From: Rhodoferax sp.
GTDB taxonomy: Bacteria > Pseudomonadota > Gammaproteobacteria > Burkholderiales > Burkholderiaceae_C
Length of the DNA stretch: 63,938 bases
Direction of reading: 5' to 3'
Assembly (NCBI GenBank): GCA_009693325.1
Contig: SHXM01000002.1
Span: 1 to 63,938, forward strand
The notes under the pieces were generated by a model. It was given only the letters and a program-made list of their open reading frames with translations. It did not search any database and was not told the DNA's origin. The position numbers and the translations under genes were made by a program. Shown here piece by piece: positions 1 through 63,938 of the stretch; within the stretch, counting starts at the first letter, position 1, and every line of letters starts with the position of its first letter.

Positions 1-139
1 CGATGCGGGCCACTTGGCTGATTTGCCCGGCCTTCTCGAGTCGGCGCGCAAACATCGCGGCGGCCTTCATGGGGCCCACCGTGTGCGACGACGAGGGCCC
101 AATGCCGATCTTGAAAAGGTCAAAAACACTCAGGGCCAT
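1..139 (-). CDS. sdaA: L-serine ammonia-lyase, N-terminal fragment (cut by window edge)
   Basis: Reading the reverse strand from the ATG at 139 gives 46 codons before the window ends. The peptide begins [20 protein letters not shown], which is the highly conserved start of single-chain iron-sulfur L-serine dehydratases (SdaA/SdaB); the GPSSSHT stretch lies at about residues 14-20. The family converts L-serine to pyruvate and ammonia with a [4Fe-4S] cluster whose cysteine ligands would lie beyond the edge. It is divergent from the methyltransferase gene at 408. In betaine-degrading bacteria serine dehydratase serves the glycine/serine end of glycine betaine breakdown, so this neighbour fits the surrounding theme. 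That link is inference. Confidence 0.88.
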
Positions 140-407
140 CAAGGGCTTTCTTGAAAGGTGTGAAAAAGGAGTCTGCGCAGCAATGCATTGTGCTGAGCTG
201 CCAAGCGACAAGTGTCAGCAGAGCGACATCAGTCCATCAGGAAGCGACCGCAGCCGAGCGCCGGGCCAGCCCGATGGGGGCTGAATCGGCGCTGCCGTTC
301 GCATGCAAAATGGTGTCGCATGCTGACCACGCCGGGGTGCTCAGGCTCCCCATACTGCACCTGTTGTGGGCCGGCTTGCGGTCCGTCTACCGCCTTCAGG
401 AGAACTT
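140..407. promoter_or_regulatory. Divergent intergenic region sdaA / mttB-like
   Basis: This 268-bp gap between divergent genes must hold both promoters. It contains two copies of TCGCATGC (299-306 and 316-323) with a 17-bp period, so both would lie on similar faces of the helix about 85-110 bp upstream of the plus-strand start codon. That spacing would suit a regulator site, but it is only a candidate. I could not recognise a riboswitch, including the glycine type, on either strand, and short ORFs here show no family resemblance. Confidence 0.35.
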
Positions 408-1985
408 ATGAGCGACGCTCAAACCGAAATACAGGCCCCTCGAGGCAAACGAGCGGGCGGCGGGCGCGAAGCCAAGCGGGCCGCACGGTCTGCGAGAAGC
501 AGCAGTTTTGTACCCTACATCACGCGCAAAATCCCTTACTACGAGGTGCTTGACGAAGAAGGGCTGCAAATCATTGAACGCAATGCAGACACCATCCTGG
601 AAGAAACCGGCATCGACTTTCGCGATGACGCTGAAGCCCTGGCGCTGTTCAAGACCGCCGGCGCTGATGTGAAGGGGGAGCGGGTGCGCTTCCCGCGCGG
701 CCTGTGCCGCAGCCTGGTGCAGGCCACTGCGCCACGCGAGTTCACGCAACACGCGCGCAACCCGGCGCACAGCGTGCTCATCGGTGGCAAGCACACGGTG
801 TTTGCACCGGCCTACGGCTCGCCCTTTGTGCGCGATCTGGACCGCGGTCGCCGCTACGCCACCATCGAAGACTTCCAAAATTTCGTCAAGCTGACCTACA
901 TGGCCAACGCCCTGCACCATTCGGGCGGCACGATTTGCGAGCCAGTGGACCTGCCGGTCAACAAGCGCCACTTTGACATGGTGTACGCCCACATGAAGTT
1001 CACCGACAAGCCCTATATGGGCTCGGTCACCCACCCCGAGCGGGCGCGTGATACGGTGGAGATGACCCGGCTTCTGTTTGGCGACGACTACCTGGACCCC
1101 GCCACCGGCAAGCCCAAAACCTGTGTCATCAACCTGATCAACGCCAACTCTCCGATGACCTTTGACGAGACCATGCTGGGCGCGGCCAAGGTGTATGCGC
1201 GGGCCAATCAAGCGACCATCATCACGCCCTTCATTCTGGCTGGGGCCATGTCGCCGGTCACAGTAGCCGGCACTGCCGCGCAGACCCTGGCCGAGTCGCT
1301 GGCTGGCATGGCCTTTGTGCAACTGGTCAACCCAGGCGCGCCAGTGGTGATGGGCAGTTTCGCCTCGTCCATTTCCATGCAATCGGGCGCCCCGACCTTT
1401 GGCACGCCAGAGCCGGCCCTGGTGCTCTACGTGATGGCGGCCCTGGCGCGCCGACTGGGCGTGCCGTTCCGCTCGGGTGGCGGGCTGTGTGGCTCGAAGA
1501 TTTCTGATGCACAGGCAGCTTCTGAGTCGGCCAACACCATGCTGCCAACCTGCTTGGGCGGGGTCAATTTTGTCTTGCACACCGCGGGCTGGCTCGAAGG
1601 CGGCCTGTCCATGGGCTACGAAAAATTCATCATGGATGTCGACCAGGCCGGCATGATGCACACCCTGCTGGGTGGCGTAGACCTGTCGGAGAACGGCCAG
1701 GCCATGGACGCCATTCGAGAGGTTGGCCCGGGCAAGCATTTTTTGGGCTGCGCCCACACCCAGGCCAATTTCGAGCGCGCGTTTTACCGCTCACCGATCA
1801 CCGACAACAACAGCTTTGAGCAGTGGGAGGCCGAGGGCTCGCGCGACCTGACGGCACGGGCCAACGCCTCCTGGAAGAAGCAGCTGGCAGAGTATGAGCT
1901 GCCCCCGATGGATCCGGCCGCCGATGAGGCGGTGCTGGATTACATGAACCGCCGCAAGGCGTCTTTCCCTGATTCAAACGTGTGA
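408..1985 (+). CDS. MttB-family (trimethylamine methyltransferase-like, non-pyrrolysine) methyltransferase
   Basis: A 525-residue protein of the MttB superfamily, which transfers a methyl group from quaternary or tertiary amines to a corrinoid protein or other acceptor. The start at 408 is chosen because AGGAG sits seven bases upstream. A basic Arg/Lys/Gly-rich leader (about residues 8-38) precedes the family motif PYITRKIPYYEVLDEEG. The frame is open throughout, with no in-frame TAG, so it belongs to the non-pyrrolysine branch typified by MtgB, a glycine betaine methyltransferase. No corrinoid protein or reactivase gene is nearby, so the methyl acceptor is unknown. It is convergent with the ABC importer operon and the two stop ends overlap by 12 bp. 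Role in demethylating glycine betaine or a related amine is inferred from context. Confidence 0.82.
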   Translation: MSDAQTEIQAPRGKRAGGGREAKRAARSARSSSFVPYITRKIPYYEVLDEEGLQIIERNADTILEETGIDFRDDAEALALFKTAGADVKGERVRFPRGLCRSLVQATAPREFTQHARNPAHSVLIGGKHTVFAPAYGSPFVRDLDRGRRYATIEDFQNFVKLTYMANALHHSGGTICEPVDLPVNKRHFDMVYAHMKFTDKPYMGSVTHPERARDTVEMTRLLFGDDYLDPATGKPKTCVINLINANSPMTFDETMLGAAKVYARANQATIITPFILAGAMSPVTVAGTAAQTLAESLAGMAFVQLVNPGAPVVMGSFASSISMQSGAPTFGTPEPALVLYVMAALARRLGVPFRSGGGLCGSKISDAQAASESANTMLPTCLGGVNFVLHTAGWLEGGLSMGYEKFIMDVDQAGMMHTLLGGVDLSENGQAMDAIREVGPGKHFLGCAHTQANFERAFYRSPITDNNSFEQWEAEGSRDLTARANASWKKQLAEYELPPMDPAADEAVLDYMNRRKASFPDSNV

Positions 1986-3608
1986 ACGAGCGCCTGAGGC
2001 GGTCTGCGCTCGCAGAGCCAGAACGCCGTCGAGCCAGTCGCTGCGCATCACCGGCACGGCCTTAATCAGCCGCTCGGTGTAGGGGTGATAGGGGCCGTCA
2101 AAAATCGCCTCGGTGGTATCGAATGCAACAAACCCGCCTTGCAGCATCACTGCGGTGCGGTGCGCAATGCGGTGCACCACATCAAGGTCATGGGTGATCA
2201 GCACATAGGACAGACCCAACTCGCTCTGCAAGCGACGCAGCAGTTTGAGGATTTCTTCAGCCACCAGCGGGTCGAGCGCTGAGGTGGGCTCATCGAGAAT
2301 GACCAGATCAGGTTGAGCTGCCAGGGCCCTGGCAATGCAGACTCGCTGCTTTTGCCCGCCCGAGAGCTGCCCCGGCCGGCGCTGCAAGTAATCAAGCGGC
2401 AACTCCACCAGGGTCATGAGTTCTTCAACCCGCCGCAGTGCTTGGCTTCGACTGGCGTCAAAATAAAACTGCACCGGCCTCCCGATGATCTCCAGCAGGG
2501 TTTGCCGTGGGTTGATGGCCACGTCGGGAATCTGGTAGACCAGTTGCATCCGCCGCTTGAGTTCTTTGTCGCGCGCCTTCAGCGTTGCCGGCATGGCTTG
2601 GCCCCGGAACATTAGTTGGCCACTTCTTGGCGGCAATAGCCCGGTGACTATGCGCGCCAGGGTTGATTTGCCCGAGCCTGATTCGCCCACCACTGCCACT
2701 GTCTCACCTTTTTTGACATCCAGCGTGACGCCCTTGATCACATGAAAATCACCATAGTAGGCATGACAATCGACAACAGACAAAACGATCTCTGGCTTGA
2801 CGGTGTGCGCAGCCGCCCGCTCATTGGCCGCAGCCCCCCGCACAGCCACCAGCCGGGCGGTGTAGTCTTGCTGGGCGTTGTGCAGGATCTGGTCGGTCAG
2901 GCCTTCTTCCACCTCTTTGCCCTGGCGCAGCACCTTGATGCGGTCGGCCACCTGCGCCACCACGGCCAGGTCATGGGTGATGTAGAGCGCCGCTGTGCGG
3001 TACTCGCGAATCAGCGACTTGAGCAGGATCAGGACCTCGATTTGTGTGGTGACATCGAGTGCGGTGGTAGGCTCGTCGAGCACCAGCACATCTGGTCGAC
3101 AGGACATCGCCATGGCTGCCATGGCGCGCTGCAATTGGCCACCCGACACTTGGTGCGGGTAGCGCGAACCAAAATTTTGCGGGTCAGGCAGGTCCAGCGA
3201 AGTAAACAGCTGGCGCGCCCAGGCTTCGGCCTGGGTGCGGCTCATGAGCCCATGGATGACAGGCGCCTCGCACACCTGGTCCATCAGGCTGTGGGCGGGA
3301 TTGAAGGCCGCCGCTGCCGACTGGGCGATGTAGGCGATCCGCTTGCCGCGCACATCGCGCCGGCCCTCGGCATCCAGCGCCCGGATGTTGATGCCACCCA
3401 GCATCACCTCGCCGTGCTGAATGTGCACGCCAGCTCGGGCATAACACATGCTGGCCAGACCGATGGTGGATTTGCCGGCGCCGCTTTCGCCAATCAGGCC
3501 GAGCACTTCGCCACGCTGCAGGTGCAGGTCAACGTGGTCAACAATCACATGGCCGGCCACGCTGACCAGGCGCAAGCCAGTGATGTTCAAAATGGTGCTG
3601 TCGTCCAT
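1974..3608 (-). CDS. Peptide-type ABC transporter ATPase, two fused nucleotide-binding domains (DppDF-like)
   Basis: A 544-residue fusion of two ABC ATPase domains, equivalent to DppD plus DppF or OppDF. The first half has Walker A GESGAGKS at residues 40-47, signature VSGGQ and Walker B VLVLDEPT. The second has GESGSGKS near residue 310, signature LSGGQ and Walker B LVILDEPT. Both domains keep the switch histidine in ITHDL. I start at the ATG at 3608, preceded by AAGAAAG; the upstream in-frame TTG at 3617 has no spacing for a ribosome site. It is the last gene of the importer operon and energises uptake through the two permeases upstream. Substrate is not readable from the ATPase; context favours a quaternary ammonium compound. 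Confidence 0.9.
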   Translation of the reverse strand: MDDSTILNITGLRLVSVAGHVIVDHVDLHLQRGEVLGLIGESGAGKSTIGLASMCYARAGVHIQHGEVMLGGINIRALDAEGRRDVRGKRIAYIAQSAAAAFNPAHSLMDQVCEAPVIHGLMSRTQAEAWARQLFTSLDLPDPQNFGSRYPHQVSGGQLQRAMAAMAMSCRPDVLVLDEPTTALDVTTQIEVLILLKSLIREYRTAALYITHDLAVVAQVADRIKVLRQGKEVEEGLTDQILHNAQQDYTARLVAVRGAAANERAAAHTVKPEIVLSVVDCHAYYGDFHVIKGVTLDVKKGETVAVVGESGSGKSTLARIVTGLLPPRSGQLMFRGQAMPATLKARDKELKRRMQLVYQIPDVAINPRQTLLEIIGRPVQFYFDASRSQALRRVEELMTLVELPLDYLQRRPGQLSGGQKQRVCIARALAAQPDLVILDEPTSALDPLVAEEILKLLRRLQSELGLSYVLITHDLDVVHRIAHRTAVMLQGGFVAFDTTEAIFDGPYHPYTERLIKAVPVMRSDWLDGVLALRAQTASGARSHV

Positions 3609-3623
3609 GCCCGGCAATCTTTC

Positions 3624-4457
3624 TTAGAGTTCAGCCTGCGCGCCCGAAGGCCTCGCGTCGATAGACAGCATCCAGTCGACCACCAGATTGACCGACACGG
3701 TGAGCAAGGCAATGGCGGTGGCCGGGTAGATCGGCGCCATCATGCCAAAGTTGATGGCGGCGGCGTTCTCGCGCACCATGCCACCCAGATCAGCATAGGG
3801 CGGCTGGATACCCAGACCAAGAAAAGACAGGCCGGCGATAAACAGGAAGTTAAAGCAAAAACGCAGGCCAAACTCAGACACCAGCGGCGCGCGGGCGTTG
3901 GGCAATATTTCCCGAGTGATCACCCACCACAGACCTTCGCCGCGCAGGCGGGCGGCTTCGACATATTCCATCACCGTCAGGTTCATACCCAATGCGCGAG
4001 ACAGCCGAAACACGCGGGTTGAGTCAAGCACCGCAATCGTCAAAATAAGCACCGGAATGCTGGAGCCAAACACGCCCAAAATAATGAGCGCAAAAATCAG
4101 GCTGGGGATGGACAGCATGACATCGACCAGGCGCGTGAAGAAAATATCCACCCAGCCGCCCACCACGGCGCTGACCAGGCCAGTGAGAATGCCGATCAAA
4201 AAAGACAGCGCCGTGATCGCCAAGGCTACGCCGATGGTCATGCGGCTGCCATACATCATCCGGGTGAGCATGTCGCGGCCGATCTGGTCGGCGCCGAATA
4301 TCATCTTGACCGAGGGCTCGTCCCAGGTGCCACCCACGCTGGCCGACTCAGCGTACGGCGCGAGCCAGGGCGTGAACAAAGAGATAGCCATAAACAGCGC
4401 CACCACGAAGGCGCCAAAGGCGGCTGAGGCGGTGAGCCGGTGACCAAAAAGTTTCAT
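3624..4457 (-). CDS. Peptide-type ABC transporter permease, DppC-like
   Basis: A 277-residue inner-membrane protein of the BPD_transp_1 family with about six predicted membrane spans. The N-terminal cytoplasmic leader and first span (residues about 15-35), followed by a periplasmic loop with GADQIGRDMLTRMMYG, are typical of DppC/OppC/GsiD subunits. The EAA loop that contacts the ATPase is visible near EAARLRGEGLWWVI. It is the second permease of the importer, 15 bp from the ATPase start and 23 bp after the DppB-like subunit, so the three genes are very probably one transcript. Confidence 0.9.
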   Translation of the reverse strand: MKLFGHRLTASAAFGAFVVALFMAISLFTPWLAPYAESASVGGTWDEPSVKMIFGADQIGRDMLTRMMYGSRMTIGVALAITALSFLIGILTGLVSAVVGGWVDIFFTRLVDVMLSIPSLIFALIILGVFGSSIPVLILTIAVLDSTRVFRLSRALGMNLTVMEYVEAARLRGEGLWWVITREILPNARAPLVSEFGLRFCFNFLFIAGLSFLGLGIQPPYADLGGMVRENAAAINFGMMAPIYPATAIALLTVSVNLVVDWMLSIDARPSGAQAEL

Positions 4458-4480
4458 GGTATTTGCAGGGCTCGAAACAT

Positions 4481-5428
4481 TTAGTCTTGCTGGCGCAGGC
4501 GGGGATTGACCAGGATCACCAAAATATCGGCCAGCGTGTTGAGCGCTACAAACACCGTGGCAAAAGTCAGGCCGCAGGCCTGGATGACAGGCACGTCACG
4601 CTTGGCAACCGCATCGACCATGTACTGACCTAGGCCGGGGTAGACAAACACCGACTCAATCACTACAACACCAACCACCAGATAGGCCATGTTCAGCGCG
4701 ACAACGGTGATGATGGGCGCAGCCGCATTGGGCAGCGCGTGCCGAACGATGACCCGCTTGCGCCGGGCGCCTTTGAGGAAGGCCATCTCGATATAGGGTG
4801 TGGACATCACTGAGAGCACCGAGCTGCGGGTCATGCGCAGCATGTGGGCAGCCACCAGCAGCGTGAGCGTGATGGCCGGCAAGGTGGTCTGAAATATGCG
4901 TTCGCCAAAGGTCATGCCTTTGGAGACCATCGCCAGCGGCGGGAACCACTGAAAGTTGACCGCGAAAAAAATAATCAGCAAGTAGGCAACAAAAAATTCA
5001 GGCAAGGAAATGGCGATCAGGGTCAGCACATTGGACAGTCTGTCAGTCAGTTTGCCTTCGTTGATTGCGGCCAATACACCCAGACCAACTGACAACGGAA
5101 TTGCCACCAGTGCCGCATACCCGGCCAAAAACAGAGTGTTGCGCAACCTGGGCAGCAAATCATCCATGATGACGCGTTTGTTGGTGAGGGCCACCCCCAA
5201 GTCGCCCTGCAAAGCGCCGCTCAGCCAGTTCCAGTAGCGTGTCTGCGGCGGCAAATCAAGCCCAAGTTCACGACGGAATATCACCAGAGCCTCAGGCGTT
5301 GCCCCCTGACCCAACACTGCCGATGCAACATCCCCCGGAAGAATTTGCGTGCAGACAAAAATCAGCACAGACACGGCAAACAGGGTCAGTAGGCCCAGGA
5401 ACAGCCGGTTCACTATTAACTTTGCCAT
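4481..5428 (-). CDS. Peptide-type ABC transporter permease, DppB-like
   Basis: A 315-residue membrane protein of the DppB/OppB type. Residues about 9-30 form the first span, followed by the conserved LPGDVASAVLGQGATPEAL segment and the LGLDLP motif of this subfamily. The EAA-type loop reads EMAFLKGARRKRVIVRHALPN. It pairs with the DppC-like permease downstream to form the channel of an importer of peptide-class (cluster C) type. A terminator-like hairpin lies between it and the receptor gene, so the permeases are probably made in smaller amounts than the receptor. Confidence 0.9.
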   Translation of the reverse strand: MAKLIVNRLFLGLLTLFAVSVLIFVCTQILPGDVASAVLGQGATPEALVIFRRELGLDLPPQTRYWNWLSGALQGDLGVALTNKRVIMDDLLPRLRNTLFLAGYAALVAIPLSVGLGVLAAINEGKLTDRLSNVLTLIAISLPEFFVAYLLIIFFAVNFQWFPPLAMVSKGMTFGERIFQTTLPAITLTLLVAAHMLRMTRSSVLSVMSTPYIEMAFLKGARRKRVIVRHALPNAAAPIITVVALNMAYLVVGVVVIESVFVYPGLGQYMVDAVAKRDVPVIQACGLTFATVFVALNTLADILVILVNPRLRQQD

Positions 5429-5511
5429 GACTTGCTAGATCTGAGATAAGGGATGCGGCTTAGCGACCAGGCGTAGGCGAGCACAAGGCCTGGGCGGGCG
5501 GGCCGACATGC

Positions 5512-5540
5512 AAAAAGGGCCGGGCGCAAACCCAGCCCTT
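5512..5540 (-). terminator. Intraoperonic hairpin terminator/attenuator between receptor and permease genes
   Basis: On the minus strand, AAGGGCTGGG and CCCGGCCCTT form a 10-bp stem (one G-T pair) around a six-base loop TTTGCG, followed by a run of T. It lies 54 bp downstream of the receptor stop and 84 bp upstream of the DppB-like start. Such partial terminators are common between a solute-receptor gene and its permeases and adjust stoichiometry. Confidence 0.7.
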
Positions 5541-5593
5541 CGAACGCCAAACCCAGCAATGCCGGCTGTTGCCAGGCCGGCATCACCACTGCC

Positions 5594-7168
5594 TTAGGCG
5601 AACCAGCCTTTTTCAGCAATGCGGCCATCACCAAAGTCATAGCGCCCTGACGGTGTCAGGCCTTGCAACTTGGGTGTGTAGGCGTCCAGGTAGTCTTGCA
5701 CGGCGTAATTGACCATGCCGGCGTTTTGCGACACCAGTTCTTGACAACGCGCGTACTGCTCCTGGCGTTTTCTCTGGTCGATTTCGACCCGCGCGGCTTC
5801 CAAAGTCCTGGTGAACTCGGCATTTTCGAAATGGCTGTCGTTCCATGGATTGCTCTTGCCGCCGTAAAAAATCGACGTGAGCTGGTTGTCAATGGTTGGG
5901 CGGTTGCCCCAGTAGACAGCGCAAAAAGGTTGCTTGAGCCAGACGTTATCCCAATAACCGTCGCCCGAAACCCGCTTGAGGTCGAGGTTGATGCCTGCCT
6001 TGGACAGCGATTCTTGGAAAATCTGGCCGGCGTCAGTGGCGCCTGAAAACGCGCCCTCGGAGACTTGCAACTCAATGGCACCAGCGTGCTTGGACTTGGC
6101 GAAGTGGAACTTGGCCTTGTCCGGATCGTAGCGGTTCATCACCTGGTTGGGGTTGTAAAACTTCATTTTGGGACCGACGCAGTTGTCGTTGCCAATGGAA
6201 GCAAAACCACTGTAGACGTTGTCTACGATTTTTTGACGGTCGATGCCGAACTTCAAGGCCATCATCAGGTCAGGGTTGCTAAAGGGGGACTTGTCGGTGT
6301 GAGCCACAAAGCAGAAGCGGTTGCCCATGCCCGGCGTGCGCCCGATCTTGAAGCGCGGGTCTCTGGCCAGCAGACCAGCGGTTTTAGGATTAACTCGGTT
6401 GATGAGGTCTACCGTTCCGGTCTGCAAGGCCGTGGTGCGCTGGGATGCATCGCCAATGTAGATCAGTTCAACCCGGTCAAAGTTACCGCGGTTGGGCTTC
6501 CAGTAGTTGCCGGCCTTGCGCTTGAAGGTGGCACGCACGCCGGGCTGGAACTCATCCAAGGTATAGGCGCCCGTGCCGTCGGGCTTGCTGTAGTCCTTGA
6601 AGCCGTTGGGAACCACAATAATGTGGTAGTCGCTGAGGTTGTAAGGCAGGTCGATATTGCCTTTGCCCATGACGATCTGCACCTGAGTGGCGGAGAGCTT
6701 TTTGATTTCCTTAATGTCGGCCAGCAGCGCCTTGGCGGGGGATTTGGTCTCGCCCCGATGCATGTTGAGCGAGTAGATGACATCGTCTGCATCCAGGGTT
6801 TTGCCCGAGGTGAAGCTAATGCCCTTGCGCACATTGAAAATCCAGTCGGCAGCACCAGGCTTGACTTCCCAGCTCTCGAACAACTCACCGGTCGCGTCGC
6901 CGTTGTCAGCGACTTCGACCAAGTTGTTCCAGAGCATCAGGCTCATGTTGATGGGGATGGAGTCTGCATAGGTCAGTGGGTCCAGACTGTCAGACGGTGA
7001 GCCGCCCTCCATGCCCATGCGCAGGGTGCCACCCTTTTTTGGTGCGCCTTGGGCCATGGCTGGCGAAGCGCCCAAGATCGCCGACAAACCGAGTGCCGAC
7101 GCACCGGCGATGAGTTGACGCCGACCCAGGATGAGTCCTGATGCGGTTTGAATTTCAGAATCGTCCAT
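5594..7168 (-). CDS. Peptide-type ABC transporter substrate-binding protein with Tat-like signal (SBP_bac_5)
   Basis: A 524-residue periplasmic receptor of the DppA/OppA class. I start at the ATG at 7168 because AAGGAG lies nine bases upstream; the longer frame would need a TTG. The leader has twin arginines in LGRRQLIAGASALG followed by a hydrophobic stretch and an ASPAMAQ cleavage site, so export through Tat is likely. The mature part shows the class motifs GTLRMG, DADDVIYSLN and YDPDKAK. It is the first gene of the importer operon. Receptors of this fold bind peptides, nickel, opines or other small ligands. Position behind the carnitine-type genes and opposite the MttB-like gene suggests a betaine-like ligand, which is unproven and would differ from the usual ProX/CaiX-type betaine receptors. 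Confidence 0.88.
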   Translation of the reverse strand: MDDSEIQTASGLILGRRQLIAGASALGLSAILGASPAMAQGAPKKGGTLRMGMEGGSPSDSLDPLTYADSIPINMSLMLWNNLVEVADNGDATGELFESWEVKPGAADWIFNVRKGISFTSGKTLDADDVIYSLNMHRGETKSPAKALLADIKEIKKLSATQVQIVMGKGNIDLPYNLSDYHIIVVPNGFKDYSKPDGTGAYTLDEFQPGVRATFKRKAGNYWKPNRGNFDRVELIYIGDASQRTTALQTGTVDLINRVNPKTAGLLARDPRFKIGRTPGMGNRFCFVAHTDKSPFSNPDLMMALKFGIDRQKIVDNVYSGFASIGNDNCVGPKMKFYNPNQVMNRYDPDKAKFHFAKSKHAGAIELQVSEGAFSGATDAGQIFQESLSKAGINLDLKRVSGDGYWDNVWLKQPFCAVYWGNRPTIDNQLTSIFYGGKSNPWNDSHFENAEFTRTLEAARVEIDQRKRQEQYARCQELVSQNAGMVNYAVQDYLDAYTPKLQGLTPSGRYDFGDGRIAEKGWFA

Positions 7169-7578
7169 TGTCAAAAACTCCTTAAGTGTCAATACAAACC
7201 AGCTCGATGCAAGCCGCGATGTCTTTCATGAACAAGAGCACCACCGGGCAGTCAGGGGCAACGAATTTTACTCTCCCAAGCCATCGTAATGGATTTTCAG
7301 GCTGTTTCGGTATCCAGACTTTCCCCTAGATACGGCATGTTTTGGCGTTTTAAGTACCCATGGATGCTGATAGGTTCCAGGGCACGGCCTGGGATAAGCC
7401 TGTGGAACAAAAGTCACCGGGCCATCGCAATGGAATTCACATATTTCTCAAAGCGAAATCCGGCGCTGGGGCGGACAAGGCAAGGGCTGCCAATCGGGCT
7501 CGCCGTGCTGCCGCAGCAAAGACTGGGCCTTGCAGCTCGCTGCCCGGCGCCTCCGATGTTGGTCTCCACAGGGCCGGC
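7169..7578. other. Intergenic stretch, likely promoter region of the ABC importer operon
   Basis: About 410 bp separate the PhnD-like gene (stop at 7579) from the receptor gene (start at 7168), both on the minus strand. The part nearest the receptor gene is AT-richer and carries its ribosome site. I find no convincing gene: short frames on both strands lack start signals and family resemblance. A separate promoter for the importer is likely here, but I cannot point to defined -35/-10 boxes. Confidence 0.4.
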
Positions 7579-8379
7579 TCATAGGCTGCGGCAACCCAGG
7601 GCATAGGCGCCTTCGCGCATGGCCATGTGCTTGTTGTAGGCCTCGTATTCCAGCGGCTCAAATCCGATCAGCAGCAGGTCGGCACAAGTCGATGCGTTGG
7701 CCGGATCGGCAATCGTCGCGGCCAGCGCGCGGCGCAGCAACGCCAGGGTGGCGTCGTCAGTTTGCAGCGAGGTGACCAGGGGCAGGCCGGTGAAGTCATC
7801 GGTTTCGCAAAGCGCCCGCAGGCCACGCACCGAGTCAGGCAGGTAGCGGCGAAAACCCGCCAGGCTGATGCAATCGATCGAGGCGATATCGGCGCGGCCG
7901 TCACGCACCGCCTCGGCCGAGCTGCGGTGACGCCCGGTTTCTATGCTGCGCCTAAAGAAGCGGCCGTCGACCGCCAGCGGTGCCACCAGCGCCCGCAGGG
8001 CGTTGTAGCCGGACTGGGAGTCGCTGCCGTTGTAGGCCACAGTGCACCCGCGCAACTGTTCGATCGATGTGGCTGGGTCGTCGCTTCGCACCACCAACTG
8101 GCTGCGGTTGTGCACCCCGTTGCAGCCGGGCGCGTCATAGATCAGACTGCCCACCACACGCACCTGGCCTGCGAGTTCGGTCACCAGCGGATAGCCGCAG
8201 GTCTGACCCAGCAGAAGTGCCGGATCGCGCCAGTGAGCAAGCAGCTCGGTGGGCCAGGACAGGCGCTCAGGCAGATCTTGCAGGCCCGCTCTGGCGAGCC
8301 GCGGGCGCAGCGCACACCAAAAAGCCTCTAGTGCCGAAGGCTTGCTGTCATAGTTGGGCAGAGCAGCGACGCGTTGCAT
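7579..8379 (-). CDS. PhnD-like substrate-binding domain protein without signal peptide
   Basis: A 266-residue protein resembling the phosphate/phosphite/phosphonate receptor family (PhnD/SsuA/transferrin-like fold). Visible family features are the opening VAALPNYD segment, LLLGQTCGYPLV near residue 70, the SQLVVRSDDP segment near 110, the TVAYNGSDSQSGYNALR stretch, and ADIASIDCISLAGF. Start at the ATG at 8379 follows AGGTG and leaves 11 bases after the upstream stop. This start gives no signal peptide, and no permease or ATPase of the PhnCE type is adjacent, so it may be a cytoplasmic ligand-binding protein. It forms a two-gene unit with the histidine-box membrane protein upstream. Ligand unknown. 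Confidence 0.75.
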   Translation of the reverse strand: MQRVAALPNYDSKPSALEAFWCALRPRLARAGLQDLPERLSWPTELLAHWRDPALLLGQTCGYPLVTELAGQVRVVGSLIYDAPGCNGVHNRSQLVVRSDDPATSIEQLRGCTVAYNGSDSQSGYNALRALVAPLAVDGRFFRRSIETGRHRSSAEAVRDGRADIASIDCISLAGFRRYLPDSVRGLRALCETDDFTGLPLVTSLQTDDATLALLRRALAATIADPANASTCADLLLIGFEPLEYEAYNKHMAMREGAYALGCRSL

Positions 8380-8390
8380 TTTTGGCACAC

Positions 8391-9332
8391 CTATTCGGCA
8401 CTGCGCGCTTGCGCCCCGGAATCGCCCAAACCGGGATGCTGGGGCGAGTCGATCGGCCGGAACAGGTGCCGCCAAAACAGACTCCCATAGCCCTGCAAGC
8501 GGAACTGACCGTTGGCAGCCAGGAACTGTCCATGCTGCGCACGCCACAGGTCCGGAATGCGGTACCAGGCGAGGCCAGGCACAGCATGGTGCACCGCGTG
8601 GTAATTGTTGTTCAGGTACAGCAGCCGCCAAAACAAGCCCGCCTCGTTAACAACGATCCGGTGCCCCGGCAGATGGGCTGGCCGATGCTCATAAAAAGAA
8701 CGCATCATGGCCAAGCCGAGTGCCGGATACGCAATACCGAACAGATAGTGCAGCGGCGCAATACCTGATTGCTCGCCCACCCACCAGAGCAACAGTACCA
8801 GTAGTGCCAGATGTTCGGCCCAGGTGCGCCCGGCGCGCCAGCCGCCCTGCCCGAGGCCTGTGAAGATATCGGCCCAGACATGAACAATCGTGACGGCCGA
8901 CCCGAGCAAGAAGCGGCCAGCGACTGTGCGCATCGACCTGCACAGAAAACGGCGCCACCGATTCATGCACTGCCAGGTGCTCGCGTCGACATAATTGGAT
9001 TCTGGATCCACGCCAGGGATGGTCAGCAGTTCGTCCCGGTGGTGGGCCAGGTGGCTGTCGCGGTAGACGTCATAGGGGTACCAGGCGGCCAATGGCATCA
9101 GTCCGAACAGGCGGTTGAGCCCGGCGTGGCGGGTCGGGTGCCCATGCAGCAGTTCGTGCTGCAGGCTCATGTACCAGGCGCATACGATCACCAGTGCGAT
9201 ATTCGCAACTGATGGCGGCAGTTCACGGTACTGGAGGATCAAGAACAGCCAGGCCCCGAAGATCACCAAGATCAACGCCCCAGTGCGCCATTCGAAAGGC
9301 TCTCGATCCGCGTCAAAGGAAAAAATATTCAT
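8391..9332 (-). CDS. Fatty-acid-desaturase-type membrane di-iron oxygenase
   Basis: A 313-residue integral membrane protein with the three histidine boxes of the desaturase/hydroxylase superfamily: HELLHGH at residues 59-65, HLAHH at 94-98, and HAVHH within NNNYHAVHH near residue 248. Hydrophobic spans surround them (about residues 18-34, 40-58, 155-215). This fold binds two irons and uses O2 for desaturation or hydroxylation. The protein is short and lacks a fused electron donor. The gene lies 47 bp downstream of the CaiD-like gene and directly upstream of the PhnD-like gene in the same direction. Substrate is unknown: a fatty acyl chain is the default, but the setting allows a small quaternary amine or phosphonate. 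Confidence 0.8.
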   Translation of the reverse strand: MNIFSFDADREPFEWRTGALILVIFGAWLFLILQYRELPPSVANIALVIVCAWYMSLQHELLHGHPTRHAGLNRLFGLMPLAAWYPYDVYRDSHLAHHRDELLTIPGVDPESNYVDASTWQCMNRWRRFLCRSMRTVAGRFLLGSAVTIVHVWADIFTGLGQGGWRAGRTWAEHLALLVLLLWWVGEQSGIAPLHYLFGIAYPALGLAMMRSFYEHRPAHLPGHRIVVNEAGLFWRLLYLNNNYHAVHHAVPGLAWYRIPDLWRAQHGQFLAANGQFRLQGYGSLFWRHLFRPIDSPQHPGLGDSGAQARSAE

Positions 9333-9379
9333 GGATTGCGAGACTGTTTTGATGCGTGCTCGGCGGCTTTAGGGCAGCC

Positions 9380-10162
9380 TCAACGACCGCGCCACACCGG
9401 CAGCCGTTTTTCGGCAAAGGCGTGCGGGCCCTCTTTCGCGTCCTCTGACTTCAGCATCGCGCCATAGGCAGGCAGGCTGCCACCGCGAAGTGTCTGGTAG
9501 GCCTGTTGGATAGTCTGGGTTTCAGTTTCCCGCATCACCTGCTTCAACGCCGCAATGGACAGCGGAGCTGCGTTCACAATCTGCCTGGCCAGCTCGCGGG
9601 CAGCTTCAGGCAGTTGGGCGGGCGGTACCACCCGGTTCACCAGGCCCCAACTTTGTGCCTCAGCCGCACCCATACGCCGACCGGTCAGCAACAGTTCAGC
9701 AGCGATGGCGCGTGGCAATCGTTTGGGCAGGCGCAGCACACCGCCCGAATCGGCCATCATGCCGAGCTTGACTTCGGGCAGGGCAAACTCGGCGGTGTCG
9801 GCGGCTAGCATCAGGTCGGCGGCGAGTGCCAATTCAAAACCGCCGCCAATCGCCAGACCATTGACGGCGGCGATCACCGGCTTGTCCAGCGCAAAAAACT
9901 CAGTCAATCCGGCAAAGCCGCCCGGGCCATGGTCGGCGTTGATGGCCTCGCCCGCCACAGCGGCGGACAAATCCCAACCCGCCGAAAAAAACCGCCCGGT
10001 GCCAGTGATGATGGCCACCCGCAAGCCGGGGTCCTGCTGAAGCCGCACAAAGGCGGCGTGCAGCGCCAGGCTGGTGGTGACATCAATGGCATTGGCCTTG
10101 GGCCGGTCCAGGGTGATGGTCAGGACGCCGTCATCTACCGCAGTGCGCACGGATGGGTTCAT
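9380..10162 (-). CDS. caiD: CaiD-like carnitinyl-CoA dehydratase / crotonobetainyl-CoA hydratase
   Basis: A 260-residue crotonase-fold protein. Much of it follows E. coli CaiD as I remember that sequence: VIAAVNG with [11 protein letters not shown] in the oxyanion region, [19 protein letters not shown], a TGRRMGA segment, and a C-terminus [15 protein letters not shown] ending PVWRGR. CaiD interconverts crotonobetainyl-CoA and L-carnitinyl-CoA. Start at 10162 follows AGGAG at six bases; the in-frame TTG upstream is rejected. It sits three bases behind an ADP-forming acyl-CoA synthetase and in the same run as an acyl-CoA dehydrogenase and carnitine dehydrogenase, so a role in turning gamma-butyrobetaine or crotonobetaine into carnitine is well supported by context. 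Confidence 0.82.
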
Positions 10163-10165
10163 CAA

Positions 10166-12244
10166 TCACTCCTCAACGGCAAGTCGAATCAGTGCATCGA
10201 CGGCCAACACCCCCTGGCCCAGCGGCAGCACCAGCAGGGGGTTGACGTCGAGCTCCAGCAGGCAGTCGGCATGTGCGGTCGCATAGGCCACGATGGCCTG
10301 GACCGCATCCAGCAAGGCGGGCACATCGCCCGGCGGGCGACCCCGATAGCCGGTCAGCATAGGCCACAGTTTCAAGCCGGCCAGTGCCTGTGCAATATCA
10401 GCCCGACTCACCGGCAGCAACAGCGTCACACTGTCGCGCAGCAGCTCCACAAACACCCCGCCTGCGCCCAGGGTCAGGGTCAGGCCAAACTGCGGATCGC
10501 GCTGCACGCCCACCAGCCACTCGGCCAGGGCGCCGCGCACCATTTGCTCCACCAGAAATTGCTGAGCCAGTGGCGCCATGGCAGTCAAGGCAGCATCCAG
10601 TTCGGCGTCGTTCTGCAGATTGAGCCGCACCGCCCCCGCCTCGGTCTTGTGCGCCAGCCCAGGGGCCAGCGCCTTCAACACCACCGGGTAGCCCAAAGTA
10701 GCGGCAAAAGGCAGCGCCTGTGCCCGGCCCAGCACCTGCCCGGCCGGCACCGGCACGCCAAACCGGGCCAGGGCCTGTTTGGCGCTGGCTTCATCGAGCA
10801 GCCGGGCGCCGGACAGCGTCAAGGGCACGGGCGCCCGCAACGGCGTGACGGCCGCCACCCGGTGTTGCGCAGCGCCGATGTCGGCCGCGTGGCTGATCGC
10901 GTCCAGACAATCGGCCAGGCCCTGCATCGGGGCAATGCCCTGGGCCAGCAACTGGCGGGCCACAGACTCTGGCAGGCCCTCGGGCAATGAGGCCACCAGC
11001 ACCCCGCGCGCGCCATGGCCAGCCTGGGCCGCGATGAAGGCGTCGACCGTGGTCTGCCAGGCATCTGCCGCGCAGCGGTCCTGCCGGGGGAAATCCAGCA
11101 CCAGCAAGTGGGTGTCAAAGTGGCAATCCAGCAGGCCGGCAAAGCAATCGGTCTGGGCCGCCAGGTCGCCCCAGATGTAGGTGTGGTAATCTAGCGGGTT
11201 GGCCACATTCACCTTATTCCCCAGCACGGCGTGCAGGCGCTGCTGCGCTGGCGCTGGCAAGGCCGGCATGTCCAAACCACGGGCCTGCGCCAGGTCGGCC
11301 ACCAGCGAGGCCTCGCCCCCCGAGCAGCTGGCCGAGACGATGCGCCGGCCCGGCAGGGCACCGTGCACATGCAAAAACTTCAGGGTCTCCAGCAAACCGG
11401 CGGGGTCATGCACCCGCGCCACACCCAGGCGCTGAAAAAGGGCCTGGTACAGCGCATCCAGCCCGGCCAGCGAGCTGGTGTGGCTCATGGTGATTTGCGC
11501 GCCCAGGGCCGAACTGCCGGCCTTCAACGCCACCAGCGGCACCCGCTGGTGCAGCGCTTGCAAGGCCACCCGGGAAAACGCCGCCACATCGTCCAGGCCT
11601 TCAATGTGCAGTCCGATGGCGCTGATGCGGGGGTCCGGCAGCAGGGCCTCAACAATGGCCGCTATGCTGGCGCCAGCCTTGTTGCCGACCGTGATCAGGC
11701 AGGCCAGCGGCAGTCCACGGGTCTGCATGGTCAGGTTGAGCCCGATGTTGCCGCTTTGGGTGACGATGGCCACGCCGCGCTCGAGCCGCTGCCCGCCATG
11801 CTGGTCCGGCCACAGGGCCACACCATCGAGGTAGTTGAGCATGCCGTAGCAATTGGGGCCAAGCAAGGCCATGTCGGCTGCCGCTGCCACCAGTTGCTGC
11901 TGCAGTGCAATGCCCTCGCCGCCCACTTCGGCAAAGCCGGAGGCATAGCAGATCACACCACCGGCGCCACGGGCAGCGAGTTCGGCCACCAGTTGAATAG
12001 TGCCTTGGCGCGGCACCGCAATGAAACTGGCGTCAGGCGCAGCGGGCAGGGCCGCCACATCCGGGTAACAACGCAGGCCCTCAATGAATTCGTGGCGCGG
12101 GTGCACTGGCCAAATCTCGCCGGCAAAGCCGAGTTGGCGGGATTGCCGCACCACCTCGGCGGCAGCCCGGCCGCCAAACACCGCCACATGACGCGGCGAT
12201 AGCAATCGCCGCAAGGGCTCCGTGGCGGCTGGCGCAGACTGCAT
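10166..12244 (-). CDS. ADP-forming acyl-CoA synthetase (fused alpha/beta, acetate--CoA ligase type)
   Basis: A 692-residue single-chain NDP-forming acyl-CoA synthetase. In order: CoA-binding Rossmann domain (residues about 10-135, with LLGPNCYGMLN at its end), succinyl-CoA-ligase-like domains (about 145-450, with the phosphohistidine region MSHTSSLAG), and a C-terminal ATP-grasp domain (about 475-690, with GYPVVLKALAPGLAHKTEAG and LELDVNPLLV). It makes an acyl-CoA from a carboxylate, ATP and CoA, releasing ADP and phosphate. Two bases separate it from the acyl-CoA dehydrogenase upstream. I infer activation of gamma-butyrobetaine or crotonobetaine, replacing the CaiB transferase or AMP-forming CaiC ligase of E. 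coli. Confidence 0.85.
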   Translation of the reverse strand: MQSAPAATEPLRRLLSPRHVAVFGGRAAAEVVRQSRQLGFAGEIWPVHPRHEFIEGLRCYPDVAALPAAPDASFIAVPRQGTIQLVAELAARGAGGVICYASGFAEVGGEGIALQQQLVAAAADMALLGPNCYGMLNYLDGVALWPDQHGGQRLERGVAIVTQSGNIGLNLTMQTRGLPLACLITVGNKAGASIAAIVEALLPDPRISAIGLHIEGLDDVAAFSRVALQALHQRVPLVALKAGSSALGAQITMSHTSSLAGLDALYQALFQRLGVARVHDPAGLLETLKFLHVHGALPGRRIVSASCSGGEASLVADLAQARGLDMPALPAPAQQRLHAVLGNKVNVANPLDYHTYIWGDLAAQTDCFAGLLDCHFDTHLLVLDFPRQDRCAADAWQTTVDAFIAAQAGHGARGVLVASLPEGLPESVARQLLAQGIAPMQGLADCLDAISHAADIGAAQHRVAAVTPLRAPVPLTLSGARLLDEASAKQALARFGVPVPAGQVLGRAQALPFAATLGYPVVLKALAPGLAHKTEAGAVRLNLQNDAELDAALTAMAPLAQQFLVEQMVRGALAEWLVGVQRDPQFGLTLTLGAGGVFVELLRDSVTLLLPVSRADIAQALAGLKLWPMLTGYRGRPPGDVPALLDAVQAIVAYATAHADCLLELDVNPLLVLPLGQGVLAVDALIRLAVEE

Positions 12245-12246
12245 GC

Positions 12247-13407
12247 TCAGGCGCCGTGGGGCCGCAACATGGCGCGCGAAATGATGTGACGCTGGATTTC
12301 ACTGGTGCCGTCCCAAATGCGCTCCACCCGGGCATCGCGCCAAAAGCGCTCGATCGGCAGCTCGCTCATCAGGCCCATGCCGCCGAAAATCTGCAGGGTC
12401 TGGTCGGTGATACGGGCCAGCGCCTCGGAGGCGAACAGCTTGGCCATCGCCGCGTCCGAATCGCTCATGCGGCCCAGGTCGCGTTTCCAGGCGGCTTGCA
12501 GTGTCAGCAACTCAGCCGCCTCCAAGTCAGTGGCCATGTCGGCCAGCTTGAAACCCGTACCCTGAAAGCGCCCAATCGGCTGCCCGAACTGCTGCCGGGT
12601 GGCCGCCCATTGGGTGGCCATGTCCAGCACACGGCGCCCGCGCCCGACGCTGGTAGCGGCCACCGTGAGCCGGGTAGCACCCAGCCACTCGCCCATCAGG
12701 TCGAAGCCCTTGCCCTCCTCGCCCAGCCGGTTGCCCACCGGCACCCGGCAATCGCTGAAAAACAGCTCGCTCTGGTGGTAGCCGCGGTGCGAAACGCAGG
12801 CCGGGCCACGACGCACCGTCAGGCCCGGGCTGTCCAGGTCAACCAAAAACCCTGTGATTTTTTTCTTGGGGCCATGGGCGGTTTCTTCTACGTCGGTGGC
12901 AGCAAACAGCACCACAAAGTCAGACTTGTCGGCATGGCTGATGAAATGCTTGCTGCCGTTGATCACATAGTCATCACCCTGGCGCACGGCCCGGGTGCGC
13001 ATGCCGCGTACATCCGAGCCGGCGTTGGGCTCGGTCATGGCCAAGCAGTCGTGGCGCTCGCCGCGAATCGTGGGCAGCAAATAAGTCTCGATCTGGCTAC
13101 CCTCGCAGGCGCGCAGGATATTGCTGGGCCGCGCCACCAACATTTGCAGGCCATAGGAGGCGCGCCCTAACTCGCGCTCCATCAGGGTGATGTCAAAGTT
13201 ATTCAGCCCGCCGCCGCCCAGGGCTTCCGGCATATTGGCCGCGTACAGGCCAAGCTCAATCGCCCGGCCCTGCAGATGACGGGCCAGATCGGCCGGCACC
13301 TCGTCGAGTCGTTCCACCTCGGCCTCATGCGGGTAGAGCTCTTTTTCGACAAAGCTGCGAACGGTGTCCACCAGCATGGTCTGTTCGGTGGTCAGGTCAA
13401 AGTTCAT
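12247..13407 (-). CDS. Acyl-CoA dehydrogenase, candidate gamma-butyrobetainyl-CoA dehydrogenase
   Basis: A 386-residue flavoprotein of the acyl-CoA dehydrogenase family. The FAD/substrate motifs are visible: CLAMTEPNAGSDV near residue 120, VINGSKHFISHA near 148, QFGQPIGRFQGTGFKLADM, and the C-terminal segment RVERIWDGTSEIQRHI. In that last segment Asp stands where many relatives carry the catalytic Glu of an EGT motif, so the base may be elsewhere or be this Asp. GGAGC precedes the ATG at 13407. Position between the thioesterases and the CoA synthetase suggests oxidation of gamma-butyrobetainyl-CoA to crotonobetainyl-CoA. An electron-transfer flavoprotein would be needed and is not encoded here. 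Confidence 0.85.
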   Translation of the reverse strand: MNFDLTTEQTMLVDTVRSFVEKELYPHEAEVERLDEVPADLARHLQGRAIELGLYAANMPEALGGGGLNNFDITLMERELGRASYGLQMLVARPSNILRACEGSQIETYLLPTIRGERHDCLAMTEPNAGSDVRGMRTRAVRQGDDYVINGSKHFISHADKSDFVVLFAATDVEETAHGPKKKITGFLVDLDSPGLTVRRGPACVSHRGYHQSELFFSDCRVPVGNRLGEEGKGFDLMGEWLGATRLTVAATSVGRGRRVLDMATQWAATRQQFGQPIGRFQGTGFKLADMATDLEAAELLTLQAAWKRDLGRMSDSDAAMAKLFASEALARITDQTLQIFGGMGLMSELPIERFWRDARVERIWDGTSEIQRHIISRAMLRPHGA

Positions 13408-13425
13408 GCCAATAAGCTCCTGGTT

Positions 13426-13995
13426 TCAAGTACCCGCCGGCTTACGACGAATGCCAATGCTGCTGCCAGCCTGCGCCGGCCGAGGCAAAACGGCATGCGC
13501 CAGAAAAACTGAACGCAAATGCTGGTGGATGGTCGGCAAGATGGGCGCCGCCCTGCCCTGCTGCATGTTGACGTGTACCAGCATCTGCTCGGCGGTGGCC
13601 AGAAGTTCCCCGGTATCACCGTGCCGCATGGCATGAAACAGGTGCAAGCGCTTGTCGTCCATGTCAAGCAACTGCAGGCTCAGCCGTAGCGGCGCCGCCA
13701 GAGCCACCTCGCGCAGGTTGTGCAGGTGGGTCTCCACGGTGTAGAACGAATGGCCGCCCACATCGCGGTAGGTTTCGTCAATGCCAATGAGGCGAAAAAA
13801 TGCGTCCGAGCTGTCACCAAACGCCAGCAGGTAACAGGACTCGCTCATGTGCCCGTTGTAGTCCACCCACTCCGGCAACACCGGGGTCTGATGCAGTTGC
13901 AGCGGCGCAGCGATGACGGCCTGCGGGTCCCAGGGCCGGCGGCCACTGCCCTCCAGCGGGGTTCGCAAACGTCGGTCGGGTTCGTCAGGCTTCAT
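13426..13995 (-). CDS. Hotdog-fold acyl-CoA thioesterase (second of a tandem pair)
   Basis: A 189-residue protein with the 4-hydroxybenzoyl-CoA-thioesterase-type core: PEWVDYNGH at about residues 41-49, SFYTVETHLHNLREV, and a final strand ending EQMLVHVN. It is clearly a paralogue of the gene just upstream (shared PEWVDYNGH, DKRLHL versus QKRLHL, ATAEQML versus AASEQML), with an extra 25-30 residue N-terminal extension. Such proteins accompany carnitine dehydrogenase and hydrolyse betainyl-CoA to glycine betaine. Two copies would be explained if one acts on carnitinyl-CoA and the other on betainyl-CoA; which does which cannot be told from sequence. Confidence 0.78.
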   Translation of the reverse strand: MKPDEPDRRLRTPLEGSGRRPWDPQAVIAAPLQLHQTPVLPEWVDYNGHMSESCYLLAFGDSSDAFFRLIGIDETYRDVGGHSFYTVETHLHNLREVALAAPLRLSLQLLDMDDKRLHLFHAMRHGDTGELLATAEQMLVHVNMQQGRAAPILPTIHQHLRSVFLAHAVLPRPAQAGSSIGIRRKPAGT

Positions 13996-14016
13996 GGCGG
14001 TGGGCCAGCGGCGGCT

Positions 14017-14511
14017 TTACGAACGGGCCAGGCTGATGGCGCGCCCGGCAAATCGAGGGGCTGGCAGCTCTTGGTGGGCACGGGCCAGCGCCTCCACCCG
14101 GCGTTGTACCGGCTCTGCAAAGGGGGCAGCGCGGGCCGCAGCAGTGGACACATTCAGCAGCATCTGCTCGCTGGCGGCCAGCATTGGCGCTTCACCGCTG
14201 AGGTGCAGGCTGTGGTGCAGGTGCAGCCTTTTTTGGTCATGGCCGAGGATCTGCGTGCGCACCTCGACCTGCTGCCCGAGTTTGACTTCCTGCACAAAAT
14301 TAAGGTGGCACTCCAGCGTATACAGCGAATGGCCAGTGGCGGCCCGCCCGGCCTCGTCCAGGCCAAGTTGGTCCAACAGGGCGTCAGTGGCCAGGCTGAA
14401 CAGCAGCAGGTAGTAGGCATCGCGCAAATGACCGTTGTAGTCCACCCACTCTGGGATCACCGCACTGCGGTAAGTGGAGAGGGGGGCAGTCAGGGGCGCT
14501 GGCATGGCCAC
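14017..14511 (-). CDS. cdhB: Betainyl-CoA thioesterase-like hotdog protein next to carnitine dehydrogenase
   Basis: A 164-residue single-domain hotdog thioesterase with PEWVDYNGH at about residues 19-27 and SLYTLECHLNFVQEV. It begins five bases after the carnitine dehydrogenase stop. I use the GTG at 14511, which has GGACGAG at usable spacing; the ATG at 14505 is an alternative two codons in. In Pseudomonas cdhB encodes the thioesterase that releases glycine betaine from betainyl-CoA, and in some bacteria this domain is fused to carnitine dehydrogenase. Gene order (cdhC-cdhA-cdhB here) supports the same role, although the downstream paralogue is an equal candidate. Confidence 0.75.
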   Translation of the reverse strand: MAMPAPLTAPLSTYRSAVIPEWVDYNGHLRDAYYLLLFSLATDALLDQLGLDEAGRAATGHSLYTLECHLNFVQEVKLGQQVEVRTQILGHDQKRLHLHHSLHLSGEAPMLAASEQMLLNVSTAAARAAPFAEPVQRRVEALARAHQELPAPRFAGRAISLARS

Positions 14512-14516
14512 AGGGC

Positions 14517-15482
14517 TTACTCGTCCAGGCTGATGCCGTGCTTGAGCTTGGTGGCCCGAACCGCCGCTTGAACTGCCAGCAGGCAGTCATCGCGGTAGCG
14601 CTCCAGATCGGCGATGGAATGCCGGCCCAGTTGGACCGCCGTGCCATCGACCACTTCATCAATCAAGCCATTGGTCAGCTCCGGTGCCTCCAGCTTGGCC
14701 CAGGGCAACTTGAGCGCCGGTCCAAACTGGGCCATGAAATGGCGCATGCCGGCGTCGCCTCCGGCCAGGGTGTAGATCAAAAAGCTGCCCATGAACGACC
14801 AGCGCAGCCCCGCGCCATAGCGGATGGCGTCGTCGATCTCACCGGTGGTGGCAATGCCGTCATTGACCAGGTGCAGCGACTCGCGCCACATGGCCTCGAG
14901 CAGGCGGTCGGCAATGAAGCCCGGTATTTCCTTGCGAACATGCAAGGGCTTCATGCCCAAAGACTGGTAAAACCCAATGGCCGCCTGTATGGCCTCTGGC
15001 GAGGTCTTGTCCCCACCCACCACCTCAACCAGGGGCAGCAAGTAAACCGGGTTGAACGGGTGGCCCACCACACAGCGCTCGGGGTGCTTTGCCTTGGCAT
15101 AGAACTCGGACGGCAACAGGCCCGAGGTCGATGAGCCGATCAGCACATCGGGCCGGGCCGCGGCGCTAACTTTGGTGTGCAGGTCGATCTTCAGGCTCAG
15201 GGTCTCCGGGGCGCTCTCCTGGATGAAATCGGCCTCGGCCACGCATTCCTCGATGGTGGCGACGAAGCGCAGCCGGCTGGGCGATGCGCCCGGTTTGAGG
15301 CCCTGCTGTTCGAGCGCACCCCAGCACTTGGCAATGCGGGCGCGAAGCTGCGCCTCGGCACCGGGCGCTGGGTCCCAGGCGACAACGTCCAGGCCGTTGG
15401 CCAGGGCGCGCGCTACCCAGCCGCTGCCGATCACACCGCTGCCCAGGGCAGCGAAGGTCTTGATATCCGTAACAAATGACAT
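14517..15482 (-). CDS. cdhA: L-carnitine 3-dehydrogenase
   Basis: A 321-residue NAD-dependent enzyme of the 3-hydroxyacyl-CoA dehydrogenase fold. The dinucleotide motif GSGVIG sits at residues 14-19, the catalytic-region motif [18 protein letters not shown] near residue 140, and the C-terminal helical domain begins around [16 protein letters not shown]. These are the features of carnitine dehydrogenases, which oxidise L-carnitine to 3-dehydrocarnitine; the standard 3-hydroxyacyl-CoA family reads differently after the NPV region. It lies between the BKACE gene and a thioesterase, the standard neighbourhood of cdhA. Confidence 0.88.
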
Positions 15483-15525
15483 GAAGCGAGTTCCTTGAAA
15501 GAAGCCGGGATCAAAAAAGACGGGG

Positions 15526-16413
15526 TCAGCCGCGGGCCTTCAATCCCATCTTGACGCGCCCGGCGGCCGGGCTCATGGGCTGGGCGCCCATGCACTCGAT
15601 CAGTTTAATTACGCGCTCCACCAGCGAGCCATTGCTGGCTGGCACCCCTTTGTCCAGCCAGAGGTTGTCTTCCAGCCCCACCCGCACATGGCCGCCCAGC
15701 AGCACCGCCTGCGCCGCCATCGGCATTTGCATGCGGCCGATGCCAAACGCGGCCCAGGTGGCACCGGCGGGCAGGTTGTCCACCATTGCCTTCATGGTGG
15801 TGGTGTCGGCCGGTGCGCCCCAGGGAATACCCAGGCAGAGCTGGAACAGGGGATCGCGCAGCAGGCCCTCCTTGATCATCTGGTTGGCAAACCAGAGGTG
15901 GCCGGTGTCAAAAATCTCAAGCTCGGCCTTGACGCCAAGCTCGGTGATGCGTTTGGCCCCCGCACGCAAGGCCGCCGGGGTCGAGACGTAAATCGTGTCA
16001 CCGTCACCAAAGTTCAGGGTGCCGCAGTCGAGCGTGCAAATGTCGGGCAGCAGTTCTTCCACATGCACCAGCCGCGCCAGCGGGCCCACCAGATCGGTGG
16101 CCGGGCCAAAGGCCAATGGCGTCTCGCCAGCCCCGATTTCCAGGTCACCGCCCATGCCGGCGGTCAGGTTGACGATGATGTCCACGCCGGAATCGCGAAT
16201 GCGGGTCACCACCTCGCGGTACAGCGCCGGGTCGCGGCTACCTTTGCCGGTTTTGGGGTCACGCACGTGGCAGTGCACCACGGTCGCACCGGCTTTGGCA
16301 GCTTCTACTGCCGCCGCCGCAATCTGCGTCGGTGTGACCGGAATTGCCGGATGCTTGTCCACTGTGTCGCCGGCACCGGTCAGGGCGCAGGTGATGATGA
16401 CCTTAGGGTTCAT
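15526..16413 (-). CDS. cdhC: 3-dehydrocarnitine cleavage enzyme (BKACE / DUF849 family)
   Basis: A 295-residue TIM-barrel protein of the beta-keto acid cleavage enzyme family. The N-terminus [13 protein letters not shown], the zinc-binding [10 protein letters not shown] (about residues 46-55), NLTAGMGGD, and the C-terminal [12 protein letters not shown] segment are all family hallmarks. The reaction condenses a beta-keto acid with acetyl-CoA; for 3-dehydrocarnitine the products are betainyl-CoA and acetoacetate. Start at 16413 has GAGGAGC upstream; the longer frame lacks an ATG. It is the first gene of the long minus-strand catabolic run, so the run's promoter should lie between 16414 and 16640. 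Confidence 0.88.
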
Positions 16414-16640
16414 GGGCTTGAGCTCCTCGAAGCGGCCACGACGGCGCGGCCAGCTCATTCACTGTAGCGCTGGCGGCGCCGCACCTCTCAAGCCCGGCAC
16501 GACCCGGATTTAACTGCCAGCGACCAAAGAGCGAATTCGGCTTTTGAGGTCGCAAACTGAATCGAGACCCGGTCGTCAAAATGCCACACTCTGCCTTGCC
16601 GTTTGCCGCATCGGTGTCGGACAGCCGCCAAGGATCTATC
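16414..16640. promoter_or_regulatory. Divergent promoter region, carnitine-type operon / MFS-GMC operon
   Basis: This 227-bp gap separates the first genes of two divergent catabolic operons and must hold promoters for both. No dedicated regulator gene lies within either operon. I see no palindrome strong enough to call as an operator, and no -35/-10 pair I trust. On the plus strand AAGGA at 16630-16634 forms the ribosome site that decides the TTG start of the MFS gene. Confidence 0.45.
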
Positions 16641-17927
16641 TTGAACAAATTACTGCTGCCCCTGGCCTCCTTGCTCAGCGGAGTCAGCTTGCTTGTGGTC
16701 GGCACTGGTTTGCTGTTTTCGGCTATCGGCGCGCAGGCGGGCTCAGCCAAATTCTCTGGCCTGGTGACAGGCTTGGTGATGTCGGCTTATTTTGCAGGCT
16801 TTGTCTACGGCACCTACAGCTGCCCGGCCATCATCCGCAAGGTTGGGCACATCCGGGCTTTTGCGGCCATGGCATCCATTGCCTCTGCCCTGCCCCTGCT
16901 GCATGCCCTATGGCTAAACGCCTGGTTCTGGGCCGGCCTGCGCTTTACCAGTGGCGTGTGCATTGTGGGGCTGTACATCGTGGTGGAGAGTTGGCTCAAT
17001 GTGGTGGCCACCAGCGAGCAGCGTGGCAAGGTTTTTGCGGCCTACATGGCGGTCAGCGGGGTCTCGCTGGCACTGGGGCAGTGGTTGATTCTGGTCGGTG
17101 ACCGCTTCGGGTTCACCCCCTTTGCGCTGGTATCGATTTTGTTTTCTTTTGCCCTGCTGCCGTTGACCCTGACTCCGGTTGAGGAACCACAGCCATCAGA
17201 GGCACCCAGATTAGGTCTGTTGAAGCTGTTTGCGATATCGCCAATCGGCGTCATTACTGCGCTGGGTTCGGGCCTGCTCAATGGCGCCCTGTTGAGCCTG
17301 GGCCATGTGTTTGGTCAAGGGGTGGGTTTCAGCGAAACCGGTATTGCCACCTTCATGGCTGCCACGATTCTGGGCGGCGCGGTGCTTCAGTGGCCGGTGG
17401 GTCACCTGTCAGACCGACGCGACCGACGCTGGGTCTTGTTTTGGGTTTGCGCGATTGGCGCCGTCGTGGCCGGAGCAGGTTTTTACCTGGCGCGCGAGTA
17501 TGAAAGCTGGTTGATTGTGCTGGGTGCTTTGTACGGCGGCCTGGTGTTCACGATTTATGGCTTGTGCGTGGCCCATGTGAACGACCTGATCGACCCGGAC
17601 CGGGTGCTTGAAGTCACCGGTGGGCTGCTGCTGCTGTACGGCATCGGTGCCACTCTGGGGCCAACGCTTGGCGGCAGTCTCATGGACCTGCTGGGTCCGG
17701 AAAGCCTGATGCTTTACTTTGCCGGCATCTTGGCGGCACTGAGCCTCACAGTTTGGTATTTTGCTGGCAAAGTCGCCCACGGTTTTGGCGCCTCCAGCCA
17801 AAAGTCGAACTACGTGCTCATGGGCAGTGGCTCGCAAGCAGTGCTGCAAATGGACCCGCGCCGCGAGCAGAACACACGCCCGAGCTCGGTCGCTCAGGGG
17901 CCAGGCAGCAGTGCTGAGCTGCCCTAA
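16641..17927 (+). CDS. Major facilitator superfamily transporter (YcaD-like)
   Basis: A twelve-span MFS permease of about 428 residues. I place the start on the TTG at 16641 because AAGGA lies six bases before it and the protein then begins directly with the first span (MNKLLLPLASLLSGVSLLVV). The ATG at 16581 would add 20 residues without a good ribosome site. The MFS loop signature between spans 8 and 9 reads GHLSDRRDRRWVL. The general layout recalls YcaD-type transporters, whose substrates are poorly known. It is the first gene of an apparent operon with a GMC oxidoreductase, an enolase-superfamily enzyme and an aldehyde dehydrogenase, so it probably imports their substrate. Confidence 0.85.
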   Translation: MNKLLLPLASLLSGVSLLVVGTGLLFSAIGAQAGSAKFSGLVTGLVMSAYFAGFVYGTYSCPAIIRKVGHIRAFAAMASIASALPLLHALWLNAWFWAGLRFTSGVCIVGLYIVVESWLNVVATSEQRGKVFAAYMAVSGVSLALGQWLILVGDRFGFTPFALVSILFSFALLPLTLTPVEEPQPSEAPRLGLLKLFAISPIGVITALGSGLLNGALLSLGHVFGQGVGFSETGIATFMAATILGGAVLQWPVGHLSDRRDRRWVLFWVCAIGAVVAGAGFYLAREYESWLIVLGALYGGLVFTIYGLCVAHVNDLIDPDRVLEVTGGLLLLYGIGATLGPTLGGSLMDLLGPESLMLYFAGILAALSLTVWYFAGKVAHGFGASSQKSNYVLMGSGSQAVLQMDPRREQNTRPSSVAQGPGSSAELP

Positions 17928-17981
17928 ACTGCTGTCCCGGGTTTTCCCCGGCTGGAACCCAAGGAAGCGCAAGGTGGGCAA

Positions 17982-19601
17982 GTGACAGTCGATGAATACG
18001 ACTACATCGTGGTCGGCAGCGGGTCTGCCGGCTGTGTGCTGGCCGACCGGCTCAGCGCCGACGGCCAAGCCCGGGTGCTGGTGCTCGAAGCCGGTGGGCA
18101 TGACCGCTGGCTCTGGATCAACATGCCCATTGGCTACGGCAAATCGTTCTACGACCAACGCATCAACTGGAAGTTTGAAGCCCAGCCAGACCCCGGCCTG
18201 AACAAGCGCCAGATTTACTTCCCGCGCGGGCGCGTGGTGGGCGGCTCCAGCTCCATCAACGCCATGGTGTACTGCCGTGGCCTGCCGCAAGACTTTGACG
18301 ACTGGGCTGCGCTGGGCAACCCGGGCTGGGGTTGGCGCGATGTGCAGCCGGTCTACGAGCGCTTTGAGAGACCGGTCGATGCCCAAGGCCGGGCCAGCGC
18401 CAACGGCCAATTGTTTGTCAGTGATGTACGCCGGCAACTGCACCCGATGGAACAGGTGTTTTTTGACGGCGCCCATCAGGCCGGCCTGCCATTCACCGAT
18501 GATTTCAATGGCACTGAGCCTGAGGGGGTGGGCCGCTACCGGATCAACACCCGGCACGGCATGCGCTGGTCGGCGGCCGATGCCTTTCTGCGCCCTGCAC
18601 TGCGACGCGGCCAGGTGAGGCTGCTCACTGGCGCCATGGCCAGCCGGGTGCTGTTTGAAGGCCGCCAAGCAGCGGGCGTTTGTTACCGCCAGGACGGCGT
18701 AGAACACCAGGCCCGCGCCAGGCGCGCCGTGGTGCTGAGTGCTGGCGCAGTGCAAAGCCCGCAGTTGCTGCAGCTCTCAGGCGTGGGACCTGCCGACCTG
18801 CTGCGTCGCCACGGCATCTCGGTGGTGCATGCCAACCCCGCGGTCGGCGGCAACCTGCAAGACCACCTTGCCATGAGCTACTACTACAAGGCCACCCAAC
18901 CCACATTGAACAACGTGCTCAGCAGTTGGCTGGGCAAGCTGCGCGTGGGGCTGCAGTACCTCACCACCCTGGGTGGGCCGCTGAGCATCAGCGTCAACCA
19001 GTGTGGCGGCTTTGTCCGCTCGCACGCTGGCGCCTGGCGCCCGGATTTGCAGCTGTATTGCAACCCAATCACCTACACCCTGGCGCAGTCCGACACCGGC
19101 ACCCAGATCGTGCCCGACAAGTTTGCCGGCTTCATCCTGTGTTTTCAGCCCTGCCGGCCACTGAGCCGGGGCCGCATTGATCTGGCCAGCCCGGATGTGC
19201 ACGTGGCGCCCCATATCAAGCCCAACTACCTGTCCCACCCTGACGACGCGCGCGTGGCGCTGCTGGGCGCCAAGCTGATCCAGCGCCTGAGCCAAACCCC
19301 CGCTTTACGGGGCCTGATCCAGGAATCCATTGCGCCCTCGCTGGATGCTCTGGACGACGCCGGCATGCTGGCCGATTTTCGTGACCGTGCCAGCACCTGC
19401 TACCACCCGGTAGGCACCTGCATGATGGGCCCAGATCCAGAAAGCTCGGTGGTCAACCCGCAGCTCAAGGTGCATGGCCTGGACCGCTTGTATGTGGTGG
19501 ATGCCTCGGTGTTCCCCACCGTCACCTCGGGCAACACCCACGCGCCCACCACCATGGTGGCCCACAAGGGGGCTGAGGCTATTCTGCAGGCTGCCCGCTA
19601 A
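17982..19601 (+). CDS. GMC-family FAD-dependent alcohol dehydrogenase (choline dehydrogenase-like)
   Basis: A 539-residue flavoprotein. The FAD motif GSGSAG lies at residues 12-17, GMC signature 1 (GGSSSINAMVYCRG) near residue 87, signature 2 (SAGAVQSPQLLQLSGVG) near 255, and the C-terminal active-site segment GNTHAPTTMVAHKG near 515. The GTG at 17982 follows AAGGTG. The family oxidises alcohols to aldehydes, passing electrons to the respiratory chain or O2. Annotation pipelines often label it BetA, but the sequence looks closer to generic AlkJ/PEG-dehydrogenase-type members. The aldehyde dehydrogenase two genes on would complete an alcohol-to-acid route. Confidence 0.87.
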   Translation: MTVDEYDYIVVGSGSAGCVLADRLSADGQARVLVLEAGGHDRWLWINMPIGYGKSFYDQRINWKFEAQPDPGLNKRQIYFPRGRVVGGSSSINAMVYCRGLPQDFDDWAALGNPGWGWRDVQPVYERFERPVDAQGRASANGQLFVSDVRRQLHPMEQVFFDGAHQAGLPFTDDFNGTEPEGVGRYRINTRHGMRWSAADAFLRPALRRGQVRLLTGAMASRVLFEGRQAAGVCYRQDGVEHQARARRAVVLSAGAVQSPQLLQLSGVGPADLLRRHGISVVHANPAVGGNLQDHLAMSYYYKATQPTLNNVLSSWLGKLRVGLQYLTTLGGPLSISVNQCGGFVRSHAGAWRPDLQLYCNPITYTLAQSDTGTQIVPDKFAGFILCFQPCRPLSRGRIDLASPDVHVAPHIKPNYLSHPDDARVALLGAKLIQRLSQTPALRGLIQESIAPSLDALDDAGMLADFRDRASTCYHPVGTCMMGPDPESSVVNPQLKVHGLDRLYVVDASVFPTVTSGNTHAPTTMVAHKGAEAILQAAR

Positions 19602-19630
19602 TTTTTCGACACTGCTCCAGGAATCAAACC

Positions 19631-20824
19631 ATGAAACTCGAATCGATCAAGACCTTTGTCGTCGGCAACCCACCGCCCGGCTTTGGTGGCAAGTACTTTG
19701 TGTTTGTCAAGATCCGCACCGCCTGCGGCATTGAGGGCGTGGGCGAAGCCTATGCCGCCACCTTCAGCCCCCACATCATCGCGGCCATGGCCGAAGACCT
19801 GTTCGCCCGCGTGTTTGCCGGTGAAGACCCAATGCAAACCGAAACCCTGTGGCGCCGCGCCTACGGTGAAGGCTTCTCGCTGCGGCCGGACATTTCGCTG
19901 ATGGGCGTGCTCAGTGCGCTGGAGATGGCCTGCTGGGACATCACTGGCAAGGCGCTGGACCGCCCGGTCTACAGCCTGCTGGGCGGCCTGGTTAACCCGC
20001 GCCTGCGCAGCTACACCTACCTGTACCCCGACGAGACCGAGGACGACTCCTTTTACGGCGACCCGGTTCGCTCGGCAGAACGGGCTGCGGTCTATGTGCA
20101 GCAAGGGTTTACTGCTATCAAATTTGATCCTGTGGGGGGCTATTCGGTGTTTGACCCGCGCCAACCCACGCTGGAACGCATGGACATGTCGGAGCGCTTT
20201 TGCAAGCTGATCCGCGAAGCGGTGGGTGACAAGGCCGACATCCTGTTCGGTACCCATGGCCAGTACACCGTGTCGGGCGCCAAACGCATGGCGCGCCGGC
20301 TGGAAAAATACGACCCGCTGTGGTTTGAGGAGCCAACGCCGCCTGAGCGGCCAGAGATGATGGCCGAGGTGGCACGCCACACCAGCATCCCGATTGCCAC
20401 CGGCGAGCGGCTATGCACCAAGTACGAGTTTGCCCGGGTGCTGGAAACCGGTGCCGCGAGCATTCTGCAGCCCGCGCTGGGCCGCGTGGGCGGCATCTTG
20501 GAATGCAAAAAAATTGCCGGCATGGCCGAGGCGCACTATGCCCAGATCGCGCCACACCTGTACTGCGGCCCGATCGAGGCTGCGGCCAACATCCAACTCG
20601 CCGCCTGCATCCCCAACTTTTTGATTCTGGAAAGCATTCAGCAGCTTGGCGGCTTCCACGCCGAACTGCTCAAGACCAAAATCCAGTGGGAAGACGGCTA
20701 CGTCATCCCCAGCAAAGCGCCCGGCCTGGGTGTGGAACTGAACGAAGAGGTGGCGCTGGCACACCCCTACCACGAGAAGGGCCTGCACCTGAGCATGGCG
20801 CAGCACCCGCTGGGCTACTTCTGA
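19631..20824 (+). CDS. Mandelate racemase / muconate lactonizing enzyme family protein (sugar-acid dehydratase-like)
   Basis: A 397-residue member of the enolase superfamily. The capping domain spans residues 1-125. The barrel shows AIKFDP with Lys164, a FGTHGQ segment on the metal-binding strand, FEEPTPPE, ATGERL, and HLYCGPIEAAA. The last half resembles galactonate-dehydratase-type enzymes (GRVGGILECKKIAGMAEA). Such enzymes abstract an alpha proton of a carboxylate and then dehydrate or epimerise. AGGAA precedes the ATG. It lies between a GMC dehydrogenase and an aldehyde dehydrogenase; substrate unknown. A role on a hydroxylated betaine is possible, but nothing in the sequence proves it. 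Confidence 0.85.
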   Translation: MKLESIKTFVVGNPPPGFGGKYFVFVKIRTACGIEGVGEAYAATFSPHIIAAMAEDLFARVFAGEDPMQTETLWRRAYGEGFSLRPDISLMGVLSALEMACWDITGKALDRPVYSLLGGLVNPRLRSYTYLYPDETEDDSFYGDPVRSAERAAVYVQQGFTAIKFDPVGGYSVFDPRQPTLERMDMSERFCKLIREAVGDKADILFGTHGQYTVSGAKRMARRLEKYDPLWFEEPTPPERPEMMAEVARHTSIPIATGERLCTKYEFARVLETGAASILQPALGRVGGILECKKIAGMAEAHYAQIAPHLYCGPIEAAANIQLAACIPNFLILESIQQLGGFHAELLKTKIQWEDGYVIPSKAPGLGVELNEEVALAHPYHEKGLHLSMAQHPLGYF

Positions 20825-20825
20825 C

Positions 20826-22250
20826 ATGAGCGCTTATCTGAACTTCATTGGTAACCAATGGCTGGCCGCTGACGATGGCGCCAGGTTTGCGGTGGACAAC
20901 CCGGCCACCGAGGCACGCTTTGCCACGGTCAGCGCCGCCAGCACCGCGCAGGTGCTACAGGCCTGCGACCAGGCCGCTGCCGCCCAGCGCGGCTGGCGCA
21001 AACTGACCAGCATTGCGCGTGGTACCCATTTGCAGCGCCTGGCCGACGCTTTGGTGGCGCGCCGTGGGCAGATCGGGCAGGCACTGGCCCAGGAAATCGG
21101 CAAAAGCCTGCAAGACGCGACAGACGAGGCGGTGTACGCGGCCGAAGTGACGCGCTACCACGCCGAATGGGCGCGCCGCATTGAGGGCGAGATCATCCCC
21201 AGCGACTCCCCCCGTGAAAACCTGATGCTGCACCGCGAGCCCATGGGCGTGGTGGCCTGCCTGATCCCGTTCAATTACCCGGTCTACACACTGCTGCGCA
21301 AGATTGCGCCGGCTCTAATTGCCGGCAACACGGTGGTGGTGCGGCCCAGCAACAACACGCCCTGCTCCGCGTTTGAGATCGCCCAGGCGGTGCTCGACGC
21401 CGGCCTGCCGCCGGGCGTGGTCAACATCATGGCTATGGGCCACGATCAAGCCCAGGCCATGTGCACCCACCCCAAGGTGGCCATGATCACCCTTACCGGC
21501 GGTCTGAATGCCGGCCGGCGGATGCTGGACTATGCCAAGACCAATATCGCCAAGGTGTCGCTCGAACTGGGCGGCAAGACGCCGGCCATCGTGGCCGCCG
21601 ACGCCAATCTGGACCAGGCCGCCAGCGATATCGTGCGGTCCAAAACCACCAACTGCGGGCAGTTGTGCACGGCGGTGGAGCGGGTCTATGTGCAGATGAC
21701 CGTGCACGATGCCCTGGTGGCCAAGCTCAAAGCCCTATTGGCAGCGCGCGCGTTTGGCGACCGCGCCGCGCAGCCCGACCACATGGGGCCGCTGATCAGT
21801 GCCTCGGCGCGGGACGATATCCACGCCATGGTGCAGCGCGCGGTGGCGCAGGGCGCCCAGCTGGACTGCGGCGGCGTGCTGCCGGGCGGCCCCGGCTTCT
21901 TCTACCCCGCCACCCTGCTGACTCAGGTGCGCCAGGATATGGAGATCGTGCAAGACGAGGTTTTTGGCCCGGTGCTGTGTGTGCTGCCCTACCGCGACAT
22001 CGACCATGCACTGGCGCTGGCGAACGACCATCAGTTCGGCTTGGCCTCAGTGATCTACTCCACCAATTACCAAGACATCATGCAAGCCAGCAACGAGATC
22101 GAGGCAGGCGAGCTCTACATCAACCGCACCCCGGCCGACCCCTACCAGGGCTACCACGCCGGCTGGAAGCGCTCCGGCCTGGGTGGTGACGACGGCAAGC
22201 ACGGCATGCTCGAGTTCACCCAGACCCGGCTTGTGGTCATGAAATATTAG
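20826..22250 (+). CDS. NAD(P)-dependent aldehyde dehydrogenase (lactaldehyde dehydrogenase-like)
   Basis: A 474-residue aldehyde dehydrogenase with catalytic Glu247 in LELGGKTP and Cys281 in NCGQLCTAVE, the oxyanion region IPFNYPVY, and the C-terminal KRSGLGGDDGKHGM motif. The NCGQLC form is that of the AldA/lactaldehyde group rather than of BetB. It begins one base after the preceding stop, so it is translated with the enolase-superfamily gene. It should oxidise the aldehyde made by the GMC dehydrogenase. Confidence 0.88.
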   Translation: MSAYLNFIGNQWLAADDGARFAVDNPATEARFATVSAASTAQVLQACDQAAAAQRGWRKLTSIARGTHLQRLADALVARRGQIGQALAQEIGKSLQDATDEAVYAAEVTRYHAEWARRIEGEIIPSDSPRENLMLHREPMGVVACLIPFNYPVYTLLRKIAPALIAGNTVVVRPSNNTPCSAFEIAQAVLDAGLPPGVVNIMAMGHDQAQAMCTHPKVAMITLTGGLNAGRRMLDYAKTNIAKVSLELGGKTPAIVAADANLDQAASDIVRSKTTNCGQLCTAVERVYVQMTVHDALVAKLKALLAARAFGDRAAQPDHMGPLISASARDDIHAMVQRAVAQGAQLDCGGVLPGGPGFFYPATLLTQVRQDMEIVQDEVFGPVLCVLPYRDIDHALALANDHQFGLASVIYSTNYQDIMQASNEIEAGELYINRTPADPYQGYHAGWKRSGLGGDDGKHGMLEFTQTRLVVMKY

Positions 22251-22288
22251 CGACATTGGCCTCCGCCCTTATTCTGATTGGATAGTTA

Positions 22289-22304
22289 GCTATTTTTTAA
22301 TAGC
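22289..22304. repeat. Short AT hairpin of the Comamonadaceae-type dispersed element
   Basis: GCTATT (22289-22294) and AATAGC (22299-22304) form a 6-bp stem around TTTT. Short GCTATT/AATAGC elements with a T or A core recur between genes in genomes related to Comamonas, Acidovorax, Polaromonas and Rhodoferax, as I recall them. Here it lies 38 bp after the aldehyde dehydrogenase stop and may help termination. Confidence 0.45.
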
Positions 22305-22309
22305 AATCG

Positions 22310-22441
22310 TTGTCGAACAAGGCAGCGGCTGTGAGCCAGGCCGCCCTGCTGGGCCTGGGCTACCTGGCGGCGCTGCTCCTGTTGCTGCTGATGTCGGAAG
22401 TATTGAACCGCAACTTGAGGCCAATGCCAGCGAAGGCTTAG
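22310..22441 (+). CDS. Possible small membrane peptide or gene remnant (43 aa)
   Basis: A TTG at 22310 opens a 43-codon frame that encodes one strongly hydrophobic segment (AALLGLGYLAALLLLLLMSEV, split in the middle by no charge) followed by a polar tail NRNLRPMPAKA. That is the shape of a single-pass membrane peptide or of the last span of a lost transporter. There is no good ribosome site, and a GTG at 22331 is the other possible start. I do not recognise a family. Confidence 0.2.
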   Translation: MSNKAAAVSQAALLGLGYLAALLLLLLMSEVLNRNLRPMPAKA

Positions 22442-22639
22442 GGCGGTGGTTGGTGCGCCGGTCAAGGCCGCGCCGGGCCAAGCGACTGCGCTCGCGTCCC
22501 CCAGACACAGCTGCCCTTCGGGCCCCCGCGTCTTCCTCCTTGACCTCGCTCCGCCACTCAGCCCGCCACCACCTTGACGACCCTCGCGTGCGAGCACTTG
22601 GACCCCGCATTCATGTATTCCGTCTAACCCGACCACGGA

Positions 22640-22741
22640 GGGGATGGCGTGCCTGATGCAGCGAAGTCAAGGCGCAGGATGCAGCAGCCGGGCAGGCTGC
22701 TGCATCCGGGGGACATGAGCGGAATCAGGCACGCCAGCCCC
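22640..22741. repeat. Nested perfect inverted repeats (about 100-nt cruciform)
   Basis: TGGCGTGCCTGAT (22645-22657) is the exact reverse complement of ATCAGGCACGCCA (22724-22736), and flanking GGGG/CCCC extends the pairing with a 2-base mismatch on each side. Inside lies a second perfect hairpin: GATGCAGCAGCC (22678-22689), loop GGGCA, GGCTGCTGCATC (22695-22706). The element lies 56 bp beyond the LysR stop, between convergent genes, so a bidirectional terminator or a dispersed repeat are the simple explanations. There is no T-run. Confidence 0.6.
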
Positions 22742-22796
22742 GCTAAGGCCAACGGAAACGACAAAAACAAACCCCACATGACGACCCACCAGAAGA

Positions 22797-23687
22797 TCAG
22801 GTCGCCACAGAACCCGCCATCTCACGCAACACCCAACGCCGAAACGCCTCAGCTGCCGCGTTAGGTGGTCCGCCCTGGGGCGAGATCAGGTAGTAGGCTT
22901 CCTTCATCGGCAAGGCGAATGGCAGGGGACGCACCAGGCGCCCGGACCGAATCAGGTGGCTAGCCACCGTGTCGTGCGCCAGCGCCACACCCAGGCCCTC
23001 CAGCGCCCATTCCAGGCTGACCGCCCAGGTGCTGGCGCGGTGGACCACGGCTGGCGCGGCGGCACGGCGCTCGGGCTGGGCGTCGAACCAGCTGTCCCAG
23101 CTTTGCAGCGTGCCAGACAGGTCAATCAGTCGCTCCCGGCTCAAGTCTTGCACCGAGTGAATGCGGCTCGCCAGCTCAGGGCTGCACACCGGAAACACAT
23201 GGTCCTGGGTCAGCCGGGTGCCCAAACGACTCTCCCACTTGCCTTGCCCAAACACGATTTCAACGGCGGCGGAGGCGCTGGGCTTTTCCTCTGGCCAGAT
23301 CGAGGTCGCCATGTTCAGCTGCACCCACTCAAACTCTGCCATGAAGCCCGCCAGGCGCGGTGTCAGCCAATAAATCGCGAAGGACAAATTCACATGCAAC
23401 TCGAGCACATGGGGGTCATTGCGGCCGGTCAGCACCTTGGTGCCTTCCTCAAGCATGGCAAAGGCGGCCTGCACGGTAGGCCAATATCCCCGCCCCTCGT
23501 CGGTCAACTCCAGCCCGCGCACCCGGCGCACAAACAGCGGGCGGCCCAGCGCGTTCTCAAGGCTCTTGATCTGCTGGCTGACGGCCGACTGGCTCATGTG
23601 CAGCTCCTGGGCCGCATTGGTGAAGCTCAGCGCCCGGGCAGACGCGTCAAATACACGCAGCCAATTCAGTGGCGGCAGAGCGGCCAT
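22797..23687 (-). CDS. LysR-type transcriptional regulator (GcvA-like)
   Basis: A 296-residue regulator. The winged helix-turn-helix occupies residues about 8-65, with LSFTNAAQELHMSQSAVSQQ as recognition region, and the effector-binding domain follows from about 95. The opening PPLNWLRVFDASARALSF is typical of the GcvA/AmpR branch. It is divergent from the 2OG-oxygenase/HD-protein operon across a short AT-rich gap, the standard layout in which a LysR protein controls its divergent neighbour. Effector unknown; a trimethylammonium compound or phosphonate is a reasonable guess. Confidence 0.88.
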   Translation of the reverse strand: MAALPPLNWLRVFDASARALSFTNAAQELHMSQSAVSQQIKSLENALGRPLFVRRVRGLELTDEGRGYWPTVQAAFAMLEEGTKVLTGRNDPHVLELHVNLSFAIYWLTPRLAGFMAEFEWVQLNMATSIWPEEKPSASAAVEIVFGQGKWESRLGTRLTQDHVFPVCSPELASRIHSVQDLSRERLIDLSGTLQSWDSWFDAQPERRAAAPAVVHRASTWAVSLEWALEGLGVALAHDTVASHLIRSGRLVRPLPFALPMKEAYYLISPQGGPPNAAAEAFRRWVLREMAGSVAT

Positions 23688-23812
23688 GGGTAACTCATTA
23701 GTTATGCATAAGTTTTTCTTATTTTAATGCGCTGTTTTCTTTGCTTGTACTTTTTTTCTGTCTGCGCCAGACTCTGAACGTCTCCAACAAAGCCAGCAGG
23801 GCAGATCAAAAC
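23688..23812. promoter_or_regulatory. LysR / 2OG-oxygenase divergent promoter region with palindrome
   Basis: This AT-rich gap contains TTATGCATAA (23702-23711), a perfect 10-bp palindrome 15 bp upstream of the lysR start codon. It is a candidate autoregulatory site for the LysR protein. The T-rich run that follows is a plausible promoter. No transcription start can be fixed. Confidence 0.4.
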
Positions 23813-24931
23813 GTGTTTGAAATTCAAGTCTCCGATAAGCCCAAAAGCATCCAACTTGTCCTGACAAGGCAGGGCGTGAGCACTGAGTTACCCGCGCTCT
23901 GGTTGCGTGCCCGCAGCAGCTGCAGCAGCCAGCGCGATGCGACCACCGGCCAGCGTCTGATTAACCCGCATCACTTGCCAGACGATCTGATGCTCACTGA
24001 CGCTCGCTGGCAAGACGGGCAGCTTCACCTGGCCTTCAGTGATGGCTTCGCCGGGCTGTTTGACCCGGCAGAACTGCGTGCCGGCGCAGACCTGAGCGAA
24101 GGCTGCCCGATCACAACACCCTGGCGCGCCGATGCCAAGCCGGCCCCGGTCTATCGCTGGGCGGATCTTCAAAGCGACGACGTTTTATACCGTGCCTTGG
24201 TCGATTTTCTGCAACTCGGCTTTTTGCTGGTCCACGACACGCCAATCCAGGCCGACTCGGTGCTGACGATTGCACACCGCTTTGGTTTTGTACGGACCAC
24301 CAATTTCGGCAGTTTTTTTGAGGTGTATTCACGCCCAGACTCGAACGACCTGGCCTACCGGCCAGTCGCACTGGGGCCGCACACCGACAACCCATACCGC
24401 ACGCCTGTCCCCGGCATTCAACTGCTGCACTGCTTGCAAAACAACACCTCGGGCGGCCTCTCCACGCTGGTGGACAGCCTGGCCGTCATCGAGCAGGTGC
24501 GCCTGCTGGACCCGCGGGGCTTTGACTTGCTGTGCCGGGTGCCAGTACGCTTTGAATACCGAGACGCCAGCACGCACCTGGTGGCGGTCAAGCCGATGAT
24601 TGAGATCGACGGCAGCGGCGCACTGTGTGGCGTGCACTACAGCCCGCGTCTGGACGACATTGCGCTGATGTCGGAGGCGGATACCCGCAGCTACCATCGG
24701 GCACGCAAACACCTGGGGCAACTGCTTGAGAGCCCGGCCTTTGAATTGCGCTTCAAGCTCGAGGCAGGCCAACTGATGATGTTCGACAACAACCGCATCC
24801 TGCACGGGCGCACAGCTTTTGACCCGGCTGAAGGACACCGGCAGTTGCAAGGCTGCTACATTGACCGCGACGGCCCCCGCAGCCTGTACCGGGTGCTGCA
24901 CCAACGCGCCGAATCCCAGCGCGCTACCTAG
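23813..24931 (+). CDS. tmpA: Fe(II)/2-oxoglutarate oxygenase, gamma-butyrobetaine-hydroxylase-like; candidate TmpA
   Basis: A TauD-fold oxygenase with an N-terminal DUF971-like domain (about residues 1-90) as in gamma-butyrobetaine hydroxylase. Counting from the GTG at 23813 (372 aa), the iron ligands are His190 and Asp192 in GPHTDNP and His331 in NNRILHGRTAF. Aromatic residues near the site (Tyr172, Tyr182, Tyr195) could cage a trimethylammonium group. The cysteine cluster that binds zinc in animal and Pseudomonas hydroxylases is gone: the region reads WLRARSSCSSQRD with one Cys. The next gene encodes an HD-domain partner, the hallmark of TmpA, which hydroxylates 2-trimethylaminoethylphosphonate. 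True gamma-butyrobetaine hydroxylase remains the alternative. No ATG exists near the start; a TTG at 23741 would add 24 residues. Confidence 0.75.
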   Translation: MFEIQVSDKPKSIQLVLTRQGVSTELPALWLRARSSCSSQRDATTGQRLINPHHLPDDLMLTDARWQDGQLHLAFSDGFAGLFDPAELRAGADLSEGCPITTPWRADAKPAPVYRWADLQSDDVLYRALVDFLQLGFLLVHDTPIQADSVLTIAHRFGFVRTTNFGSFFEVYSRPDSNDLAYRPVALGPHTDNPYRTPVPGIQLLHCLQNNTSGGLSTLVDSLAVIEQVRLLDPRGFDLLCRVPVRFEYRDASTHLVAVKPMIEIDGSGALCGVHYSPRLDDIALMSEADTRSYHRARKHLGQLLESPAFELRFKLEAGQLMMFDNNRILHGRTAFDPAEGHRQLQGCYIDRDGPRSLYRVLHQRAESQRAT

Positions 24932-24944
24932 AAGGAAAATTCCA

Positions 24945-25526
24945 GTGGACACAGTTAATTTTTTACAGATGAAAGACGGCTCGAAAGAAGATTACTTGCT
25001 GCTGCAGGATTTAGAGCACCACTACATTCGGGGCCTACCCGATCGGCTGCTGCTGGCCTTGGCGCGGCTGGACGACTCGCTGCAGGGCTATCAGGTCAGC
25101 CGCCTGGAGCATTCTTTGCAAACGGCCAGCCGTGCCCAAGACGACGGCGCTGACCTCGAGACCATCGTGGCCGCGCTGGTCCACGACCTCGGCGACGAAC
25201 TGTCGCCTGAAAACCATTCTCAGGTCGCCGCGTCCATCCTGCGGCCCTATGTGCGCGCAGAGGTAACCTGGATTGTCGAGATGCACGGCTTGTTTCAGAC
25301 GCAATATTACGCGCACTATTACGGCAAAGACCCCAAGGCCCACCTGGCCTACAAAGACCACCCGTGGTTCGACTCTTGCCAGGCGTTTTGCCAGCGCTAC
25401 GACCAAGCCGCCTTTGATCCGGCCTACCCCAGCAAGTCGTTGGCGCATTTCGAGCCGATGCTGCGTGAGGTGTTTTCGCGCAAGCCTTTCGAAGCGAGCA
25501 CGCTCAAGGAGCGCATCGGACACTAA
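24945..25526 (+). CDS. tmpB: HD-domain mixed-valent di-iron oxygenase, candidate TmpB
   Basis: A 193-residue single HD-domain protein starting on a GTG with AAGGA eight bases upstream, 13 bp after the oxygenase stop. The likely metal ligands are His56 (LEHSLQTA), His80-Asp81 (LVHDLGDE), His91 (ENHSQV), His114 (VEMHGLF) and Asp153 (RYDQAAFD). The 56-to-80 and 91-to-114 spacings match those I recall for PhnZ, and Tyr27 could be the gating tyrosine. PhnZ and TmpB are di-iron oxygenases that cleave the C-P bond of 1-hydroxyphosphonates; TmpB releases phosphate and glycine betaine. The Asp153 ligand in place of a nucleotidase pattern, and pairing with a TmpA-like gene, favour this over a phosphohydrolase. 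Confidence 0.75.
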   Translation: MDTVNFLQMKDGSKEDYLLLQDLEHHYIRGLPDRLLLALARLDDSLQGYQVSRLEHSLQTASRAQDDGADLETIVAALVHDLGDELSPENHSQVAASILRPYVRAEVTWIVEMHGLFQTQYYAHYYGKDPKAHLAYKDHPWFDSCQAFCQRYDQAAFDPAYPSKSLAHFEPMLREVFSRKPFEASTLKERIGH

Positions 25527-25532
25527 GGCGGC

Positions 25533-26411
25533 ATGCGGCTTTCTGACAACTCCCGCGGCATCCTTGCGATGGTCGCAGCTGTTGGGTTTTTTTCGTTGAT
25601 GGACGCTCTCATGAAGCTCCTGGCTGCCAGTTACCCGCCCATGCAAGTGGCCGCAATGAGGGGAATAGCCTCGTTACCCCTGGTTTGCTGTTACGTTCTT
25701 TGGCAGCGTGAAACCGCAAGCTTGTTGTGGGTCCGCTGGCCCTTGCACTTGATGCGCGGCATCATGGGTGTTGTGATGCTGTCACTGTTTGCCTATGGCC
25801 TGCAAACCCTGACGCTGACCGACGCGTACGCCATCTCCTTTATCGCACCCTTGTTGATCACGCTGCTGGCAATTCCATTTTTAAACGAGAAGGCCACCCC
25901 GACGCATTGGCTGTGCCTGTGCGGCGGTTTGGTCGGCGTCTGGATTGCCATGAAACCCAGTGGCGCCGTCATGTTCTCAACCGGTGCGCTGGCTATTTTG
26001 GGCGCTTCTGTTTGCTACGCCGCGTCTGCAGTAACCGGTCGGGTGCTGAGCCGCACAGACACCAGCAGCAGCCTGGTGTTCTGGATGACGCTGCTCATGG
26101 CAGCCGGGGCCGGCGCGCTGGCAGCCCCCGATTGGCAGACGCTGTCGCCCGACCACTGGCCCTTGATCATCGGCCTTGGCGTGACCGGTTTTCTGGGCCA
26201 ACTGACCATCACGCAGGCCTTTCGCTACGGCCAGGCAGCGACGGTTGCGCCATTTGAGTACTCGGCTCTGGTGTGGGGTGCTGGCCTGGACTGGGTGCTG
26301 TGGCAGACCCTTCCCTTTGGCCGAACCCTGCTCGGTGCCGCCATCATCATCGCCTGCGGCGTGTACCTGATCCGAGCCATACACAAACCAGCGCCAAAGC
26401 TTCAAACCTGA
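25533..26411 (+). CDS. DMT-superfamily (EamA) transporter
   Basis: A 292-residue protein with ten predicted spans and two EamA repeats (residues about 8-140 and 150-285). It starts seven bases after the HD-protein stop with AAGG upstream, so it belongs to the same operon. EamA permeases move amino acids, quaternary amines or metabolites in either direction. Here it could export a product or take up the substrate of the TmpAB-like pair; no phosphonate ABC importer is encoded in the window. Confidence 0.85.
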   Translation: MRLSDNSRGILAMVAAVGFFSLMDALMKLLAASYPPMQVAAMRGIASLPLVCCYVLWQRETASLLWVRWPLHLMRGIMGVVMLSLFAYGLQTLTLTDAYAISFIAPLLITLLAIPFLNEKATPTHWLCLCGGLVGVWIAMKPSGAVMFSTGALAILGASVCYAASAVTGRVLSRTDTSSSLVFWMTLLMAAGAGALAAPDWQTLSPDHWPLIIGLGVTGFLGQLTITQAFRYGQAATVAPFEYSALVWGAGLDWVLWQTLPFGRTLLGAAIIIACGVYLIRAIHKPAPKLQT

Positions 26412-26693
26412 ACCAAGGGCAACCCACCCCCGCGACCCCCCGCTCGATCGGAGCCTGGGCTGGCGCAGCAGGGCCGAAACCTTGCCAGATCAGGCCAGCG
26501 CGGCGTTTGGCGCAGCGGCATCAAGGAGGAGGCCGCAGGCCGGGGGACAGCCGCGGAGCCGAATGCCGCGGCGGGCTGAGCCGGTGCATACCAACCGCGA
26601 TCAAAGAGAACCAAAACCTTGCCAGATCAGGCCGGCGGGGCGTTAAAGCATGGGCGGGCTGTGAAAGAAGCACGCCTGAGCTTGGCAAACACA
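26412..26693. repeat. Intergenic pair of 20-bp direct repeats between convergent genes
   Basis: The 20-mer AAACCTTGCCAGATCAGGCC occurs at 26477-26496 and again at 26614-26633, and similarity continues about 12 bp further with a few mismatches. The 117 bp between copies are GC-rich and form several short hairpins. The region lies between the EamA gene and ligC, which converge. No coding sequence is supported. It looks like a duplicated intergenic element rather than an operator. Confidence 0.55.
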
Positions 26694-27653
26694 CTAAGCT
26701 CTGGCCAACTGCCGCTCCAAGCCCTGCAGCACCTCGTAGCAGGCCAGCACCTGCGCAACACTGCTGTTGGGCTCGCGGCCTTCGCGGATGGCGGCGAAAA
26801 ACTCGCGGTCTTGCAGCTCAATGCCGTTCATGCTCACCGCCACCTGGCTGACATCGATTTTTTCTTCCTTGCCGGTGTACAGATCGTCGTAGCGCGCGAG
26901 GTAGGTGGCACTGTCGCCGATGTAGCGGAAGAAGGTGCCCAGCGGGCCGTCGTTGTTGAAGCTCAAGCTCAGCGTACAGATGGCGCCATTGGCCGCCTGC
27001 AGCTGGATGCTCATGTCCATGGCGATACCGAGCACCGGGTGAATCGGCCCCTGCAAGGCATTGGCTTTCACGATCGGGCTGCCGCACTGGTAAGCGAACA
27101 AATCCACCGTGTGCGCGGCATGGTGCCACAGCAGGTGGTCGGTCCAGCTGCGCGCCTGGCCCAGGGCGTTCATGTTGCTGCGGCGGAAAAAATAGGTCTG
27201 TACGTCCAACTGCTGGATATTGAACTGGCCGGCGCGGATTTTTTGGTTCACATACTGGTGGCTGGGGTTGAAGCGCCGGGTGTGGCCACACATCGCCACC
27301 TGGCCGGTCTTGCGCTGCCAGGCCACCACGTCCTGCGCGCCAGCAAGGGAGTCAGCCAGAGGAATTTCCACCTGCACATGCTTGCCTGCCTGCAGGCAGG
27401 CCACGGTCTGCGCGGCATGCATCTGGGTGGGGGTGCACAAAATCACCGCGTCCAGGCCCGGTAGCGCCAGGCTGTCGGCCAACTCGGTGGTCACATGACC
27501 GATGCCGTACTTGGCGGCCACCTCACGGGTTTTGTCGAGCTCGCGGCCGATCAGAGACACCACCTCCACGCCGGCGATGTGTTTGATGCCGTCCAGATGT
27601 TTGACGCCAAAAGCGCCGGCACCGGCGAGCGCCACCTTGAGGGTCTTGCTCAT
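26694..27653 (-). CDS. ligC: 4-carboxy-2-hydroxymuconate-6-semialdehyde dehydrogenase (Gfo/Idh/MocA family)
   Basis: A 319-residue oxidoreductase with an N-terminal Rossmann domain (KVALAGAGAFGVKHLDG) and a Gfo/Idh/MocA C-terminal domain. Family motif CTPTQMHA lies near residue 93 and the conserved lysine region ends VEIPLADS. It is the last gene of the protocatechuate 4,5-cleavage operon and starts directly at the ligB stop. LigC oxidises the cyclised ring-cleavage product to 2-pyrone-4,6-dicarboxylate using NADP. In Comamonas the same enzyme is called PmdC. Confidence 0.87.
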   Translation of the reverse strand: MSKTLKVALAGAGAFGVKHLDGIKHIAGVEVVSLIGRELDKTREVAAKYGIGHVTTELADSLALPGLDAVILCTPTQMHAAQTVACLQAGKHVQVEIPLADSLAGAQDVVAWQRKTGQVAMCGHTRRFNPSHQYVNQKIRAGQFNIQQLDVQTYFFRRSNMNALGQARSWTDHLLWHHAAHTVDLFAYQCGSPIVKANALQGPIHPVLGIAMDMSIQLQAANGAICTLSLSFNNDGPLGTFFRYIGDSATYLARYDDLYTGKEEKIDVSQVAVSMNGIELQDREFFAAIREGREPNSSVAQVLACYEVLQGLERQLARA

Positions 27654-28969
<1,316 letters not shown>

Positions 28970-29068
28970 CAAAGTCTCCATGAAAGGACCAGTCGCCGCC
29001 GGGCCGCCCCAAGGCGACTGACGCCCCCTCGGGGGGCAGCGCCGTACGCGCAGCGACAAGCGTGGGGG

Positions 29069-30001
29069 TCAACATGACTCTGGCCAGTAGAGCCGCATAG
29101 GGTTGGTGACAAGCAGTTTTTGTTGCAACTCGGGCGTGACGGCGATGTGCGGGATAAAGTCCACCAGCAGGCCGTCGTCGGGCATGTGGTCCTTCAGGTT
29201 GGGGTGCGGCCAGTCGGTGCCCCACAGGACCCGGTCGGGGAAGTTCTCAACGATGCGGCGGGCAAAGGGCACCACATCGCGGTAGGCAAGGGCTTCGCCT
29301 TGCAAGGCCTTGGGACCAGTCACGCTCAGGCGCTCGGGGCAGCTCACCTTGCTCCACACATTGCTGTGCTCGCGCATGAACTTCACAAACAACTCAAACT
29401 CAGGGCCGTCCAGCGGTTTACTCACGTCAGGCCGGCCCATGTGGTCCACCACCACGGTGGTGGGCAGGGTGGTGAAAAAATCCCACAGCTCAGGCAGGTC
29501 CACCGCCTCAAAGTAGATCACCACATGCCAGCCCATAGGCTTGATGCGGTGGGCAATCTCCAGCAATTCGTCCTTGGGCGTGAAGTCCACCAGCCGTTTG
29601 ACAAAATTAAAGCGCACGCCCCGCACGCCAGCCGCGTGCAAGGCCTGCAATTCGGCATCGCTGATGCTGCGCTTGACAGTGGCCACGCCGCGCGCCCGGC
29701 CGCCCGAGGCAACACAGGCATCGACCATGGCGCGGTTGTCGGCGCCGTGGCAGGTGGCCTGCACAATCACATTGCGGTCAAAGCCCAGGTGGTCGCGCAG
29801 CGCAAAGAGCTGTGCTTTGGAGGCGTCGCAGGGGGTGTACTTGCGCTCGGACGCGTAGGGAAATTCAGCGCCCGGGCCAAACACGTGGCAATGGGCATCG
29901 ACCGCACCGGCCGGCAGCACGAAGCGGGGCTGCGCCGGGCCGGCGTACCAGTCCATCCATCCAGCGGTTTTGGTGAAGTCACCCGTGGTGGGTTTGCTCA
30001 T
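29069..30001 (-). CDS. ligI: 2-pyrone-4,6-dicarboxylate hydrolase
   Basis: A 310-residue amidohydrolase-superfamily protein. The N-terminal AVDAHCHVFGP motif provides the two barrel histidines, and the C-terminal WGTDWPHPN the metal/catalytic Asp. This pair, with the PYASERKYTPCDAS segment, is characteristic of LigI lactonases, which open 2-pyrone-4,6-dicarboxylate to 4-oxalomesaconate and need little or no bound metal. It lies 99 bp upstream of ligA and 15 bp downstream of ligK. Confidence 0.9.
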   Translation of the reverse strand: MSKPTTGDFTKTAGWMDWYAGPAQPRFVLPAGAVDAHCHVFGPGAEFPYASERKYTPCDASKAQLFALRDHLGFDRNVIVQATCHGADNRAMVDACVASGGRARGVATVKRSISDAELQALHAAGVRGVRFNFVKRLVDFTPKDELLEIAHRIKPMGWHVVIYFEAVDLPELWDFFTTLPTTVVVDHMGRPDVSKPLDGPEFELFVKFMREHSNVWSKVSCPERLSVTGPKALQGEALAYRDVVPFARRIVENFPDRVLWGTDWPHPNLKDHMPDDGLLVDFIPHIAVTPELQQKLLVTNPMRLYWPESC

Positions 30002-30016
30002 GGTGGTGGCCGGGCT

Positions 30017-30700
30017 TTAGTCGATGTAGCGCAGCCCAGCGACGGCCAGAGGTTCGCGCATTTTGTACATGTCCAGCCCGAGCACGCCAGCGGCGAGCTT
30101 GGCGCGCTTCTCGCCCTCATTGACTTCGCGCCGCAGCGCCGCAGCCAGCGTCCTGGCAGCCAGCGCAGCGGGCACGCAGACCACGCCATCGTCATCGGCC
30201 ACGATCACGTCGCCTGGCGTGACGACCATGCCGGCGCACACCACCGGAATATTGACCGAGCCCAGCGTAGCCTTGACCGTGCCCTTGCTGGAAATGGCCC
30301 GGCTCCAGACCGGAAAAGCCATGCGGGTGAGCTCTTTGACGTCGCGCACGCCGGCGTCGATCACCAAGGCACGGGCGCCGCGCGCCTGGAAGCTGGTGGC
30401 CAACAGGTCGCCAAAGTAGCCGTCGGTGCAGTCGGTGGTGATGGCGGCCACCACAATGTCGCCGCGCTGGATCTGCTCGGCCACCACATGCAGCATCCAG
30501 TTGTCGCCCGGGTGAAGCAGCACGGTGACCGCCGTGCCCGACACCTGGGCACCGGCATACACCGGGCGCATGTAAGGTTTGAGCAGGCCGACACGGCCCA
30601 TGGCTTCGTGCACAGTGGCAGAGCCCAGCGCGGCCAGGGCGTCGGCGGAGGCGCGGTCAGCGCGCTGAATGTTGCGGTACACAAGGCCGAGTTCATACAT
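30017..30700 (-). CDS. ligK: 4-carboxy-4-hydroxy-2-oxoadipate aldolase
   Basis: A 227-residue HMG/CHA aldolase of the RraA-like fold. Features include [11 protein letters not shown] near residue 27, the substrate loop [21 protein letters not shown], and [13 protein letters not shown] with the Arg/Asp pair that coordinates substrate and metal. It splits 4-carboxy-4-hydroxy-2-oxoadipate into pyruvate and oxaloacetate, the last step of the pathway, and usually also decarboxylates oxaloacetate. Confidence 0.91.
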
Positions 30701-30753
30701 GATCAGTTTCTCCTTGAAGGGTCAGGTCGGGCAGGCGCAGGTCAGCCAAGGGC

Positions 30754-31797
30754 TCAATGGCCACGCGCCTTGAGGGCTGCATCCAGCCGCGGGAACACAC
30801 GGCGGGCGTTGCCTTCGTAAATCTTGTGGCGGTCATCACCCACCACGATGGTCGAGGCCTCGATGTAGCGCTTGGTGTCGTCAAAGTAGTGGCCGGTTTC
30901 GGGGTCGATGCCGCGCACCGCGCCGATCATCTCGCTGGCAAACAGGATGTTGTCCACCGGGATCACCTTGGTCAGCAGGTCAATGCCGGGCTGGTGGTAG
31001 ACGCAGGTGTCAAAGAAGATGTTGTTGAGCAGGTGGTCTTTGAGCAGCGGCTTTTTGAGTTCCTGCGCCAGGCCACGGAAACGCCCCCAGTGGTAGGGCA
31101 CCGCGCCGCCGCCGTGCGGAATGATGAACTTGAGCGTGGGGAAATCCTTGAACAGGTCGCTGGTCAGGCACTGCATGAAGGCCGTGGTGTCGGCGTTCAG
31201 GTAGTGCGCACCGGTGGTGTGGAAACAGCTGTTGCAGCTGGTCGACACATGGATCATGGCCGGGATGTTGTGCTCCACCATTTTTTCGTAAATCGGGTAC
31301 CAGGCGCGGTCGCTCAAGGGCGGCGAGGTCCAGTGGCCGCCCGAGGGGTCGGGGTTGAGGTTGATGCCGACATTGCCATACTCGCGCACGCAGCGCTCCA
31401 ACTCGGGGATGCAGGTGGCCGGGTCCACGCCCGGGCTTTGCGGCAGCATGGCGGCGGGAATGAAATGGTCCGGGAACAGCTGGCTGACGCGGTAGCAGAG
31501 CTCGTTGCAGATGGCAGCCCAAGTGCTCGACACCTCAAAGTCACCAATGTGGTGCGCCATGAAGCTGGCACGCGGGCTGAAGATGGTGAGGTCGCTGCCG
31601 CGCTCGCGCATCAGGCGCAGCTGGTTGGTCTCGATGCTCTCGCGCAGCTCGTCGTCGCTGATCACCAGCTCGGCCACCCGGGGCCGGTTGGCCGGGTCAT
31701 TCAGGGCGGCGATCTGCCGGTTGCGCCAAATTTCCAGCGCCTTCGGGGCGGTGGTGTAGTGGCCGTGGCAGTCGATGATCAAGGGCTTTTTCATCAT
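30754..31797 (-). CDS. ligJ: 4-oxalomesaconate hydratase, amidohydrolase type
   Basis: A 347-residue amidohydrolase-2 protein beginning with two consecutive ATG codons and the metal motif DCHGHYTT. It has conserved HVSTSCNSCFHTTGAHY, a HGGGAVPYHWGR segment and FASEMIGAVRG. These belong to LigJ-type hydratases, which add water to 4-oxalomesaconate to give 4-carboxy-4-hydroxy-2-oxoadipate; the unrelated GalB type is excluded. GAGG lies upstream. Order in the operon is between the tautomerase and the aldolase. Confidence 0.9.
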   Translation of the reverse strand: MMKKPLIIDCHGHYTTAPKALEIWRNRQIAALNDPANRPRVAELVISDDELRESIETNQLRLMRERGSDLTIFSPRASFMAHHIGDFEVSSTWAAICNELCYRVSQLFPDHFIPAAMLPQSPGVDPATCIPELERCVREYGNVGINLNPDPSGGHWTSPPLSDRAWYPIYEKMVEHNIPAMIHVSTSCNSCFHTTGAHYLNADTTAFMQCLTSDLFKDFPTLKFIIPHGGGAVPYHWGRFRGLAQELKKPLLKDHLLNNIFFDTCVYHQPGIDLLTKVIPVDNILFASEMIGAVRGIDPETGHYFDDTKRYIEASTIVVGDDRHKIYEGNARRVFPRLDAALKARGH

Positions 31798-31827
31798 GGG
31801 GGGCCTCGGGTCTGGGCTGGATGGAAT

Positions 31828-32958
31828 TCAGGCGGGCGGTCCGCCCCACACCGCGGCGGGCACCATCACCTCGCCGCGCATGATCAGGCGCGCCGTGCGC
31901 AGCAAGGCGGCGCGGGTCACGTTTTGCGGGTTGACCGGGTCCAGCCCCAGCGCCACGCTGAATTCGCCAGTGGGGTGCTCCACCGACACCCGGGGCTCAT
32001 AGCCGGCCGGCATCACCGCCACGCCCTCGCACACCGAGCCCTTGAGCACGCAGGCCGTACCGACCGTGACGGCCGCCAGCACACCAATGGCGTCGTGGCA
32101 CACATGCGGGATGAAGCTGCGGGTGCAGAGGCTGCCGCCGCTGCGCGGCGGGGCAATCAGCGTCATCTTGGGGTAGTTCTTGGTGCTCACATCGCCCAGG
32201 CCCATCAAATGGCCGGTCTGGATGCGCAGGGTCTCGATGCGCTGTTTGAGTGCGGTGTCGGCATTGAGCTCGGCGACCGTCTCGTAGCCGGTGCAGCCCA
32301 CATCAGCGGCCTGAAACATCACCAGCGGCATGCCGTTGTCAATGCAGGTCACCGGCAGGGTGAAGGGCGCAAAGCCCTCGCCGCTGACTGTCACCTGGTC
32401 ACGCACCTGACCGGTGGGGAGCAGGCCCGAGCAAACCGAACCCGCAGTGTCCAGAAAATTGATGGTGATTGGGGCCGAGGTGCCGGGCACACCGTCAATC
32501 CGGGCCTCGCCGTCGTACCGTACCCGCCGGCCCTGCGGCGTCATCGGCGTTTGCACGGTCACATCACACTGCATATCGGTGTTGAGGGTGAGTACCCGCA
32601 CCGTGGTGGTGTCGCCTTGTGGTTCGATCAGGCCACGCTCCAGCGCAAACGGCACCACAGCGGCCAGCATATTGCCGCAGTTGGGGCTGGTGTCTACGGT
32701 GTCTTTGTCCGGCTGCAACTGGGCAAACAAAAAGTCCAGCGCCACACCCGGCGTGCTGCTGGGGCTGACGATGCCGACCTTGCTGGTGAGCGGGTGGGCG
32801 CCGCCCATGCCGTCAATCTGCCGGCAATCAGGCGAGCCCATCACGGCCAACAGCACCCGGTCGCGGGTGGGAATGTCGGCGGGCAAGTCAGAGGCCAGAA
32901 AAAACGGGCCGCGCGAGCTGCCGCCGCGCATGAAGAGGGAGGGGATGGCAGTCTGCAT
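31828..32958 (-). CDS. ligU: 4-oxalomesaconate tautomerase (PrpF family)
   Basis: A 376-residue protein of two diaminopimelate-epimerase-like halves (PrpF family). N-terminal FMRGGSSRGPFF, central CGNMLAAVVPFA and GMPLVMFQAADVG, and the C-terminal PTGEFSVALG motif are present. In lignin-derived aromatic pathways this family (LigU, GalD) isomerises the double bond of 4-oxalomesaconate so the hydratase can act. It is the first gene of the operon; 106 bp separate it from the parC stop upstream, enough for a promoter. Confidence 0.88.
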   Translation of the reverse strand: MQTAIPSLFMRGGSSRGPFFLASDLPADIPTRDRVLLAVMGSPDCRQIDGMGGAHPLTSKVGIVSPSSTPGVALDFLFAQLQPDKDTVDTSPNCGNMLAAVVPFALERGLIEPQGDTTTVRVLTLNTDMQCDVTVQTPMTPQGRRVRYDGEARIDGVPGTSAPITINFLDTAGSVCSGLLPTGQVRDQVTVSGEGFAPFTLPVTCIDNGMPLVMFQAADVGCTGYETVAELNADTALKQRIETLRIQTGHLMGLGDVSTKNYPKMTLIAPPRSGGSLCTRSFIPHVCHDAIGVLAAVTVGTACVLKGSVCEGVAVMPAGYEPRVSVEHPTGEFSVALGLDPVNPQNVTRAALLRTARLIMRGEVMVPAAVWGGPPA

Positions 32959-33064
32959 GGGCAGATTGTCGCCCCAACGGGCGCGGCGCTATACCCGTCG
33001 AGGCCGGCTAGGGTGCTGCAGGGGCTGGCAACAGTGAAGCTGTTACACCAAACGGCGGAGCAGC

Positions 33065-35425
<2,361 letters not shown>

Positions 35426-35427
35426 GA

Positions 35428-36339
35428 CTAGGGCTCGGTGGGAATTTTGGTGGGCCGCGAGGGCAACAGTGTCTCGAACGGCCCAATCATGTTGGCACGT
35501 CCAAAAGCGCCACCCCGAACCTCACTGAGGAGCGGCAGCACCCGGCTGGGCGGCTCGGCGGCGGCGGCAGCGCCAGACTGGGCCACTTGCAGCGGCTCTG
35601 CAGACTTGAGCAGCCGGTAGAGTTGCAGCACGGTTTTGACATAGTTTTGAGTTTCGGGGTAATTCGGCACTGCATTGCCGGCCCGCTGCACCGCACCCTC
35701 GCCGGCGTTGTAGGCTGCCAGCACCAGTTCCAACTGGCCGGGAAACAAGCCCATCAGGTGGCGCAGATAGCGGCTGCCAGTGCTCAGGTTGAGCGCTGGG
35801 TCAGCCAGCTTTTTCTGCACTGGGGTCCGGCCGTCATTGGGCAGGCCAAAACGCGCTGCGGTGGCGGGCATGACCTGCATCAGGCCAATCGCACCCTTGG
35901 GCGAAACCGCCAGCGCTTCAAAGCCTGACTCGGCGGCGATCAGGGCTTGCAGCAGTTCGAGCTCGAGGCCGTGGCTGATAGCGGCCTGCGCAATCGGCTG
36001 ACGCACCGAGCGGTAAAGCGGCGAGCGGTCCAGAAAACCCAGCAGCCAGGCTCTGCTGGCAGCCGACCGGGCCAGGCCGGCAGGGTCGCGCAAGCCGGTT
36101 GGCGTGGCGCCGGGGTCGGGCGCGCGGCCGCTGGGCGCCTCAGCGCCAAGAAAAAACAGCGCATAACGTGGGTCAATTTGCTCCGCAGCAAAGCGGGTCA
36201 CGCCACGGTCGTCAACAAAGGCCCAGATCTCAGAGCGGGCTGTGGCTGACAGGAACAAAAGGCTCAAAGCCAGCAAATACCAAAGCTTGCCAAGCCATTC
36301 AAGCCCGGGCTGGCGCTGCTTGTTGACCCGGGCGCCCAT
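35428..36339 (-). CDS. Lytic murein transglycosylase (SLT domain)
   Basis: A 303-residue exported protein. A hydrophobic leader (residues about 17-36, ending ATARSE) is followed by a domain with [13 protein letters not shown], and then the SLT fold with catalytic Glu137 in AAESGF, GLMQVMP, and [10 protein letters not shown]. It cleaves peptidoglycan glycan strands with 1,6-anhydro products in the periplasm. The ATG at 36339 overlaps the parE stop (TGATG), and parC starts two bases after its stop, so it is embedded in the parE-parC transcription unit. It carries no lipobox. Confidence 0.88.
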
Positions 36340-38309
36340 CAAATATCGATCTCGACCGAGTCGCCGTGCAACTCCATCAGCTCACGGCGGGCTGCTGCCT
36401 CGCCCTTGCCCATCAGCTTGGTAATCAGGCCCTCGGTCTGGGCAAAGTCCATGCCACCGAGCTGCACCGGCAGCAGGCGGCGGGTGTCGGGGTTGAGGGT
36501 GGTCTCCCACAGCTGCTCGGCGTTCATCTCACCCAGGCCCTTGAAGCGGCTGATGCTCCAGGCGCTGTCGCGCACGCCTTCCTTGCGCAATTTATCGAGG
36601 ATGGCGCTGAGCTCGGCCTCGTCGAGCGCGTAGGCCTTGGACGCCGGCTTTTTGCCACGTGCCGGGGCGTCGACCCGGAACAGCGGCGGCCGCGCCACAT
36701 ACACATGGCCGGTCTCGATCAGCTTGGGGAAATGCCGGAAAAACAGCGTGAGCAGCAGCACCTGAATGTGCGAGCCGTCCACATCGGCATCCGACAGGAT
36801 GCAAACCTTGCCGTAACGCAGGCCGCTGAGGTCGGGCGTGTCGAGCGGGCCGTGCGGATCAACGCCGATGGCCACCGCAATGTCATGGATCTCGTTGTTG
36901 GCAAACAACCGGTCGCGCTCCACCTCCCAGGTGTTGAGCACCTTGCCGCGCAGCGGCAGAATGGCCTGGCTTTCTTTGTCACGCCCCATCTTGGCACTGC
37001 CGCCGGCCGAGTCGCCCTCCACCAAAAACACCTCGTTGTGCGCCAGGTCGCGGCTCTCGCAGTCGGTCAGCTTGCCGGGCAGCACCGCCACGCCCGAGCC
37101 CTTGCGCTTCTCGACTTTCTGCCCGGCCTTTTGCCGGCTTTGAGCCGCCTTGATCGCCAGCTCGGCCAGTTTTTTTCCGTATTCGACATGCTGGTTGAGC
37201 CATAGCTCCAGCGCCGGGCGGACAAAGCCTGAGACCAGGCGAACCGCATCGCGGGAATTGAGCCGCTCTTTGATCTGGCCCTGAAACTGCGGGTCGAGCA
37301 CCTTGGCCGACAGCACATAGCTGGCGCGGGCGAACACGTCTTCCGGCAACAGCTTGACGCCCTTGGGTGCCAGCGCATGCAGCTCGATGAAACTCTTGAC
37401 CGCCTGGAACAGGCCGTCACGCAGGCCGCTCTCGTGGGTGCCGCCGGCGCTGGTGGGGATCAGGTTGACATAGCTTTCGCGCACCGGCTGGCCCTCCTCA
37501 GTAAAAGCCACGCACCAGGAGGCACCCTCGCCTTCGGCAAAGCTGTCGTGTTGCGCGTCGGCAAAGCCCTCGGCTTCAAATAAGGGAATCACCGGCTCGC
37601 CATTGAGGGTCTGCAGCAGGTAATCGCGCAGGCCACCCTTGTAGACCCAGCTTTGTGTCTCTTTGGCTTTCTCGTTCACCAGGGTGACCGTGACGCCCGG
37701 CATCAGCACCGCCTTGCTGCGCAGCAGGTGCACCAGCTCTGCCATGGGCAGGTTGGGGGTCTCAAAGTAGCGGGCGTCGGGCCAGACCCGCACCGAGGTG
37801 CCAGACTTGCGGTCTCCCTCCGCCGCCTTGCGGGTTTGCAGCGGCTCGATCACATCGCCGCCCGAGAACGCCAGCTGCGCGACCATGCCTTCACGGTAGG
37901 TGGTGACTTCGAGCCGCTTAGCCAGGGCGTTGGTCACGCTCACGCCAACGCCGTGCAGCCCGCCGGAGAAACTATAGGCCCCGCCCTGCCCCTTGTCGAA
38001 CTTGCCGCCGGCATGCAGGCGGGTAAAGACCAGTTCAATCACCGGCGCGTTTTCTTCAGCGTGCAGGCCGAACGGGATGCCGCGCCCGTCATCCTCAATG
38101 CCGACCGAGGCGTCGGCATACAGCACGACACGGATTTTTTTGCCGTGCCCGGCCAGCGCCTCATCGGCGGCGTTGTCGAGCACCTCCTGGATGACATGCA
38201 GCGGGTTGTCGGTGCGGGTGTACATGCCCGGGCGCTGCTTGACAGGCTCCAGCCCCTTGAGCACACGGATCGACGATTCGGAATATTCCACGCTTGGTTT
38301 GACGGCCAT
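36339..38309 (-). CDS. parE: DNA topoisomerase IV subunit B
   Basis: A 656-residue GHKL ATPase. Visible features are the Bergerat-fold motifs EVLDNAADEALAG and DDGRGIPFG, SGGLHGVGVSVTNAL, and the TOPRIM segment FLVEGDSAGGSAKMGRD with LSDADVDGSHIQ. The start is the ATG at 38309; upstream codons in the longer frame read through non-conserved sequence. It supplies the ATPase half of topoisomerase IV and is the first gene of the parE-transglycosylase-parC operon, divergent from an MFS gene. Confidence 0.95.
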   Translation of the reverse strand: MAVKPSVEYSESSIRVLKGLEPVKQRPGMYTRTDNPLHVIQEVLDNAADEALAGHGKKIRVVLYADASVGIEDDGRGIPFGLHAEENAPVIELVFTRLHAGGKFDKGQGGAYSFSGGLHGVGVSVTNALAKRLEVTTYREGMVAQLAFSGGDVIEPLQTRKAAEGDRKSGTSVRVWPDARYFETPNLPMAELVHLLRSKAVLMPGVTVTLVNEKAKETQSWVYKGGLRDYLLQTLNGEPVIPLFEAEGFADAQHDSFAEGEGASWCVAFTEEGQPVRESYVNLIPTSAGGTHESGLRDGLFQAVKSFIELHALAPKGVKLLPEDVFARASYVLSAKVLDPQFQGQIKERLNSRDAVRLVSGFVRPALELWLNQHVEYGKKLAELAIKAAQSRQKAGQKVEKRKGSGVAVLPGKLTDCESRDLAHNEVFLVEGDSAGGSAKMGRDKESQAILPLRGKVLNTWEVERDRLFANNEIHDIAVAIGVDPHGPLDTPDLSGLRYGKVCILSDADVDGSHIQVLLLTLFFRHFPKLIETGHVYVARPPLFRVDAPARGKKPASKAYALDEAELSAILDKLRKEGVRDSAWSISRFKGLGEMNAEQLWETTLNPDTRRLLPVQLGGMDFAQTEGLITKLMGKGEAAARRELMELHGDSVEIDI

Positions 38310-38422
38310 AGCGGCGGATTGTAGTGCGGGTCGGGCGTAAAACTGTATACATTCACAGCTTTTTGGCACTAAGGCGACAGCCAGCCGGCTCGGGGTGGTG
38401 CCAGATCGACTACCATCGGCAA

Positions 38423-39652
38423 ATGAACAGCTCTCCCAAAACGCTCTCCACTAACCAAGTCTTGTTGTGCAGCGCCTGCATTCTGACCCTGTCTATGGGC
38501 ATCCGCCACGGCTTTGGGCTGTGGTTACAGCCCATGACCCAGAGCCAAGGCTGGACCCGCGAGACCTTTGCCTTTGCCATTGCCACCCAGAATCTGGCTT
38601 GGGGGGTGTTTGGCATTTTTGCCGGTATGGCGTCGGACCGCTTTGGCGCGTTCCGGGTGATTGTGACTGGCGCCCTGTGTTATGCGCTGGGGCTGCTTGG
38701 CATGGCCCACGCCAGCACGCCCTTGCAGTTCACCATCTCGGCGGGGGTGCTCATCGGCATGGCGCAGGCCGGTACCACTTTTGCGGTCATTTACGGCGTG
38801 ATCGGCCGCAATGTGCCGGCTGAGCGGCGCTCCTGGGCAATGGGCATCACGGCAGCGGCCGCCTCATTCGGCCAGTTCCTGATGGTGCCGGTAGAGAGTT
38901 TTTTGATCGAACGCCTGGGCTGGCAGCAGGCCCTGACGGCACTCGGCCTGGCCGTGCTGGTGGTCGTACCGCTGGCGCGCTTGCTGCGCGAGCCCGGCTT
39001 CGCAGGGGATGCGCCGACCCGGCGTGATCAAAGCATCTGGCAGGCGGTGCAAGAGTCGTTGCGCCACCGCAGTTTCCAGTTGCTGATGGCCGGTTTTTTC
39101 GTCTGTGGTTTCCAGGTGGTGTTCATTGCGGTGCACATGCCGAGCTACCTCAAAGACCATGGCCTGTCGCCGCAGGTGGCGAGCTACGCCCTGGCTTTGA
39201 TCGCGCTGTTCAACATCGTCGGCTCCTATGGCGCCGGCATCCTCGGGCAACGAATGCCCAAGAAAAACATCCTCGCCGTCATTTACCTGGCACGGGCCGC
39301 CGCCATTGCGCTCTTTTTGCTGGTGCCGCTGTCGCCCGCCAGCGTCTATGTGTTTGCCTCGGTGATGGGCCTGCTCTGGCTCTCCACCGTGCCGGTGACC
39401 AACGCCGCCGTAGCGCAGATTTTTGGCGTAGCCCACCTGTCCATGCTGAGTAGCTTTGTGTTCTTCAGCCACCAGATCGGTTCTTTCTTGGGCGTCTGGC
39501 TAGGCGGCTACCTGTACGACAAGACTGGCAGCTATGACGTGGTCTGGTACATGGCCATTGCGCTGGGCATCTTTGCCGCCCTGGTCAACCTGCAGGTCAA
39601 GGAGACCGCCATCGAGCGGCAGGCCCAGCCCCTGCGGGCGGTCGGCGCATGA
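38423..39652 (+). CDS. Major facilitator superfamily transporter (OFA/monocarboxylate-like)
   Basis: A 409-residue MFS protein with twelve predicted spans. The start at 38423 puts the first span at residues 12-30 (CSACILTLSMGIRHGFGLWL). IFAGMASDRFG marks the loop between spans 2 and 3, and the GSYGAGILGQRMPKK region the equivalent loop in the second half. The pattern of a large N-terminal substrate region and a second half with SYLKDHGLS resembles bacterial oxalate/formate or monocarboxylate antiporters. Substrate unknown. It is divergent from parE, with about 110 bp between. Confidence 0.85.
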   Translation: MNSSPKTLSTNQVLLCSACILTLSMGIRHGFGLWLQPMTQSQGWTRETFAFAIATQNLAWGVFGIFAGMASDRFGAFRVIVTGALCYALGLLGMAHASTPLQFTISAGVLIGMAQAGTTFAVIYGVIGRNVPAERRSWAMGITAAAASFGQFLMVPVESFLIERLGWQQALTALGLAVLVVVPLARLLREPGFAGDAPTRRDQSIWQAVQESLRHRSFQLLMAGFFVCGFQVVFIAVHMPSYLKDHGLSPQVASYALALIALFNIVGSYGAGILGQRMPKKNILAVIYLARAAAIALFLLVPLSPASVYVFASVMGLLWLSTVPVTNAAVAQIFGVAHLSMLSSFVFFSHQIGSFLGVWLGGYLYDKTGSYDVVWYMAIALGIFAALVNLQVKETAIERQAQPLRAVGA

Positions 39653-39774
39653 AGCGCTGGTCGGTCTGGGCCGGGCCGGTACTGGCGCTGGCCGTGCTCA
39701 TGCTGGTGTTTTCGCTCTACACCCAACCTGATTTTTTGCTGACCGTGGCCAACCAGCTCTGGTCGTGTTTTTAA
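39649..39774 (+). CDS. Small single-pass membrane protein overlapping the MFS gene (41 aa)
   Basis: The ATG at 39649 overlaps the MFS stop codon (ATGA) and opens a 41-codon frame ending TAA at 39774. The peptide starts MKRWSVWAGPVLALAVLMLV, giving a short basic N-terminus and one membrane span, followed by SLYTQPDFLLTVANQLW and a terminal Cys-Phe. The overlap implies translational coupling. It is too short for usual gene callers. I recall similar unnamed peptides beside transporters in related genomes, but cannot name a family. Confidence 0.6.
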   Translation: MKRWSVWAGPVLALAVLMLVFSLYTQPDFLLTVANQLWSCF

Positions 39775-39795
39775 TGATTTTGGCCGCTAGGCCTC

Positions 39796-40422
39796 GTGGA
39801 TATTGATGATGGCGCTATGGAAAAAGTAGCGCATGGTGGACTTGCTCCGTCGGACTGGGTGCAGCGCTGGGGCCGACTGGTGCCCGCTGGCGGGACCGTT
39901 CTGGATGTGGCCTGCGGCCAGGGCCGGCATGTGCGCTGGTTCGCAGCTCTGGGCCACCCGGTGACCGGGGTGGACCGCGCCGAGGACGCCCTCTCTGGAC
40001 TCATCGGCCTGGCGGAGACGGTGCTGGCCGACATCGAAAACGGTCCCTGGCCCCTGGTGCAGGCCGGGCAGCAGCGCCAGTTTGACGCCGTGGTGGTCAC
40101 CAATTACCTGTGGCGTCCGCTACTGCCCACCCTGGCCGACAGTGTGACACCGGGCGGGCTGTTGATCTACGAGACCTTTGCCGCCGGCAACGCCACCGTA
40201 GGTCGGCCAGCCAACCCAGACTTCCTGCTGCAACCCGGCGAACTGCTGGCCCGTTTTGCAGATTGGCGGGTGATCGGATTCGAGGATGGCTTTCTGCCAC
40301 TGCCGGAGCGTTTTGTTCAGCGCCTGTGTGCTGTGCGGCCTGGAGGCCCGGCGGCCGTGCTGCCGCAGCGTTACCCGCTCTCGTTAGAATTCGGGCTCAC
40401 TTCCCCCAACAGGCAGCCATGA
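39796..40422 (+). CDS. SAM-dependent methyltransferase (class I)
   Basis: A protein of about 208 residues with the Rossmann SAM-binding motif [15 protein letters not shown] near residue 36, an acidic [11 protein letters not shown] at the end of the second strand, and [11 protein letters not shown] as the post-motif. It resembles TehB/UbiE-like small methyltransferases. The GTG at 39796 or the ATG at 39817 could be the start; neither has a strong ribosome site. Its TGA stop overlaps the dapA ATG, so the two are co-translated, an arrangement whose meaning is unclear. Confidence 0.8.
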
Positions 40423-41312
40423 GCCCTTCATTCAGTCCTATCCGTGGCAGCATCGTGGCGCTAGCCACCCCCATGCACGACGATGGCAGTGTGGACTACC
40501 CTGCCCTGCGCCGGCTGATTGACTGGCACATCGCCGAGGGCACCGACTGCATTGGCGTGGTCGGCACCACCGGGGAGTCGCCCACGGTCAATGTGGATGA
40601 GCATTGCGAAATCATTCGGGTCGCAGTCGATCAAGCTGCCGCCAGGGTGCCCATCATGGCCGGCTGCGGCGCCAACTCCACTGCCGAGGCGATCGAGCTC
40701 ACCCGCTTCGCCAAAAAGGTTGGGGCCAATTGCCAGCTGCAAGTGGTGCCCTATTACAACAAGCCCACCCAAGAGGGGCAGTACCTGCATTTCAAGGCCA
40801 TTGCCGAAGCAGTTGACCTGCCCATGGTGCTGTACAACGTGCCGGGCCGCTCGGTGGCGGATATGGCTCATGACACAGTGCTGCGTCTGGCCCAGGTGTC
40901 GGGCATTGTCGGCATCAAGGAGGCCACCGGCAACATCGAGCGTGCCCAATGGCTGATCCACGAGGCGCCGGCCGAGTTTTCAATTTACTCGGGCGACGAT
41001 CCCACCGCGGTGGCCTTGATGCTGTGCGGCGGCCACGGCAATGTCAGCGTCACGGCCAACGTAGCACCCAGACTCATGCATGAACTTTGCGTTGCCGCCA
41101 TTGCCGGCGACCGCCAGCGGGCCATGGCCCTGCAATTCAAGTTGCTGCCCCTGCACCGCCACCTGTTTGTCGAGGCCAATCCTATTCCCGTGAAGTGGGC
41201 CATGGCCCGTATGCAATTGTGCGGCGCTGCCCTGCGCTTGCCGATGACGCCGCTGAGCAAAGTTCATGAAGCAACGCTCGAGGCAGCGCTGCGCGGCTGC
41301 GGACTGATTTGA
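40419..41312 (+). CDS. dapA: 4-hydroxy-tetrahydrodipicolinate synthase
   Basis: A 297-residue TIM-barrel enzyme. Schiff-base Lys167 sits in GIKEAT, Tyr139 in LYNVPGR, and Thr50-Thr51 in GTTGESP form the proton relay. It condenses pyruvate with aspartate semialdehyde, the first committed step of lysine and meso-diaminopimelate synthesis. The ATG at 40419 overlaps the preceding stop; upstream in-frame sequence belongs to the methyltransferase's other frame. dapA followed by bamC is the same pairing as in E. coli. Confidence 0.95.
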
Positions 41313-41354
41313 ATTCAGGGTCGCCGTCCTGAGACCTGTTAAGAAAGCACACTT

Positions 41355-42434
41355 GTGAAATCACGCTTCATGCTCTATCTCCTTGGCTGTGCTCTGGCGC
41401 TGTCAGGCTGCACGGTACTGGAGGGGGACAAAATAGACTATAAAAGTGCGGGCAAAGCGCCCACACTCGATGTCCCCCCCGACTTGACCCAACTCGCCAA
41501 AGATTCCCGCTTTGCAGTTGCTGGCAATGCTGTCACGGCCTCCTCATTCAAACCCGCTGCGGGCGTCCCGGCTGGCTCGACGGCGCTCGCGACCTTGGGC
41601 GATGTGCGCATCGAGCGCATTGGCAACCAACGCTGGCTGATAGTGAATCGACCGCCCGAGGCGCTTTGGCAGCCGGTTAACGACTTTTGGAAAGAAAGCG
41701 GTTTTTTAATGAGTAGCAGCCAGGCTAGCCTGGGCATCATGGAGACCGACTGGGCCGAGAACCGGGCCAAAATACCGCAAGACTTTATCCGCTCCACGCT
41801 GGGGAAAGTGTTGGACGGTCTGTATTCCTCGGGCGAGCGAGACCGGTTCCGCACCCGCCTGGAGAGCAGTGGCAGCGGTAGCACCGAAATCTTCATTAGC
41901 CACCGCGGCATGCTTGAGGTGTACGGCGATGCAGGCAAGACATCGACTGTTTGGCAGGCCCGACCGGCTGACCCGGAACTCGAAGCCGAGATGCTGCGCC
42001 GGCTGATGGTCAGGTTGGGCGCGTCTCAAGAACAGTCCAAGGCCGTACAGGCGGCAATGCCTGCTGCCAAGACCTCGCGCGTGGCAACCGTCAACGGCCA
42101 AACCGTGGTGCAAATCGACGAGGGCTTTGAGCGAGCCTGGCGGCGGGTCGGCCTGTCGCTGGACCGCACCAACTTCACAGTGGAGGACCGGGACAGGTCC
42201 AAGGGCTTGTATTTTGTCCGCTATGTGGAACCAGTCGCCGACAAATCAGAGCCAGGTTTTTTCAGCAAGTTTTTCAGCGCCGGAAAAGCCGATGCCCAGC
42301 CCCTGAAGTTTCGAATTTCGCTGAGCAGCACCGCTAACCTGACAACCGTGGCGGTGCAAAACGCAAGCGGCGCAGCAGACCAGACTGCCAACGCCCAGCG
42401 AATTTTGAAAGTCATCTCGGAAGACCTGCAGTAA
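41355..42434 (+). CDS. bamC: Outer-membrane assembly lipoprotein BamC
   Basis: A 359-residue lipoprotein. The signal peptide ends in the lipobox LSGC with Cys19. The extended segment after it (DKIDYKSAGKAPTLDVPPDL) is the region that binds BamD in E. coli, and two helix-grip domains follow (about 75-200 and 215-340). It begins with GTG at 41355 behind AAGAAAG; the ATG five codons in would also keep the lipobox. It is an accessory subunit of the BAM complex. Confidence 0.88.
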   Translation: MKSRFMLYLLGCALALSGCTVLEGDKIDYKSAGKAPTLDVPPDLTQLAKDSRFAVAGNAVTASSFKPAAGVPAGSTALATLGDVRIERIGNQRWLIVNRPPEALWQPVNDFWKESGFLMSSSQASLGIMETDWAENRAKIPQDFIRSTLGKVLDGLYSSGERDRFRTRLESSGSGSTEIFISHRGMLEVYGDAGKTSTVWQARPADPELEAEMLRRLMVRLGASQEQSKAVQAAMPAAKTSRVATVNGQTVVQIDEGFERAWRRVGLSLDRTNFTVEDRDRSKGLYFVRYVEPVADKSEPGFFSKFFSAGKADAQPLKFRISLSSTANLTTVAVQNASGAADQTANAQRILKVISEDLQ

Positions 42435-42454
42435 GCCTGGGCTGGGTCTTGGGC

Positions 42455-42485
42455 AAAAAAAAGCCGCCCGGGGGTGGCTTTTTTT
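42455..42485. terminator. Bidirectional rho-independent terminator
   Basis: A-run, then GCCGCC, a short CGGG loop, GGTGGC and a T-run of seven. The A and T flanks make it functional in both directions. It lies between bamC (plus) and the alanine-rich lipoprotein gene (minus), whose 3' ends face each other. Confidence 0.85.
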
Positions 42486-42497
42486 CGCGGACAGGGC

Positions 42498-42713
42498 TTA
42501 CTTGCTAGCGGCGGCAGCGGGAGAAGAAGCTGCTGCTGCGGCGGCAGCGGTGGCAGCAGCGGTGGCGGCGGCGTCGGCCGGTGCGCTGGCAGCCTCAGCA
42601 GCGGGTGCAGCGGCCGGTGCCGGTGCTGGTGCAGGAGCTGGCTCTTCTTTTTTGCCACAAGCGGCGAGGGCTGCGGCTGCGATGAGGGCTGCCAAAACGA
42701 GTGATTTTTTCAT
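42498..42713 (-). CDS. Alanine/proline-rich small lipoprotein (71 aa)
   Basis: The protein starts MKKSLVLAALIAAAALAAC, a signal peptide with lipobox LAAC (Cys19), then GKKEEPAPAPAPAPAA and a tail that is almost entirely Ala with Pro, Ser and Asp. AAGG lies at suitable distance upstream. Apart from the KKEE after the cysteine, no domain is visible: it looks like a lipid-anchored flexible linker or spacer. The repetitive GCN codons also leave the opposite strand open, which is a by-product of composition. Confidence 0.75.
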   Translation of the reverse strand: MKKSLVLAALIAAAALAACGKKEEPAPAPAPAPAAAPAAEAASAPADAAATAAATAAAAAAASSPAAAASK

Positions 42714-42857
42714 TTGATATTACCTTTTCAGTTGATGAAAATTTTTTGGATGTTGCCAGCGCTAACCTGTGTACTGGCCAAGCAAAATTGGCTTGCGCTA
42801 GTTTGCTTAGCATCAAATTATAGGATAAAAGTTTGACTGGTCGGCCCTGCCGCCGGC

Positions 42858-43985
42858 CTACTGGCTAGGCGCATGCAGCCAGCCTGAGGCCTGCCAATGG
42901 CGCAGCAGGGCTTGGGCATCAGGGCTTAAAACGGTGCAGTCACTGGCACTCAAGCACCGATCGTTCGCGAGTTGCTGCATCAGCCTGGCGTCCCGCCCGC
43001 TGGCGCGATAGGCCTCCCCGTTGATGAATACATGCTTGCGGTCGAACATCATTTTGGTACAGCGATCCAGCCGCACCAGGCCGCCAAGCTTGTAGCTGCG
43101 CCTTGCAGGGCTGAACCAGACCGAAGCTGGGGGCTCGGTCAGATGCTCGCCCAGGGCCCGGTCTAGCGCCATGGGATCAGCCAAGGCCCGGTGCACTGCG
43201 TCTTTGGCAAAGGCCTGCAGTTGTGCCGGTATTTCCCCCGGATTGCCGGCCGCCGCTTGGGCTGGGTCACGGTAGATGGCATCGCCGCTCAGGTCTGCTG
43301 CATCGTCGGCCAGGCGTTGCAGCAACTCGCGCGCCAACTCCCCGGCCCGGGGCGCTCTGAAACCGATAGAGCCGGTGAGACATTCGCTCAGTGCTACGCC
43401 ATCGTGGGCGTAGCGCGGCGGCAGGTAGAGCATGTCGCCTGCATCGAGCACAAACTCCTGCTCGGGCACAAAGGCTGACAGTATTTTCAAGGGCAGCCCT
43501 TCTTGCAGGCTGAGGTCTTTTTGCCTGCCAATGCGCCAGCGCCGTTGTCCCTGAAGCTGCAGCAAAAATACGTCGTAGCTGTCAAAGTGGGGCCCAACGC
43601 CGCCGCCTTCGGAGGCATAGCTGACCATCAGGTCATCAAGCCGACAGTCTGGTGCAAAGCGAAAAGCCTGCAGCAACTCATGGGCCGCCTGCTGGTGCCG
43701 GTCTACGCCTTGAACCAAGAGGGTCCAACCGGGTCGCTTCAGCGGTGGCAAGGCCCGACGGGAAAACGGCCCCTGCCTGAGCCGCCAGCCCCCGGGCTGC
43801 TGGCTTACCAGGCGAGACTGCACATCGTCCTGGCCTGCCAAGGCGAACAATTCGGCAGGGCTGAGAAGGGGGCGCCCCGCAGCTAGCGCCTGCCGCACCA
43901 GCAAGGGTTTTTTTTGCCAATGGCGCTGCATGAACTGCGCCGGACTCAAACCGCCCAACAGCGGCAGGGACTGAAAAACATTCAT
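42858..43985 (-). CDS. roxA: Ribosomal protein L16 arginine 3-hydroxylase (RoxA/YcfD, JmjC-type)
   Basis: A 375-residue JmjC/cupin 2OG oxygenase. Iron ligands are His133 and Asp135 in GPHFDSYD and His194 in PRYAHDGV; the LQLQGQRRWRIG strand and the C-terminal winged-helix region match YcfD-type ribosomal oxygenases, which hydroxylate an arginine of 50S protein L16. The N-terminus QFMQRHWQKKPLLVRQAL is diagnostic. The ATG at 43985 is chosen over the longer frame. It is divergent from the SlyD-type gene. Confidence 0.88.
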   Translation of the reverse strand: MNVFQSLPLLGGLSPAQFMQRHWQKKPLLVRQALAAGRPLLSPAELFALAGQDDVQSRLVSQQPGGWRLRQGPFSRRALPPLKRPGWTLLVQGVDRHQQAAHELLQAFRFAPDCRLDDLMVSYASEGGGVGPHFDSYDVFLLQLQGQRRWRIGRQKDLSLQEGLPLKILSAFVPEQEFVLDAGDMLYLPPRYAHDGVALSECLTGSIGFRAPRAGELARELLQRLADDAADLSGDAIYRDPAQAAAGNPGEIPAQLQAFAKDAVHRALADPMALDRALGEHLTEPPASVWFSPARRSYKLGGLVRLDRCTKMMFDRKHVFINGEAYRASGRDARLMQQLANDRCLSASDCTVLSPDAQALLRHWQASGWLHAPSQ

Positions 43986-44072
43986 GGGCTGACATCCATT
44001 CAAGGTAGTGGCGGGATCGCCTGAGGACTGCGGCTTGGGATAAAGGACCAGCCAAACTGCGACAATTCTCCT

Positions 44073-44606
44073 ATGGAAATCAATCAACTCTGCGTGGTCG
44101 CGCTGACCTGGACCCTCAAAGACACCTTGGGCGAGACCCTGGACCTGCTCGATGAGCCGGTCGAATTTTTGGTCGGCGGATCCGACCTGCTGCCCGTGAT
44201 AGACGCCGCCCTGCAGGGCCACAGCGCTGGTGCCAAACTCGACCTGCACATCGAACCCGAACGGGGCTTCGGTGATTTCAACGAACAATTGATATTGCTG
44301 GAACCGCGTGAACTGTTCCCGGCCGACCTGCAGGAGGGCATGAGCTTTGAGGGGGCATCCCTGCCCAAGGGCTGCCGCGGCAGCGTGGCGCCGCAGACCC
44401 TGTGCACGGTCACCGATATTTACCCGGAGCATGTGGTGCTCGACGGCAATCACCCGCTGGCCGGCATAGCACTGCGGCTCTTGCTCAAAGTGAAGTCGGT
44501 GCGAGCGGCGACCGAGGATGAAATCAGCGCAGGCTCAGCCGGCGCGAGGTTTTTCCGGGCCAGCCCGCTGGGTACTCAACCGCCCCAAGCGGGCCTGCTG
44601 CACTGA
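44073..44606 (+). CDS. FKBP-type peptidyl-prolyl isomerase, SlyD-like
   Basis: A 177-residue protein with the split FKBP domain and inserted chaperone flap of the SlyD group: LIGG-equivalent VGGSDLLPVIDAALQGH, then EPERGFGDFNEQLI and the flap (about residues 68-125), then DGNHPLAG as return strand. The histidine-rich metal-binding tail of E. coli SlyD is absent, so it is closer to FkpB/SlpA-like or tailless SlyD proteins. It folds proline-containing proteins in the cytoplasm. Confidence 0.85.
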   Translation: MEINQLCVVALTWTLKDTLGETLDLLDEPVEFLVGGSDLLPVIDAALQGHSAGAKLDLHIEPERGFGDFNEQLILLEPRELFPADLQEGMSFEGASLPKGCRGSVAPQTLCTVTDIYPEHVVLDGNHPLAGIALRLLLKVKSVRAATEDEISAGSAGARFFRASPLGTQPPQAGLLH

Positions 44607-44679
44607 GCTGCTAAGCCGAGCAAGAGCAGGAGCCGAACCCAGACCTGTTGCAAGCGGTCTAAATCTCTGGGCCGGAGCG

Positions 44680-45125
44680 CTAGTTTTTGCCGGTAGAGCC
44701 GTAGCCGGCCTCGCCCCTCTGGCTGGGCGGGAACTCAGCAACCACCTCGAAGCGGGCCTGCACCACAGGCAGGATCAGCAGCTGGGCGATGCGCTCCATA
44801 GGCTCAATCGTGAAAGCATGGTTGCTCCGGTTCCAGGCGCTGACCATCAATTGGCCTTGGTAATCGCTGTCAATCAGGCCCACCAGGTTGCCCAGCACAA
44901 TGCCATGTTTGTGGCCCAGACCAGAGCGCGGCAAGATCATGGCGGCGAAGTTCGGGTCTTTAAGGTAAATCGCAATGCCGGTTGGCACCAGTTGCCAGGC
45001 GTTGGGCAGCAGGTTCAAGGGCGCGTCCAGGCAGGCGCGCAAATCCAGTCCTGCACTGCCCGGCGTGGCATAGGCGGGCAGCTGCTCGGCCATGCGGGGG
45101 TCGATGATCTTCACCTCAACATTCA

Positions 45126-45129
<4 letters not shown>
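44680..45129 (-). CDS. dut: Deoxyuridine 5'-triphosphate nucleotidohydrolase
   Basis: A 149-residue trimeric dUTPase with all five motifs: [36 protein letters not shown] and the C-terminal [11 protein letters not shown]. It hydrolyses dUTP to dUMP and pyrophosphate. Two ATG codons in tandem start the gene and overlap the coaBC stop, the same dut-coaBC coupling as in many proteobacteria. Confidence 0.95.
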
Positions 45130-48131
<3,002 letters not shown>

Positions 48132-48132
<1 letters not shown>

Positions 48133-49004
48133 TGAAACTTTGCGGTTTTGAGGTGGGCGGCCGGCAGCCGTTTTTTTTAATTGCCGGGCCCTGTGTCATT
48201 GAGTCCGAACAATTGCAAATGGACACCGCGGGTACGCTTAAGGAGATCACCGCGAGCCTGGGCATCCCCTTTATTTTCAAGAGCAGCTTTGACAAGGCCA
48301 ACCGATCCAGCGGAACCACTTTTCGTGGCCCCGGCATGGTCGAAGGCCTGTCTATATTGGCCAAGGTCAAGCGCGAACTGCAGCTAGCTGTGCTCACAGA
48401 TGTGCACGCAGAGGATCAAATCGCCGCTGTAGCGGCGGTGGTTGATGTGCTGCAGACACCGGCGTTTTTGTGCCGTCAGACCGACTTCATCCGGGCAGTG
48501 GCCCAGTCCGGCAAGCCGGTCAACATTAAAAAAGGGCAGTTCCTGGCCCCGCATGACATGCTCCATGTGCTGAGCAAAGCGCGCGCCGCAGCGCGGGACG
48601 CCGGCCTGGACGAAAACCGCTTCCTGGCCTGTGAACGGGGTACGAGTTTTGGCTACAACAACCTGGTCAGCGATATGCGCTCGTTGGCGATTCTGCGTGA
48701 AACCGGGGCCCCGGTGGTGTTCGACGCCACCCACTCGGTGCAACTGCCGGGCGGACTCGGCAGCCGCAGCGGGGGCCAAGGAGAGATGGTGCCAGTTTTG
48801 GCGCGCGCAGCCGCAGCGGTGGGCGTGGCCGGGCTGTTCATTGAAACCCATCCCAATCCGCAGCACGCTCTGAGCGACGGCCCCAACGCAGTGCCGCTCA
48901 AACACATGCGCGCCCTGCTGGAGACTCTGGTGGCACTAGACCAGGTTGCCAAGCGAAACCCCTACCTTGAAGACAGCTTCGAGCGGGCGTTGCAGGCCCC
49001 ATGA
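48132..49004 (+). CDS. kdsA: 3-deoxy-D-manno-octulosonate 8-phosphate synthase, metal-dependent type
   Basis: A 290-residue TIM-barrel enzyme that condenses phosphoenolpyruvate with arabinose 5-phosphate for lipopolysaccharide core synthesis. [11 protein letters not shown] and FRGPGM are conserved. Position 21 is Cys in [10 protein letters not shown], where the metal-independent E. coli enzyme has Asn in GGMNVLES; together with the His of THSVQ, Glu of FIETHPN and Asp of SDGPNA, this marks the metal-dependent class. The ATG at 48132 overlaps the pyrG stop. Confidence 0.94.
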
Positions 49005-50345
<1,341 letters not shown>

Positions 50346-50356
50346 GCTTCGGGCCC

Positions 50357-50632
50357 ATGCAAACCCGCACTGTGTCGGCCGTCCTGATTGCACTGCTTCT
50401 GATTTTCCAGGCGCAGATCTGGTTTGGCCGTGGCAGCCTGCCCAGCGTGGCACGGCTGGGTGAGCAGCTCAGGGGCCAAACCAGCAAAAACCAGCAGGCG
50501 CTGCTGTCCAACGAGCGGCTTTCGGCTGAAGTGCGAGACCTCAAAGAAGGCCTGGACATGGTCGAAGAAAAAGCTCGTCACGACCTGGGCATGGTCCGCA
50601 GCAATGAAATCCTAGTGCAAATCGCCCGCTAA
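50357..50632 (+). CDS. ftsB: Cell division protein FtsB
   Basis: A 91-residue bitopic protein: a short cytoplasmic start, one span at about residues 6-24 (VSAVLIALLLIFQAQIWFG), then a coiled coil (about 30-70) and the KARHDLGMVRSNEILVQI segment typical of FtsB/DivIC septum proteins. It follows eno by 11 bp, the usual location in betaproteobacteria, and works with FtsL and FtsQ at the septum. Confidence 0.92.
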   Translation: MQTRTVSAVLIALLLIFQAQIWFGRGSLPSVARLGEQLRGQTSKNQQALLSNERLSAEVRDLKEGLDMVEEKARHDLGMVRSNEILVQIAR

Positions 50633-50650
50633 AACAAAGCCGGCGGCGCC

Positions 50651-51217
50651 GTGAAAATTGCGATCCTGGGTGCCGAGAGCACCGGCAAGACCACTTTGGC
50701 CCGGGACTTGCAAACTGCGCTGCAGCAAGATCACGGCCAAGCCGTCTGGGTACCTGAAATCCTGCGCGACTGGTGTGTTCGCCGCGGCCGCACCCCCAGA
50801 CCCCAGGAGCAGCAGGAGATCGCCCTGGCACAGGCGCAAGCCACAGACAGCGCCGGGCCCGGCTACTTGCTGGCCGACACCACGCCGCTGATGACGGCGG
50901 TTTACAGTGATGTCATCTTTGGGGACCAGTCGCTGTACCGTTTCGCCCTGGACCACCACACCTGTTTCGAGTTGACGCTGCTGACCGACACAGATTTACC
51001 CTGGGTGGCAGATGGCCTGCAACGGAGCGGTCCATACTGGCGCACTGAGGTGGACAGGCGCTTGCGCCAAGTGCTGGCGCAGCAGGCCTTGCACTACGTG
51101 CTGATTCAGGGCCACGGCCAGGCGCGCACGGCCAACGCCCTGAAGGCCCTCAGGCGGCACCCTGGGGCAGCGCAACACGCCCCTGACCCGGCCTGCCTAC
51201 TGAACCGGTCCGCCTGA
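50651..51217 (+). CDS. NadR-like AAA/P-loop kinase
   Basis: A 188-residue P-loop protein starting with GTG. Walker A is GAESTGKTT (residues 7-15), followed by the LADTTPLMTAVYSD segment equivalent to the substrate/Walker B region of the C-terminal kinase domain of NadR (ribosylnicotinamide kinase). There is no nicotinamide-mononucleotide adenylyltransferase or HTH part, so it is the kinase domain alone. It overlaps the 3' end of hslO by 21 bp on the opposite strand. Confidence 0.75.
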   Translation: MKIAILGAESTGKTTLARDLQTALQQDHGQAVWVPEILRDWCVRRGRTPRPQEQQEIALAQAQATDSAGPGYLLADTTPLMTAVYSDVIFGDQSLYRFALDHHTCFELTLLTDTDLPWVADGLQRSGPYWRTEVDRRLRQVLAQQALHYVLIQGHGQARTANALKALRRHPGAAQHAPDPACLLNRSA

Positions 51218-52186
51218 GACCGGCAGGTCGCCCGCACCAAGGAACAGGGCAGCCACATCAATCGGGTCAAATCGGTACTGCAGGCCGCAAAACTCGCAGC
51301 CCACCTCGACATCACCGCGCTCGGCCAAAATGCTTTGCGCCTCGTCCCGACCCAGGCCGAGAATCATGTTGGCAACCCGCTCGCGGCCGCAAGTGCAGGC
51401 AAAGTGCGGCACGGCCTCACCGGTCACGGCCGGGAAAATTCGCAAATCTTCTTGCCAAAACAGCCGGCGCAGGATGGTTTGAGCATCCAGCGTCAACAGC
51501 TCTTCGCGCTTGAGGCTTGAGGCGAGCAGCGCGATCCGGTTGTAGTGCTCATTGAGTCCAATCTCGTCCTCGTTCGCCAAGCGTGCCGCCTGCCCGCCCA
51601 AGTTGCCAGCCCCCTCCAGCGGCAAACGCTGGATCAGCAGGCCGGCGGCCACATCGCCATCGGCCGCCAGCACCAGCCGGGTGTCGAGCTGCTCGCTTTG
51701 CAGCATGTAGTGCTCCAGCACGTCGCTGAGTTGCTCCAGTTTCTCGCGCCGGTCACCAAACAGCGGCACCACCCCCTGGTAAGGCTGCTGACCCGGGAAG
51801 CGCTCTTTGGGATCCAGCGTGATGGCACATTTACCCAGATTGTTCAGATTCCCCATGGCGCTCAGGCTGGCGTCCGGCAGCACGGTGGCGCTCAGGCTGG
51901 CCGTGGCGCGCAGCGCAAAATCTGGCTGAACCTCAGCGACTGCCAGTTTGACCGGACCATCGCCAAAAATTTGCAAAATCAGCGCGCCATTGAATTTGAT
52001 GTTGGCCTGCATCAGGCAGGCCGCCGCCACCATTTCACCCAGAAAATTTTGTACCGGCAAGGGGTAGGCCCCGGCCGAGCTACCTGCAGCGCGGCGGCGC
52101 AGAACCTCGGCCCAGCCCTCGGTAACCCGAACCAGCATGCCTCGTACTGGCAGGCCTTCAAACAAAAATTTGTGCAATTCAGACAC
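51197..52186 (-). CDS. hslO: Redox-regulated chaperone Hsp33
   Basis: A 329-residue Hsp33. The N-terminal domain (about 1-235) contains the family pattern with FNGALILQIFGDGPVKLAVAEV, and the C-terminal redox switch has the CxC in FACTCGRE and the CxxC in GCEFCGL, which hold zinc in the reduced form. The GTG at 52186 follows AGGAG. It holds unfolding proteins under oxidative stress. Confidence 0.94.
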   Translation of the reverse strand: MSELHKFLFEGLPVRGMLVRVTEGWAEVLRRRAAGSSAGAYPLPVQNFLGEMVAAACLMQANIKFNGALILQIFGDGPVKLAVAEVQPDFALRATASLSATVLPDASLSAMGNLNNLGKCAITLDPKERFPGQQPYQGVVPLFGDRREKLEQLSDVLEHYMLQSEQLDTRLVLAADGDVAAGLLIQRLPLEGAGNLGGQAARLANEDEIGLNEHYNRIALLASSLKREELLTLDAQTILRRLFWQEDLRIFPAVTGEAVPHFACTCGRERVANMILGLGRDEAQSILAERGDVEVGCEFCGLQYRFDPIDVAALFLGAGDLPVSGGPVQ

Positions 52187-52250
52187 CCGGTGCTACTCCT
52201 CAATGGCTTGGCCCAATGACGCGTCAGGCGCCTCTGGGCGATGGCTGGCT

Positions 52251-52775
52251 TCAGGCCAATTTTTTGAACCGGCTGGCAAAGCGCACAGCGTTGTCAACAT
52301 AAAACTGGGCCCCCAGGCGGATTGCCTCTATGTCTTGCGCATCAAGCACTCGCACCACCTTGGCCGGGCTGCCCAGGATCATTGAGCCGTCCGCAAACTC
52401 TTTGCCTTCGGTCACCAGCGCGCCAGCACCCACCAGGCAGCCATTGCCAATTTTTGCGCCGTTCAAAATCACCGCACCAATGCCAATCAGGCAGCCGTCG
52501 CCGATGGTGCAGCCGTGCAGCATCACTTTGTGGCCAATCGTCACCTCGTTGCCCACTGTCAAGGGCATGCCCAGATCGGCATGCAGCACGCTGAGATCCT
52601 GGATATTGCTGCGCCATCCCACTGCGATGCGCTCGGTGTCGCCGCGCAACACGGCACCAAACCAGACACTGCTGTGCGCGCCTATTGCCACCCGGCCCAT
52701 CACCTGCGCACTGTCGGCCACCCAGGCTGTATCTGCCAATTGGGGAGCAATGCCATCGAGTTCATAAATTGCCAT
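52251..52775 (-). CDS. Gamma-carbonic-anhydrase-like hexapeptide-repeat protein (YrdA/PaaY type)
   Basis: A 174-residue left-handed beta-helix protein. Hexapeptide repeats run from about residue 22 to 140 (GRVAIGAHSSVWFGAVLRGD and on), and metal-ligand histidines appear as LHAD and TIGHKVMLHGC. This set is found in YrdA-like proteins and PaaY thioesterases; some act as zinc-dependent carbonic anhydrases. True function is uncertain. Confidence 0.85.
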   Translation of the reverse strand: MAIYELDGIAPQLADTAWVADSAQVMGRVAIGAHSSVWFGAVLRGDTERIAVGWRSNIQDLSVLHADLGMPLTVGNEVTIGHKVMLHGCTIGDGCLIGIGAVILNGAKIGNGCLVGAGALVTEGKEFADGSMILGSPAKVVRVLDAQDIEAIRLGAQFYVDNAVRFASRFKKLA

Positions 52776-52882
52776 AAAAACAGGATTCTTTCAGGTAGCC
52801 GGGCATTGTAAGTAGGCCCCAGTGGCGTACGCATGATCGTTCAGGCTGGTGCAAACCCGCTCAGGTTTGGGCGGCCAGCGAC

Positions 52883-53866
52883 TCAAGCCCTGGGATGGTG
52901 TTGCGCATGCAGGGTTTTGAGCCGCTCACGCGCCACATGGGTGTAGATGGTGGTGGTCGATATGTCGGCATGGCCGAGCAGCATTTGCACTGCACGCAAA
53001 TCAGCGCCGTGGTTGAGCAGATGGCTCGCAAAGGCATGGCGCAGGGTGTGCGGCGAGAGTGGCACGGTGATGCCAGCGCCGCGGGCATGCTTTTTGACGA
53101 TCATCCAGAACATCACGCGACTCATGGCGCTGCCGGCATTCATGCCGCGGGTGCTGACAAACAGGTCTTGCGTTTGCTGACCTGAAAGCAACTCGGGCCG
53201 AGCCGATCCGAGGTACTGCGCAAGCCATTCGCCAGCCACCTCGCCAAAGGGCACGAGCCGCTCTTTGTTGCCTTTGCCCAGCACCCGCAGCACATGGTCT
53301 GCCATGCTCAGGTTGAAGACCTTGAGCGTAATCAACTCGCTCACCCGCAGGCCGCTGGCGTACATCAGTTCGAGCATGGTGCGGTCGCGCACGCCCAAGG
53401 CTGAATCTAGAGCTGGTGCATTCAGGAGCGCCTCGACCTGCTGCTCGCTAAGGGTCTTTGGCACCCGCAGGGCCTGGCGGGCGGCCAAGAGTTTGAGGGT
53501 CGGGTCGGCCATGATCAGCCGCTCCCGCAGGGCCCAGCGGAAATAGCGCTTGAACACGGTGAGCCGCCGGTTGGCTGTGCTGGCCTTAGTGGCTGCATGA
53601 CGGGCAGCAAAATAGCCGCTGATATCACTGCCCTGACTGGCTGGCAGCGCCAGTCCCTGGGCTGCCAGCCAAGCCGCGTACAAATTGAGATCGCGGCGAT
53701 AAGCCGCCAAGGTATTGCCCGACAGGCCTTCCTCGAGCCACAGGGCATCAATGAAGGCGTCAATAGACGCATCGGTAGGCGCGGTTGCAGTCACTCGGGC
53801 AATCATGTTGGCGGTGCTGGCCGAAGCCGGCAGACCCAGGGCGGTGAAGCTGGGGCGGTGGCTCAA
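52883..53866 (-). CDS. xerD: Tyrosine recombinase XerD
   Basis: A site-specific recombinase of 327 residues from the TTG at 53866. Catalytic residues are Arg174, Lys198, His273, Arg276, His299 and Tyr308 (IYTH). Its SAM-like N-terminal domain (about 35-120) has the XerD-type LWLEEGLSGNTLAAYRRDL. It resolves chromosome dimers at dif with XerC. The TTG start has AGGAG eight bases upstream, while the ATG at 53806, which would give a conventional N-terminus, has none, so a 20-residue extension is likely. Confidence 0.9.
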   Translation of the reverse strand: MSHRPSFTALGLPASASTANMIARVTATAPTDASIDAFIDALWLEEGLSGNTLAAYRRDLNLYAAWLAAQGLALPASQGSDISGYFAARHAATKASTANRRLTVFKRYFRWALRERLIMADPTLKLLAARQALRVPKTLSEQQVEALLNAPALDSALGVRDRTMLELMYASGLRVSELITLKVFNLSMADHVLRVLGKGNKERLVPFGEVAGEWLAQYLGSARPELLSGQQTQDLFVSTRGMNAGSAMSRVMFWMIVKKHARGAGITVPLSPHTLRHAFASHLLNHGADLRAVQMLLGHADISTTTIYTHVARERLKTLHAQHHPRA

Positions 53867-53874
53867 AGCTCAAG

Positions 53875-53879
53875 CTCCT
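53875..53879 (-). promoter_or_regulatory. Ribosome binding site that decides the xerD TTG start
   Basis: AGGAG on the minus strand eight bases before TTG at 53866. The rival ATG at 53806 lacks any purine-rich site. Confidence 0.6.
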
Positions 53880-53996
53880 GAGAAATGGGCAGAGTTCGGA
53901 TGCGCAACATGTTAACGCTGAGGCAAATCTTAGCGTGAAGGCCCCAGGCCACTGGGCAAACTTGGTGCGGGAATGGATCGCTGCTATTCTCTGCGA

Positions 53997-54914
53997 ATGG
54001 TTTTTGCTCAACTGTTGTTCCCCGATTTCGCGCTGATTTTGTGTGGCTACCTGGTCTGCCGACACACCCCACTCAACCGCAAAGTGTGGGAGCCAGTGGA
54101 GATGCTGGTTTATTTCCTGCTCTTCCCGATTCTGCTGTTTCATTCCATCGTCAAGAGTCCGCTCGACCTGAGCGCAACTTCCAGCTTGATTGGCGCTGGC
54201 TGGGCATTGGCTCTGACCGGCATCGCGCTGGCCTACTCGCTGCCCTACTGGCCCTGGTTGCGGCGATTTGTGCCGGCGCGCGAGTACGCGGCCAGCGCAC
54301 AGGTGGCTTTTCGTTTCAATTCATTCATTGCCCTGGCCCTGGCCGAGCGCTTGGCCGGGCCCCAGGGTTTGCTGCTGATTGCGGTGCTGATCGGTGTGTG
54401 CGTACCGCTCATGAATGTTGCCGCCGTGTGGCCCATGGCGCGCCAGGGCCAGCGTGGTTTTTTGCGCGAGCTGATGCGCAATCCGCTGATACTGGGCACC
54501 GGCAGCGGCCTGCTGGCCAATCTGCTCGGGCTGACCCTCCCCACTTGGCTAGAGCCAACCGTGAGCCGCATGGGCGCCGCATCCCTGCCGCTGGGTCTGA
54601 TGGCGGCTGGCGCCGGCATGCACATTGGCGCACTGGGGCACACCAAGGCGCTGTCGGCCGCACTGCTGACCATCCGGCATGTGTTGCTGCCCCTGGCCGC
54701 CCTGGGCTTTGCCGCCCTGTTTGGCCTGGATGCAATTCAAACCACCGTGCTGCTGGCATTCTCAGCCCTGCCCACTGCCTCCAGCGCCTATGTGCTGGCA
54801 GCCCGCATGGGCTACGACGGCGCCCACGTAGCCGCCCTGGTGACCCTGTCCACCCTGCTCGGCATGCTGAGCCTGCCCTTCGCACTGGGCACCCTCAGAG
54901 GCCTGTCAGGCTGA
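53997..54914 (+). CDS. AEC-family transporter
   Basis: A membrane protein of about 305 residues and ten spans of the auxin-efflux-carrier family. It starts MVFAQLLFPDFALILCGYLVC; I prefer this ATG to the one at 53973, which would add eight residues, but neither has a good ribosome site. The two five-span halves (about 1-140 and 160-300) and the LPTASSAYVLAARMGYD segment are typical. AEC carriers export auxin-like or carboxylic substrates in bacteria; substrate unknown. Confidence 0.85.
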   Translation: MVFAQLLFPDFALILCGYLVCRHTPLNRKVWEPVEMLVYFLLFPILLFHSIVKSPLDLSATSSLIGAGWALALTGIALAYSLPYWPWLRRFVPAREYAASAQVAFRFNSFIALALAERLAGPQGLLLIAVLIGVCVPLMNVAAVWPMARQGQRGFLRELMRNPLILGTGSGLLANLLGLTLPTWLEPTVSRMGAASLPLGLMAAGAGMHIGALGHTKALSAALLTIRHVLLPLAALGFAALFGLDAIQTTVLLAFSALPTASSAYVLAARMGYDGAHVAALVTLSTLLGMLSLPFALGTLRGLSG

Positions 54915-55088
54915 AGCTAGCTTCCCGCCCACCAAGTCCTCCAGACGCGACACCTCTGGCCAGAACCGGGGCGCTACCTCGAAGCCGCCATCCGCGGCTG
55001 CAGTGCGGATCCATGACTTCCTGGATTCCCGCTGCGGCCTGCTTTCGACCTGATCGGGGGCGGGCAGGACGAATTCGGGCCAGCATGG

Positions 55089-55112
55089 CTGGGGCTGGGG
55101 CTGGGGCTGGGG
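55089..55112 (+). repeat. CTGGGG hexamer repeated four times (G-quadruplex motif)
   Basis: Four perfect CTGGGG units directly beyond the stop of the cysteine hydrolase gene, which ends at 55117 on the other strand. The four GGGG tracts separated by CT match the usual quadruplex pattern on the plus strand. Apart from it, the 200-bp gap between the convergent genes shows nothing recognisable. Confidence 0.7.
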
Positions 55113-55116
55113 CAGG

Positions 55117-55926
55117 TCAGAGCAGGGCTGGCAATTCGCTGAGCGTCGCGGTGCGAATGCCAGCAGAGCGTGCCTGTGCCAAAAAGGCTTGGCCGGCCGC
55201 CTCAAAACCGGCCACTGGGCTCATGCAGTCGCTCAGCAGCAGGGTCTGGCGCAGTCGTGCGGGTGGCAGGTGGGCCAGCATGTCTTGCACCGACGCCGCC
55301 ACGCAATGGCTGAGCGCCTCGCCGGCCACCAGCAGCAGCCCCGAGCCAGCGGCTAGGCGCGCCATCAGCCGCAAATTTAGCCCGGTGCGCGGGTCATCCG
55401 CACGCGGCACCTCGGCACGAAAAGCGCTGTACTGCTCGGTCATCGGGTTCTGGCCCTTGAGCACCTTGTCGCACAGCTGCCCGCTGTGCATTTCCCAGTT
55501 GGCGATGCTGCTGGCCAAGCCGGCATGGATGTTATGGCCCCAGGTGCCCAATACGCAATGCACCGGCCAGACCACCAGTTGGCGCTGGCCCGGCGCCTCC
55601 AGCGCATCCAGATAGGCCAGCACCGCGGCGCTACGCCCGGCATCACGCGGGCGCCATTGGCCGGCGCGCACCGCCGTCGCCGTCACCAGGCTGAAGGGTG
55701 CAGCAGCGCTGCCATCGGCTTGTAACCAGAAGCTGGTGCGCTCAATGCCCACGCTGGCGTGCGAGTCCAGGGTCACGGTGATGGCCTGCACGGCCGCGCG
55801 GTGCTGCTGCAGCCAGTCGGCCAGGCGCATCATGTCGGCACCGGCGCCGGGCACCGGCAGCGCCGCACCCTCGATGTCCAGAAAATCGTTTTGCGGGTCA
55901 ATGATCAGCAGCTCACAGGGGCGCAT
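55117..55926 (-). CDS. Isochorismatase-fold cysteine hydrolase (nicotinamidase-like)
   Basis: A 269-residue protein with the catalytic triad of the family: Asp10 in IIDPQNDF, Lys157 in VLKGQNPMTEQYSAF and Cys208 in LSHCVAAS. The metal-type WPVHCVLGTWGHNI and the KG-EQYSAF motif are those of nicotinamidases and relatives. It may hydrolyse nicotinamide to nicotinate, but length is above that of PncA (about 210), and other amidases share the pattern. It starts at the ATG at 55926, just before queG. Confidence 0.8.
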   Translation of the reverse strand: MRPCELLIIDPQNDFLDIEGAALPVPGAGADMMRLADWLQQHRAAVQAITVTLDSHASVGIERTSFWLQADGSAAAPFSLVTATAVRAGQWRPRDAGRSAAVLAYLDALEAPGQRQLVVWPVHCVLGTWGHNIHAGLASSIANWEMHSGQLCDKVLKGQNPMTEQYSAFRAEVPRADDPRTGLNLRLMARLAAGSGLLLVAGEALSHCVAASVQDMLAHLPPARLRQTLLLSDCMSPVAGFEAAGQAFLAQARSAGIRTATLSELPALL

Positions 55927-55939
55927 GGCAGGTCCTTGG

Positions 55940-57013
55940 TCATGTCGGCACGGCCGGTAATTGTTGCAGGGCCCAGGCCACGTGCTCGCGCACCAGGCTG
56001 CTGGGGTGGTCGATGCGGCGCTGCAAGGCCGCGCGCCAGGGTACGGCAGCCTCGGGCGTGGCCGCACGCAGGGCATTGCCCAAGGCCACGGCCAGGTTGC
56101 GAAGCCAGCGCTCATGGCCGATGCGCCGGATCGGGCTGCCCTCGGTCAGGCGCAAAAAATCGGCCTCGGACCAGTCCAGCAGCGTCACGAGCTGTTGGCC
56201 CACCAGCCCCTGGCGCTCATCAAAGTCTGGCAGAGCGCTGCGCTGGGCATAGCGGTTCCAGGGGCACACCAGCTGGCAATCGTCGCAGCCATAAATGCGG
56301 TTGCCCATGAGCGGGCGCAAGTCCGGCGGAATCGGGCCAGCATGCTCGATGGTCAGGTAAGAGATGCAGCGCCTGGCGTCGAGCCGGTGTGGCGCGACAA
56401 TGGCCTGGGTCGGGCAAACATCCAGGCAGGCCGTGCAACTGCCGCAATGGTCCGACACCGGCTCGGTCGCAGGCAAGGCCAGGTCAACATAAATCTCGCC
56501 CAAAAAAAACAGCGAACCGGCCTCGCGGTTGAGCACCAGAGTGTGCTTGCCACGCCAGCCCTGGCCGCTACGCGCTGCCAACTCGGCTTCCAGCACTGGC
56601 GCCGAATCCGTGAACACCCGGTGCCCCAGTGGTCCCACGCTGGCTGCAATGCGTTCGCTCAGGCTTTGCAAACGCTGGCGCAGCACCCGGTGGTAATCGC
56701 GGCCGCGGGCATAGAGCGACACCACCGCCTCGCCAGGGCGCTGCAGCCGAGCGAGTTCTTGCGCCTGCCAGTCTGGCGGGCTGTGCGCCTGCAGGTAATC
56801 CATTCGCGCGGTGATCACGCTCAGCGTACCGGGCACCAATTCGGCGGGGCGGGCACGCTTGAGGCCATGGGCTGCCATGTAATGCATGTCGCCATGCCAG
56901 CCGGCTTGCAGCCATGCCAGCAGGCCCGGCTCTGCCGAAGACAAATCCACACCAGCCACGCCAATTTGGGAGAATCCGAGTTCCCGGGCCCAGGCCCGAA
57001 TGCTCAAGACCAA
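55940..57013 (-). CDS. queG: Epoxyqueuosine reductase
   Basis: A 357-residue cobalamin- and iron-sulfur-dependent enzyme. The first half has AWARELGFSQIGVAGVDL and GWHGDMHYMA; the two [4Fe-4S] sites read CGSCTACLDVCPT and CDDCQLVCPWN, and a HEAT-like C-terminus (RRIGHERWLRNLAVALGNA) follows. It performs the last step of queuosine formation in tRNA. No ATG is available; the TTG at 57013 gives the family N-terminus. It is divergent from tsaE, nine bases away, a common arrangement. Confidence 0.92.
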   Translation of the reverse strand: MVLSIRAWARELGFSQIGVAGVDLSSAEPGLLAWLQAGWHGDMHYMAAHGLKRARPAELVPGTLSVITARMDYLQAHSPPDWQAQELARLQRPGEAVVSLYARGRDYHRVLRQRLQSLSERIAASVGPLGHRVFTDSAPVLEAELAARSGQGWRGKHTLVLNREAGSLFFLGEIYVDLALPATEPVSDHCGSCTACLDVCPTQAIVAPHRLDARRCISYLTIEHAGPIPPDLRPLMGNRIYGCDDCQLVCPWNRYAQRSALPDFDERQGLVGQQLVTLLDWSEADFLRLTEGSPIRRIGHERWLRNLAVALGNALRAATPEAAVPWRAALQRRIDHPSSLVREHVAWALQQLPAVPT

Positions 57014-57022
57014 TGGATAACC

Positions 57023-57547
57023 GTGACTGAGAACTTTGGGCGAGACCACGCCAACATTGTAGAAACCCTGAGCCTGGACGATGAGTCGGCCACGGCGCGC
57101 TTGGCTGCGGCGCTGGCGGGCGAGCCGGCCTTGTGCAGCGCCGTGATTGAATTGCGTGGCGAACTCGGTGCGGGCAAGACAACCCTGGTGCGCTACCTGC
57201 TGCAAGCTTTGGGCATTACCGGCCGCATCAAAAGCCCCACCTATGCCGTCGTTGAGCCCTACGAGCTGCCAGACTTGAATATCTGGCATTTTGATTTTTA
57301 CCGCTTTTCGGATCCGAGCGAATTTGCCGATGCCGGTTTTCGCGATATTTTTGCCAGCCCGGGGCTCAAACTCGTGGAGTGGCCACAGCAGGCCGGTGGC
57401 TACCTGCCACGTGCCGACCTGGTGCTGGAGTTGTCGGTGCAGCTCGACGAGCGACGCCAGGTCATGCTCACGCCCCAGAGTGCCATTGGACTGGCGCTGT
57501 GCAGCCGCGTCCTGGCTGCAAGTCCCAATTTGGACAGCGCGACATGA
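57023..57547 (+). CDS. tsaE: tRNA threonylcarbamoyladenosine biosynthesis ATPase TsaE
   Basis: A 174-residue P-loop ATPase with Walker A GELGAGKTT at residues 46-54, followed by the SPTYAVVEPYE and HFDFYRFSDPSEF segments of the family. It works with TsaB and TsaD in making t6A37 of tRNA. The GTG at 57023 is preceded by TGGA. The stop overlaps the amiC ATG. Confidence 0.93.
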   Translation: MTENFGRDHANIVETLSLDDESATARLAAALAGEPALCSAVIELRGELGAGKTTLVRYLLQALGITGRIKSPTYAVVEPYELPDLNIWHFDFYRFSDPSEFADAGFRDIFASPGLKLVEWPQQAGGYLPRADLVLELSVQLDERRQVMLTPQSAIGLALCSRVLAASPNLDSAT

Positions 57548-58830
57548 AACGGCGCGATCTCCTGCGCTGGGCCAGCTTTGGCCTGTCGGCGCTGTGGCTG
57601 TCGCTGGCCCGTGCGACCACCATTTTGGCAGTGCGGCTGTGGCCGGCGCCAGATTACTCGCGCATCACGATCGAGTCTGATGTGGAGCTCAAGGTGCGAC
57701 AAACCTTGCTGACTGACCCGCCCCGCCTGAGCCTGGACATAGACGGCGTGGCTCTGGATGCCACCCTGCGCGACCTAGTGCCCAAACTGGGCCGAGACGA
57801 CCCGAACATCGCCAGTATCCAGATCGGCCAACAGGCGCCCGGCGTGGTCCGGCTGCTGCTCGAATTCAAGCAAGGCGTCACGCCGCAAGTGTTCACGCTG
57901 CCGCCAGTGGCAGCTTATCGGCACCGACTGCTGCTTGACCTCTACCCCACTCGGGTTGAGGATCCGCTGCTCGCGCTGATCAACGAGCGACTCAAAGTCA
58001 ATCCGACCCCGCTGCCAGCCCCCGACCCGCTGGGCGAATTGATTGCACGCCAGCAAAACAAGTCAGCCCCGGCACCGGCGACTGACAACTCGACACAGCA
58101 GGCCGCCGACCGCCTGATCATCGTGGCCCTTGACCCCGGTCACGGCGGCGAGGACCCTGGCGCCATCGGACCGGCCGGCACCCGCGAGAAAGACGTGGTG
58201 CTCCAACTCGCCCTGCGCCTGCGAGAGCGCATCAATGCAGCGCAGATCAACGGCAACCCCCTGCGGGCCTTTTTAACCCGCGACGCCGATTTCTTCGTGC
58301 CATTGCAAGCCCGGGTGGCCAAAGCACAAAGAGTGCAAGCAGACCTGTTCATCAGCCTGCACGCCGACGCTTTTTTCACGCCAAGGCCCCAGGGTGCGAG
58401 CGTATTCGCGCTCAGCCAAGGCGGTGCCTCCAGCAGCGCAGCGCGCTGGATGGCCGACAAAGAAAACAAGGCCGACCGGATCGGCGGTCTTAATGTCGGT
58501 GCGCGCGAGCCCCAGGTCATGCATGCGCTGCACGACATGAGCATCAGCGCACAAATCAAGGACAGTCTGCGCGCAGGCAAAACCATGCTCGGCGAGATCG
58601 GCCGGGTTGGCAAACTGCACAAAGCGCAGGTCGAACAGGCGGCCTTTGCGGTGCTCAAGGCACCAGAAATACCCAGCGTGCTGGTGGAGGCGGCTTTTAT
58701 CAGCAACCCCGAGGAAGAAGCCCGGCTCAACACCGAGGCCTATCAAGAGCAACTGGCCGATGCACTGCTGCGCAGCATTCTGTTGTACTTCGCCAAAAAC
58801 CCACCGCTGGCGCGCAAACGCACCCTGTGA
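57544..58830 (+). CDS. amiC: N-acetylmuramoyl-L-alanine amidase AmiC
   Basis: A 428-residue exported amidase. The twin-arginine start MKRRDLLRWASFG suggests Tat export, as for E. coli AmiC. An AMIN domain (about residues 25-140) precedes the amidase_3 domain (about 190-420), with zinc ligands His in DPGHGGEDPG, Glu after TREKD, and His in SLHADAF. It splits daughter-cell peptidoglycan. The tsaE-amiC link is conserved. Confidence 0.92.
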   Translation: MKRRDLLRWASFGLSALWLSLARATTILAVRLWPAPDYSRITIESDVELKVRQTLLTDPPRLSLDIDGVALDATLRDLVPKLGRDDPNIASIQIGQQAPGVVRLLLEFKQGVTPQVFTLPPVAAYRHRLLLDLYPTRVEDPLLALINERLKVNPTPLPAPDPLGELIARQQNKSAPAPATDNSTQQAADRLIIVALDPGHGGEDPGAIGPAGTREKDVVLQLALRLRERINAAQINGNPLRAFLTRDADFFVPLQARVAKAQRVQADLFISLHADAFFTPRPQGASVFALSQGGASSSAARWMADKENKADRIGGLNVGAREPQVMHALHDMSISAQIKDSLRAGKTMLGEIGRVGKLHKAQVEQAAFAVLKAPEIPSVLVEAAFISNPEEEARLNTEAYQEQLADALLRSILLYFAKNPPLARKRTL

Positions 58831-58857
58831 CAGTGCTGGTCAGGCAAGCCTGTCGCT

Positions 58858-58876
58858 GCGCCACACCTTGTGGCGC
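58858..58876. terminator. Candidate bidirectional hairpin between amiC and TctC genes
   Basis: GCGCCACA and TGTGGCGC form a perfect 8-bp stem around CCT between two convergent genes. There is no T-run, so termination may need help, but placement suits a shared terminator. Confidence 0.45.
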
Positions 58877-58880
58877 TGGC

Positions 58881-59873
58881 TCAAACGCCTTCTGGCTTGA
58901 TTTGGGCGCGCAGGATCACCGGTTTCCAGCGAGCCTGCTCGGCTTTGATGAAGGCATCGAATTCAGCCCCGGTGTTGCCAACCGCAAGAGCCGTGTCCTG
59001 GGCCAACCTCTCCTTGACCAGGCTGCCGCGCACAGCCTTGATAGCCTCCACTTCGAGCTTGGCAATATTCGCCTTGGGCCATTTCGCCGGGGCCAGCAAA
59101 CCATACCATTGGGTCATCTCAAAACCCTTGAAACCCTGCTCAGCCACGGTAGGAACATCCGGGAGCTGCGCCAGCCGTTGCGTCGTGCCGGTGGCGATAC
59201 ATCGCAATTTTCCAGCCCTGATGAAACCCATCAAGGCCGGCGCACCCACCGAGGCGGCGTCCAAACGCCCGGCCATCAAGTCGGTCAGCATCGGGCCGGT
59301 GCCGCGGTAGGGCACATGCAGCACAAAGATCTCGCCGACCAGTTTGAGGTACTCAAACGCCAGGTGACCGGCGCTGCCATTGCCCGCTGAGCCGTAGTTC
59401 AGTCGGCCCGGCCGGCTCTTGGCATAGGCCATGAACTCGGTGAGGTTCTTCACCGGCAAATCGGGGTGGACCACATACAGGCTAGGCACCTTGGAGACCA
59501 GCGTGATTGAGGTGAAATCCCGCGCCGGGTCGTAGGGCAGCTTGTCGAAGATATAGGGGTTGACCGCCAGTGTGCCGATGTGGCCAAGAATCAGCGTGTG
59601 CTCATCGCTGCTGTTAGCCACCTCCTGCATGGCGATGTTGCCTGCCGCGCCGGGCTTGTTCTCGACGAACATGTTCTGACCCAAAGTTTTGGACATTTCA
59701 CCAGCGACTGCACGCGCCACAATTTCCGAACTGCCGCCAGGCGCAAAGGGCACGACCAGGCGCAAGGGCTTGGTCGGCCAAGCGGTTTGGGCCATGGCTT
59801 TTGCCCCCAGCAAGCCAGCGGCCAGTCCGGCACTCGCCTGCAGCCACTCACGGCGGTTGAATTGTTGAATCAT
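58881..59873 (-). CDS. Tripartite tricarboxylate transporter receptor (TctC/Bug family)
   Basis: A 330-residue periplasmic receptor. NRREWLQASAGLAAG with ALA-type processing near KAMAQ indicates a Tat-like signal peptide. The mature part begins WPTKPLRLVVPFAPGG and has NYGSAGNGSAGHL and the PYRGTGPMLTDLMAGRLD motif typical of Bug proteins, which bind carboxylates. No TctAB permease is adjacent, as is usual for the very large Bug family of Burkholderiales. Confidence 0.9.
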   Translation of the reverse strand: MIQQFNRREWLQASAGLAAGLLGAKAMAQTAWPTKPLRLVVPFAPGGSSEIVARAVAGEMSKTLGQNMFVENKPGAAGNIAMQEVANSSDEHTLILGHIGTLAVNPYIFDKLPYDPARDFTSITLVSKVPSLYVVHPDLPVKNLTEFMAYAKSRPGRLNYGSAGNGSAGHLAFEYLKLVGEIFVLHVPYRGTGPMLTDLMAGRLDAASVGAPALMGFIRAGKLRCIATGTTQRLAQLPDVPTVAEQGFKGFEMTQWYGLLAPAKWPKANIAKLEVEAIKAVRGSLVKERLAQDTALAVGNTGAEFDAFIKAEQARWKPVILRAQIKPEGV

Positions 59874-60217
59874 CTTGGGTCTCGCTTGGTTGGTTCAAAA
59901 ACTTTCAGGTCCCGCCGATGATACGGCGGCAAATTGCGGGCCGAGAGGTTCGAGCCAAGCGGTCGCCAACCGCAGGAGGCCAGGCCCGCTCTACAGAAAA
60001 TACAGCCCTCCACTTTGGCGCTCAGCTTGGGCGAGGGCTTGGGCGTCGCTGCTTGGGTGCAGGCGACGCATTGACGGGCATTGTCGCTCTGCTTCCTTGT
60101 CCATAGCCCTTATCTAGCCACAGTTTCAGGCGGCATCACCCGCCTGGATAAGATTAGCCTTGATGAAGGAATTTCCGCGTAAATTGCTTGCTGCGACAGA
60201 ACCCTGAGAGATCCTCA
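59874..60217. other. Intergenic region with a hairpin upstream of the epoxide hydrolase gene
   Basis: A 344-bp gap between divergent genes. CAGGCGG (60127-60133) and CCGCCTG (60140-60146) make a 7-bp stem with a six-base loop, flanked by TTATC and GATAA that extend it imperfectly. It could be an operator or leader structure for the epoxide hydrolase gene. I find no small gene on either strand. Confidence 0.45.
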
Positions 60218-61366
60218 ATGAACGATATTCACAGTTTTCAGATAAATATTCCCGACGAAACCCTGGCCGGCATCAAAAACGCCGTTGCCAACTATCCATG
60301 GCACGAGATGCCAGACGACGGGGGGTGGCAATACGGCACAAATCTCAGCTACATGAAGGAACTCTGTGCCTATTGGGTCAACGAGTTTGACTGGCGCAAG
60401 CAAGAGGCAGCCATCAATCGATGGCCTCAATTTAAGGCCTCGGTCAAAGGGATCGACCTCCATTTCATCCATGAAAAAGGCAGCGGCCCGGCCCCAATGC
60501 CCTTGATCATTAGCCACGGTTGGCCGGGGTCGATCGTCGAATTTTTAAAGGTTATTGAGCCGCTGGCGCATCCCGAGCGATTTGGCGGTCGCATCGAGGA
60601 TGCGTTTGACGTGGTTGCGCCATCGCTGCCGGGATTCGGATTTTCTGGCAGGCCACCACGCCCCTATGGGCCGCGCAAGATGGCTGGAGTCTTCGCCTCT
60701 CTCATGACTGACGTATTGGGCTATGACAGCTATCTCGCCCAAGGTGGCGACTGGGGTGCTGGAATTTCGAGTTGGCTCGGTTTCGACCACGCGCCAGCTT
60801 GCCGGGCCATCCACCTCAATTGCATGACCATGCATCATCCGGGAGGCCCGCAGACAGACGAGGAAGCCGCTTGGGAAAAACGGTTCAAGGAAGACCAAGT
60901 GATGGAAGAGGGTTACCGGACTCAACAGACCACCAAGCCCCAGACTCTCAGCTACGCCATGATGGACAGCCCGGTAGGTGTTGCGGCTTGGATTGTTGAG
61001 AAATTCACTTCTTGGTCTGACACTCAAGGCGATGACGTTGAAAGCGCCCACAGCAAAGACGTCTTGCTGACCAACATCATGGTGTATGTCGCGACTCGGA
61101 CTTTCAACACGGCGTCTTGGATCTACTACGGTCGGCGCGAGGAAGGTGGGCGAACCTTATCAAGCCACGGTAAGCGAGTTGAGGTACCCACCGCCTGCGC
61201 CTTGTTTCCCGCGGAAATGCTGGCCTGGCCACCACGCACTTACGTCGAACGCATGTACAACGTCCAACGCTGGACTCAGATGCCTCGAGGTGGACATTTT
61301 GCAGCTATGGAGCAACCGGAGCATTTGATAAGCGACATCCGCAACTTCGCCCGCACTCTGAGATAG
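60218..61366 (+). CDS. Epoxide hydrolase (EHN-type alpha/beta hydrolase)
   Basis: A 382-residue enzyme with an N-terminal EHN domain (about residues 1-110, WRKQEAAINRWPQF) and an alpha/beta hydrolase core. The oxyanion motif is HGWPGS, the nucleophile Asp178 in GGDWG, and His360 in GGHFAAME; lid tyrosines occur at WIYYGRRE. It opens an epoxide ring to a diol. The gene's codon choice and moderate GC content look different from the neighbouring core genes, which hints at more recent acquisition. Function and regulation are not clear from context. Confidence 0.87.
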   Translation: MNDIHSFQINIPDETLAGIKNAVANYPWHEMPDDGGWQYGTNLSYMKELCAYWVNEFDWRKQEAAINRWPQFKASVKGIDLHFIHEKGSGPAPMPLIISHGWPGSIVEFLKVIEPLAHPERFGGRIEDAFDVVAPSLPGFGFSGRPPRPYGPRKMAGVFASLMTDVLGYDSYLAQGGDWGAGISSWLGFDHAPACRAIHLNCMTMHHPGGPQTDEEAAWEKRFKEDQVMEEGYRTQQTTKPQTLSYAMMDSPVGVAAWIVEKFTSWSDTQGDDVESAHSKDVLLTNIMVYVATRTFNTASWIYYGRREEGGRTLSSHGKRVEVPTACALFPAEMLAWPPRTYVERMYNVQRWTQMPRGGHFAAMEQPEHLISDIRNFARTLR

Positions 61367-61516
61367 AGCAGATATGCTGGCTTGCTCACACCACAAAGCG
61401 GCTTGGCTTTTGCTGGCGGCAACTGTGATAGCGCCGTTTTATCCTGGAAATTAGCCCGGATGGATATATTGACCCTTCGCGGAGATTCGCAATGGCACGG
61501 ACAAGCAGCCGCGGCA

Positions 61517-62491
61517 CTAGCGCAACAAGGTTTGCACCCACTGAACAATGTCCTGCGCCATGGGTGCCACCGCCGCCGGGTCTTTGATGGCGCCAGCCAG
61601 CACATGCTGGCCAGGACTTTGGCTGTAGGTCACAGGCAACAGCCGTTTTTCCTGCGAGCCCAATCGGCCAAAGGCGGTCTTGATTTGGGCGGTGCTGACG
61701 GTCTCGTCCTGCTCGCTGTAGAGCAGCAGCAGGGGCGCCCGGAACCCAACCAGGTCGCTGTCGCGAACACCCTTGACCAGCGCCATCATCGGAAAGACCG
61801 AGCGGGTTGGGTAGCGCGTCGTCCAAGCCTGGGCCTCGGCCTCGGACTGCGGCGACCAGCTGCGACTCTCCCCTTCCAGCGCCAGCGCCAGTTGACGTCC
61901 CCAGGGCCAGTTGAGCAGTTCGGCGCGCCAGTCTTTAGGTCCGAAATTGGGCGATAAAAAAACATGGGCGTCGAGCTCGCTAGCCCAAGGGGAGCTGCCC
62001 AACCAGGTGGCCAGCGTGGAGCCAGTGGAGCAACTCACAAGCAGCACCCTGTCACCCAGCACCTGCCCGATGCGCAGGGCCTCCAAGGCGTCGGCCATCC
62101 AGTCCTGCACACGGGGTTCTGCCATCGCAGCACCGGAGCGGCCATGGCCGCTCAGTCGGGTGTAAAACACATGGGCGCCAAGCGCCTGACCGACCTGCTC
62201 GGCCAGGGGGAAAGTCTCCATACGGTTGGCCGAAAAACCGTGCAGGTAAACCACCGACCAGGGCCTGCGCCGCTGCTCGGTTCCGTACCAAACAATCCCC
62301 TTGGCGCTACCCGGGCGAAGGTCGGTGAAGGCGGCCTCGCTGGCGCTCAGCCAGGCGTCAAGGGCGGCGATGTCATCCGGCGGTGGCGGCCGCGGTGTGG
62401 GCTCGCGCTCGCCGAAATCATTGCGTGGCCCGCTGAGCACCAGCAGCGCGACCAGGCTCGGCAGCAACAGCCAGCGCCGCCAGACTTTCAT
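61517..62491 (-). CDS. Alpha/beta hydrolase with membrane anchor (lysophospholipase-like)
   Basis: A 324-residue protein. Residues 3-20 form a hydrophobic anchor or signal (WRRWLLLPSLVALLVLS). The hydrolase core shows VYLHGFSANRMET (oxyanion), TRLSGHGRSG, a nucleophile serine in LVSCSTGST, an Asp in YSEQDETV and a late His in GQHVLAG. The elbow reads SCSTGS instead of GxSxG. Substrate unknown. Confidence 0.8.
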   Translation of the reverse strand: MKVWRRWLLLPSLVALLVLSGPRNDFGEREPTPRPPPPDDIAALDAWLSASEAAFTDLRPGSAKGIVWYGTEQRRRPWSVVYLHGFSANRMETFPLAEQVGQALGAHVFYTRLSGHGRSGAAMAEPRVQDWMADALEALRIGQVLGDRVLLVSCSTGSTLATWLGSSPWASELDAHVFLSPNFGPKDWRAELLNWPWGRQLALALEGESRSWSPQSEAEAQAWTTRYPTRSVFPMMALVKGVRDSDLVGFRAPLLLLYSEQDETVSTAQIKTAFGRLGSQEKRLLPVTYSQSPGQHVLAGAIKDPAAVAPMAQDIVQWVQTLLR

Positions 62492-62538
62492 AAGCGGCGC
62501 GGTTGCAACCGCCAGCCCAGCCTGAGCCTGGGGCCGCT

Positions 62539-63195
62539 TCACGATGGCTTCACTGCTGCTGCGGGCCGATTTGAGGTTCTTGCCCCCCACAGCACCAGCA
62601 AGCCGGGAATCAAAATCATGGCCCAGATGATTTTGTCCAAGTGGGCCTTCACAAACCCGATATTGCCAAAGAAATAGCCGACCGTGATGATGCCCACCAC
62701 CCACAGGGCGCCGCCGCTGACATCATAAAAAGTGAACTTGCGCCGGGTCATCTGCGCCACGCCGGCCACAAAGGGTGCAAAGGTGCGCACAAAAGGCATG
62801 AAACGCGCGGCGACGATGGTGATGCCGCCATAGCGTTCATAGAAAGCGTGGGTTCGGTCAAACGCGGCCTTGTTGAAAAAACGCGAGTCTGACCAGCCAA
62901 ACACCTTGGGCCCAAAATGGCGACCCAGCGCGTAGTTGGTCTGGTTGCCCAGCACCGCTGCCAACAGCAGCAGGCTGACCGATAGCGGGTAGCTCATCAA
63001 ACCTACACCACACATCGCGCCCACCACAAACAGCAGCGAGTCCCCCGGCAAAAATGGCATCACCACAAGCCCGGTTTCGACAAAAATAACCATAAAAAGC
63101 AGGGCATACACCCACCAGCCGTAGTTGCGCACAAAGGCCTCGAGGTACTTGTCCACATGCAAAATAAAATCGAGCAAAAAGGTGATGAGATCCAT
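62539..63195 (-). CDS. DedA-family membrane protein
   Basis: A 218-residue protein of the DedA/VTT family with the conserved ETGLVVMPFLPGDSLLF loop, the GRHFGPKVFG motif and RFMPFVRTFAPFVAG, around four to six spans. DedA proteins maintain membrane physiology, and members have been shown to act as lipid flippases (undecaprenyl phosphate or phosphatidylethanolamine). Confidence 0.9.
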   Translation of the reverse strand: MDLITFLLDFILHVDKYLEAFVRNYGWWVYALLFMVIFVETGLVVMPFLPGDSLLFVVGAMCGVGLMSYPLSVSLLLLAAVLGNQTNYALGRHFGPKVFGWSDSRFFNKAAFDRTHAFYERYGGITIVAARFMPFVRTFAPFVAGVAQMTRRKFTFYDVSGGALWVVGIITVGYFFGNIGFVKAHLDKIIWAMILIPGLLVLWGARTSNRPAAAVKPS

Positions 63196-63234
63196 GGCCA
63201 GCGATTATCGACTGCGGCGCGAAAACTCCCGCTA

Positions 63235-63938
63235 TCAGTGGCGCCAAAACTCCGGGCTGAGCAGCACCAGTAATGTGAACAGTTCAAGCCGCCCCAGCAA
63301 CATCGCCAGGGTGCACAGCCAGGTCTGAAAATCACTCAGCACCGCAAAGGTTGTCGCCGGACCGACCAAATTGAGACCTGGGCCCATGTTGTTGATGCAC
63401 GCCACAATGGCTGTCAGGGCGGTGACCACGTCACACCCGCTGAACAGCATCAGCAGAGTGAGAAAAATAATGGTCGCGCCGTAGACTGATACAAAAGCCA
63501 GTACAGAATGCAGCACACTGCGTTCAACGATTTGGTTGTTGAGCTTGACCACGACTTGCAAGCGTGGATGAATCAGCCGGCGGATTTCGCCGTAGCTTTG
63601 CTTGCCCAGCAGCTGGGCCCGCACCATCTTGATGCCCCCGCCGGTTGAACCGGCACACGTGGCGAAGCAGGACAAAAAAATCATGAGCACCGGCGCGAAC
63701 ATCGGCCACTTGTTGTAATCAGTGGTGGTCAGGCCCGTGGTGGTGGCAATTGACACAACATTGAACGCTGCGAAGCGCAGCGCCGTCAAAAACTCGGCAT
63801 AGGTGTTCTCACGCCACAGAAAATAGGCCACCAAGAGCACGCTGCCCAGCATCAGCCACCAAAAAGCCTGCGCCTCACGGTCGAAGCGATAAACCCGAAA
63901 GCTGCGCCGCATGACAAACAAGAAATGGGTGGCAAAGT
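63235..63938 (-). CDS. trkH: TrkH/TrkG-type potassium uptake protein, C-terminal part (cut by window edge)
   Basis: The frame runs from the right edge to a stop at 63235; the visible 234 residues continue past the TTG at 63921, so no start is in the window. Two pore loops of the Trk/Ktr/HKT family are seen: IATTTGLTTTDY and INNMGPGLNLVGP, with the FATCAGSTGGGIK segment between them typical of TrkH. It conducts K+ with the cytosolic regulator TrkA, which is not in the window. Confidence 0.88.
   Translation of the reverse strand, partial: FATHFLFVMRRSFRVYRFDREAQAFWWLMLGSVLLVAYFLWRENTYAEFLTALRFAAFNVVSIATTTGLTTTDYNKWPMFAPVLMIFLSCFATCAGSTGGGIKMVRAQLLGKQSYGEIRRLIHPRLQVVVKLNNQIVERSVLHSVLAFVSVYGATIIFLTLLMLFSGCDVVTALTAIVACINNMGPGLNLVGPATTFAVLSDFQTWLCTLAMLLGRLELFTLLVLLSPEFWRH

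What the first reader, a model, noticed from the sequence alone, without database searches (positions are those of the whole stretch)
408..26411. Twenty-gene island converging on glycine betaine from several trimethylammonium compounds
Seen: carnitine-degradation enzymes (BKACE, CdhA, thioesterases), a CaiD-like hydratase with acyl-CoA dehydrogenase and ADP-forming CoA ligase, a TmpA/TmpB-like pair, an MttB-family methyltransferase, a serine dehydratase, and four transport systems. Known: carnitine breakdown and the TmpAB route both yield glycine betaine. Inferred: the region is one scavenging module for quaternary amines, with MttB-like demethylation and SdaA at the exit. I do not know of this complete combination being described as a unit.
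Basis: partly seen in the sequence, partly recalled or inferred. Interest (0 to 1): 0.8.

Follow-up and report, generated by a model that had tools for sequence, protein, structure and literature searches.

The report
Patchy island for trimethylammonium compound breakdown
A freshwater bacterium carries a movable set of about 22 genes for breaking down carnitine-like nutrients, and inside it sits a widespread pair of oxygen-using enzymes that resembles a known phosphonate-degrading pair but has lost residues that grip the phosphonate, so it probably attacks a different, still unknown compound.

Summary
The serine dehydratase is only a 46-residue stub at the contig edge (2-139, -); the rest ends contig C86. 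Co-inheritance is supported: in 299 sampled family genomes CdhA, the TmpA-like gene, the enolase-family gene and MttB recur in nearly the same few genomes, with no match in three congeners; gene blocks are shuffled. The carnitine operon (BKACE-CdhA-two thioesterases-acyl-CoA dehydrogenase-CoA ligase-hydratase) and the MttB exit are known chemistry; an MtgC/DUF1638/MetF/MtgD/RamA-type operon lies on C120. A similar island is published for Arctic SAR11.

The TmpA/TmpB reading fails. A better TmpA (439 bits) lies on C142. The window pair belongs to a separate clade: 73 of 73 relatives have Asp at TmpA Asn187, 71 of 73 read Ser-Pro-Arg at 286-288, and 70 of 73 are followed by their own HD class, which lacks the YxxE loop. 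Asp there is the trimethyllysine-hydroxylase state. Most novel reading: the pair cuts trimethyllysine to gamma-butyrobetaine, feeding the neighbouring operon. Untested; substrate unknown. New variant of a known kind.

The parts
2..139 (-). N-terminal 46 residues of an L-serine dehydratase (SdaA), cut by the contig edge
   Evidence: Translation; remaining 415 residues end contig C86 and start at SDH_beta position 46; SdaA-MttB-OppDF side by side in G288:C434.
408..1985 (+). MttB-superfamily (non-pyrrolysine) methyltransferase, candidate quaternary-amine:corrinoid methyltransferase
   Evidence: PF06253 769.9 bits; TIGR02369 260 bits under its cut-off 525; no stop inside; closest solved chain 4yyc; >=85% orthologues in 5 other family genomes.
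1974..5428 (-). Opp/Nik-type ABC transporter: two-domain ATPase (1974-3617) and permeases (3624-4457, 4481-5428)
   Evidence: near MttB in G288, G330, G358 and beside MFS-enolase in G287.
5594..7192 (-). Family-5 solute-binding protein of the Opp-type transporter
   Evidence: PF00496 196.6 bits; export-signal-like N-terminus seen by eye.
7579..8331 (-). Lone PhnD-like (Phosphonate-bd) protein, start uncertain
   Evidence: PF12974 68.5 bits; no permease or ATPase of its own beside it; next to the desaturase gene in G288 and G330.
8391..9332 (-). Membrane fatty-acid-desaturase-type protein, role unknown
   Evidence: PF00487 91.6 bits; histidine boxes at 59, 94, 245.
9380..10165 (-). CaiD-like enoyl-CoA (crotonobetainyl-CoA) hydratase
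   Evidence: NF002936 372 bits, under cut-off 500.
10166..12244 (-). ADP-forming acyl-CoA synthetase, proposed gamma-butyrobetaine/crotonobetaine:CoA ligase
   Evidence: PF13549, PF13607, PF13380; operon kept in G330, G430, G470, partly in L141.
12247..13407 (-). Acyl-CoA dehydrogenase, proposed gamma-butyrobetainyl-CoA dehydrogenase
   Evidence: PF00441 and partners; NF002885 197 bits, under cut-off 540.
13426..13995 (-). 4HBT_2 thioesterase 1 (proposed carnitinyl-CoA thioesterase)
   Evidence: PF13279; CdhB part of NF005716.
14017..14511 (-). 4HBT_2 thioesterase 2 (proposed betainyl-CoA thioesterase)
   Evidence: PF13279; NF005716; next to CdhA in all 7 CdhA loci.
14517..15482 (-). CdhA, L-carnitine dehydrogenase
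   Evidence: NF005471 615.4 bits, cut-off 414.
15526..16458 (-). BKACE, proposed 3-dehydrocarnitine:acetyl-CoA cleavage enzyme
   Evidence: PF05853 320 bits; within 1 kb of CdhA in 6 of the 7 CdhA loci, the seventh being cut by its contig end.
16581..17927 (+). MFS transporter
   Evidence: PF07690.
17982..19601 (+). GMC (choline-dehydrogenase-like) oxidoreductase, substrate unknown
   Evidence: PF00732/PF05199; BetA model 413 bits, under cut-off 732.
19631..20824 (+). Enolase-superfamily protein of a subfamily with GTHGQ motif, function unknown
   Evidence: PF13378; solved relatives 4e5t and 4e4u named only by superfamily; 80-92% identical in 5 family genomes.
20826..22250 (+). Aldehyde dehydrogenase
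   Evidence: PF00171 480.7 bits.
22797..23687 (-). LysR regulator divergent from the dioxygenase pair
   Evidence: PF00126/PF03466; a LysR-family cluster lies near the pair in 48 of 80 loci.
23741..24931 (+). TmpA-like Fe(II)/2-oxoglutarate dioxygenase of a distinct clade (called TmpA2 here)
   Evidence: NF049936 386 bits, cut-off 400; Asp at TmpA Asn187, Ser-Pro-Arg at 286-288; one side of a branch, support 99/89.
24945..25526 (+). HD-domain diiron-oxygenase-like partner of a distinct class (called HD2 here)
   Evidence: Ligand signature H56-H80-D81-H91-H114-D153 conserved, YxxE absent; model nearest PhnZ and TmpB.
25533..26411 (+). EamA/DMT transporter
   Evidence: PF00892.

Best explanation
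This is a modular catabolic island for trimethylammonium compounds, shared patchily among Comamonadaceae. Shown by sequence: a carnitine operon whose enzymes can take L-carnitine through 3-dehydrocarnitine (CdhA) and betainyl-CoA (BKACE) to glycine betaine (thioesterase), with a CoA branch (ADP-forming ligase, acyl-CoA dehydrogenase, hydratase, second thioesterase) that by analogy brings gamma-butyrobetaine and crotonobetaine to carnitine. Inferred: glycine betaine is then demethylated by an MttB-family protein with the corrinoid system on C120, and the carbon leaves through sarcosine, glycine, serine and SdaA. The TmpA-like/HD pair is co-inherited with the carnitine genes but is not the phosphonate pair TmpA/TmpB: it keeps the iron sites and the aromatic cage for a trimethylammonium head, and has changed the acid-binding end, so it should hydroxylate and then oxidatively cleave a trimethylammonium compound whose other end is not a simple phosphonate or carboxylate.
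For: Families. Profile in 299 family genomes: CdhA at >=73% in 8, TmpA2 at >=59% in 8 (7 shared), enolase at >=80% in 6, MttB at >=85% in 6; Fisher p 1.6e-12 for CdhA/TmpA2, 3.3e-7 per genus without the window's genus. Three congeners with ParC 83-85% give no match, while G358 with ParC 73% has all four. Block synteny. Corrinoid operon C120. TmpA2/HD2 class; anchors from PMC9296572 and YxxE from PMC8177086 (passages); second, above-cut-off TmpA on C142.
Against: No activity or expression data. MttB, CdhA, the enolase block and TmpA2 often lie on different contigs or tens of kb apart, so linkage is loose. Profile tests ignore relatedness beyond genus collapse. TmpA2 genomes need not have CdhA: 32 of 48 searched do, 0 of 6 Alteromonas. 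The CoA-branch enzymes are below their carnitine-specific NCBIfam cut-offs. Arg288 of TmpA is kept in 72 of 73 TmpA2, so some acid binding may remain; and TmpA-type rows themselves vary at 286-288 (only 3 of 9 read Asn-Asn-Arg), so position 287 alone is a weak marker.
Confidence: 0.72

Rival explanations
1. The TmpA2/HD2 pair is simply a divergent TmpA/TmpB and makes glycine betaine and phosphate from 2-trimethylaminoethylphosphonate.
For: Best family model is TmpA, 386 of 400 bits; nearest folds are TmpA, PhnZ, TmpB; same gene order; a PhnD-like protein is in the island. The best of 28 relatives reaches E 6e-120 against that model, about the cut-off score by my estimate. TmpA-type rows also vary at 287.
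Against: Asn187 is Asp in 73 of 73 relatives and Asn in 9 of 9 TmpA-type rows; Asn287 is Pro in 72 of 73. HD2 lacks YxxE in 71 of 71 rows, TmpB-type rows keep Y and E in 7 of 7. The same genome and Halomonas urmiana carry both pairs.
Confidence: 0.12
2. TmpA2 is a gamma-butyrobetaine hydroxylase that makes carnitine for CdhA, and HD2 is an accessory phosphohydrolase-like protein.
For: Co-occurrence with CdhA; direct adjacency of MFS-TmpA2-HD2 to the carnitine operon in L141 and L144; BBOX genes sit in the published SAR11 carnitine island.
Against: gamma-Butyrobetaine dioxygenase model 245 of 415 bits; the BBOX acid anchors Asn191 and Asn293 are replaced; HD2 keeps the full diiron signature and follows TmpA2 in 70 of 73 cases; Alteromonas has the pair without a CdhA match.
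Confidence: 0.13
3. The region is a chance pile-up of unrelated catabolic modules in a gene-rich Burkholderiales chromosome.
For: Modules are separable: G330 has enolase, CdhA and MttB roughly 26 and 48 kb apart on one contig and TmpA2 on another, G287 has CdhA on a different contig from the rest; a lig aromatic cluster follows directly.
Against: Phyletic profiles coincide; G288 repeats Opp-SBP-desaturase-PhnD-TE-CdhA-BKACE-MFS-GMC-enolase-ALDH-LysR; homologues of the enolase gene and of the C86 hydroxyacid and aldehyde dehydrogenases recur beside TmpA2-HD2 in L160 (45-65%), and with GMC and ALDH in Halomonas gemina L173 (36-66%).
Confidence: 0.1

Closest known systems
Arctic SAR11 glycine betaine island (PMC12421898)
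   Same: 17-20 gene horizontally moved island with carnitine dehydrogenase, BKACE, thioesterase, BBOX-type dioxygenases, choline-dehydrogenase-type enzyme, ALDH, 3-hydroxyisobutyrate dehydrogenase, ABC and DMT transporters (section 7 read).
   Different: That gene list names no HD-domain oxygenase, MttB, CoA ligase, acyl-CoA dehydrogenase, enolase-family protein or Opp-type transporter. I did not compare sequences.
Aerobic MtgBCD glycine betaine demethylation of Ruegeria pomeroyi (PMC12478193)
   Same: MttB-family protein, separate corrinoid protein, pterin protein, MetF paralogue, RamA and DUF1638, with CdhABC and SdaA raised on N-osmolytes.
   Different: Here the MttB gene is on C1 and the corrinoid operon on C120; the paper screened marine bacteria and reports Alpha-, Gamma- and Deltaproteobacteria (section 7), not Betaproteobacteria.
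TmpA/TmpB, 2-trimethylaminoethylphosphonate catabolism (structures 6npa-6npd)
   Same: Fe/2OG dioxygenase followed by HD diiron-oxygenase-type gene; nearest folds.
   Different: Two of three phosphonate anchors and the YxxE loop absent; separate clade; real counterpart on C142.
Trimethyllysine hydroxylase (TMLH)
   Same: Asp at the position of BBOX Asn191 (TMLH Asp231, thought to bind the alpha-ammonium; passages of PMC7764450).
   Different: Family model only 165 of 268 bits; the residue that I take to match TMLH Asn334 (an inference, via BBOX Asn293) is Pro; TMLH has no HD partner (recalled).
Rhizobium-like strain HK4 gamma-butyrobetaine to carnitine route (PMC2131755)
   Same: Route described as analogous to fatty acid degradation, in a strain that also has carnitine dehydrogenase (passages).
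   Different: Genes of HK4 not compared; the ligase here is the ADP-forming fused type.

Membership tests
TmpA | NCBIfam NF049936 score of 400 bits | tested here: not met
   385.8 bits; C142 paralogue 438.9 bits.
TmpA | Phosphonate-binding Asn187, Asn287, Arg288 | tested here: not met
   Asp, Pro, Arg in the window; Asp at 187 in 73 of 73 and Ser-Pro-Arg at 286-288 in 71 of 73 relatives; TmpA-type rows: Asn187 in 9 of 9, Asn-Asn-Arg in 3 of 9; residue roles from PMC9296572 passages.
TmpA | Aromatic residues around the trimethylammonium group and HxD...H iron ligands | tested here: met
   F-F-Y against Y-F-Y in 6npb; H179, D181, H320 (numbered from base 23846) invariant in 28 rows.
TmpB/PhnZ | H...HD...H...H...D diiron signature | tested here: met
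   H56, H80, D81, H91, H114 in 71 of 71 rows, D153 in 70 of 71 (one gap).
TmpB/PhnZ | YxxE substrate loop | tested here: not met
   Leu46 and Tyr49 at Y24 and E27 of PhnZ; Tyr49 in 71 of 71, TmpB-type rows Y and E in 7 of 7.
TmpB/PhnZ | Fold | tested here: met
   Model pLDDT 93.4; ten best PDB matches are PhnZ and TmpB, query TM 0.59-0.66.
Trimethyllysine hydroxylase | Asp at BBOX Asn191 | tested here: met
   Alignment, column; role from PMC7764450.
Trimethyllysine hydroxylase | NCBIfam TIGR02410 score of 268 bits | tested here: not met
   164.4 bits.
L-carnitine dehydrogenase CdhA | NF005471 above 414 bits | tested here: met
   615.4 bits.
Dehydrocarnitine BKACE | Cleaves 3-dehydrocarnitine with acetyl-CoA | not testable with these tools
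   Family PF05853 met; near CdhA in 6 of 7 CdhA loci.
Trimethylamine methyltransferase MttB (Pyl) | In-frame amber codon and TIGR02369 above 525 bits | tested here: not met
   260 bits, no stop inside.
Aerobic MtgBCD system | MtgC, MtgD, MetF-like, RamA-like and DUF1638 genes in the genome | tested here: met
   C120; the two MtgC models score 205 and 171 bits, below their cut-offs of 370 and 310.
Arctic SAR11 island | Sequence-level homology and gene order | not tested
   Only the gene list in the text was read.

The most novel reading that the evidence does not exclude
TmpA2 and HD2 form an unrecorded oxygen-dependent route from trimethyllysine to gamma-butyrobetaine: TmpA2 hydroxylates C3 of trimethyllysine (Asp168 holding the alpha-ammonium, Arg268 the carboxylate; numbered from base 23846), and HD2 cleaves the C2-C3 bond in the manner of myo-inositol oxygenase, giving gamma-butyrobetaine plus glyoxylate and ammonium in place of aldolase and aldehyde dehydrogenase. 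The neighbouring CoA branch and CdhA-BKACE would finish it to glycine betaine, with the Opp-type transporter bringing in trimethyllysine or its peptides. This would make most of the island one linear pathway. Close alternatives are other trimethylammonium compounds with an amine or hydroxyl end, such as betaine-lipid head groups, which would give the GMC-enolase-ALDH block a job.
Probability: 0.2. Interest if true: 0.82.

Novelty: new variant of a known kind. Interest (0 to 1): 0.57.

Why it matters
If the pair's substrate is new, a widespread pair of oxygenases found from freshwater Comamonadaceae to Halomonas, Alteromonas and SAR116 is at risk of being lumped with phosphonate degradation, and a route for a common methylated compound is missing from nutrient-cycle models. 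The island also places corrinoid-type glycine betaine demethylation genes in the same genome as carnitine catabolism in freshwater Betaproteobacteria, and a named strain (Rhodoferax lacus IMCC26218, which has both TmpA2-HD2 and CdhA) offers a place to test it.

Tried and rejected
Rejected: TmpA2/HD2 as plain TmpA/TmpB (Asn187, Asn287 and YxxE fail). Rejected: GMC-ALDH as BetA-BetB (413 of 732 and 356 of 669 bits). Considered and left open: enolase-family protein as sugar-acid dehydratase; in G287 the enolase-ALDH genes are followed by an MFS and, by eye, glycerate kinase and pyruvate kinase genes, which fits glyoxylate or glycerate handling as well as sugars. Considered: the SdaA call as a mistake, since PF03313 hits only C86; the stub was seen at the contig edge. 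Led nowhere: Rfam (0 matches), tRNA (0), G+C shift of the island (0.624 against 0.62-0.64 beside it). Neighbour clustering within 8 kb: HD2-type in 69 of 80 loci, LysR in 48, ALDH 8, hydroxyacid dehydrogenase 6, enolase 5, GMC 4; by eye also a BCCT-type transporter (6) and a sulfatase resembling choline sulfatase (4). So outside Comamonadaceae the steady core is TmpA2-HD2, often with LysR. The TmpA2 model has a low-confidence loop at 166-191, the very region of Asp168, so I rely on the alignment for that residue. 3 of 73 TmpA2 lack HD2 within 500 bp: L146 ends 97 bp after the match; L151 and L196 show no such gene just downstream. Of 9 TmpA-type rows, 7 are followed by a TmpB-type HD, 1 (L197) by an HD2-type, 1 by none.

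Rows and caveats: the four profile searches used different limits (E 1e-60, 1e-90, 1e-150, 1e-100). CdhA gave 23 of 299 genomes; 8 at >=73% were counted, 15 at 39-51% were not. G430 CdhA is a 166-residue piece. G407 (70% complete) has TmpA2 twice, no CdhA match, and MttB only at 59%. G470 has CdhA only. G287 has no MttB match. G432 enolase (59%) was not counted. ParC was found in 22 of 24 genomes, not in G407 and G430. 'TmpA2' and 'TmpA-type' rows were sorted by which of the two proteins of this genome matched better, before residues were read. For one search I gave 48 of the 80 loci. The tree warns of long branches among TmpA-type rows. In some searches the HD query was in the wrong frame; it was corrected for and later.

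Literature: listings for a trimethyllysine HD-oxygenase route or for MttB with Limnohabitans or Rhodoferax were seen (25 of 67 listed; 20 of 117; 7 of 7; 12 of 60; 12 of 6,318); no listed title or start of abstract described either. Only open-licence PMC papers are held.
Full report
What the window is. It is a whole contig (C1, 63,938 bp) of a 2.77 Mb, 190-contig draft genome, 89% complete. The nearest named record found with the TmpA-like protein is labelled Comamonadaceae/Limnohabitans (L124): 98% identical there, and 91-99% across thioesterase 2, CdhA, BKACE, MFS, GMC, enolase, ALDH, LysR, TmpA-like, HD, EamA and the lig genes that follow. So this stretch of the arrangement is seen in a second assembly.

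Gene content. Profile scans confirm 22 genes at 408-26411. The minus-strand run BKACE-cdhA-TE2-TE1-acd-acs-ech-desaturase-PhnD-like has gaps of 0-59 bp; MFS-GMC-enolase-ALDH and TmpA-like-HD-EamA are two plus-strand runs with gaps of 1-54 and 6-13 bp. The ALDH is 546 bp from LysR. Genes of a lig (protocatechuate 4,5-cleavage) cluster and topoisomerase IV subunits follow and are not part of the island.

The left edge. The remaining 415 residues end contig C86 and start at position 46 of the SDH_beta profile. In G288:C434 one contig carries, in order, ferredoxin-like, HyuA-like, SoxB-like (by eye), SdaA, MttB and OppDF genes, so C86 very probably adjoins C1.

Exit route. MttB here is non-pyrrolysine; its nearest solved chains are 4yyc (767 bits), then 2qne (413) and a glycine betaine methyltransferase 9yce (412). 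Two paralogues exist: C27, next to a DAO/GCV_T dehydrogenase, and C185, next to an old-yellow-type flavoenzyme (by eye). C120 carries a corrinoid protein, DUF1638, DUF5981, a MetF-like protein, a methyltetrahydrofolate:corrinoid methyltransferase (363 bits, cut-off 259) and a RACo-type activator. That is the gene set of aerobic glycine betaine demethylation published for Ruegeria pomeroyi, where CdhABC and SdaA also rise on N-osmolytes (PMC12478193, first part of results, section 7 and discussion read). Which of the three MttB proteins takes glycine betaine cannot be told here.

Co-inheritance. In 299 sampled genomes of the family, CdhA at >=73% identity is in 8, TmpA-like at >=59% in 8, enolase at >=80% in 6 and MttB at >=85% in 6. 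The sets are CdhA: G000, G287, G288, G330, G358, G430, G470, G504; TmpA-like: the same less G470 plus G407; enolase: G000, G287, G288, G330, G358, G430; MttB: G000, G288, G330, G358, G430, G504. Fisher tests give 1.6e-12 for CdhA with TmpA-like, and 3.3e-7 when collapsed to genera and leaving out the window's genus. These tests do not model the tree. Three sampled congeners (ParC 83-85% identical) give no match in any of the four searches, while G358 (ParC 73%; 42% G+C in a 13 kb stretch) has all four. In the wider order, a CdhA above the curated cut-off is in 4 of 250 genomes, the window's included, and a TmpA above its cut-off in 1 of 250, the window's own.

Synteny. G288 keeps Opp-SBP-desaturase-PhnD-TE2-CdhA-BKACE-MFS-GMC-enolase-ALDH-LysR without the CoA branch; G330, G430 and G470 keep the CdhA-TE2-TE1-acd-acs-ech operon (G330 and G470 with BKACE; G430 is cut by its contig end); G358 keeps MFS-GMC-enolase-ALDH-LysR-hydroxyacid dehydrogenase-TmpA-like-HD; G287 keeps Opp-SBP, MFS-enolase-ALDH and LysR-TmpA-like-HD on one contig, with CdhA on another. 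In L141 and L144 MFS-TmpA-like-HD faces the carnitine operon directly. The unit is therefore a set of blocks that tend to travel together, not one fixed operon.

The dioxygenase pair. The genome has a second TmpA on C142 that passes the curated cut-off (438.9 against 400 bits) and is followed by a PhnZ/TmpB-type HD gene; nearby are a type I phosphodiesterase-family protein and an ALDH that I would name phosphonoacetate hydrolase and phosphonoacetaldehyde dehydrogenase from memory. The window protein scores 385.8. In TmpA, Asn187, Asn287 and Arg288 bind the phosphonate (passages of PMC9296572; numbering checked). In 73 relatives found among 80 loci, position 187 is Asp in 73 and positions 286-288 are Ser-Pro-Arg in 71 (others SPK and SSR); the aromatic positions are F-F-Y in all 73. 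Nine TmpA-type rows all have Asn at 187, but at 286-288 only 3 of 9 read Asn-Asn-Arg, so the firm marker is 187. The clade is one side of a branch with support 99/89, and 70 of 73 are followed within 500 bp by the window-type HD gene, while 7 of 9 TmpA-type rows are followed by the TmpB type. Halomonas urmiana (L190) has both pairs in tandem. Several of the 80 loci are the family genomes again and many are near relatives, so the rows are not independent.

The HD partner. Over 71 rows it keeps the diiron ligands, but where PhnZ and TmpB have the YxxE loop it has Leu, Ile or Met (one gap) and an invariant Tyr, and Asp where PhnZ has His62; the 7 TmpB-type rows have Y, E and H (loop described in PMC8177086 passages). 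The AlphaFold2 model (pLDDT 93.4) is nearest PhnZ and TmpB (query TM 0.59-0.66), with myo-inositol oxygenase weaker. So it looks like an HD oxygenase, but it is not a TmpB by its defining loop.

Which substrate. Asp at BBOX Asn191 is the state of trimethyllysine hydroxylase, where it is thought to bind the alpha-ammonium (passages of PMC7764450). That suggests trimethyllysine. An HD oxygenase acting on 3-hydroxytrimethyllysine in the manner of myo-inositol oxygenase would yield gamma-butyrobetaine, the entry to the adjacent CoA branch. This is inference. Against it: the residue that I take to match Asn334 of the hydroxylase is Pro, the family model scores 165 of 268 bits, and 16 of 48 searched genomes with the pair, including all 6 Alteromonas, have no CdhA match.

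What is known already. Carnitine to glycine betaine by CdhA, BKACE and thioesterase is established (described for Pseudomonas aeruginosa in a passage of PMC12482172); a route from gamma-butyrobetaine analogous to fatty acid degradation is known from strain HK4 (PMC2131755 passages). Half of 16 Arctic SAR11 genomes carry a horizontally acquired 17-20 gene island with much of this content, including carnitine dehydrogenase, BKACE, BBOX, choline dehydrogenase, ALDH, 3-hydroxyisobutyrate dehydrogenase, thioesterase and a DMT transporter (PMC12421898, section 7 and passages). Hence 'new variant of a known kind'. The new element is the separate TmpA-like/HD class and its tie to these genes.

Noticed in passing
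G000:C142, L068 68-11345: A second TmpA above the curated cut-off (439 bits) with a TmpB-type HD gene, EamA, zinc alcohol dehydrogenase (by eye), FAD/GcvT-type dehydrogenase (by eye), ALDH and a type I phosphodiesterase-family protein: the likely true 2-trimethylaminoethylphosphonate locus.
   Followed up: partly
window 19631-20824: Enolase-superfamily protein of a subfamily with GTHGQ where sugar-acid dehydratases have an Asp metal ligand (recalled); 80-92% identical in five family genomes, whose ParC, where found (4 of 5), is 73-85% identical; solved relatives such as 4e5t carry no function name.
   Followed up: partly
window 7579-9332: Desaturase-type membrane protein and PhnD-like protein stay next to each other in the window, G288 and G330; role unknown.
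   Followed up: partly
L007 4637-7430 (C86): Hydantoinase/oxoprolinase-A-like protein and a protein without Pfam match (4Fe-4S-like by eye) next to SdaA; both also in G288:C434, about 5 kb from SdaA; 39-41% HyuA homologues lie near the TmpA-like gene in G330, G504, L127 and L146.
   Followed up: partly
window 26697-32958: Protocatechuate 4,5-cleavage (lig) cluster directly beside the island, also in L124.
   Followed up: no
L190 10.0-13.8 kb and L197 10.0-12.7 kb: Two dioxygenase-HD pairs in tandem; in L190 one of each type; in L197 a very divergent TmpA-like row with Asn at position 187 precedes a window-type HD gene.
   Followed up: partly
L104 (C71) 3133-7929: Methionine synthase appears split into a homocysteine-binding and a pterin/B12 part, by eye; the genome thus seems to have MetH besides the MtgC/MtgD-type operon.
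   Followed up: no
neighbour clusters with representatives in L184; L161: BCCT-type transporters (cluster of 6 loci, also L161) and a sulfatase resembling choline sulfatase (4 loci), named by eye, lie near the TmpA-like/HD pair, which again points to trimethylammonium substrates.
   Followed up: partly
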